DNA of 31,390 bases, from positions 1 to 31,390 of the IMG/VR virus record IMGVR_UViG_3300045806_000151. One strand, given 5' to 3'. This document shows, in pieces, positions 1 through 31,390 of the stretch (position 1 is its first letter; each line of letters starts with the position of its first letter). The DNA is from a virus. Under the pieces are notes generated by a model. It did no database searches and was not told the DNA's origin. It worked only from the letters and a program-made list of their open reading frames with translations. A program made the position numbers and the translations under genes.

Positions 1-355
1 AAAAAAACAACCCGCTAAAGCAGAGGTCACTGCGCCGAAGGTTTGGGGTGTACTATGATCTCTGCTCCCTACGATTTTAGGGCGACTCACTGGTGTTTCT
101 ACTAATAATCTGGTGTTCTTACCATGCTGACTAGAAGCCTTTAACCTTTCAAGGATTGTAATATTCATAGGGTAAATCTCAATATTAATGTTACTTTTAA
201 TAAATATTATGATTAATTAAAACAAATAAATCAACATTTTAATAAATAAAATGATTATTTTTTGGGTAATGTTAATTTTTAGGTATAATTAATTGAAACA
301 TAAGAACAAAATATTAATTTCCCATAAGCAAGCCGGAATGCACAGGGATGGAAAG
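1..355. other. AT-rich left edge, no gene recognised
   Basis: No convincing gene is visible here. One plus-strand frame is open from the left edge to a TGA at 56-58 and would give an 18-residue tail ending in KVWGVL; it could be the end of a gene lying outside the window but is too short to identify. Positions 170-300 are very AT-rich, with many TTAAT and AATAAAT words, and look non-coding. No IS terminal inverted repeat could be placed upstream of the transposase remnant at 360. Confidence 0.4.
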
Positions 356-359
356 AGTC

Positions 360-645
360 ATGGGGAAAAGTATCAGAAGGGTCAGCAACTGGAAGGAGTA
401 AAACCGGGCTTTAGTCAACCGCGGTTCATTGACAGTCTGGATAGATGAAGGGGCCATCAAGCATTGGCTCCATCAGAGTCACTACGGGTGCCGGGGTAGA
501 GATTTTAAATTCAGCGATTTTGCCATTGAGACCGCGCTCATGCTGAAGGTCCTGTTCAAGCTACCGCTGAGAGCTTTAGAGGGATTTATTAACTCAATAT
601 TCTAACTGATGGAGGTGCCCTTGTGCTCTCCTCACTACAGCAGCT
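360..645 (+). pseudogene. IS5-family transposase, 5' remnant with two internal stops
   Basis: Reading from the ATG at 360 gives a typical N-terminus of an IS5/IS903-like DDE transposase, with segments such as SLTVWIDEGAIKHWL, GCRGRDFKFSDFAIETALML and LRALEGFINS. The frame is broken by TAA at 399-401 and TAA at 603-605. Homology ends near 645, before the first catalytic aspartate, where a VapC fragment begins on the other strand. The overlapping part resembles, but is clearly diverged from, the IS5-like transposase at the right edge (SPHYS here, SPDYS there), so they are different copies or relatives. It cannot encode an active transposase. Confidence 0.75.
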
Positions 646-876
646 CATTTGACTGGATCCAGTCTACAGATCGTAGACCTGGGACACGTTCAAATTCACG
701 TAAGTTGTTAGTCACTATAATCAAACCTTTAGAGCGAGCATGCCCTGCAATCATCTGGTCGTAAGGACCTATCATCGTACCTTTCCTAGCTAATTCAGCT
801 CTGAGTTGACCGCTATGCTGAGCTGCTGCATCATCGTAAGCGAGTACCTCAAGCCGTGCTGAGAAACCTTCTATAA
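635..876 (-). pseudogene. VapC-type PIN-domain toxin, C-terminal fragment
   Basis: Minus-strand translation gives the second half of a VapC ribonuclease. It has RLEVLAYDDAAAQHSGQLR, then GTMIGPYDQMIAGHA with the conserved G-P-D/Y-D active-site segment, then IIVTNNLREFERVPGL followed by DW. This is the standard VapC C-terminus. The N-terminal half, with the first catalytic aspartate (MLDTN region), is missing, and no VapB antitoxin gene is nearby. The upstream end abuts a recombinase fragment near 876 and the downstream end runs into the IS5 remnant. It is therefore a truncated, presumably inactive relic of a type II toxin-antitoxin locus. Confidence 0.65.
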
Positions 877-942
877 GCCAAGCTTGCTCGCGAATTTGGC
901 GTCAGTCGCGAGACCGTATACCAATACCTGAGAAAGGGTTGA
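877..942 (+). pseudogene. Serine recombinase C-terminal helix-turn-helix fragment
   Basis: About 21 codons end at TGA 940-942 and read KLAREFGVSRETVYQYLRKG. This matches the DNA-binding helix-turn-helix at the C-terminus of Tn3-type resolvases and invertases. The catalytic domain is absent: upstream sequence switches to the VapC fragment on the opposite strand. The intact resolvase at 13759 has a similar but distinct motif (IAREFHVTRQSVMRV). The fragment is short, so the call rests on the motif alone. Confidence 0.45.
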
Positions 943-1122
943 CTGAACAGCAACAAAGACCACTATAGGGCGCCTGATATCCTCGACCTGAAGGACCAGG
1001 CTTCACTATTGCTTGAAAATCTCAAGGATTTGGATTTAGACGATCAAGTTGATGCCTGTGAGGCGCTTCACAGTCAGGCTGATCGTTTGTATCAAAATCT
1101 TTCCAAATCCCTACTGGAGTAG
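939..1122 (+). pseudogene. Small gene upstream of the Rpn nuclease, apparently frameshifted
   Basis: A TTG at 939 overlaps the stop of the recombinase fragment and begins MTEQQQRPL before a TAG. In another frame, from about 946 to the TAG at 1120-1122, an open stretch continues with HYRAPDILDL, SLLLENLKDLDLDDQVDACE and ADRLYQNLSKSLLE. A single extra base near 965 would join the two. The second part reads like real protein (acidic, helical). It stops 3 bases before the Rpn start, which suggests the two were once translated together. I do not recognise a family. Alternatively the gene starts at a rare CTG (943) and is intact. Confidence 0.3.
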
Positions 1123-1125
1123 CTA

Positions 1126-2082
1126 GTGTCTAAAACAACTAAAAATAGGTCAACACCAGAAGACCCATCAATGCCTCACGATGGGGTATTCAAAAAATGT
1201 ATGAGCGACTTAATGGTCGCTGAGGATTTTTTGAGAGCCCACCTGCCAGCAGTGATTCAGCAGCAGCTGGATTTCACGACACTCAGCCTCTCCTCTGGCT
1301 CTTTTGTGGATGAGGATATAAAACAGTACTGTTCCGATATTGTGTATTCACTCAAAAGCACTCAGGGTGAAGATTGCTATATCTACTGCCTAGTGGAACA
1401 CCAAAGCAGTGATGACCCCCTAATGCCCTTTCGGCTATTGCGCTACAGTTTAGCTGTGATGCAGAAGCATCTCGATCAAGCGAAAAAGAGAGGCCAGGAA
1501 TCTAAGGTGGTTCCACTGGTAGTGCCGCTCTTATTTTATCACGGGCCCAAACAACCCTATCCCCATACCAACAAAATGCGCTTTGTCGACTGCTTTGAGA
1601 ACGTAGCGCTGGCTGAGCAGCTATACCATGGACCCTTCCCCTTAGTGGACATCACCGTCGTTCCAGACGAAGAGATACTCACTCATCGAAGCATTGCACT
1701 ACTAGAGGCGGTACTGAAACATATTTGGTCTAGAGACCTACTGGAAAAAGCGATTTTGCTAGCTCAGGCTTGGGCTATTGCCAACCCTACACGTGAATTA
1801 GCCAGGACTTTGATGTATTATATGTGGAGGATAGGAGAAGTTTCTGATGAGAATGCGCTTGTAGAGACTATCATCCGAGCAGTTCCTAGTTCGCAGGAGG
1901 ATGTGATGACCATTGCACAAAGATTTGAACAACGTGGTGAACAGCGTGGTGAACAGCGCGGCAGATTAGACGAGCGATTTGCCATCGCCAAAGGTATGTT
2001 AGCTGAAGGCGCCGATGAAAAATTTGTTAAAAGAGTCACTAAGCTCTCCGATGAAGATATGTCACAACTGCGCCTGCATTGA
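1126..2082 (+). CDS. Rpn-family recombination-promoting nuclease (YhgA-like, putative transposase_31)
   Basis: This 318-residue protein belongs to the Rpn/YhgA family of PD-(D/E)XK endonucleases, which raise RecA-independent recombination and are often annotated as transposases. The N-terminus has the family start (PHDGVFKKCMSDLMVAEDFL). The nuclease core follows at about residues 65-115, with CSDIVYSL and CLVEHQSSDDPLMPFRLLRY carrying the conserved D and E-x-Q. A PLLFYHGP strand comes next, then a helical second half. The C-terminus has the usual charged RGEQRGEQRG repeats, caused by a 12-base tandem repeat near 1930-1960. The GTG start is chosen because the reading frame and family alignment begin there; the preceding small frame ends 3 bases upstream. 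It looks intact amid decayed genes. Confidence 0.85.
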   Translation: MSKTTKNRSTPEDPSMPHDGVFKKCMSDLMVAEDFLRAHLPAVIQQQLDFTTLSLSSGSFVDEDIKQYCSDIVYSLKSTQGEDCYIYCLVEHQSSDDPLMPFRLLRYSLAVMQKHLDQAKKRGQESKVVPLVVPLLFYHGPKQPYPHTNKMRFVDCFENVALAEQLYHGPFPLVDITVVPDEEILTHRSIALLEAVLKHIWSRDLLEKAILLAQAWAIANPTRELARTLMYYMWRIGEVSDENALVETIIRAVPSSQEDVMTIAQRFEQRGEQRGEQRGRLDERFAIAKGMLAEGADEKFVKRVTKLSDEDMSQLRLH

Positions 2083-2089
2083 TAGCTGT

Positions 2090-2113
2090 TTGTATTGCTT
2101 AAAAAGCATACAA
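2090..2113 (+). terminator. Hairpin after the Rpn gene, possible terminator
   Basis: TTGTATTGCTT and AAGCATACAA form a stem with one bulge around an AAA loop, 8 bases after the Rpn stop. No strong T-run follows, so it would be a weak intrinsic terminator at best. Confidence 0.35.
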
Positions 2114-2171
2114 CACTGTTATCTCAGTAGAATCCAGCGTTAGGACGCTCTTTTCACAGAATTATCCCGTG

Positions 2172-2205
2172 AAACTGTAGATAACTTTTTTGTTTCCTAC
2201 AGTTT
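2172..2205. repeat. 9-bp perfect inverted repeat with 16-bp loop
   Basis: AAACTGTAG at 2172-2180 and CTACAGTTT at 2197-2205 are perfect inverted arms. The loop is T-rich. It lies between the Rpn gene and a TnpB remnant, so it may belong to the decayed IS605-type element. No function can be assigned. Confidence 0.4.
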
Positions 2206-2229
2206 TCTGACAATTAACCTGAGCAGAAC

Positions 2230-2466
2230 ACAAACCCAACCAGCCATAGCCAAAAGGCTTTCTAGCCCCACCCTTCGAGTGGCCGAGCAACGCTAGGCTA
2301 AAAACCAGGAGAACCATTAGGGGGCCGCTCCAAGCGCCGACAGCCGCTATCGGTGCGCCAATGGGAGTGTGAATGTGGGGTAGTCCACGATCGCGACCAT
2401 AACGCGGCTAAAATGATCGTCCAATTTGCTTTAGCTGAACCGTCAGGATATTGCGCGGTTGTTTAA
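2230..2466 (+). pseudogene. TnpB (IS200/IS605 OrfB) C-terminal remnant
   Basis: One frame gives QPLSVRQWECECGVVHDRD followed by HNAAKMIVQFAL and ends at TAA 2464-2466. This is the zinc-ribbon and final catalytic-aspartate region (C-E-C-G ... H-D-R-D-x-N-A-A) of TnpB, the RNA-guided nuclease of IS605 elements. Upstream, another frame around 2235-2290 reads AIAKRLSSPTLRV, resembling the preceding TnpB segment, so at least one frameshift and one stop separate the parts. The first C-x2-C pair of the ribbon is lost. It is inactive as it stands. Confidence 0.65.
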
Positions 2467-2475
2467 AGTGTTCCC

Positions 2476-2508
2476 CTGTAGCGATATGACTCAGCGGTCA
2501 TGCTACAG
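2476..2508 (+). repeat. Hairpin downstream of the TnpB remnant
   Basis: CTGTAGC at 2476-2482 pairs with GCTACAG at 2502-2508, and an inner ATGAC pairs with GTCAT. Sub-terminal hairpins of this kind are typical of IS200/IS605 ends, so this may be part of the element's right end. The assignment is by position only. Confidence 0.35.
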
Positions 2509-2548
2509 CGAGAGGATCTGGTATTCCGCTAGATTGGGTCGCAAGATG

Positions 2549-2584
2549 CCCCCACTAGAATTGATTTATCAATTTAGGGGTGGG
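2549..2584 (-). terminator. Palindromic hairpin at the recT stop
   Basis: AATTGAT at 2559-2565 and ATCAATT at 2568-2574 are perfect arms around TT, flanked by CCCC and GGGG runs that extend the stem imperfectly. The TAA of recT lies inside it. It could end transcription of the leftward recE-recT operon, although no clean U-run follows on the minus strand. It might instead belong to an IS605-type end. Confidence 0.4.
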
Positions 2585-3347
2585 AGTATGTCACCACATC
2601 ACGCAGCCGTGGGCGCGTATTCGCGATGGGTCGCTCTGTACCGGTTTTTTTTTGCAAAGTGGGTTCGTAGCCAGACTCAAGCAAAGAAAACAATTCTGAG
2701 GCACAAGGAAGGCGTTTTGCCAGTCGATGCAAGACTGTCTTGATCGCCATGCGGTCGAACCACAGCACCCATGGGCTGGCAGCATAGGTAGCACTTTTCA
2801 CCATATCTCTCACCTTTTCTACCTCAGATCGTGTCATCACTTCAACCATCAGTTCACCACTAACCAGTCTAGCAAAAGCGTATACCAGGCGAATATCCCC
2901 ACGGTTTTCAAACGCCGGACGATGCTCGATATGTTCGCCATTTTCGTTGACCCAATAATCAAACTTGTCGCCTGTATACACCACCTTGCCGGTGATGTTT
3001 GCTACTTGACCGGATTGACGTGCTCGTTTCAGGACGCCATCAACCATTGGGAGATACTGAGCTTTTTTTTCGAACTGTCCGGTACTGCGGTTCTTAGCGC
3101 TGTAAACCACCATCGTCGCTTCGCGTCCGTCAGGCATCAGGCCATCGCGAGCACAACGATTCAAAGACATCACTAAAGACTGCCTGTCAGCGTTGCGTAG
3201 TTCAGGATCAATCACCAACGCCGCTGCAGCGGTACGGATAAATTGCTCAACCGTAACATGATCCGGCAAAAGTGCGGCAATACCTTGCTGGGTTAACGCT
3301 GAAGATAAATCGGCATGAATACTTTCCAGGGTGGCTATCTGACTCAT
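2574..3347 (-). CDS. recT: RecT-type single-strand annealing protein
   Basis: This 257-residue protein is a RecT/RedB-family annealing protein, which coats ssDNA and pairs complementary strands in phage recombination with its partner exonuclease. The diagnostic core is clear: ALVIDPELRNADRQSLVMSL, then CARDGLMPDGREATMVVYS, then QYLPMVDGVLKRARQSG and YVFAR/LV-type strands. Length is close to E. coli RecT (269). Its start overlaps the recE stop by four bases (ATGA), so the two are translationally coupled. The last 25 or so residues (after SGYEPTLQ) do not look like the family, and an A9 run in the coding strand near 2646 makes a frame slip there plausible. The DNA-binding core is complete. Confidence 0.88.
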   Translation of the reverse strand: MSQIATLESIHADLSSALTQQGIAALLPDHVTVEQFIRTAAAALVIDPELRNADRQSLVMSLNRCARDGLMPDGREATMVVYSAKNRSTGQFEKKAQYLPMVDGVLKRARQSGQVANITGKVVYTGDKFDYWVNENGEHIEHRPAFENRGDIRLVYAFARLVSGELMVEVMTRSEVEKVRDMVKSATYAASPWVLWFDRMAIKTVLHRLAKRLPCASELFSLLESGYEPTLQKKTGTERPIANTRPRLRDVVTYSHP

Positions 3348-5101
3348 GCTATCTGTTCTCCGAATAGATCACCCTCACAGCGCTTTTTATCCGACCGGCG
3401 CGCCCACCAAGGTCGAGTGATGGTAGCCATGCTTGCTGCAACGCCTTCTCGCGCGGATTTTTCTAGCAGAGTGATGGATTCTCTTACCTGCAACAGTCCC
3501 TCTTTAGCATCCACCTCATCCAACATGCCAAGCAGCACAGGGTGACGTCCACACTCCTGTGTTTTGGTGATAGCACAGAAAGCAAAATCCACCTCCATAC
3601 CGAAAACAAGACCAACCACCGTGCTGTAGAAGGCGGCTTGAACATGGTAGCCGTATTTCTCTACGGATTTCCCAAAATCATGAATATCGTTGGTGGTTTT
3701 GATATCTAGCAGAAACGGCGCTCCACCAAACTCCCCCAGCCAGTCCGGGCGTACTTTAAGCAGGACGCCACCTTCGGTACGGTAAAATATCGACAGCTCG
3801 GCAATCCCATTTTGCAGCAGTTCAGACACGGTTGGGTGAGCCAGGGCAGAATCACGCATCAGACACACTTTGGCATAGTCGTCTGCCTTGATGGACATCG
3901 AACCATCCCCAGCACACTTCGCCTCGAATACCGCCAATTCTTCCTTGCCCTCTTTGGTGCGCAAATTTACGGCAGGCGCACTGACAAATTCACTGTGAAA
4001 CCGTCCTGGCTCCAGGATTGCAGTATGCACTGCTGTGCCGAACGAGAGTACAGAAGAATCCTTCTCACAACGTGGTGCTCGTTTGTACCATTCCAACGCC
4101 GCTGGCCCGCTAGATTGCACAAGACGAATTTGCGTGCTTGAATAGCCATCGCAAGCGTGGTAGGTCGCATTATTTAAGCCTGCGATCGTTAGGCTTCCGC
4201 CATTCGTAATTTCAGACAGTCGCTGATTAAGCGCATCAATTGTCAGATCACTACCGTTGAACTTGTTCTCAATTAAACCATTGACGGGCGGATAGTTTGA
4301 AAGAAAATCCAACGTCTGCTCGCTAACCTGAACTTGATCACCAGGGGCGTTCATTGAATCATTAGGCGCTAAATAGCTATTTAACGAATTAGCGCTTTTT
4401 AAATCATTCTGGATCGTAGAGGTTTGCATTTCTGATCGATTGATTACTTTTTCATCTCCATTTGATTGCGCTAATTCACCTGAGTGCGCTAAATCGCTTA
4501 GTAGCGAATTAGCGCAACTGGTCAGGGTGGAACCAGCATCAAAGCTGGTTTTTCCTTGTTGTTTATTCTGTTTGTTGGCTACCGATGAATTCTCGCCTAC
4601 CACACTATTCACATATTTACCCACTGTTTCAGTGGATAAGTCTCCGCGATAGAGGTGAAGAGCCAATGTTTGCACCTCGGCTAGGCAAATAGCTTTTGGC
4701 ATTCCAGCCATTGCTTCGGTGACTTGACGTCGCAAAGGCAGATATTCGGCATACACCTCTGGCTCGTCTTCAGGGCAGGCTAGCAGATCGTCTGCATCAC
4801 GACGTTCTTCAGAATCGTACTCATCTTGCTCACCAAAAATCGCCAGAAGGGCACAATACTGGTCGATAGCCTGTACGTTCAACTGAACCTTAGTTTTCTG
4901 ATAGTATTCGTCTTCGGATATTTCATCCAAGCGAGGCACCTTGTACATCATGCAGCACGCTGGATCTTGCTCTGACAATACTGCCAATGCCTTTAACTTC
5001 GCCGCATGTTTAGTCTCAGACGCTACAAAAGACGAAAAAGTTTTGTAACCATCCGGGTGCAAGGTTTTCTGTGAAACGTACATTACTTTGAAGTATTTCA
5101 T
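3344..5101 (-). CDS. recE: RecE-like exodeoxyribonuclease VIII
   Basis: The C-terminal 290 residues form a PD-(D/E)XK exonuclease of the RecE type: ATYHACDGYSSTQIRLV, VLSFGTAVHTAILEP, NLRTKEGKEEL, then the catalytic VRPDWLGE and FLLDIKTTND segments, then EKYGYHVQAAFYS. RecE degrades the 5' strand of dsDNA ends so that RecT can anneal the 3' tail. The protein is 585 residues, shorter than E. coli RecE (866). The N-terminal part (MKYFKVMYVSQKTLHPDGY) matches the RecE N-terminal region. A low-complexity linker at roughly 170-300 contains two in-frame copies of a palindromic repeat (ANSLNSYLA and ANSLLSDLA). The start ATG overlaps the stop of a 43-codon gene and is preceded by GGAGG. Confidence 0.88.
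   Translation of the reverse strand: MKYFKVMYVSQKTLHPDGYKTFSSFVASETKHAAKLKALAVLSEQDPACCMMYKVPRLDEISEDEYYQKTKVQLNVQAIDQYCALLAIFGEQDEYDSEERRDADDLLACPEDEPEVYAEYLPLRRQVTEAMAGMPKAICLAEVQTLALHLYRGDLSTETVGKYVNSVVGENSSVANKQNKQQGKTSFDAGSTLTSCANSLLSDLAHSGELAQSNGDEKVINRSEMQTSTIQNDLKSANSLNSYLAPNDSMNAPGDQVQVSEQTLDFLSNYPPVNGLIENKFNGSDLTIDALNQRLSEITNGGSLTIAGLNNATYHACDGYSSTQIRLVQSSGPAALEWYKRAPRCEKDSSVLSFGTAVHTAILEPGRFHSEFVSAPAVNLRTKEGKEELAVFEAKCAGDGSMSIKADDYAKVCLMRDSALAHPTVSELLQNGIAELSIFYRTEGGVLLKVRPDWLGEFGGAPFLLDIKTTNDIHDFGKSVEKYGYHVQAAFYSTVVGLVFGMEVDFAFCAITKTQECGRHPVLLGMLDEVDAKEGLLQVRESITLLEKSAREGVAASMATITRPWWARRSDKKRCEGDLFGEQIA
4366..4395. repeat. Palindromic repeat copy 1, in frame within recE
   Basis: A 30-bp element has outer arms GCGCTAA / TTAGCGC and an inner perfect palindrome AAATAGCTATTT. 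A 26-bp core (4367-4392) is repeated identically at 19493-19518, between two phage head genes. In recE it encodes ANSLNSYLA in a low-complexity linker. Confidence 0.8.
4487..4516. repeat. Palindromic repeat copy 2, in frame within recE
   Basis: This 30-bp sequence has the same outer arms GCGCTAAAT / GAATTAGCGC as copy 1 and matches it at 24 of 30 positions by eye. It is read in the same recE frame and encodes ANSLLSDLA. A further GCGCTAATTC half-element lies just upstream at about 4468. Confidence 0.7.
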
Positions 5102-5229
5102 GCTGCACCTCCGAGATTCAGGAGGCGAACGCGCTGACGGGGGGTAAGATTGTGCGATATACGAGCAAACAGCACCAGTAACAAAGGCTGTGCTTCACAA
5201 ACAGGTACACGAAAGGTAAACTTTTTCAC
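5098..5229 (-). CDS. Small 43-residue protein coupled to recE
   Basis: A GTG start at 5229 is preceded by a good Shine-Dalgarno (TTAGGAG, 7 bases away). The frame runs 43 codons and ends in TGA overlapping the ATG of recE (ATGA). The product begins MKKFTFRVPVCEAQPLLLV and ends RLLNLGGAA. It has a hydrophobic middle (PLLLVLFARI) and a basic C-terminal half (TPRQRVRLL). I do not recognise a family. The ribosome site and the exact stop-start overlap with recE argue that it is real and translated with recE-recT. The GGAGG inside its last codons serves as the recE ribosome site. A longer frame without a start extends upstream. Confidence 0.55.
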   Translation of the reverse strand: MKKFTFRVPVCEAQPLLLVLFARISHNLTPRQRVRLLNLGGAA

Positions 5230-5305
5230 AGTCCGACTCCTAAGTTGGTTTAGGTTTTGGATTAGCTCTGCATCGGCGTTGTCGCGTCGATCCAGAGCGC
5301 TAATT

Positions 5306-6229
5306 TTACTTCATTTTTGCTATTTCTTTTGCTTTGAGTACAAAATTAGCAGGATAAGAAATGTTTAGTTCTTCAATCAAAGACAAGAAGACAGAAGCCT
5401 CAGAAGAAGAAGCTTCATCTGCCTCTATTTTTTCCGATAAATAGTCAACAACCTTATAGCGGTCATCAACTTTATTATCATTTTTGTTATAAGATTCACT
5501 ACACAACATTTTGAACGTAACTTTATCTTCTGGTTGATAGCTTCTTCCTTTTCTACTAATAGTGAAGCCATCCTTGAATCCATCTTTAATCAACCACAAT
5601 CCATTAGATTTTTTTACTATACTTTTTATAGGATTAATCAAAACTATATTTTTGAACACCTCGAACCTTGAGAATTTTTTAAAGTCAGTCCCTAGCATCA
5701 AACACAAATCGCTTAATGAAGTAGAATAATCTATGGATTTAAATCTACTAATAAGTTCTAAAATTCTTTTTTCATAAGAACCTTTAAAAGATAATAATAA
5801 CCTTAGATCGATTTCAGAAAATCCTTTTGAATAATCAAGCATATACGAAGCAGCTTGTTTCGTTACGGAAATTCTCAAGACACCATCTTCAAACGAGGCA
5901 TAACTGCAAAGTGCCACTTTTTCAAAAGAACGTGTTTCATCATTTTTTATTTCAGCAAAGCGCGCCATGATAGAAGTTGTCGCGCAATCAAGAGCTCCAT
6001 ATATCCCTTGACGCGTCATAGAGAAATGTTCACACAATTCATTAGTTTGAAAAATAAAATTGGTGGGTATGTCATCGTCATCGGGTTTAAAATGCTTTTT
6101 AGCTGCTTCCTTTTTCAGTCCCAGCATCATTAAGCTAAGTAAATCTTGCTCTCTTGGAGAAAGCTTCATCCTAGCAGCAATGAAATGGTGCGATTTTTTA
6201 ACCGATAACATACAAACCATCGTTAACAT
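5306..6229 (-). CDS. repA: Plasmid replication initiator, Rep_3 (RepB/RepE-like) type
   Basis: The 307-residue product has two-winged-helix initiator architecture. The N-terminal helix-turn-helix region includes KLSPREQDLLSLMML and TNELCEHFSMTRQGIYGAL. The second wing has the signature of this superfamily: GSYEKRILELISRFKSIDYS, then LSDLCLMLGTDF and FSRFEVFKNIVLINPIKSI. Such proteins bind iterons and open the origin with DnaA. The iterons and DnaA boxes lie about 590-770 bases upstream of its start. Several ATGs (6229, 6220, 6211) could be the start; none has a clear ribosome site. The C-terminal tail (residues 250 on) is acidic. The coding sequence is more AT-rich than the neighbouring recE. 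Confidence 0.78.
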   Translation of the reverse strand: MLTMVCMLSVKKSHHFIAARMKLSPREQDLLSLMMLGLKKEAAKKHFKPDDDDIPTNFIFQTNELCEHFSMTRQGIYGALDCATTSIMARFAEIKNDETRSFEKVALCSYASFEDGVLRISVTKQAASYMLDYSKGFSEIDLRLLLSFKGSYEKRILELISRFKSIDYSTSLSDLCLMLGTDFKKFSRFEVFKNIVLINPIKSIVKKSNGLWLIKDGFKDGFTISRKGRSYQPEDKVTFKMLCSESYNKNDNKVDDRYKVVDYLSEKIEADEASSSEASVFLSLIEELNISYPANFVLKAKEIAKMK

Positions 6230-6503
6230 TACAATACGCCACTATTTTATAAAACAAACAATGGTCCGTCAAGTGTTTTCTGAGTCGCCACTTTTGCGGT
6301 TAGCCACCCAGCTTGTACCCTTCAGAGAGCGGATCTTCTAAAAAAATCAAGGTTCCACAGGGAAAATGGACCCTATTCCACATTAATCCTAGATAGAAAT
6401 TCCTCCCTGAAGCGCCCCCTGAAAGGTAAAAACTAGTCGGGGCAACAAGAAAACTAGGTGGTGTCAAAGTGAGCGCATCACTTCAAGATTCCGGATCAAA
6501 CCC
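6230..6503. other. Intergenic leader of repA, nothing identified
   Basis: This stretch separates the initiator gene from the left copy of the 204-bp repeat. It includes an AT-rich block next to the repA start (6235-6260) that could hold its promoter. A short open frame ends VPFRERIF at 6341, but nothing about it looks like a conserved protein. No RNA gene or IS end was recognised. Confidence 0.4.
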
Positions 6504-6707
6504 AAATTCACCCAGAAGCCCACAGAAAGCTCTGTGAGCGAATTTTTCCTAGAAATGCGTGAGGATAGGCCCACGATACACAACGCGCCTCCAGTGGCTT
6601 TGCATGGCGCCTCAGGGCCATTAATCCTAATGGCTCCCTTAAATATTTGAGAAATGACTTTGAAGTGATCAAGGAGACCATCAAAAAAAACCAGTGAGTT
6701 TCAATGA
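6504..6707. repeat. Left copy of a 204-bp direct repeat flanking the origin
   Basis: Aligned with 7059-7262 at a constant offset of 555 bases, the two copies differ at about seven positions (about 97% identity by eye). Together they bracket the iteron array and DnaA boxes. This copy carries the same short open frame as the right copy (from KPKFTQKPTES onward) but lacks its ATG. Four of the differences change amino acids only conservatively or not at all in that frame. Confidence 0.85.
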
Positions 6708-6786
6708 TCAACACAAAATTGGTTCCGAATTGCTGGAATCTGTGACGGGCCATCCTCAAAAGCCTCTGAGAAATTCTGCTGCTAGC

Positions 6787-6795
6787 TGTGGATAA
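6787..6795 (-). promoter_or_regulatory. DnaA box, consensus
   Basis: TGTGGATAA is the exact reverse complement of the consensus DnaA box TTATCCACA. It lies 23 bases before the first iteron. Confidence 0.75.
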
Positions 6796-6818
6796 ATGCC
6801 CTGGAAAGGTAAGTACAG

Positions 6819-6900
6819 GTAGGTGTATGAGTAAAGTTTAAGTAGGTGTATGAGTAAAGTTTAAGTAGGTGTATGAGTAAAGTTTAAGTAGGTGTATGAG
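6819..6900 (+). repeat. Iterons: three full and one partial 23-bp direct repeats
   Basis: Identical units starting GTAGGTGTATGAGTAAAG begin at 6819, 6842, 6865 and 6888, a constant spacing of 23 bases. The fourth keeps only the first 13 bases. Short tandem units next to a DnaA box and an AT-rich zone, beside a Rep_3 initiator gene, fit Rep-binding iterons. The absence of variable spacers rules out a CRISPR array. Confidence 0.88.
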
Positions 6901-6998
6901 GTTTCAAGCTATTGATTTGTATAATAAAAAAACACCCCTTTACTTTCTTTAGTTTCTTTTAGTTTTTTTACATATATTTATTACTTAGAATCTTGAAC

Positions 6999-7007
6999 TG
7001 TGAATAA
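6999..7007 (-). promoter_or_regulatory. Second DnaA-box-like site
   Basis: TGTGAATAA differs from the consensus (TGTGGATAA) at one base and is a recognised functional variant. It lies on the far side of the AT-rich zone. Confidence 0.5.
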
Positions 7008-7019
7008 CTTTCCATTCCC

Positions 7020-7205
7020 ATGACTAGTCCTCACCCTAACCGCAAGTTCGTTAAACCAAAATTCACCCAGAAGCCCACAGAAAGCTCTGTGAGCGAATTT
7101 TTCCTAGAAATGCGTGAAGATAAGCCCACGATACACAACGTGCCTCCAGTAGCTTTGCATGGCGCCTCAGGGCCATTAATCCTAATGGCTCCCTTAAATC
7201 TTTGA
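7020..7205 (+). CDS. Possible small 61-residue protein beside the origin
   Basis: An ATG at 7020 opens a 61-codon frame beginning MTSPHPNRKFVKPKF and ending LILMAPLNL. Most of it lies in the right copy of the 204-bp repeat. The left copy preserves the same frame with only conservative or silent changes (R/K, A/V, I/L), a weak sign of coding. There is no clear Shine-Dalgarno and no family match that I recognise. It could instead be a non-coding repeat with a chance frame. Confidence 0.3.
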   Translation: MTSPHPNRKFVKPKFTQKPTESSVSEFFLEMREDKPTIHNVPPVALHGASGPLILMAPLNL

Positions 7206-7262
7206 GAAATGACTTTAGAGTGATCAAGGAGACCATCAAAAAAAACCAGTGAGTTTCAATGA
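7059..7262. repeat. Right copy of the 204-bp direct repeat flanking the origin
   Basis: This copy is nearly identical to 6504-6707. Immediately after it the sequence passes into an IS605-type right-end remnant, while the left copy continues into unrelated sequence towards the origin. Recombination between the two copies would remove the intervening iterons. Confidence 0.85.
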
Positions 7263-7362
7263 GGCCACTCGATGAAGCAGGAACCCGCCGAAGTGAGTCA
7301 GGCGCAAGCTTGAACGCAGTAGGAATCATCGCCCTTTAGGACGGTGAGGATGTCAAAAGTCG
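7260..7362 (+). mobile_element. IS200/IS605-type right-end remnant
   Basis: The segment has the features of the end of a TnpB-encoding element: a GATGAAGCAGGAA block, GCAAGCTTGAACGCAG, then a hairpin (CATCGCCC / GGACGGTG around TTTA), closing with GAGGATGTCAA. In IS605 elements this region is the scaffold end of the omega RNA and the right end. No TnpB coding sequence lies directly upstream here; the 204-bp repeat is there instead. The call relies on recalled family patterns. Confidence 0.45.
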
Positions 7363-7434
7363 GCTCCTATCCCGATCAAGAAGCCCTGTGTTCAGTTTGG
7401 AGTTTCTTGGGTAGCAGCGAGAATCTGATAAATA

Positions 7435-7662
7435 TCACCTGGTGTGGATGCTCTTCTCTTTCAGCGCCATAAAAGCAGCGATCAAAACATCTTTCTGGCT
7501 CATATCATTCGCAGCAGCATAGAGCTTAAAATCACGTTTAAATTCAGCAGTGACTTTGAAATTGAGATCGACATTAATACTGGATTCTCGCCTTACCGTA
7601 TTACAGGTCTCTTGTAAGACTGGCCGAGGTTTGGGGCTCCCAATCAGGGTCACTGTTTTCAA
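7435..7662 (-). CDS. ParG-like small partition protein (ribbon-helix-helix)
   Basis: The 75-residue product has a flexible polar N-terminus and a C-terminal ribbon-helix-helix: SSINVDLNFKVTAEFKRDFK as strand and first helix, then DMSQKDVLIAAFMALKEK as second helix. This is the layout of ParG/StbB-type centromere-binding proteins that partner small ParA proteins. The TTG start overlaps the ParA stop (TTGA), so the two are coupled. GAGG precedes the start. It probably binds the operator/centromere in front of parA and represses the operon. A CopG-like repressor of other function is possible, but the position makes partition most likely. Confidence 0.72.
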   Translation of the reverse strand: MKTVTLIGSPKPRPVLQETCNTVRRESSINVDLNFKVTAEFKRDFKLYAAANDMSQKDVLIAAFMALKEKSIHTR

Positions 7663-8285
7663 TTTGATATCCTCACAGAAATACTGTTAACAACCTGAAT
7701 GGCGTAATTATTTAGTGCTGGATAAAGGGTTTCAGTCAGGCAGCGCCCTGTATCCAATGCCGTGATATAACCTGTTTTCATTGGGATGTGTCCCTCCAGT
7801 ACGGTGAATCCATGCCCAGTAATCGTTTCCCGTGCTTCATGTACCTGATTTACGCTGGTAGTTCGATAAAGAACAAATACAATATTATAGCTATTTAGCG
7901 ATTTAGCTAATTCTTTAGCAAGAAAAATACCAGGCTCCATATCGTCTAGACTAGAACCTGTCGGAATGATTATCAGATCAGAATGGATTGCAGCTTCCAA
8001 TGTCCCTTGAGTAGCATGAGGCGCACCATCAATTACCAATAGGTCAACATCAGGAGCCGCCATTAGTGCCTGATGAGTACTATGGAATACCTGGGCGGAA
8101 ACGTCGGGTTTAATATCTGCCTGTCGACGACGGTTTTCAACCCAACCAGAAGCCGTTGCTTGTCCCGGATCAGTATCGGCCAGCAGTGTTTTCCATCCTG
8201 CTCGAGTAAATTCTACGGCAATTGTTCTTGATATCGAGGATTTCCCTACCCCCCCTTTCTGGCTAATCACACTGATAATCAACAA
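7659..8285 (-). CDS. parA: ParA-family partition ATPase (type Ib, ParF-like)
   Basis: The 208-residue ATPase begins with a deviant Walker A motif, SQKGGVGKSS (signature lysines K10 and K15). It then has the A' motif ADTDPGQATAS and Walker B LLVIDGAPH. Its length, and the absence of an N-terminal helix-turn-helix, match small type Ib ParA proteins such as ParF, which move plasmid copies apart on the nucleoid. Starts are TTG at 8285 or 8282; the second is 5 bases from a strong AAGGAGG. Residues near 125-135 (ELAKSLNSYNI) are encoded by a copy of the palindromic repeat found in recE. It is the first gene of a two-gene operon with the ParG-like protein. Confidence 0.85.
   Translation of the reverse strand: MLIISVISQKGGVGKSSISRTIAVEFTRAGWKTLLADTDPGQATASGWVENRRRQADIKPDVSAQVFHSTHQALMAAPDVDLLVIDGAPHATQGTLEAAIHSDLIIIPTGSSLDDMEPGIFLAKELAKSLNSYNIVFVLYRTTSVNQVHEARETITGHGFTVLEGHIPMKTGYITALDTGRCLTETLYPALNNYAIQVVNSISVRISN
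7885..7915. repeat. Palindromic repeat copy 3, in frame within parA
   Basis: On the coding (minus) strand the sequence reads AATTAGCTAAATCGCTAAATAGCTAT. It shares the 14-bp core CGCTAAATAGCTAT with the copies at 4367 and 19493. It encodes LAKSLNSY, the same peptide theme as the recE copies (ANSLNSY), so the frame is conserved between two unrelated proteins. Confidence 0.6.
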
Positions 8286-8289
8286 AACC

Positions 8290-8325
8290 TCCTTATACGC
8301 TAATTAGCTAATTAGCATTTTAGCA
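8290..8325. promoter_or_regulatory. Putative parA operator/centromere with TTAGC/GCTAA repeats
   Basis: Immediately upstream of the parA ribosome site the plus strand reads CGCTAATTAGCTAATTAGC followed by ATTTTAGC, that is, overlapping GCTAA and TTAGC palindromes. Small ParA operons are normally autoregulated by the ribbon-helix-helix partner at such repeats, which can also act as centromere. The repeated words also make up the palindromic elements at 4366, 4487, 7885 and 19493. Confidence 0.55.
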
Positions 8326-8767
8326 TAATCTCCCGTGGAGTAAAGTGTAAATAAATTATTCATATTTATCATATAGTTACGAACGAATTCATAAAATTTT
8401 TATAGACTTACAATAAAAAAAATGAACCTGTTTTTCACTTAAAAAATCGTTGGAGTAAATTTTTATTACTTATTTTTCAAATAGATAAAAGAAATCCGTA
8501 AATTTTTTGATGAAATTCAATTCCGTCGTACCTAATGTTTCACACATTCAGCAACGTTCTTTAAAAATATAGAACCTGTTTAATTGAGCAGATAACCCGC
8601 TGGCGCGTTGAAAAACATGCGTCCCCTTAGAATGCGGTAAAATCAATCAAAGAGATCTACCGGTGCGTTAAAACTATAACGTACCGGTATGTGCCGAGTA
8701 TTTTTATTAAAAATTCAAAATATATTTTAATGAAAATACTCTGAAAACTAATTAGGATTAAATCAAA
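8326..8767. other. Long AT-rich intergenic region before the lysis genes
   Basis: About 440 bases without a gene separate the leftward parA operon from the rightward lysis genes. It probably holds divergent promoters, but no clean -35/-10 pair stands out. The main visible structure is an inverted repeat at 8658-8689. Nothing resembling a tRNA or a known small RNA was recognised. Confidence 0.45.
8658..8689 (+). repeat. 12-bp inverted repeat upstream of the holin
   Basis: TACCGGTGCGTT (8658-8669) and AACGTACCGGTA (8678-8689) pair with a single mismatch around the 8-base loop AAAACTAT. It lies about 80 bases before the holin start. It could be an operator for the late genes or a structured leader. 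No T-run follows, so an intrinsic terminator is less likely. Confidence 0.5.
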
Positions 8768-9073
8768 GTGCATGATCGTGAACCGAATTTATGGGCTTTG
8801 ATTTTTACATGGCTTTTGCCATTTAAAGAACAGGCGACCGGGGCGTTTCTCTCCGCAGTAATGGCCTGCTTGCGGGGGGGATATAACAACTGGAAACCAT
8901 GGAAAATGCTGATTGATTCGCTAATGTGCGCAATTTTTGCTTGGTTTATTCTAGATATTTTAGATTATCTAGAACTAAAAAAAGAATTAGCGTATATCGG
9001 TAGCGTCATCATTGGTTATCTTGGAACGGACTACATTGGAAATTTACTCTGCCGCATCATTGAAAAAAAGTAA
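8768..9073 (+). CDS. Phage holin, lambda-family
   Basis: The 101-residue protein has three hydrophobic stretches: GAFLSAVMACLRGGYNN (about 26-42), MLIDSLMCAIFAWFILDIL (about 46-64) and ELAYIGSVIIGYLGTDYIG (about 73-91). The WKPWKMLIDSLMCA motif and the length match the lambda-type phage holin family. It forms membrane lesions that release the endolysin at the end of infection. The GTG start is preceded by AGGA about 12 bases upstream; the endolysin follows 14 bases after its stop. Confidence 0.82.
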   Translation: MHDREPNLWALIFTWLLPFKEQATGAFLSAVMACLRGGYNNWKPWKMLIDSLMCAIFAWFILDILDYLELKKELAYIGSVIIGYLGTDYIGNLLCRIIEKK

Positions 9074-9087
9074 GACCAGGAATACCA

Positions 9088-9537
9088 ATGAAAGTCAGCA
9101 ATAATGGGTTAGAATTAATTAAAAAATTTGAGGGTTGTAGGTTAACCGCTTACCCTGATGCTGGTACGGGCGGAGCACCATGGACGATTGGATATGGCTG
9201 GACACACTCAGTGAAGGAACTACCCGTTCAAGCAGGAATGACTATTTCCCAAACAATGGCTGAAGATTTGCTCCGAATAGGAATTGTTCAGTTTGAGAAA
9301 TGCGTGAGTCAGCTTCTTCAAGTATCAGTTAATCAAAACCAGTTCGACGCCCTGGTGAGCTTTGCCTACAACGTTGGGAAGACAAAGTTCGCAAATTCTA
9401 CCCTTCTGAAACTAGTTAACGAGAGTGATTTTGATGGTGCTGCTATGCAGTTCTCACATTGGAACAAAGCAAGTTCTAATGTTCTTCCTGGCCTGATCTA
9501 TCGACGTGCGGCTGAGCGTGAATGTTTCATTTCTTGA
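9088..9537 (+). CDS. Endolysin, GH24 lysozyme (muramidase)
   Basis: The 149-residue protein is a T4-type lysozyme that cuts the NAM-NAG bond in peptidoglycan. The catalytic triad region is visible: KKFEG with Glu15, then AYPD with Asp24, then WTIGYG with Thr33. Next come FDALVSFAYNVG and RRAAERECF, as in P22/lambdoid phage endolysins. There is no N-terminal membrane anchor, so it depends on the holin for release. The start ATG has CAGGAA upstream. Its stop overlaps the most likely Rz start (TGATG). Confidence 0.9.
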   Translation: MKVSNNGLELIKKFEGCRLTAYPDAGTGGAPWTIGYGWTHSVKELPVQAGMTISQTMAEDLLRIGIVQFEKCVSQLLQVSVNQNQFDALVSFAYNVGKTKFANSTLLKLVNESDFDGAAMQFSHWNKASSNVLPGLIYRRAAERECFIS

Positions 9538-10061
9538 TGCGGAGACTCATACCATGGAAACCTGCTATCTCGACAGCTTTCCTGATCATCAGTGTACTGG
9601 CTTTCTCGCATTGGCGATATCTGGCAGGGTTCACAACTGCAGAACTAAAGTGGCAGCAACGGTGGAGAGAGCGGGATCTGTTTGATGCTAAGTCATTGGA
9701 GCAGGGGCAGCGAAAAGCCAGAGAAGAAGAACAACGCCGACAAGGGGAGATAGATGCTATTAGGGAAAAAGCCGAACAAGAATTGGCCGTCGTTAAGGCT
9801 GATGTCAATTCTGCACGTGCTGCTGCTGACCGCTTGCACGACAAATCCGCCCAGCTTGCACGGAGTCTTGCATCCTGTGAAAGAGCCTGCCATACCAAAA
9901 CTGCCGGAACAAGCCCGCCAAATGGCAATAGCGCCATTATTCTCGCCGAGTTGTTCCGCCTCGCTGACGAAAGAGCGGGAATATTGGCAGAATATGCTGA
10001 TAATGCCAGAGCCAGAGGCTTAGCCTGTGAAGCAGCATATGATGCACTGTGTCAAAAGTGA
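9537..10061 (+). CDS. Rz: Rz-like inner-membrane spanin
   Basis: The product (about 174 residues) has an N-terminal signal-anchor helix, AISTAFLIISVLAFSHW. A long periplasmic coiled coil rich in E, R, Q and A follows (EEEQRRQGEIDAIREKAEQE onward). It resembles the DUF2514/Rz group. The i-spanin pairs with an outer-membrane lipoprotein to fuse the two membranes after the endolysin has acted. The ATG at 9537 overlapping the endolysin stop is preferred; an in-frame ATG at 9522 inside the endolysin gene is an alternative. The Rz1 gene is nested inside in another frame. Confidence 0.75.
   Translation: MRRLIPWKPAISTAFLIISVLAFSHWRYLAGFTTAELKWQQRWRERDLFDAKSLEQGQRKAREEEQRRQGEIDAIREKAEQELAVVKADVNSARAAADRLHDKSAQLARSLASCERACHTKTAGTSPPNGNSAIILAELFRLADERAGILAEYADNARARGLACEAAYDALCQK
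9754..10023 (+). CDS. Rz1: Rz1-like outer-membrane lipoprotein spanin nested in Rz
   Basis: Wholly inside Rz, in a different frame, an open frame carries a lipoprotein signal: LMSILHVLLL followed by the lipobox LTAC and a C-T-T-N-P-P start to the mature protein, which is proline-rich (EPAIPKLPEQ). This is the classic o-spanin pattern. The ATG at 9754 follows GGGGAG and gives a basic n-region (GKKPNK). The ATG at 9802 gives a shorter signal without lysine or arginine. Either way the lipidated cysteine is the same. Confidence 0.72.
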   Translation: MLLGKKPNKNWPSLRLMSILHVLLLTACTTNPPSLHGVLHPVKEPAIPKLPEQARQMAIAPLFSPSCSASLTKEREYWQNMLIMPEPEA

Positions 10062-10147
10062 GGAGATGGTTTTTGAATTCTGGTAGATGCTTTCGGCAAG
10101 CTGGGCGTACTGTTCGAAAATAATAATGAATTTCGATAGGGGGCTTG

Positions 10148-11164
10148 ATGGCATCAATCAAGTTTTCACAAGACGGGCATGGAAAAGCGCGTTATATTGT
10201 TTATTTTCAAAAGGAAAAAGCATTAAAAAACGGCAAACGCGTGTTCAAAACTATTGATGAGGCTTGCGATCTACTTTTTGAAATCGAAACCTCTGCAATG
10301 GCTCGTCGTCATATCGACATTGTCATGTTACGCCAAGATTGGCTTCTGCAAAAACTTATCTGGTTTTTTATCGGCATGAAGCACACAAGAATGCGGCGCA
10401 ATGAGCTGAAACTATCATCCTATGTAAAGCAGCGCTATGATTTATTAGCGATGCTGGAAACAAAAAGTCAGTTATTAAAGAAACCAATCACCATGCTATG
10501 TGCTTTGGATTTTTCGTCAGCGTTCCGTGCGTCTGGAGTGCAATTGCTATATTCAGCGTATAACGTGCTTTTAAGAAATAAAGTAATAAATTTTAATCCT
10601 GTAGAAAAACCCCCAAAGAGATTGAAAAAACCAATCACCGTGCCTTCCAAAAAAGCGGTGGATGCATTACTGAAGTGCAGCAAATTAAGGGAGCAAATTG
10701 TGTATTGTTTAGGCGCTATTTGTGGATTGCGCATCGGTGAGGCATTAGCGATAACCTATGCGGATGTATCAGAAAAATTCATAAATATTAATAAGCAAAT
10801 GACAGATACAGGAGTAACTGCCGGGTTGAAACAGGCTATTCAACGTAGGGTGCCAATGCCTAAAATGTTATGGGATCGGCTGGACAAAGAAAAGCTGGAT
10901 ACGAATGAACCGCTAGTTGCCAGCTCCTTAGATGGCGGCTTTATGAAAAATGGTTACAGTACATCCGGAAAATTACGTGAGGGACTGGATGCACAGGGCA
11001 TTGTGACGTTTCACCATTTGCGCCATTTTGCCGTCTCTCGACTGGCAGAGAGGGGCACTGATATTTTTCGGGTAAGTCGGTTGATTGGGCATAGAAAAGT
11101 GTCAACGACAATGGACGTTTACGGGCATCTATTCAGTGAATGGTTGGATCTTGATTTTGAGTGA
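10148..11164 (+). CDS. Tyrosine recombinase (phage integrase family)
   Basis: The 338-residue protein has the catalytic C-terminal domain of tyrosine recombinases: GLRIGEALAI with the first arginine, FHHLRHFAVSRLAERG with the H-x-x-R pair, LIGHRKVSTT with the histidine, and MDVYGHLF with the nucleophilic tyrosine. The N-terminal half starts SIKFSQDGHGKARYIVYF, an arm-binding-like domain. It could integrate the prophage or resolve multimers of a plasmid prophage, as Cre does in P1. ATG 10148 is favoured over the TTG three bases earlier because AGGGGG lies 5-10 bases upstream. It separates the lysis cassette from the packaging genes. Confidence 0.85.
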   Translation: MASIKFSQDGHGKARYIVYFQKEKALKNGKRVFKTIDEACDLLFEIETSAMARRHIDIVMLRQDWLLQKLIWFFIGMKHTRMRRNELKLSSYVKQRYDLLAMLETKSQLLKKPITMLCALDFSSAFRASGVQLLYSAYNVLLRNKVINFNPVEKPPKRLKKPITVPSKKAVDALLKCSKLREQIVYCLGAICGLRIGEALAITYADVSEKFININKQMTDTGVTAGLKQAIQRRVPMPKMLWDRLDKEKLDTNEPLVASSLDGGFMKNGYSTSGKLREGLDAQGIVTFHHLRHFAVSRLAERGTDIFRVSRLIGHRKVSTTMDVYGHLFSEWLDLDFE

Positions 11165-11234
11165 CTTGAGAAAATAGGGTGCTTTTGTGTATTGTCTTTT
11201 ATTTGAGGCTTTCTGGACTAGAAACTCGCGTTAT

Positions 11235-11254
11235 GCAATTTTCGTCTAAATTGC
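11235..11254. repeat. Candidate recombination core: 7-bp inverted arms with 6-bp spacer
   Basis: GCAATTT (11235-11241) and AAATTGC (11248-11254) are perfect inverted arms around TCGTCT, 70 bases after the recombinase gene. The geometry resembles tyrosine-recombinase core sites. Related direct words AATTGCGAT or AATGCGAT recur at 11249, 11307 and 11318. They could equally be a packaging-site or operator array for the small terminase just downstream. Confidence 0.4.
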
Positions 11255-11388
11255 GATTTTTCCAAAAAACAGGAGTCTCCCGGCAGGTAAGCGCTGAAAG
11301 CGTATAAATGCGATCTTAATTGCGATTAGATTTGAGGGGTTTCATGAGTTGATGGAAAATTAACCACACCCAAAGACAAGGGTGAAAA

Positions 11389-11982
11389 ATGACCAAAAGA
11401 TCACGTTTCAAAACGGAGTACATCTACCGGATTCTTGCCATTGCTTTGAAGGAAAAAAAGAGGATCACCAATGCGAGGATAGCAAAGGAGCTTGGTGTTT
11501 CAGAGAGCACCATCAGAAATTGGCGCGCTTTTCATCTTGAGTTCGATAAGGTTTTTTTAGAAGCAGCAGATTGTCTTAGGGTGATGGTTAATGATGCACA
11601 AATCCATGCTGTCAGGATGCGTAAAAGAAAGATTATCAACGAAGGTCCTGATGGTAAAACAACCACGATAGAAGAAATCCCACCAAACCAGATAGCCAGT
11701 GTCGCCAGTTTGGTGTTGAAATCAGGGTTAGGGTATTCGGTTAAATCCGATGATGGAAAAGACGATCTGCTACGCAACACGGTCAAGCTCAAAATCGCAG
11801 GCGAAATATCCGCTCTAGAAGCGGCGCAATTGCTTGAGTCAGAAGGCATTGCAGTACCAAAGACCCTGATGCTGGAAGTGCAAAAATCACTGGGTATTGT
11901 AGAGAGTGATATTACTCAACCAGCTGTTATCCAAATAGTCTCCCCAGGAATTCAACGTGAAAAAAGCGATAGTTCAGATTGA
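11389..11982 (+). CDS. terS: Terminase small subunit
   Basis: The 197-residue protein has an N-terminal helix-turn-helix, ITNARIAKELGVSESTIRNW (about 26-45). This is typical of small terminase subunits that recognise the packaging site. A basic segment RMRKRKII and a C-terminal oligomerisation/ATPase-binding part follow. The start ATG has AAGGGTG just upstream. Its 3' end overlaps the large-subunit gene by 26 bases. The position directly before terL makes the call secure, although the sequence is not close to a model phage that I can name. Confidence 0.78.
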   Translation: MTKRSRFKTEYIYRILAIALKEKKRITNARIAKELGVSESTIRNWRAFHLEFDKVFLEAADCLRVMVNDAQIHAVRMRKRKIINEGPDGKTTTIEEIPPNQIASVASLVLKSGLGYSVKSDDGKDDLLRNTVKLKIAGEISALEAAQLLESEGIAVPKTLMLEVQKSLGIVESDITQPAVIQIVSPGIQREKSDSSD

Positions 11983-13189
11983 ATTACCCACAAAGCTAGT
12001 TTCTATATTTGATGGAGATGCTCGTTACAGAGGAGCTTTTGGTGGTAGAGGGAGTGGAAAAACAAGGTCGTTTGCTTTAATGACGGCAGTCAAGGCATAT
12101 AGCTATGCAACTTCTGGAAAATACGGTGTTATTTTGTGTGCCCGTGAATACATGAACTCTCTGGAAGAATCCAGTATGGAAGAAGTTAAGCAGGCCATAC
12201 GTGGGGTTCCATGGCTTAACGTTTTTTTTGATATTGGCGAAAAATATATTAGAACTAAAGACAGGCGGGTAAGTTATGTTTTTTGCGGGCTACGTCACAA
12301 TCTTGACAGTATCAAATCAAAAGCCCGTATTCTTCTTGCGTGGATAGATGAAGCAGAGTCTGTTTCAGAAACAGCTTGGCAAAAACTCACTCCAACTGTG
12401 CGTGGAGATGATGAATCTGAGATCTGGGTGACCTGGAATCCAGAAGTACGAGCTAGTGCTACCGACAAGCGGTTACGAATACAGCCACCTCATCGTGCAA
12501 AAATCACAGAGCTAAATTATCAGGATAACCCGTGGTTTCCTCGTGTACTCGAAGAAGAGCGCCAAACGGACCGTGTCCGGCTTGATGATAAAGCCTACGC
12601 ATGGATATGGGACGGTGCGTACCTTGAGAACGCTGATAAGCAGGTATTGGCAGGCAAATACGTCATTCGCCAGTTCGATGAAAACCTTTGGCGAAAAGCG
12701 GATAGGCTGTTTTTTGGGGCAGACTTTGGGTTTGCACAAGACCCATCTACACTTGTTCGTTGTTTTGTGATCGACAGCACACTTTACATTGAGCATGAGG
12801 CATGGGGGTTAGGTGTTGAACTTGATGCGATGGCAATGTTTTACGACAAGGTTCCAGAGTCTAGAAACTGGGTGATTAAGGCTGACTCAGCACGTCCAGA
12901 AACCATCAGTTATTTAAAGAGGCAAGGATTCAAAATTGATGCGGCAGCAAAATGGCAAGGAAGTGTCCAGGATGGCCTTTCGTATCTCAGAGGATTCAAA
13001 GAGATAATTATACACCCGCGCTGCAAGCATACTGTAGAAGAGGCAAGACTCTACTCCTACAAAACTGATAGGAATACTGGCGAAGTACTGCCGATTATTG
13101 AAGATAAATGGAATCATTGCTGGGATGCTATTAGGTATTCACTGGATGGGTATATTAAAGGTAGGACAAGCGTATGGGAGATCCTGTGA
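11957..13189 (+). CDS. terL: Terminase large subunit (PBSX/Terminase_3 family)
   Basis: The 410-residue packaging motor has Walker A FGGRGSGKTRS (about 28-38), Walker B ARILLAWIDEAE and a coupling motif WVTWNP. The C-terminal RNase H-like nuclease has acidic residues in FFGADFGFAQDPS, VIKADSARPE and NHCWDAIRYSLDG. It pumps DNA into the prohead and cuts it. The GTG start lies 8 bases after AGGAA inside the small-subunit gene. The reading frame ends normally after the DAIRYSLDG nuclease motif, so the insertion that follows left it intact. Confidence 0.93.
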   Translation: MKKAIVQIELPTKLVSIFDGDARYRGAFGGRGSGKTRSFALMTAVKAYSYATSGKYGVILCAREYMNSLEESSMEEVKQAIRGVPWLNVFFDIGEKYIRTKDRRVSYVFCGLRHNLDSIKSKARILLAWIDEAESVSETAWQKLTPTVRGDDESEIWVTWNPEVRASATDKRLRIQPPHRAKITELNYQDNPWFPRVLEEERQTDRVRLDDKAYAWIWDGAYLENADKQVLAGKYVIRQFDENLWRKADRLFFGADFGFAQDPSTLVRCFVIDSTLYIEHEAWGLGVELDAMAMFYDKVPESRNWVIKADSARPETISYLKRQGFKIDAAAKWQGSVQDGLSYLRGFKEIIIHPRCKHTVEEARLYSYKTDRNTGEVLPIIEDKWNHCWDAIRYSLDGYIKGRTSVWEIL

Positions 13190-13287
13190 TTCAACGTACT
13201 GATAAGGTTTTTAGTGGCAGAAACAGCGTCAGAGGCGAGTCCAGTCATGCGTGGCATCGAGCAACGCAAGCCGGAATAGTGTTCCGT
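13190..13287. other. Left junction of the inserted island
   Basis: About 100 bases between the terminase stop and the antitoxin stop. A toxin gene would be expected here on the minus strand, following the antitoxin. Only a short frame of some 20 codons (MNGTLFRLALLDATHDW) is present, and no acetyltransferase motif is seen. The junction with phage sequence must lie within this segment or just after the terminase stop. Confidence 0.35.
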
Positions 13288-13572
13288 TCATTCAGTACTC
13301 AGAAGCTTTTTACGCCGGGCAAACGCTCGCTCCAATGCTGGCTCAGGCGGCGGTGGGGATAAGAGTGCTTGAGCAAAGCGTTGTTGATCGGCTATAGACA
13401 GGCGAATGACATCAGCTTGTTCAATGGCCTGTTGAGCGGCAATCTGAACGGCGGAGACCACGAAATCTGTCATGGTTCTCCCTTGCAGCTCGGCGGCACG
13501 CTTGAGAAGCGTGTGCAAGCCCTCACTGATTCTAGCTTCGAGTCTAGCGGTAGTCGTGGTGTTGGTTCTCAT
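13288..13572 (-). CDS. DUF1778 (TacA-like) antitoxin, orphan
   Basis: The 94-residue protein has an N-terminal ribbon-helix-helix (ARLEARISEGLHTLLKRAAE, then RTMTDFVVSAVQIAAQQAI). A linker and a C-terminal toxin-neutralising tail (SPPPPEPALERAFARRKKLL) follow. This is the DUF1778/TacA pattern of antitoxins that pair with GNAT acetyltransferase toxins blocking aminoacyl-tRNA. The ATG is preceded by GGAGGATT. No toxin gene follows, so it is an orphan. It is transcribed divergently from the resolvase and shares its control region. It might still neutralise toxins elsewhere or act as a repressor. Confidence 0.78.
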   Translation of the reverse strand: MRTNTTTTARLEARISEGLHTLLKRAAELQGRTMTDFVVSAVQIAAQQAIEQADVIRLSIADQQRFAQALLSPPPPEPALERAFARRKKLLSTE

Positions 13573-13641
13573 AGTTGAATCCTCCAGTGTCTGTTGTACG
13601 GCAAATTGCCGGTATGTTTCAAGTATAGCCAGAATGTCTTA

Positions 13642-13744
13642 TGTACTAAAACGAACGTTTTGGTACAGAGCACTTGCAAGGTGTACTAAATATATATTGA
13701 CAAAAATAGTACACCCATTAAAAATAAGTACACCCATTTAGTAC
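13642..13744. promoter_or_regulatory. Putative three-part res/operator site of the serine resolvase
   Basis: Three dyads built on GTACT/AGTAC lie between the divergent antitoxin and resolvase genes. Site I, 13642-13667, is an imperfect 26-bp palindrome (TGTACTAAAACG / CGTTTTGGTACA). Site II, 13680-13715, has GGTGTACT and AGTACACC 36 bp end to end. Site III, 13728-13744, has GTAC arms with TTTA. Tn3-type res sites have the same arrangement: three dyads beside the resolvase gene, with the middle one longest. The resolvase would bind here for recombination and for its own repression. Confidence 0.65.
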
Positions 13745-13758
13745 ATTAGAAGTGTGTC

Positions 13759-14352
13759 ATGTCACGTATTTTTTCCTATTGCCGTGTGAGTACGGCTCAA
13801 CAATTCGTCGAAAATCAGCAGAGGGAAGTCCTGAATGCTGGATTTGCCATCGAGCATCATCGGTTCGTAACTGAGACTATCAGTGGTTCGATATCCACCA
13901 AGCGTCGCCCGGAATTTATGCGTTTGCTGGATAAGCTGGAATGGGGTGATGTGCTGGTTGTGACCAAACTGGACAGGTTAGGGCGCAATGCGACTGATGT
14001 CCGTATGACCGTTGAACTTCTTGAGAAAAGAGGGGTTCGGGTGCATTGCTTGGCACTGGGGGGGGTTGATCTCACCAGTGCTGCCGGAAAAATGACCATG
14101 CAGATATTGTCCGCCGTGGCAGAGTTTGAACGTGACCTGCTGGTTGAGCGAACACAATCAGGTTTAGAAAGGGCAAAGAGAGAGGGAAAGCGCAGCGGTA
14201 GACCACCAGTCTTTACCCCGGAGCAAAAAATTGCCGTGATGCAAAAAATACAAGAAGGAGTTCCCATCGCACAGATTGCCCGTGAGTTTCATGTAACACG
14301 GCAATCTGTTATGCGGGTTCGAACTTCTCACCAAAAAATCAATGGCCCATAG
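13759..14352 (+). CDS. Serine recombinase (resolvase/invertase)
   Basis: The 197-residue protein is a small serine recombinase. The N-terminal catalytic domain has FSYCRVSTAQQ with the nucleophile Ser11, KRRPEFMRLLDKLEWGDVLV, and TKLDRLGRNATDV. Then comes the E-helix region MTMQILSAVAEFERDLLVERTQ, a basic linker GKRSGRPP, and a C-terminal helix-turn-helix IAREFHVTRQSVMRV. It cuts and rejoins DNA at paired sites and fits a Tn3-type resolvase in size. The res-like dyads end 14 bases before its ATG. It belongs to the island between terL and the portal gene and is foreign to the phage operon. Confidence 0.9.
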   Translation: MSRIFSYCRVSTAQQFVENQQREVLNAGFAIEHHRFVTETISGSISTKRRPEFMRLLDKLEWGDVLVVTKLDRLGRNATDVRMTVELLEKRGVRVHCLALGGVDLTSAAGKMTMQILSAVAEFERDLLVERTQSGLERAKREGKRSGRPPVFTPEQKIAVMQKIQEGVPIAQIAREFHVTRQSVMRVRTSHQKINGP

Positions 14353-14383
14353 CTGTGACTGACACGTTGGATAGGAGTTAATT

Positions 14384-15724
14384 TTGGGCAAAAGGTCAAT
14401 AGGTCGCCGCCTCACGGACGGTTTGCATAGCATGCTAACGTCTCTTGGGGAAAAAGTGGTGGCAATCAAGTACGCCAGTAGTCGATCTGACGTGCCGGAT
14501 TGCGAGTTGCTTGCAATGTATAAGAAATCGTGGGTAGTCAAAAAATATATCGATAAAACAGCGGACGATATGTTAAAAAAAACACGGGAATTCTCTGGTG
14601 ACATTGACGACACTCTGCAAACAAATGTTTTAAATATGGAGAGAGAACTTGATGTTTATCATATTTATCGTGATGCACTGACATGGGCTTCTTTATTGGG
14701 TGATTCGCTTATTTTAGCAATTACTGATTGCCAAAATGATTTGATTGATAGTTCATTGACGTTACAAAATGAATCTATTGTTAAGTTTATTGTGTTGAGT
14801 AAGGGTGAATATATCCCAGGGAGCGATGTGATTTCTGATATTTCATCTGCACATTTCGGGAAACCGAAAAACTACTTAATTAATGTTGGAAGCAAGCAAC
14901 TTAAATTTCATCACTCACGTTGCCACCGCACAAAATTAGGAAGGCACAGCCTGAAAGATGTAGCGAAATTCGGAACGTCTGATATTCAGGCGCCATATGA
15001 AGCTATAAAAATTTTCGATGCGGCCATCCTGAGCACAGGGGACACCATCCAAGAAGCTAATGTGGATGTTATTTTTCTTCCGGGATTGAACAATCAAATT
15101 TCATCTGGGCAAGAAGAGCAGGTTGTCGAATATGCCCGAGTGACTAAGGAAACGAAATCATCAACAGGAATTCTATTAATTGATGCGGGTGACAGTTCAC
15201 AGCAAGGCCGTTATGAGCAGAAAAACGCCCAATTTTCTGGATTATCAGATGTTATCACCAAGATGTCTAATGTGTTAGCAGGAGCTCTGGATCGTCCGAT
15301 TACTGTTCTCTTTGGTCAATCTGCCAGCGGATTCAGCAGCGGTGAAGAGGACAATAAAGCCTATTATGAAACAATTAATGGACTACAAGAATCACGCTTG
15401 CGTCCGATGCAGGACTTTGTGGATCAGTTCCTCTTGGACAAGTTAGCTTCTGATGTGGGGTCAATAAGCTATACATACCCATCAATTGACAGTATCAATG
15501 AGGTCGATGAGGCCACTAGATTTACTCAATATGCCACGGGTTTTACCTCTTTGGTGACAGCTTCTGTTGTTTCTGAGGCTACAGCACTGCGTGAGATGGT
15601 TGCCAGGGGGGTACTGACCACCGTGACTGATGATGATATAAAACTCGTGGAAGGATCATCCAATGAGCAATGGAGCTATCAGTCTGAAACAACTACTGGA
15701 GCGGAAGCAGGGTCAGAACGATAA
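14384..15724 (+). CDS. Portal protein (DUF1073 / HI1409 family)
   Basis: The 446-residue product matches the DUF1073 portal family of myovirus-like prophages. The N-terminal signature is LLAMYKKSWVVKKYIDKTADDMLKKTREFSGD. Later come LSDVITKMSNVLAGALDRPITVLFGQSASGFSSGEEDN and YYETINGLQESRLRPMQDFVDQ, which are characteristic. It forms the dodecameric ring at the capsid vertex. The TTG start lies 7 bases after TAGGAG. The insertion upstream leaves this ribosome site intact. Its 3' end overlaps the next gene by 62 bases. Confidence 0.85.
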   Translation: MGKRSIGRRLTDGLHSMLTSLGEKVVAIKYASSRSDVPDCELLAMYKKSWVVKKYIDKTADDMLKKTREFSGDIDDTLQTNVLNMERELDVYHIYRDALTWASLLGDSLILAITDCQNDLIDSSLTLQNESIVKFIVLSKGEYIPGSDVISDISSAHFGKPKNYLINVGSKQLKFHHSRCHRTKLGRHSLKDVAKFGTSDIQAPYEAIKIFDAAILSTGDTIQEANVDVIFLPGLNNQISSGQEEQVVEYARVTKETKSSTGILLIDAGDSSQQGRYEQKNAQFSGLSDVITKMSNVLAGALDRPITVLFGQSASGFSSGEEDNKAYYETINGLQESRLRPMQDFVDQFLLDKLASDVGSISYTYPSIDSINEVDEATRFTQYATGFTSLVTASVVSEATALREMVARGVLTTVTDDDIKLVEGSSNEQWSYQSETTTGAEAGSER

Positions 15725-16541
15725 GATAAAACCACGTTCCAGAAAGCTGAGACCACCAAGGCCGAGTAAGAGAACAGAGGTATGGTACAGAGACGGGATA
15801 ACCCGTTTTATTCAGATGATGATAGATGTCATTGTCGAAGATTTGAAGAACCCTGTTCTGAATGATGCGCCGAATACTCTACCGTTATCCATTGCTGCAC
15901 AAATATCCAGAACCATCCAGAAATTATCTACTGCGTCAATGTTAAACTTGATGGCGTCTCGCTTGTCTTACGGCATGGTGAAGCGAGCAAATAATCAGAA
16001 CAAAGAGCATATCCAGAAGACGTACAATGCTGCGTTTAGTATTGATTTGTCTGGAATGCTAGGTAATGCGGTGGTCAAAGATATCCTAGATGAGGCGGTG
16101 AAAGAAAACATAACATTGATTACATCAATACAGACTGATTTTATTAACGATATAGGTTCAACAGTATTCACCAACCTTTCTAGTGGTGGGCGACATGAAA
16201 ACCTTATTTCATTGATCAGTGAAAGGGGAAACGTATCTAAAAATCGCGCGAAGTTTATTGCTCGAGATCAGACAGCAAAACTTAATTCAGCCATAACCGA
16301 AGCTCGTCAAAAATCACTGGGTGTTGACCTATATGAATGGGGTGGGGCTGGGGATGAACGTCAGAGGCAAGACCACTTTGTACTTAACGGAAAGACTTGT
16401 AAATATTCAGACCCTACTGTTTATTCAGATAATGAAGGGGAAACGTGGAAGAAACGAAAAAGTATAGATGCATACGAAGGAACTCCAGGAACTGATTTTC
16501 AGTGCAGATGCGTAGCCTTACCGAAAATCTTATGGGATTAA
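15663..16541 (+). CDS. Mu gpF / SPP1 gp7-like head morphogenesis protein
   Basis: The C-terminal third of this 292-residue protein carries the Phage_Mu_F domain: VSKNRAKFIARDQTAKLNSA, YEWGGAGDERQRQDHFVLNGK and the final CRCVALPKILWD with its paired cysteines. The N-terminal part is basic (KPRSRKLRPPRPSKR). Proteins of this family are minor head components, often required for infectivity. AAGGAT lies 9 bases before the ATG. It is coupled to the portal gene by overlap and is one base from the next gene. Confidence 0.82.
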   Translation: MSNGAISLKQLLERKQGQNDKIKPRSRKLRPPRPSKRTEVWYRDGITRFIQMMIDVIVEDLKNPVLNDAPNTLPLSIAAQISRTIQKLSTASMLNLMASRLSYGMVKRANNQNKEHIQKTYNAAFSIDLSGMLGNAVVKDILDEAVKENITLITSIQTDFINDIGSTVFTNLSSGGRHENLISLISERGNVSKNRAKFIARDQTAKLNSAITEARQKSLGVDLYEWGGAGDERQRQDHFVLNGKTCKYSDPTVYSDNEGETWKKRKSIDAYEGTPGTDFQCRCVALPKILWD

Positions 16542-16542
16542 T

Positions 16543-17688
16543 ATGGCTTGGAAAAGAAACCTATCTGGGTACGTCGTTACAACGGCGAAGATAACACGGG
16601 CAGGAGCGGTTGAATATTACGGCTATGAACTCGGAATACTTGGCGTAAATTCCAATAAAAAATTCACTATTAACCGCACGATAGAAGAATTATCTTCCCC
16701 TGAAACACTTGCGTCTTTTGATGGGCAGACGCTAACTCTTACCCATCCAGATGAAGGCGAGGTTGACGCTATAGAATGGAGGGATAAGGCAATAGGCCAC
16801 ATCCAAAATGTACGTGTCGAAGGAGATTATATCCTCTGTGATGTGTATATAAAGGATGCTTTGGCTATTAAGGTAATTACCGATATGGGTATTCGGGAAT
16901 TATCAGTTGGTTATGAACCAGCGGTTATCGTTGAACGAGGAAGTGAGTTTTACCAAATAAATATTCGTTGCAATCACGTTGCAGTTGTGGCTGAAGGGCG
17001 CATCGGCTCGGAGTGTAGACTTAACGACAAGAAAGGTGGGGAAGTGAAATACACGATAAAAGACATACTGGGAGTATTAAAAAACAAGCGGCTAAAAGAT
17101 GCTGAAGGGAAAAATCTGACAGAGGATGAACTGATTGGAATGATTGCTGCTCTAGAGTCAACCCTTGCAGATCTGGAAGGGGACGCCAGCAAGGAAACTG
17201 TAACTAAGGCTAGGGAAGTGATGGACCAGCTTGCAGAGTTAAAAATGCAACTTGAATCGATAAAGCGAGCATCACCAGGCCCAGTGGACACTAGTCCAGA
17301 ATCCGTTGATGTTGACAGTGAATCCAAAATTGCTGAACTCAAGTCTGAAAATGCAGAGTTGAAAGCAAAAATTGCAGAACTCGAAGCCGAAATAGAGAAG
17401 CTAAAAGAGGATAAAGACACCGAAACCACTTTGGCAGATGCTAAAGAAAGGTTCACTAAAGTAAAATTCAATGACGTCAAAACGGCACGTGATGTTCGTA
17501 GTGCGGTGCTGGAATCAACCGGTGTGTTCAACGATACACAGGTTAAATCGATGAGTGATAGCGAAATACGCGCTGCATATGCAGCTGTTCAGGCTATATC
17601 AAAACCTCGCAGTAACATTGGAGAAATTCTTCTGAATGATGCTACAACTAAAAAGCCAGATCTCACCAAACAATTTGGAGGAAAATAA
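16543..17688 (+). CDS. DUF2213 capsid maturation protease with scaffold-like C-terminus
   Basis: Residues 1-165 match DUF2213: TFDG/ASFDGQTLTLTHP, GHIQNVRVEGDYILCDVYI, GIRELSVGYEP and CNHVAVVAEGRIGSE. This is the region proposed to be the prohead protease. From about 200 the chain becomes a long coiled coil (ESKIAELKSENAELKAKIAE and flanks), as expected for an internal scaffold. The combined protease-scaffold arrangement is known from many tailed phages. It lies just before the cement and major capsid genes. The protease role is inferred from family and order. Confidence 0.72.
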   Translation: MAWKRNLSGYVVTTAKITRAGAVEYYGYELGILGVNSNKKFTINRTIEELSSPETLASFDGQTLTLTHPDEGEVDAIEWRDKAIGHIQNVRVEGDYILCDVYIKDALAIKVITDMGIRELSVGYEPAVIVERGSEFYQINIRCNHVAVVAEGRIGSECRLNDKKGGEVKYTIKDILGVLKNKRLKDAEGKNLTEDELIGMIAALESTLADLEGDASKETVTKAREVMDQLAELKMQLESIKRASPGPVDTSPESVDVDSESKIAELKSENAELKAKIAELEAEIEKLKEDKDTETTLADAKERFTKVKFNDVKTARDVRSAVLESTGVFNDTQVKSMSDSEIRAAYAAVQAISKPRSNIGEILLNDATTKKPDLTKQFGGK

Positions 17689-18167
17689 TGTCTGATAAAA
17701 ATCCATATCTCGGCAAGCGCTGGTTTGCTGGTCAAGTAGCTAGAGCAGGCGAGTCTGGTATTGTCGCGCAGTCTTATATCAACGCTGGTAAAGACCTTAT
17801 TAAAGGTGGTCGCTTTGTTGCAATGGGTGAAGGTGCTCAGACTGTGAAAAATATTACCGACGACAGTGACAAAATTTTAGGGGTGGCAACGGTAATGGGA
17901 GCCCACCACGAATTTAAAGTGGGTAAAAACTTGTCTGTGATGGCGCTTCCGCATGGTTCTGAGGTTGTCGCAGAAATGGCTAAAAGCAGTAAGCTGTCTA
18001 TTGGTGATGAGGTGAAAATTGTCGCGACCGGAGAGGACTCCGGGACTATTAGTCACGATGGTGCTATCGAAACCCAATTTTACGTTACCGATGTAAATGG
18101 TAGCTTAGCAAAAATTATGCGAAGCGAAGTCATTAAACCAGCCGTTGTTCTAGGTAACGAGGATTAA
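17688..18167 (+). CDS. Head decoration / structural cement protein
   Basis: The 159-residue protein is beta-rich, with glycine- and valine-rich strands (GGRFVAMGEGAQTVKNI, GVATVMGAHHEFKVGKNLSV, LPHGSEVVAEM). It resembles capsid cement proteins encoded just upstream of DUF2184-type major capsid genes. Such trimers stabilise the expanded capsid. Its ATG overlaps the preceding stop (TAATG), with GGAGG directly upstream. The call depends on size, composition and position more than on a specific motif. Confidence 0.62.
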   Translation: MSDKNPYLGKRWFAGQVARAGESGIVAQSYINAGKDLIKGGRFVAMGEGAQTVKNITDDSDKILGVATVMGAHHEFKVGKNLSVMALPHGSEVVAEMAKSSKLSIGDEVKIVATGEDSGTISHDGAIETQFYVTDVNGSLAKIMRSEVIKPAVVLGNED

Positions 18168-18170
18168 GAA

Positions 18171-19109
18171 ATGGATGAAGTAGATATTCAAGATGTACTT
18201 GAACAGACCGCAATCGACTTTGATGGAACTTTCGAAAAGCAAGAGTATCCAGATGTTCAGCTCGGAAAGTTCATGACCATAACCCAGACTGGCAATGTTC
18301 AAACTACTGACGTTCTGTATGGTCAAGAAACAGGCACTCAAGATCTAGATAACGGCCTGATTGATGAGAATACCACGTCGCTTGAAACCGAAGATATTAA
18401 TATCGAAGCTAAGAAAATGGGGTATGTTGACTGGGCAAAAGTCGTTGTCTACACCCGTCTTGGTGTAGAACGAGCGAAAAAAATCGGCATTGACCTGGAC
18501 ACCTCCAAATTGGAAAACCTACGCGGTGTTTGCCTACGTACCATCCAAAAAACCGCGCTCATTGGTCATGCTCGACGCCGCGATGTCACTGGCCTGCTAA
18601 ATAATGCAGCTGTTAATGTTAAAGATTTGTCTGGTGGGAAGGCTGTTTCCGCAATGACAGGTGCGGAAGCCAGGGCGTTCTTCATTAATCTGATCAAGCT
18701 GGGATACAGTGCCAGTGATCATACTGTCATGCCGGACACTATCGCTATCGATAGCATGGACTTGCTGACCCTGTCTGGTCTGTATGACGCATCAATCACC
18801 AACGGCTCGACCAATATCAATGTGTTGGCTGCGATCAAGCAATCTCTCAACGAGTTCTCAGGGCAAGATATCAGGATAGTTGGTATTCCGATGGGCTTTG
18901 CCCAAGGCGCTGGCCTGAAAGGGGTGAACCGCGCGTGTGTGTATACCAACAATAAAGAAACAGTATTTACTGACTGGGCACGTGCTCCGTCAACTGGATC
19001 TGTGTTCCAGCGTTCATCTGTAAGTTTTGAAATTCCTTTAGAGGCACAGTTTACGGGTGCGATCATTCGCAAATTAGACCGTTTCATTTACGCAGACTAC
19101 AAACCCTAA
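18171..19109 (+). CDS. Major capsid protein (DUF2184 family)
   Basis: The 312-residue product has the DUF2184 pattern. An N-terminal segment (QEYPDVQLGKFMTITQTGN) is followed by ARRRDVTGLLNNAAVNV, and by IDSMDLLTLSGLYDASITNGSTNINVLAAIKQSL in the HK97-fold A-domain region. The end is VSFEIPLEAQFTGAIIRKLDRFIYADY. The length is normal for this family. GAGGATTAAG lies upstream of the ATG. It is placed between the cement protein and the first connector, as expected. Confidence 0.85.
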   Translation: MDEVDIQDVLEQTAIDFDGTFEKQEYPDVQLGKFMTITQTGNVQTTDVLYGQETGTQDLDNGLIDENTTSLETEDINIEAKKMGYVDWAKVVVYTRLGVERAKKIGIDLDTSKLENLRGVCLRTIQKTALIGHARRRDVTGLLNNAAVNVKDLSGGKAVSAMTGAEARAFFINLIKLGYSASDHTVMPDTIAIDSMDLLTLSGLYDASITNGSTNINVLAAIKQSLNEFSGQDIRIVGIPMGFAQGAGLKGVNRACVYTNNKETVFTDWARAPSTGSVFQRSSVSFEIPLEAQFTGAIIRKLDRFIYADYKP

Positions 19110-19125
19110 ACTAAGGAGGGGTAAT

Positions 19126-19491
19126 GTGAATACCTTTCTGATTCGTTACCCCGAATTTGCCAAGGTTGAAAAAAAACGCTTGTGCATGTCCTTGAAGGAT
19201 GCGGAATCACAAATGAGCAAAAGGATATGGGGAAAGCTCTACGAGCAAGGCCTACATGCTTTAATGGCTCATTTACTATATGCATCTGGCGCACTAACGC
19301 CATCAGGAAACGGCAATGGTAGCCCTGTTCAGGTAGCAACGAGCGAAACGGCGGGCGGCCTGTCTATAGGTTATTCCGCACCCGACTCTGGTTTCTCTGA
19401 TAGTCACGCAGGTTTGGCGCTAACTCACTATGGGCAGACGTATTTACGCCTGCGGAAATTGACTGCTAGACATTTTCTGACAGTGCGATAA
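19126..19491 (+). CDS. Head-tail connector (DUF4054)
   Basis: The 121-residue protein begins FLIRYPEFAKV, the usual start of DUF4054 adaptors. Helical segments (DAESQMSKRIWGKLYEQGLHALMAHLLYA) follow, then GLSIGYSAPDSGFSDS and the terminal YGQTYLRLRKLT motif. Proteins of this group form the ring under the portal. The GTG start has the very strong AAGGAGGGG 5 bases upstream. Its TAA is followed directly by the palindromic repeat at 19493. Confidence 0.8.
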   Translation: MNTFLIRYPEFAKVEKKRLCMSLKDAESQMSKRIWGKLYEQGLHALMAHLLYASGALTPSGNGNGSPVQVATSETAGGLSIGYSAPDSGFSDSHAGLALTHYGQTYLRLRKLTARHFLTVR

Positions 19492-19492
19492 T

Positions 19493-19518
19493 CGCTAAAT
19501 AGCTATTTAACGAATTAG
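19493..19518. repeat. Palindromic repeat copy 4, between two phage head genes
   Basis: This 26-bp sequence is identical to 4367-4392 in recE. It fills nearly the whole 34-base gap between the connector stop and the next ATG, leaving no Shine-Dalgarno for that gene. Its presence in the virion operon ties that operon to the plasmid-like module. Confidence 0.8.
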
Positions 19519-19525
19519 TATTTAT

Positions 19526-20023
19526 ATGAGTATAAAAAACGCTGGGGCTATCAATCTGAGTCAGTTAAAGGAAATTGAGAAGAGGATTAAAGCCTTTTCC
19601 GAAAAATCGGTCGTTATTGGTGTTCCGGCATCGGAAGCAGCAAGAAATGGTAAAGCCGATCCTGGCGCTAATAACGCAACTATTGCAGCAGCCCATGAAT
19701 TCGGGGTGGCAGGAAGATTGCCAGAGCGTTCATTCTTGCGATCAACTATGCGAGAGAACGGAGCAGGTTATGCTAAGAGATTGGCTGAGCAAATCGATAA
19801 GTCATTGAGTACCAATACGCAGCCGGAGGTTACTTACGCGCAGATGGGAATGCAAATAACTAACGACGTAAAACGCAAGATCATAGCCGGGATTAACCCC
19901 CCGCTGAGTGATGTAACGAAAGAACAGCGACGCAAAGGTAAGGAGCGAAAAGCCACGAGCGTTCCGCTATACGACACAGGTCAGCTTATTCAGTCGATTC
20001 ACTACGAGATACGAGATGGATAA
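19526..20023 (+). CDS. Neck protein, HK97 gp10-like / virion morphogenesis
   Basis: The 165-residue protein has SVVIGVPASEAAR followed by ATIAAAHEFGVAGRLPERSFLRSTM, the signature of gp10/gpG-like tail completion proteins (an A-x-x-H-E-F-G ... I/L-P-x-R-x-F-x-R core). The C-terminal part ends PLYDTGQLIQSIHYEI, also a family feature. It probably sits at the head-tail junction. No normal ribosome site precedes the ATG because the palindromic repeat occupies the gap. It overlaps the next gene by 8 bases. Confidence 0.8.
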   Translation: MSIKNAGAINLSQLKEIEKRIKAFSEKSVVIGVPASEAARNGKADPGANNATIAAAHEFGVAGRLPERSFLRSTMRENGAGYAKRLAEQIDKSLSTNTQPEVTYAQMGMQITNDVKRKIIAGINPPLSDVTKEQRRKGKERKATSVPLYDTGQLIQSIHYEIRDG

Positions 20024-20387
20024 TCGCTTCGACAAAATATTTGAAAATCCTTTTTTTCGGAAAGTAGAATCATTCACGCGCATTACTGAGTTAATCAACG
20101 ACCTCGGCCAACCTGTTAAAGCTACGGAGTTATTAACTCTGGTTTGCATCATTCAACCCGCTACTCCTGACATTCTAGCAATATTACCGGAAGGTGAACG
20201 CTACAATCCTGCTATCCGCATCATGACACAGAAAATGTTATTAGCAGGTGACGAATTAGCTTACGAGGGGATGCGCTGGCGGGTTATAAACAACTCAGCA
20301 TGGGTGGGATATGGCTATCACGACTGTGTGGCAACTCGATATGACGGCAGTCAGGCTGATGATAGCAAGGGCTTTGGAATTGCCTAG
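20016..20387 (+). CDS. Putative head-closure protein
   Basis: The 123-residue product begins MDNRFDKIFENPFFRKV and is beta-rich afterwards (IQPATPDILAILPEGERYNP, GDELAYEGMRWRVINNS). The segment AYEGMRWRVINNSAWVGYGYHD resembles head-completion proteins that carry a small barrel. Its position between the gp10-like neck protein and the tail terminator supports a closure role. The start is within the 3' end of the preceding gene (ATGGATAATCGC overlap). Confidence 0.55.
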   Translation: MDNRFDKIFENPFFRKVESFTRITELINDLGQPVKATELLTLVCIIQPATPDILAILPEGERYNPAIRIMTQKMLLAGDELAYEGMRWRVINNSAWVGYGYHDCVATRYDGSQADDSKGFGIA

Positions 20388-20805
20388 CAAGTTAGTGATG
20401 GACGCTGATTTATCACCGAATGTATCGGCGTTGCAAGCGTTTGTCACTGTCGGTCGGTTAACTTCGCGTGATTTGGGGGTGGAATATCGTTATCTTGGTG
20501 ATCAGGAACAGGAAATTGTCACCACTTCGCGCATCACGACAACCTCGGTCAATGCTTATGGGCAAAACGCTTTCCTTCTCATTGAGAGGCTAGCTTCAAC
20601 ACTCAATATATCGGAAATAGCTCAGGGATTTAAAGCGATTGGAGCTTCCACACTAACCGTTTCACCCATTCGCAACCTGCCAACGGTGCTATCTGGTGGC
20701 AAAGAGCAACGCGCACAAATCGACATCGATATTATGCATATTCATCGCGTAGGTGCTGATGTATGGCGTGCAAAAACCGTTGAAATATCAACTAATAAGG
20801 GGTAG
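20311..20805 (+). CDS. Putative neck / tail terminator protein
   Basis: The 164-residue protein lies just before the sheath gene, where contractile phages encode the tail terminator. It contains NVSALQAFVTVG, VEYRYLGDQEQEIVTTSRITTTSVNAYGQNAFLLIERL and LSGGKEQRAQIDIDIMHIHRVG. This is a strand-helix-strand pattern like LIC_12616-type neck terminators. The start is uncertain: ATG at 20311 (overlapping the previous gene by 77 bases), 20341 or 20356 are all in frame. The stop is two bases before the sheath ATG. Confidence 0.6.
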   Translation: MAITTVWQLDMTAVRLMIARALELPSKLVMDADLSPNVSALQAFVTVGRLTSRDLGVEYRYLGDQEQEIVTTSRITTTSVNAYGQNAFLLIERLASTLNISEIAQGFKAIGASTLTVSPIRNLPTVLSGGKEQRAQIDIDIMHIHRVGADVWRAKTVEISTNKG

Positions 20806-20807
20806 GC

Positions 20808-22313
20808 ATGGGCTTATCAATGAATCAAGTAGTTAACGCTCAGATTATGCCTCAAGCGATGACGGCAGCGCGGCGTGATCTATCAGTACTGGCAATTTTT
20901 ACACAAGAATCTGGCGAGGTATTTAAAGATGTCAAAACGCGCTATGTATCAGTATCGGGTGCGCTAGAAGTGGCAGAGTTATTCGGATCTGACTCGAAGG
21001 CGTATGCCGCGGCATTACAGGTTTTTGCCGTTCGACCAATGCCGAAGAGAGCACTGATTGCGCGTTGGGTTGTCGATAAGCAGACTATCCCTGAAAAGAG
21101 ATCCAGCATTACCGGTTCGGCTATCAGCACTCACGTGAATAACTTCAAGATAATAACTGACGGTGTGTTGATGCTGCCAATCAACAGGGAAATAGTTACG
21201 GTTAGTGGTTTGAACTTCTCTGGATCAATATATTACTTGGATATTGCAAAGAAAATCACCGAATCATTGCCAAAAGACACTGATGCGCAGGTAACATGGG
21301 AAAATGGTTCCTTTGTTGTCTCAAGTATCAAAACCGGATCTGCTGCTGCGAAAATTGGTTTTGCACAGCCCACCACCATGGGTACAGATCTGTCCGATCT
21401 CATGAGACTACGCGAAGTGAACGCAACTCAAGTAGTAGGACAAGATGCCGTAACTCTTAACTCAGAAAGCATTAGCGATGCGCTGAACAAGCTCGAAAAC
21501 GTATATCAAAATTGGTACGGTGCGTATTTCACCGTGCTATCGACAAAGCAGGATCTCGTAACTGCTAACCAATGGTGTGCCGCCGCAATGAGTCCGAAAG
21601 TGGTCGGTTACACGGCGACGTGCGACAGCGATTTAGAGTGGGAGGAAGATAACGTCCTGAAAGTGATCGCACAGACGCCTGGTTCACGCTTGATGGCTCA
21701 GTTTAACAAAACAGGTCAAGACCATGCTGGTGCGGCGCTACTTGCTCTTGCACTAAATACTGACTGGAATGCAACTAACTCGGCTAAAACGGTGAAGTTC
21801 AAGCAGCAAAAAACGGTGCAAAGCGACGACAGCATCACATTGATGGATGCAATGAAAGCGGAGCGTCTTGGTTTGAATTTTTACACTGATTATGATGGCG
21901 TTCCAATGCTGGCACAAGGAATGATGATTGGAGGTCAATTTATCGATGAGGTTGTAGGGTTGGACGCATACATCGATTCCGTACAAAAACAGGCATTCTC
22001 TGTGTTGCAAACCAACCCGACAAAGATTCCGCAAACGGATAAAGGCCAGGCCGTACTGATCGGAGCACTTAATGTCGTCGGTCAAGAGTTCGTTCGTAAC
22101 GGATTTATTGCTCCAGGAGTGTGGCGTGGTAACGCTGTTGGAGAATTAGAATGGGGAGATTCTGTCGAGAAAGGGTACTACTTCTACTCTGACAGTTACG
22201 ATCTGCAATCACCAGCAGACCGCGAAGCACGCAAGGCCATGCCAATCATGTGCGCTTTAAAACTGGCTGGTGCTATCCACAGTGTGGACATCTTAATTCA
22301 ATTTAACCGCTAA
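20808..22313 (+). CDS. Contractile tail sheath protein (DUF3383)
   Basis: The 501-residue protein matches DUF3383 sheath proteins. The N-terminal region has KDVKTRYVSVSGALEVAELFGSDSKAYAAALQVFAV and PMPKRALIARWV. A middle ITESLPKDTD/VTWENGSFVVSS strand region follows, then the C-terminal domain TDYDGVPMLAQGMMIGGQFIDEVVGLDAYIDSVQ and VWRGNAVGELEWGDSVEKGYYFYSD. The sheath contracts to drive the tube through the envelope, which makes the virion a myovirus. AAGGGGTAGGC gives the ribosome site. The length is standard. Confidence 0.9.
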   Translation: MGLSMNQVVNAQIMPQAMTAARRDLSVLAIFTQESGEVFKDVKTRYVSVSGALEVAELFGSDSKAYAAALQVFAVRPMPKRALIARWVVDKQTIPEKRSSITGSAISTHVNNFKIITDGVLMLPINREIVTVSGLNFSGSIYYLDIAKKITESLPKDTDAQVTWENGSFVVSSIKTGSAAAKIGFAQPTTMGTDLSDLMRLREVNATQVVGQDAVTLNSESISDALNKLENVYQNWYGAYFTVLSTKQDLVTANQWCAAAMSPKVVGYTATCDSDLEWEEDNVLKVIAQTPGSRLMAQFNKTGQDHAGAALLALALNTDWNATNSAKTVKFKQQKTVQSDDSITLMDAMKAERLGLNFYTDYDGVPMLAQGMMIGGQFIDEVVGLDAYIDSVQKQAFSVLQTNPTKIPQTDKGQAVLIGALNVVGQEFVRNGFIAPGVWRGNAVGELEWGDSVEKGYYFYSDSYDLQSPADREARKAMPIMCALKLAGAIHSVDILIQFNR

Positions 22314-22323
22314 GGAGCAGTGT

Positions 22324-22758
22324 ATGGCTATTTATAAACACTCGCAGTCTGTATTGACACTAAGCGGCTATGAGCTTTCAGCATTTGACGAATCGGCAGA
22401 CTCAATCTCAATCGCGCCAGTCGGTGATGAGGGTGCTTACACAATTGGCGCCAGCGGCCGCGGCGTTTTTGTCGCCACCGGCAATGAGTCTGGCGTGTTA
22501 ACTGTTAAATTATTGCAACACTCCCGCGACAACAAGTTTCTCAGTGAACAATTTGCAGCACAGCGGAACAATCTGAAGAATTTTGTACCGATTGAAATGT
22601 ATTTCAAAGATACGCTCAACGGTGATGAATTTATCGGTACGCGTGGTTTCTTCACGACACCACCGACTTTTGTGCGGGGTACGGCACACAACACAATGAC
22701 ATGGGTTATTTCGTTTGAAAAAGCACAGTTTAAATTAGAGCGAGGGTTATATAACTAA
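22324..22758 (+). CDS. Tail tube protein (DUF3277)
   Basis: The 144-residue protein fits the DUF3277 tube family that always follows DUF3383 sheaths. Visible are VLTLSGYELSAFDESADSISIAP, GRGVFVATGNESGVLTVKLLQHS and FIGTRGFFTTPPTFVRG, ending in MTWVISFEKAQFKLERG. Stacked hexamers form the inner tube. AAGGAG lies 5-6 bases before the ATG. Its last base overlaps the next gene's start. Confidence 0.85.
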   Translation: MAIYKHSQSVLTLSGYELSAFDESADSISIAPVGDEGAYTIGASGRGVFVATGNESGVLTVKLLQHSRDNKFLSEQFAAQRNNLKNFVPIEMYFKDTLNGDEFIGTRGFFTTPPTFVRGTAHNTMTWVISFEKAQFKLERGLYN

Positions 22759-23132
22759 TGATGATCGACGACGTTACATATGAGCACCGTCAAGCAAACT
22801 TCATGGAAGCGAAAGCGGCAGGTTTTAAGCTTCTGTCATTGTTGCATGGCGGATTAAAACAAGAGGGTACTGATATTTCAATCGACATTGGCGCGATGGC
22901 TAAAAATCTAGGTTCTCCTGAAATGCAGTCGGTTGAAAATTTTGTCATGAAATTTTGTACGGTAGTAGCTGAAGGGAAAACGGTATTGCTGAATAACGAA
23001 GCTACTATTAACATCCATTTCAATGCGTACCGATCGCATTATATCAAAATGATGATTGACGGATTGAAATTCCATTTCGCGGATTTTTTGCCCGCTGGCC
23101 TCGTATCTGTGCTAAATACCAAAGCGGCTTAA
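22758..23132 (+). CDS. Tail assembly chaperone, zero-frame product
   Basis: The 124-residue protein (MMIDDVTYEHRQANFMEAKA onward) lies between the tube and the tape measure, where G-type chaperones are encoded. It ends shortly after a TTTTTTG heptamer that is in the right phase for -1 slippage, and a second frame continues beyond. Its helical content, small size and position support the role: it binds the tape measure protein before the tube polymerises. An ATG at 22761 is an alternative start one codon later. Confidence 0.7.
   Translation: MMIDDVTYEHRQANFMEAKAAGFKLLSLLHGGLKQEGTDISIDIGAMAKNLGSPEMQSVENFVMKFCTVVAEGKTVLLNNEATINIHFNAYRSHYIKMMIDGLKFHFADFLPAGLVSVLNTKAA
23084..23090 (+). promoter_or_regulatory. 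Slippery heptamer for -1 frameshifting
   Basis: T TTT TTG is read in phase as X-XXY-YYZ (codons gaT TTT TTG) 42 bases before the zero-frame stop. After a -1 slip the frame stays open until TGA at 23306-23308. Equivalent signals are conserved between the two tail chaperone frames in most tailed phages. Confidence 0.7.
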
Positions 23133-23308
23133 ATGTTCAGTCAGTCATGCATTCGGACGTTGACTGGATGGTGTGGACACCGATTACCAAAGGATACTGT
23201 ACATTGCACGACCTCCGCACTGTCTATTCGCTGTCTGATGTTATGAACATGCACGAAGCTATAGCGGAAATCGCACAAATGGAGAGAACACAACGTGATC
23301 CTAGATGA
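23090..23308 (+). CDS. Tail assembly chaperone, -1 frame extension (GT-like)
   Basis: In the -1 frame after the slippery site, 72 codons are open, ending at TGA 23306. The tail reads DVDWMVWTPITKGYCTLHDL then SLSDVMNMHEAIAEIAQMER. That W-x-P-...-D-V-x-x-M-x-E-A pattern is typical of the second chaperone partner. There is no ribosome site for independent translation (an in-frame ATG at 23147 has none), so the fusion of about 183 residues is the natural product. It would recruit tape measure and tube subunits. Its end overlaps the tape measure start by 14 bases. Confidence 0.68.
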   Translation, partial: ARWPRICAKYQSGLNVQSVMHSDVDWMVWTPITKGYCTLHDLRTVYSLSDVMNMHEAIAEIAQMERTQRDPR

Positions 23309-24818
23309 GTTTCTGCTCAAATTTGGCATAGATGCTGACACTACGCCTCTAAAAAACTTTATCTCGGTTGTTACGGTCGGAGTTAAGGGTATCAGCGGAG
23401 CGGCTAACTTGGCCAATGATGCGCTTTCAAATATTCAATTATCTGCAAACTCCGCTACCGCAGCGATAGATGAAATTTCATCAGGTGTTGCCTTAAATAT
23501 AGACACATCCAGTATTGAGCAGGCTATTGATACCACTAACGATCTATCTACATCCATTTTCTCTGCTGGAAACGCGGCTTCCTACGCTACCACACCAGTC
23601 AAGCAATTGGGCGATCAAGCCAGTAAGTCAGCAAAGAAAGTAGCAGTACAAGCTGAAGGACTTCACCGTCCTTTTAGAAAAATAAAAATACTGGCGCTCA
23701 GTGTGACAGCAGTTATCAGTGGACTGGCTGCTGGCATAATGTCATTCATTGGCAGAAGCCTTGCTGGCGCGAAGGATCTGTCAGAGCAAAAAGGGTTGCT
23801 GTATGACATCACAGAGCAGGAAATAAAACAGGCTGATGCCTATGCGGAGGCCATGAATAAAACAGGCCTATCCGTACAATCCCTGAAAACAAAAATTGCG
23901 TTAAACCTAACGCCAGCGCTTACAAATGCCGTTAATGGTTTTAACGCTTGGCTAAGCGCAAATAAAGAGTTACTCACGAAAGGGCTGAGTGTCGTCATTC
24001 AATCGCTTGTCAAAGTAGTGCAACTTGTCGTGAACACTTTCTTCGCCGTGAATAAACTTGTTGAGTCTACTTTCGGCTGGAAAGCGGCAATCATGCTCGT
24101 CGTCTCGGCAATCAGCATCTTCAAGCGTGCAATGCTAATGGCTTTTATCACCCAACCGGTGACATTGGTGGTAACAGCTATCGCTGGGCTGCTACTTATC
24201 CTTGATGATCTGATGACGTACCTGGACGGCGGTGAGTCATTATTTGGTGCTTTTTGGAAGCCTGCTGTGGAGTGGACAAAAAAGGTTATTGCGTGGTGTA
24301 AGCAACTTTATTCGCAATACAAAGACATGATTGACAAGTTATCAGCATCATTTTCGCAGATATGGGAAGGGTTAAAAACCTACCTCACAGGTCTGTTTGA
24401 CTGGCTTACCACTTCTGTTGGAGCAGTGGTAGACATTGTAGAAAAAATTTTTGAAAACCTCACCGAGGCGATTAAAAAACCATTCATTGTGGCGTTTGAT
24501 TGGGTAATGAGCTACTACGATAAAACCATTGGTAAGATATCTGGCCTGTGGAAAATGTTAAAAGATACTATAGGTGGTATGGGTGATTCCGTAAAGGCTA
24601 CCATTGGTATGGACTTTGCTACGTCTGCTGCTTCTCCCAATCCAGCAAATAGTGGGCAAATTGGGGCGGCGGGTGCTCCGACGATTAACGGTGGGGATGT
24701 GAAAGCTACAATCAATATCAATGCATCAAATGCGACTGATGCACAGCGAGGCGTTGAGCGAGGCCTAACCAATGCAAACCGCCAGGCACTGGCTAACATG
24801 CAAGGGGTCCTACGTTGA
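23295..24818 (+). CDS. Tape measure protein
   Basis: The 507-residue protein is alanine-rich and helical, with hydrophobic segments expected of a tape measure: AVISGLAAGIMSFIG (about 135-150), then MLVVSAISIFKRAMLMAFI and LVVTAIAGLLLILDDLMTYL (about 265-310). It ends with ATININASNATDAQRGVERGL, a typical C-terminal region. It sets tail length; at the usual 0.15 nm per residue the tail would be about 75 nm. The GTG start has GGAG 10-13 bases upstream, inside the chaperone extension. It is short for the role, as in many short contractile tails. Confidence 0.85.
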   Translation: MILDEFLLKFGIDADTTPLKNFISVVTVGVKGISGAANLANDALSNIQLSANSATAAIDEISSGVALNIDTSSIEQAIDTTNDLSTSIFSAGNAASYATTPVKQLGDQASKSAKKVAVQAEGLHRPFRKIKILALSVTAVISGLAAGIMSFIGRSLAGAKDLSEQKGLLYDITEQEIKQADAYAEAMNKTGLSVQSLKTKIALNLTPALTNAVNGFNAWLSANKELLTKGLSVVIQSLVKVVQLVVNTFFAVNKLVESTFGWKAAIMLVVSAISIFKRAMLMAFITQPVTLVVTAIAGLLLILDDLMTYLDGGESLFGAFWKPAVEWTKKVIAWCKQLYSQYKDMIDKLSASFSQIWEGLKTYLTGLFDWLTTSVGAVVDIVEKIFENLTEAIKKPFIVAFDWVMSYYDKTIGKISGLWKMLKDTIGGMGDSVKATIGMDFATSAASPNPANSGQIGAAGAPTINGGDVKATININASNATDAQRGVERGLTNANRQALANMQGVLR

Positions 24819-25555
24819 ACATAACTGGATTTCTCTCTTCATTGTCGGGTTCGTCGTCTGTTATTACGCGATCTATCGGTACATTTCATTTTGACGCTGT
24901 GACCAGTGAGTCACACGATTCCACATTAAGACTCACTGAAAACCCCGTGGAATCTGGTGCAGCTATTGCTGATCATGCTGTGCTTGAGCCGAAAGAAATT
25001 ACGATCACTGGCATCATGGTTGGATACACGCCGCCTGATTATCTCCATTCAGTAACGGGTTTGGATGGTAAGGTATTTGATCGCTTCCCACTACCTATCG
25101 GTGTTAGAGCTGTCACAGCGCAAGCTAAGAGCATGATAAATCGCTATGGGTCTGTTTTCGTGGATGCAAGCGAGAAGGCTACACGGTTTTTAACTCCATT
25201 CCTACCAGACTATTTAGGCGACAAAAAAGATGAATCAGCGACAATGGATCGGGTGGGAATGGCCTACGACCGGTTGCTTACTCTGCAAAAAAGCGGCGAG
25301 TTTATCGATGTGATAACTGGAGTAAGGAGTTACAGTAACATGCTGATAACCAATATCACACTGCTGCAAACGGTAGATCTGTCTGCTGAATTTGGAATCA
25401 CTGCACGAGAGGTTTTTATTGCTAAAAGCCAGACAGCCAGCGGCATTCATCCCGACATGAACTCAGCGCCAAAAGTTGCGCAGAAAGGCAAGACAACACC
25501 TAAGAAAGTGGACATAACTGCGAGGGGTTCTATTTTAAAAGATCTATTTGGGTGA
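24815..25555 (+). CDS. Baseplate protein with Dit-like N-terminal domain
   Basis: The 246-residue protein directly follows the tape measure gene and overlaps it by four bases (TTGA). The segment IGTFHFDAVTSESHDSTLRLTENPVESGAAIADHAVLEPKEITITG-like, with the NPVE...I.DH....P..I.I.G pattern, is the signature of Dit-like N-terminal domains. Later come YDRLLTLQKSGEFIDVITGV and SYSNMLITNI. It should sit at the tube-baseplate boundary. The C-terminal 40 residues are basic and probably flexible. The TTG start is chosen from the overlap and the family alignment. Confidence 0.75.
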   Translation: MNITGFLSSLSGSSSVITRSIGTFHFDAVTSESHDSTLRLTENPVESGAAIADHAVLEPKEITITGIMVGYTPPDYLHSVTGLDGKVFDRFPLPIGVRAVTAQAKSMINRYGSVFVDASEKATRFLTPFLPDYLGDKKDESATMDRVGMAYDRLLTLQKSGEFIDVITGVRSYSNMLITNITLLQTVDLSAEFGITAREVFIAKSQTASGIHPDMNSAPKVAQKGKTTPKKVDITARGSILKDLFG

Positions 25556-25573
25556 TTGTCGGAGTACTGAGGT

Positions 25574-25933
25574 ATGATTTACTATGAAATTCCGGCAACG
25601 TCGGAACCAATACAAGAGCAGTCATTTTCCCTGTTTGGCTACAACCTGAGGTTTAAGCTGAGGTTTAACTCTGTTAGTGCATTGTGGAATTTTGACTTGT
25701 TCGACATCAACAAAAACACATACATCACGCAAGCTGCTGGGTTGTCCATCCGTTCACCCGTGCTTCTCGGAAAAAATTTTCCCTTCATTGTCACAATGAC
25801 CGATGGATCTGGATTAGGCATCAATTCAATAATGCAAAATGAAATGGGGAAGCGTCTTCGAGTGATATTCGTAGAAAAATCGGGGTGGTATGAAACAGTT
25901 TGGTCGACAATACAAGCTAACGCTCGGCAATGA
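25574..25933 (+). CDS. Baseplate plug family protein
   Basis: The 119-residue beta-rich protein begins MIYYEIPATSEPIQEQSF. It contains YNLRFKLRFNSVSALWNFDLFD and GLSIRSPVLLGKNFPF, the pattern of baseplate plug proteins (W-x-F/D-L-x-D ... L.....L). It probably closes the tube at the centre of the baseplate. It is placed between the Dit-like and hub genes, as in related phages. It overlaps the hub gene by 44 bases. TGAGGT lies just before the ATG. Confidence 0.7.
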   Translation: MIYYEIPATSEPIQEQSFSLFGYNLRFKLRFNSVSALWNFDLFDINKNTYITQAAGLSIRSPVLLGKNFPFIVTMTDGSGLGINSIMQNEMGKRLRVIFVEKSGWYETVWSTIQANARQ

Positions 25934-26720
25934 ATATGAATCAATCATTATCAATAATCTGCGTATCAGGTTTGAAATAATAAAGAGCTTGAGTAGTGCC
26001 CCAAACCCCGCAACCATTCACATTTACAATCTTAACGAATCACACCGCAACGCGCTAGCCAGCAAGCAATTCAACAAAGTAATTCTCTCCGTCGGTTACG
26101 AAAATATACGCGATATTTATATGGGCGATATTATTGAGCCTCGGACAATACGCGAGGACCTGGATTTTATTACTGAGGTGTTATGTGGGGACGGATGGAC
26201 AGCATATACGAGATCAGTAATCAGTAAAACATTGCGGGCAGGTGCTACTGATGCCGACATACTCAAAGCCGCACAAAGCACTATGCTTGGCATAGATTCA
26301 GGGGTGGTGGAGTTACCTAAAGACCGGGTTTTGCCTCGCAGCAAGGTGATGATGGGTAACAGCCGCGATGTGCTGACTAAGATTGCTAAGAATAATAATG
26401 CCGATTGGTCAGTGCAAGATGGTCAGTTGATCATTCTACCTAAAGACAAGGTGCTTGCTGATAATGAAGGGTTTGTCATGTCGCAAATTACTGGAATGAT
26501 CGGAACACCTGAAAAAACCGACGACGGTCTAAAGGTCACTTGTTCACTCAATCCTGCAATGCGTATTGGCGGATTGGTACGCATTGAGTCCATCATCAAC
26601 GAATACAGTGGTGATTACAAAATCACTGAGCTAACGCATTCCGGAGACTTCATGGAAAGCACATGGCATACGACAATCACTTGCGTGGGCGGCCAGTATA
26701 GGATGGTGAAAATTGAGTAA
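25890..26720 (+). CDS. Baseplate hub protein (gpD/gp27-like)
   Basis: The 276-residue product has the hub pattern. The N-terminal domain has LRIRFEIIKSLSSAPNPATIHIYNLNESHRNAL and a VILSVGYEN/IYMGDI barrel. A helical insert follows (ADILKAAQSTMLG), then DVLTKIAKNNNADWSVQDGQLIILPKD, and a final ITGMIGTPEKTDDGLKVTCSLNP / GGLVRIES / GDYKITELTHSGDF region. This is the usual phage-tail hub order. It carries the spike. It starts within the plug gene and overlaps the spike gene by eight bases. Confidence 0.8.
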   Translation: MKQFGRQYKLTLGNEYESIIINNLRIRFEIIKSLSSAPNPATIHIYNLNESHRNALASKQFNKVILSVGYENIRDIYMGDIIEPRTIREDLDFITEVLCGDGWTAYTRSVISKTLRAGATDADILKAAQSTMLGIDSGVVELPKDRVLPRSKVMMGNSRDVLTKIAKNNNADWSVQDGQLIILPKDKVLADNEGFVMSQITGMIGTPEKTDDGLKVTCSLNPAMRIGGLVRIESIINEYSGDYKITELTHSGDFMESTWHTTITCVGGQYRMVKIE

Positions 26721-27327
26721 AGATCCCGATTTATTCGACGTTATAAAGCGATTGGCAGAAGTTGAGCGAATTGATATTCACACTGCCTTGCCTGCTCGCA
26801 TCGTGTCATACGATGGAGGACAAACCGTCACCGTTGAAGTGATGATTAGACAATCTTCTGAAACAGGTGCAATTGAAATCCCACCACTTATTGATGTTCC
26901 CGTGCAATTTCCCCGTGCAGGAGGATTCTGTTTTACAGTACCAATTGTGACAGGTGATGAAGGGTTGGTAATATTTGCGGAACGCTGCATCGACGGTTGG
27001 TGGGCTACAGGTGAAAAATCAGACCCTATGGATGCAAGAATGCACGATTACTCCGATGCATTTTTTATTCCAGGCGTATCTAGTCGAAAAAAAGCACTTC
27101 CGAATCTCTTTATGGGCGGGGCATCAATCCAAACGGACGACGGTAGCACATTTCTTCGAATTACTAATGGGAGAGTGCTGATTAAGGGAGACATCGAGCA
27201 CACTGGCAGTATGAAAACCACTGGCGTTATCGTTGGTCAGGATGTCAAAACTGATAATGGCATATCTTTGAAAAACCATAATCACCCTGACCCTCACGGT
27301 GGTAATACAGGAAAACCAAATCAATGA
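26713..27327 (+). CDS. Membrane-puncturing spike (Gp138/Mu gp45-like)
   Basis: The 204-residue protein has an N-terminal OB-like domain (LPARIVSYDGGQTVTVEVMI, then PPLIDVPVQFPRAGGF, then DEGLVIFAERCIDGWW), as in Gp138/gpV-type spikes. A beta-helix stalk follows (TFLRITNGRVLIKGDIEHTG, MKTTGVIVGQDVKTDNG). It ends with the histidine-rich tip HNHPDPHGGNTG, which in Mu and P2 spikes binds a metal ion. The trimer pierces the outer membrane. The TTG start overlaps the hub gene. It overlaps the next gene by four bases. Confidence 0.82.
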   Translation: MSKDPDLFDVIKRLAEVERIDIHTALPARIVSYDGGQTVTVEVMIRQSSETGAIEIPPLIDVPVQFPRAGGFCFTVPIVTGDEGLVIFAERCIDGWWATGEKSDPMDARMHDYSDAFFIPGVSSRKKALPNLFMGGASIQTDDGSTFLRITNGRVLIKGDIEHTGSMKTTGVIVGQDVKTDNGISLKNHNHPDPHGGNTGKPNQ

Positions 27328-27713
27328 GAGTTAGAAGATTAGACAATGAAGAAGACTGGTCATTCGGTAGAGGGCTTAACAGTTATGCCAATAATTCAGA
27401 GGCCATTGCTCAATGCGTCAAAACTCGACTGCTATCACTGCATAATGACTGGTTTTTAAACCGTGATGATGGCGTTAAGTGGTTTAACTACCTATGTAAA
27501 AAACCCGATCTACGGACGATGGAAGTAGAACTAAAAAGCACTGTGCTGAATACATACGGCGTAGAAACCATTCTGAATTTCGATATTAAAATACCAGAAG
27601 GGATACGCACTGCAGTGATAACCGTCGGCTATCTCGACAGATATGGTAGCGAAAAAGGAGTCACAACGAATGCCCCATATTACCAATTCAGGGTTAGTTA
27701 TAGACCAGATTGA
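27324..27713 (+). CDS. Baseplate wedge protein, gp25/gpW-like
   Basis: The 129-residue product reads MRVRRLDNEEDWSFGRG at the start, then AIAQCVKTRLLSLHNDWFLN, the gp25-like core. A VELKSTVLNTYGVETILNFDI segment follows, and it ends YYQFRVSY. The protein links the sheath to the baseplate wedges. It is coupled to the spike gene (ATGA overlap) and its end overlaps the baseplate J gene by 44 bases. Confidence 0.75.
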   Translation: MRVRRLDNEEDWSFGRGLNSYANNSEAIAQCVKTRLLSLHNDWFLNRDDGVKWFNYLCKKPDLRTMEVELKSTVLNTYGVETILNFDIKIPEGIRTAVITVGYLDRYGSEKGVTTNAPYYQFRVSYRPD

Positions 27714-28782
27714 AGAAATTCACGCTCGCCTTGTTGGCGGATTTAAACGCATCTATGGCGATGACATTAACGTTGATGCTGATACGCCAGACGGTCAGAT
27801 GATTGGCATATTCAGTCAGGCTCTGTCCGACATCAACGAGGCGTTACAGTTTGCCTACCAAATGCTAGATCCTTACCGCGCAACAGGCGAATGGCTAGAA
27901 CAGCGGGCATTATATGCTGGTGTTGTCCGTAGAAACGCTGAATATAGTCACATAGAAGATGCAGAAGTAACTGGACAGCATGGGGTCAACATTCCAGCTG
28001 GCATAATATTTAGCGATGAGAACAAAGCAAAATGGATCACGGTAGAGGATGTGACAATCAGTTCGTCAAACACTTTGAAATTACGTAGTGTGGCGTTAGG
28101 CGCATTCGAATTACCGGCAAAATCTATATTAAAAATGGAAACAGTTATTTTGGGTGTAGCGTCCGTGACGCTGAGAAAAGCAGCGAGAACAGGGCTAGAA
28201 GAAGAAAGCGATTCGCAGTTATTGCAGCGTTTCATGGCATCACATTCGATCAATAACTATGATGACCGCGACGGCATAGAAGCAATGATACGTAGTGTAC
28301 CAGACGTTCGAAAAGCGAAGGTTCTGGAGAATTACACCGGTTCAACTGATGTGAACGGTGTAGCACCTCATACGGTTAATGTGATCGTGATCGGTGGTGC
28401 GGATGTTGATATTGCTAAGGCAATCATCAAAAAGAAAATTGGTGGCGCTGGTCTGCAAGGGGCACATAAAGTAGCGTTGTTCTATAACGGCGCACATCGT
28501 CAATTTGAATTTGACAGAGCTCAGAAAATCGACGTGATCCTTGTTGTTATACTCGGACGCCTGCAAGGTTTTAATGATGTAGATACAACTTCGATCATCA
28601 ATCGTCTAACTGGATTAGAGTTTAATATTGGTGAAGATGTTCACGCGCTATCACTTGCCTGCAAGATCGAATCAGGCAGTGGTTATTTTATCAAATCTAT
28701 TAAGATTAACGACACTGACACGGTAGAGGTCGGCGTAAGGCAATATGCGAATATAGTCAAAACAGAGGTTTATATTGAATAG
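27670..28782 (+). CDS. Baseplate J-like wedge protein
   Basis: The product (370 residues from ATG 27670) matches Baseplate_J/gp47 proteins. It has DTPDGQMIGIFSQALSDINEALQ, then YRATGEWLEQRALYAGVVR, then GVNIPAGIIFSDENKAKW, and the middle SDSQLLQRFMASHS / DGIEAMIRSVPDVRKAKVLENYTG region. It forms the wedge that spreads on contraction. ATG 27670 is preferred to the in-frame GTG-type start at 27643 because AGGAG lies 10-14 bases upstream of it. The DUF2612 gene overlaps its end. Confidence 0.85.
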   Translation: MPHITNSGLVIDQIEEIHARLVGGFKRIYGDDINVDADTPDGQMIGIFSQALSDINEALQFAYQMLDPYRATGEWLEQRALYAGVVRRNAEYSHIEDAEVTGQHGVNIPAGIIFSDENKAKWITVEDVTISSSNTLKLRSVALGAFELPAKSILKMETVILGVASVTLRKAARTGLEEESDSQLLQRFMASHSINNYDDRDGIEAMIRSVPDVRKAKVLENYTGSTDVNGVAPHTVNVIVIGGADVDIAKAIIKKKIGGAGLQGAHKVALFYNGAHRQFEFDRAQKIDVILVVILGRLQGFNDVDTTSIINRLTGLEFNIGEDVHALSLACKIESGSGYFIKSIKINDTDTVEVGVRQYANIVKTEVYIE

Positions 28783-29434
28783 CTTTCTTATTTGGCAATA
28801 TCGCGGGAAGCCGAAAGCAGCTCTAACCATCGATCTATTGCAAACAGAGGCGTCTCGATCATTCAAAACAGCTCTAGAACTAGCTAGGGTTCTCGATATC
28901 AACGTTGCCACAGGAGACAATCTTGATCTGGTGGGAAAACATGTCGGAATTTCTCGCACGGTATCTGAATTCATTGACCGTAGATATTTCGGTTTTAGCA
29001 GAGACATTAATGCTAGTGCGTTTAACTATGGTGTTTTCTATCGTATCAATGACACTTTAAGGGACCCTATCAAACTGACTGATGAAGAATACAAATTTTT
29101 TATCATTGCCAAAGCAATGAAGAATTATCAATTTCCTACCATAGATAATATTACGGATTCAGCCAAATACCTTCTTGGAAATTCCGTGGTGGTTATAGAC
29201 AACTACGATATGACAATGAACTTGGTTTTCCCGATCAGAAACGTAAGTCAGTTAATATTACATGCTATTTTAAATATGGATATATTGCGTCGCCCCGTAG
29301 GAGTTATGTATCGATTTTTCATTATCACGGATGATAAACCCTTTGGGTGGGAAAGTGATAACCATGCATTCGGATTCAACATTGGTAAATTCTCAAGGAT
29401 TGTTAATGTCTATAATAAAAAAACCAAACTTTAG
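28775..29434 (+). CDS. DUF2612 baseplate-tail fibre connector
   Basis: The 219-residue protein has ASRSFKTALELARVLDINVATGDNLDLVGKHVGISRTV, the DUF2612 pattern (a ... G..LD..G...G..R). YFGFSRDINASAFNYGVFY and DEEYKFFIIAKAMKN follow. Such proteins play the part of P2 gpI, linking baseplate wedges to fibres. The TTG start overlaps the baseplate J stop. Its 3' end overlaps the tail fibre gene by 29 bases. Confidence 0.78.
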   Translation: MNSFLIWQYRGKPKAALTIDLLQTEASRSFKTALELARVLDINVATGDNLDLVGKHVGISRTVSEFIDRRYFGFSRDINASAFNYGVFYRINDTLRDPIKLTDEEYKFFIIAKAMKNYQFPTIDNITDSAKYLLGNSVVVIDNYDMTMNLVFPIRNVSQLILHAILNMDILRRPVGVMYRFFIITDDKPFGWESDNHAFGFNIGKFSRIVNVYNKKTKL

Positions 29435-30458
29435 TGAAATATTTTCTAGCGAAGCAAAGCCAGGGGAAATGCAGGAATTCCCAGATATTTTAAGGGGATG
29501 GGGAATAACACAAGAGCAAACAGCAGGGAAGCCACCGATGGAGTGGTTCAATGCCATTCAGAAACGTGCCGATGAAGCGATTTTATATTTGGCACAGCAG
29601 GGGATTTCCGAATGGTCACAAAAAATTGATTACCCGAGAGATGCCGTAGTTAAACTTAACGGATTATTTTATGTCTCGATTAAAGAAAATAAATCAAAGA
29701 ATCCGGAAACAAGCCAGTCAGACTGGAAGTCACTGGTAGATGCATTGAGTTTGAAAAGTGCAACATTAACTCAGAAGGGAATTGTGAAATTAAATAGTGC
29801 CATAAACAGTACCAGCGAAACGATGGCAGCAACGCCTAAGGCTGTTAAAGAAGCTTATGATGCGGCTAATAGTAATTTGAATGGCCGACTATTAAATATT
29901 CAAACTTTTAAATCTAGCGGAACTTACACGCCGACAAAAGGAACGAAAAAAATTCATGTAAAAGTATGGGGAGCTGGTGGCGGAGGGTCGAATACAAAAT
30001 TAGCTAATGGTGGTGGTTTCTCAGGTGATGGAGGTGGGTATGCAGAAAGCTTAATTAATGTCCCTAGTAGTTCTGTTAGCGTCATAGTCGGTGTTGGAGG
30101 CGCTTCGGTTCCAGAAAATACGCTAGCTCCAGGTGGTAATGGTGGGTCATCTTCATTCGGTAATTTAATAAAGTCCAATGGTGGTAATGGAGGAGGTAAT
30201 TCCTCTAAAAGTGAACGAGGTGGTCAAGCCGTCGGTGGAAATATTATTAACACCAACGGGCAAGCTGGACAAGGGTCTGTATCGGATAACATTGCAGGAA
30301 CTGGTGGTGCAGCATTTTGTTCTTTTGGCGGCTTACCACATTCCTCAACAAAAGGAGATGATGGTGGTTTTCCTGGTGGCGGTGGCGCTGGTGGAAATAA
30401 GATATATTCATCTGGCTCCGGTGCTGACGGGTATGTGATCGTGGTAGAATATACATAA
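29406..30458 (+). CDS. Tail fibre with glycine-rich receptor-binding tip
   Basis: The product (350 residues from ATG 29406) starts KKPNFSEIFSSEAKPGEMQEFPDILRGWGITQEQTAGKPPMEWFNA-like, a common baseplate-attachment domain. A short carbohydrate-binding-like SEWSQKIDYPRDAVVKLNGLFYVSI segment and the fibre repeat TLTQKGIVKLNSAINSTSETMAATPKAVKEAYD follow. The last 160 residues are glycine-rich (GAGGGG, GDGGGY, GGNGGS, GGNGGG, FPGGGGAGG), ending YVIVVEY. Glycine-rich tips of this kind form polyglycine helices that bind host receptors. AAGGA lies 6-7 bases before ATG 29406. No fibre chaperone gene follows, and IS elements begin 100 bases later. Confidence 0.82.
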   Translation: MSIIKKPNFSEIFSSEAKPGEMQEFPDILRGWGITQEQTAGKPPMEWFNAIQKRADEAILYLAQQGISEWSQKIDYPRDAVVKLNGLFYVSIKENKSKNPETSQSDWKSLVDALSLKSATLTQKGIVKLNSAINSTSETMAATPKAVKEAYDAANSNLNGRLLNIQTFKSSGTYTPTKGTKKIHVKVWGAGGGGSNTKLANGGGFSGDGGGYAESLINVPSSSVSVIVGVGGASVPENTLAPGGNGGSSSFGNLIKSNGGNGGGNSSKSERGGQAVGGNIINTNGQAGQGSVSDNIAGTGGAAFCSFGGLPHSSTKGDDGGFPGGGGAGGNKIYSSGSGADGYVIVVEYT

Positions 30459-30501
30459 GCTGGATTAACAGAGTAAGCGCAACAGGCTATTGATTGAAAG
30501 G

Positions 30502-30594
30502 TGAGTTAACTGTCAGACTATTGCACAGTTCTCAAGCCATGGAATAGGTGCCTGCAATGAAGTCTCAAAACATACACTACCGACAGTTAACTCA
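30502..30594. repeat. 13-bp perfect inverted repeat around the IS30 start
   Basis: TGAGTTAACTGTC (30502-30514) and GACAGTTAACTCA (30582-30594) are exact inverted arms 67 bases apart. The right arm is part of the IS30 transposase coding sequence (RQLTQ). It may reflect the IS30 end structure or a regulatory hairpin. Confidence 0.5.
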
Positions 30595-30620
30595 GGGACA
30601 AAGATACCAGATACAAGCGG
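30557..30620 (+). pseudogene. IS30-family transposase, N-terminal remnant
   Basis: From ATG 30557 the frame reads HYRQLTQGQRYQIQA, the highly conserved N-terminus of IS30-family transposases (helix-turn-helix start). Homology stops where the terminal repeat of an IS5/IS903-like element begins near 30620, and a TAA follows soon after. The rest of the transposase is not in the window. The IS30 copy was evidently interrupted by the later insertion. Confidence 0.7.
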
Positions 30621-31390
30621 CGTTGTTGAGTAAATAAAGTTCAAGAGCGTAGCTTTCCCTAAAGTAACAGAGTTAAGCAATAGGTTGTCTAACTGGCATT
30701 CCAAGAGCGGTCAGTTTATTGAGGAGTTTAACGCCTGCAAGCATCTCTGCGACCTGAGCATTATAATCCCGCAGGCTCAGGCGTGAGCTAACCAGCTGCT
30801 TGTAGCGGGAGAAACTGGTCTCGACAATGGAGCGTTGATGATAATTTGAGTCTTTTTTCCACTCGGATAGCTTTCCCTCTCTAAGAGCGATGACAGCTTC
30901 ATTGCGGGGGTGTCCCTGCTCCCAGAGGGTGGCTGTTTTTCGTGGAGGAATGACTGGTTTGGCGCCTTTACTTCGGATGACTTGATAGCAATCTCGGGTA
31001 TCATACCCGCCATCGGCAGAGACTTGAGCACTCTGGCGACGGAACGGAGTGGCTTCAGCAGGGTAGGCAATACTTCACTGTCACTAACGCTGGATAAACT
31101 AGCCACCGCAGCCACTATTTCATGGCTAGCGGCATCAACAGCAATGTGTAGCTTGCGCCAACTGCGGCGTCTCTCCAATCCATAACACTTTTGTCGCCAC
31201 TCTCCAGCCCCAAAAACTTTGATGCCAGTGGCATCAATCACCAGATGGCTGATATTGCCTTTACTAGGAGGACGATACGTTATCTTAACATTTTTTGCCC
31301 GACGACTCAGGCTACTGTAGTCTGGGGAGGTCAGCGGCATACCTGTCAGTCGAAATAACGAGTTAATAAATCCTTCAAGAGCACGTAGTG
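30620..31390 (-). mobile_element. IS5/IS903-like insertion sequence, right part (cut by window edge)
   Basis: The element begins near 30620 with GGCGTTGTTGAGTAAATA, which resembles the IS903 terminal repeat (GGCTTTGTTGAATAAAT). It carries a transposase on the minus strand and runs off the right edge, so the other end and target duplication cannot be seen. Confidence 0.7.
30673..31390 (-). pseudogene. IS5/IS903-like DDE transposase, partial and frameshifted
   Basis: The coding strand enters from the right edge at LRALEGFINSLFRLTGMPLT and passes SHLVIDATGIKVFGAGEW (first catalytic D). It continues to LPTLLKPLR, where the frame changes near 31036-31052. The other frame resumes at AQVSADGGYDTRDCYQ (second D) and continues through HQRSIVETSFSRYKQLV (catalytic E) to TAA 30673-30675. 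All three DDE residues are present, but in two frames. No slippery heptamer is visible at the junction, so decay (or a sequencing error) is more likely than programmed frameshifting. Confidence 0.8.

Follow-up and report, generated by a model that had tools for sequence, protein, structure and literature searches.

A contractile-tail phage genome with a Rep_3-type replicon and partition genes: a candidate phage-plasmid related to circular plasmids of Erwinia

Gene content and layout

The window, that is, the whole stretch of 31,390 nucleotides analysed here, is an entire virus record and is classed as linear. From left to right, after an Rpn transposase, the minus strand carries genes for RecT, a RecE-like nuclease and a Rep_3 initiator, then an origin-like region and genes for a 75-residue protein and ParA; the plus strand continues rightward with holin, lysozyme, spanin, tyrosine recombinase, terminase, head, sheath, tube, baseplate and fibre genes, the block from terminase to tail fibre spanning 11389–30458. 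Rep_3, iterons, DnaA boxes and a ParF/ParG-like pair occur here together with packaging and lysis genes and a complete virion gene set. The features are:

2574–3347, minus strand: RecT annealing protein, truncated at the C-terminus (Pfam RecT, 2e-31)
3344–5101, minus strand: RecE-like PDDEXK exonuclease (DUF3799), 56–68% to pETR003-a in two blocks
5306–6229, minus strand: Rep_3 (WH1) plasmid replication initiator (Rep3_N, E=1.3e-16), 33% GC
6787–7007, no strand: origin region with a DnaA box (6787–6795), four iterons (6811–6900), an AT-rich stretch and a DnaA box (6999–7007)
7435–7662, minus strand: predicted ParG-like ribbon-helix-helix centromere-binding partner, 75 residues (phrog_6024), 67–68% in Erwinia relatives
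7659–8285, minus strand: ParF/ParA-type Walker partition ATPase, 208 residues (CbiA/ParA domain), 69% to pETR003-a and pETR006-a
8768–10061, plus strand: lysis cassette of holin (8768–9073), lysozyme (9088–9537) and DUF2514 Rz-like spanin (9522–10061)
10145–11164, plus strand: tyrosine recombinase with catalytic motifs (Phage_integrase, 2e-14)
11389–13189, plus strand: small and large terminase subunits, TerL 87% to pETR006-a
13288–13572, minus strand: TacA-type antitoxin with no adjoining toxin gene
13643–13744, plus strand: res site with three GTAC-bounded subsites of 24, 30 and 17 bp
13759–14352, plus strand: small serine resolvase (Resolvase, 9e-37), 81% to pETR003-a and 59–60% to Arsenophonus plasmids
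14384–20805, plus strand: head and neck genes (portal, MuF-like, DUF2213, cement, major capsid, DUF4054, neck, tail terminator), 38–75% to pETR003-a
20808–30458, plus strand: contractile tail (DUF3383 sheath, tube, chaperone, tape measure, baseplate hub, spike, baseplate J, DUF2612, tail fibre)

All parts named in an earlier note on this DNA, that is, Rep_3, iterons with DnaA boxes, ParA with a partner, RecET, a recombinase and a myovirus set with lysis genes, were located; its inventory had left out the serine resolvase, the res site and the TacA antitoxin. Both RecET genes are present, but RecT comprises 257 residues versus 342 in pETR003-a and aligns (69%) to residues 1–255 only of the latter, about 85 C-terminal residues being missing relative to its relatives. 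Neither a cI/cro-like gene, the absence of which had been noted before, nor an immunity repressor was found among the roughly 38 open reading frames scanned.

Pieces resembling IS5/ISEc35 lie near the two contig ends (382–641 and 30695–31390); they belong to two different elements in opposite orientation. The record thus stops in repeats, and a circular form of this molecule is putative. That the two pieces are one element split by linearisation was considered and rejected, as their opposite orientation and a likeness of only ~71% in the overlap mark them as different copies. Neither end showed flanking chromosomal genes, and Rfam and tRNA scans of the window were both empty. A near-identity DNA search (~85% or more) with positions 2500–27000 gave no match among 72,556 plasmid and 50,697 phage records. 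Single-protein scans of viral contigs returned nothing for the capsid and ParA queries and a single match for Rep, a record of the A. nasoniae type; among 295 genomes sampled in one family, no ParA relative exceeded 45% identity, and an overlapping second sample of 198 added none.

Replication module

The combination of a WH1-type initiator, iterons and DnaA boxes is that of a Rep_3 iteron replicon, as which the region is predicted to act. The closest relative of the initiator is the Rep of A. nasoniae paNv_CH10 (47%). The iterons have a 23-bp period (6819–6900; 3.6 copies, 100% match). Exact DnaA boxes occur just twice in the whole window, 1.4 being expected, and these two flank the iterons and the AT-rich stretch. 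The Rep_3 gene is AT-rich compared to the window (33% versus 44% GC), and in the Erwinia plasmids pETR003-a and pETR006-a the same slot is occupied by RepL; judged from these sequences, the replication module appears to have been swapped. The slot between TerL and portal varies in a similar manner, with toxin-antitoxin genes of the RelB/YafQ, HigBA or DUF4160/DUF2442 type in relatives and TacA in the window. Pfeifer et al. in 2021 reportedly found the phage genes of phage-plasmids to be conserved and their plasmid genes to be variable, and the exchange of Rep and toxin-antitoxin genes agrees with this.

Two 210-b direct repeats, 96% alike (6498–6707 and 7053–7262), flank the iteron/DnaA region, and the origin would be lost if they recombined. 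Beside the second repeat, some 110 b (7262–7373) match the end of IS200/IS605 (TnpB-type) elements of many enterobacterial plasmids.

Partition genes and GCTAAAT-type sites

Among the partition proteins of the PDB, ParA is matched best by ParF (4dzz) and another small ParA (5u1g). As in type Ib systems, the ATPase is short and lacks an N-terminal DNA-binding domain, and a small downstream partner overlaps it by 4 b. Structure prediction of the partner, for which the sequences of the window and of locus L002 only were used, gave a disordered N-terminal tail and two helices at moderate confidence (pLDDT 60); ribbon-helix-helix folds, ParG (1p94) among them, top the fold list, with every match at E>0.5 and none significant.

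Palindromic sites of the GCTAAAT type are found within recE and parA, upstream of parA and between two head genes:

4367–4395, no strand: palindromic site within recE
4470–4515, no strand: second site within recE
7887–7921, no strand: site within parA
8298–8326, no strand: palindromic site upstream of parA, candidate operator/centromere
19493–19518, no strand: intergenic copy between two head genes, identical to 4367–4392 in 26 of 26 positions

In pETR003-a and pETR006-a, the strongest half-site clusters lie at the corresponding places within recE and parA and upstream of parA; in L002, such clusters are prominent at the two par places alone. The regions for the k-mer enrichment were picked after the motif had been seen, and the unbiased part of this analysis is the ranking of clusters over whole elements. 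Conservation of the site within parA could also partly reflect conservation of the protein. The palindromes of recE and parA and the one preceding parA are proposed as candidates for a dispersed centromere and operator.

Resolvase, res site and tyrosine recombinase

Three pairs of inverted arms, bounded by GTAC, occur in the interval that separates TerL from the serine resolvase. Subsites I and II of Tn3-type res sites measure 28 and 34 bp, and those of the window fit these lengths when extended by two bases at both ends. The spans are identical in the window, L002, pETR003-a and the Arsenophonus plasmids, while the sequence of the arms varies (GTACTAAA versus GTACAAAA). The three-subsite pattern was found at 10 of 180 loci, all of them plasmid-type and one being the window itself (L001); 200 simulated windows did not contain it. 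A resolvase domain next to three inverted subsites is the anatomy of a small serine resolvase with its res site, which makes this enzyme the likelier multimer resolver; the role had earlier been ascribed, tentatively, to the tyrosine recombinase, for which it now seems less probable.

The record of Erwinia phage LS-2018a (CP013974; locus L091) contains two copies of res (15924–16025 and 47766–47867). They are 31,842 b apart, which is exactly the length of pETR003-a and consistent with a circle or concatemer; the deposited record looks like a circle read nearly twice.

In the gap between the tyrosine recombinase and TerS (11164–11389 in the window; also in loci L083 and L084) short repeats are present, AATTGCGAT in the window and TTCCGAA/TTCCGCA in Arsenophonus, which are candidates for packaging or recombinase sites.

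Circular relatives

Erwinia tracheiphila pETR003-a (NZ_CP089945) is a circular plasmid, complete at 31,842 bp, and its gene order matches the window from RecT through the fibre. It and LS-2018a share with the window a collinear RecET-rep-par-lysis-int-ter-resolvase-portal-tail backbone (ParA 69%, TerL 82%, capsid 75%), the res site, and the recE and parA palindromes in matching places; pETR003-a has counterparts to 30 of the window's 34 phage-plasmid genes. They differ in carrying RepL instead of Rep_3, a DUF4160/DUF2442 pair instead of TacA and a longer RecT, and in a GC content of 51% compared to 44%. By backbone and gene sharing, the window belongs to this family.

Other circles are further removed. 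Erwinia tracheiphila pETR006-a (NZ_CP089937; circular, complete, 35,983 bp) has the par pair, RecET, the lysis and recombinase slots and a TerL 87% alike in common with the window, but its head and tail genes are 25–34% alike, it encodes RepL and another resolvase, and no matching res site is present. A. nasoniae paNv_CH7 and paNv_CH8, complete circles and looser relatives, likewise encode a DUF3383 myovirus, a recombinase before TerS and a resolvase with res, whereas their partition genes are of the ParM/StbB rather than the ParF/ParG type and their head and tail genes are 26–33% alike. The check set in advance was whether rep, par, lysis and terminase genes stay together in relatives; they do so in pETR003-a, pETR006-a, paNv_CH7 and paNv_CH8. 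The joining of a replication gene to par-lysis-int-terminase in circular relatives indicates that the junction in the window is not due to chance IS rearrangement or to an assembly chimera.

Precedents have been described: Frost et al. 2020 (PMC7157526) found in Arsenophonus four extrachromosomal elements that consist wholly of circularised prophage, circularised prophages carrying Rep genes are on record there for A. nasoniae, circularised prophages of Arsenophonus have been named phage-plasmids (PMC12090721), and LS-2018a has been treated as a putative temperate phage (PMC9866893). No paper describing the Erwinia plasmids as phage-plasmids was found within the literature collection searched.

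Integrated prophages and known phage-plasmids

For comparison, some 150 TerL-bearing loci were taken from viral and genome contigs, with flanks of at most 10 kb, so that genes farther away may be missed. At DUF3383-sheath loci without plasmid genes (Xenorhabdus, Photorhabdus, Morganella, Gilliamella and others) many head and tail genes are 46–80% alike to those of the window, but TerL mostly abuts portal directly, and within these flanks no match was seen to the par pair, the recombinase before TerS, TerS itself, the resolvase or res. Their absence from chromosomal-type loci makes the par pair, the pre-TerS recombinase, TerS and the resolvase marks of a plasmid-type branch, and the window has all four.

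P1, N15 and SSU5 work in a similar way, in that phage genes are combined with plasmid replication and partition. They share only 2, 3 and 1, respectively, of the 34 genes with the window (SSU5 being compared over 99,999 of 103,299 b), and on this measure the window falls outside their groups, as the earlier note had held. Its type is not unprecedented, the Arsenophonus circular prophage-plasmids (PMC7157526, PMC12090721) having been published.

Interpretation

The window is best read as almost the entire genome of a temperate phage with a contractile tail, maintained in its host as a partitioned plasmid of low copy number, the record itself being linear; we give this reading a probability of roughly 0.88. 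It is a member of the pETR003-a/LS-2018a family and, more distantly, kin to the circular prophages of Arsenophonus nasoniae. The earlier proposal of a prophage kept as a partitioned plasmid is strengthened, because complete circular relatives keep the same order and because the par pair, the recombinase before TerS and the resolvase were seen only in plasmid-type relatives. The restriction of the res pattern to plasmid-type loci, the res spacing in LS-2018a, the iterons with DnaA boxes and the published Arsenophonus precedent (PMC7157526) point in the same direction. Against it stand the linear record ending in IS5-like pieces, the truncated RecT, the lack of a recognisable immunity repressor among the reading frames scanned and the retention of a tyrosine recombinase, which leaves some probability to chromosomal integration.

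After injection, the genome would circularise with the help of RecET, and Rep_3 would bind the iterons and, together with DnaA, open the AT-rich origin. Copies of the resulting extrachromosomal element would be partitioned by the ParF-like ATPase and the ParG-like protein acting on GCTAAAT-type sites, while the serine resolvase at res would turn multimers into monomers. Upon induction, lysogeny would give way to expression of the late genes, which would package the genome into virions and lyse the host.

Centromere sites of N15 are dispersed along its genome. Four separate palindromic ones, IR1–4, are described (PMC7205306). A bolder scenario, which we hold tentatively and at somewhat less than even odds, is that the GCTAAAT palindromes, including the copy in the head region, form a dispersed centromere/operator recognised by the ParG-like protein. 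In that case, a layout like that of N15 would have evolved in an unrelated ParF/ParG system, within a distinct phage-plasmid family that swaps replication (RepL or Rep_3), partition and toxin-antitoxin modules around a fixed myovirus-resolvase core.

The alternative that survives best overlaps the phage-plasmid reading and differs from it only with regard to particles: the element may be a defective derivative that replicates and partitions but makes no virions. The truncation of RecT suggests that the element may be decaying; IS pieces lie at both ends, the tape measure is shorter, no tail-fibre assembly gene was found in the window, and related A. nasoniae and A. apicola plasmids clearly have lost phage blocks. 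As the genes for head, tail, terminase and lysis are nevertheless open reading frames, most of them near the expected length, we consider such a defect a minority possibility, albeit one of some weight.

Much less probable is a prophage integrated into a chromosome by the tyrosine recombinase, with the plasmid genes as chance cargo. The catalytic motifs of this enzyme are intact, its best general match is to integrases, and the nearest chromosomal relatives of the window are integrated DUF3383 myoprophages; yet the recombinase occupies the same position before TerS in circular plasmids and in all plasmid-type relatives that carry it (29–34% identity), par, res and resolvase are missing from the chromosomal-type relatives, and the ends show no chromosomal genes. 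An assembly chimera, or IS-driven joining of an unrelated plasmid and phage, as the AT-rich Rep_3 gene near IS605-type remnants might suggest, is very improbable, since independent complete plasmids keep the par-lysis-int-terminase order and have a replication gene at the corresponding place, and the Rep type alone differs, as expected from a module swap.

Phage-plasmids, including those of Arsenophonus, are already known, while the family of the window is barely described; new are the serine resolvase with its three-subsite res, the RepL/Rep_3 swap and the positional conservation of GCTAAAT-type palindromes in the Erwinia relatives. The window helps to define a compact (~31–42 kb) family of contractile-tail phage-plasmids from insect- and plant-associated enterobacteria outside P1, N15 and SSU5. 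Its conserved resolvase-res core and RepL/Rep_3 exchange are simple marks by which plasmid phages in draft genomes may be separated from look-alike integrated prophages, and module exchange in phage-plasmids as well as dispersed centromeres become testable in a small system.

In A. nasoniae paPv12 (NZ_CP123516; locus L088), a res site (3307–3407) is present together with terminase, without annotated resolvase or head and tail genes; this plasmid is possibly a phage-plasmid turned plasmid.
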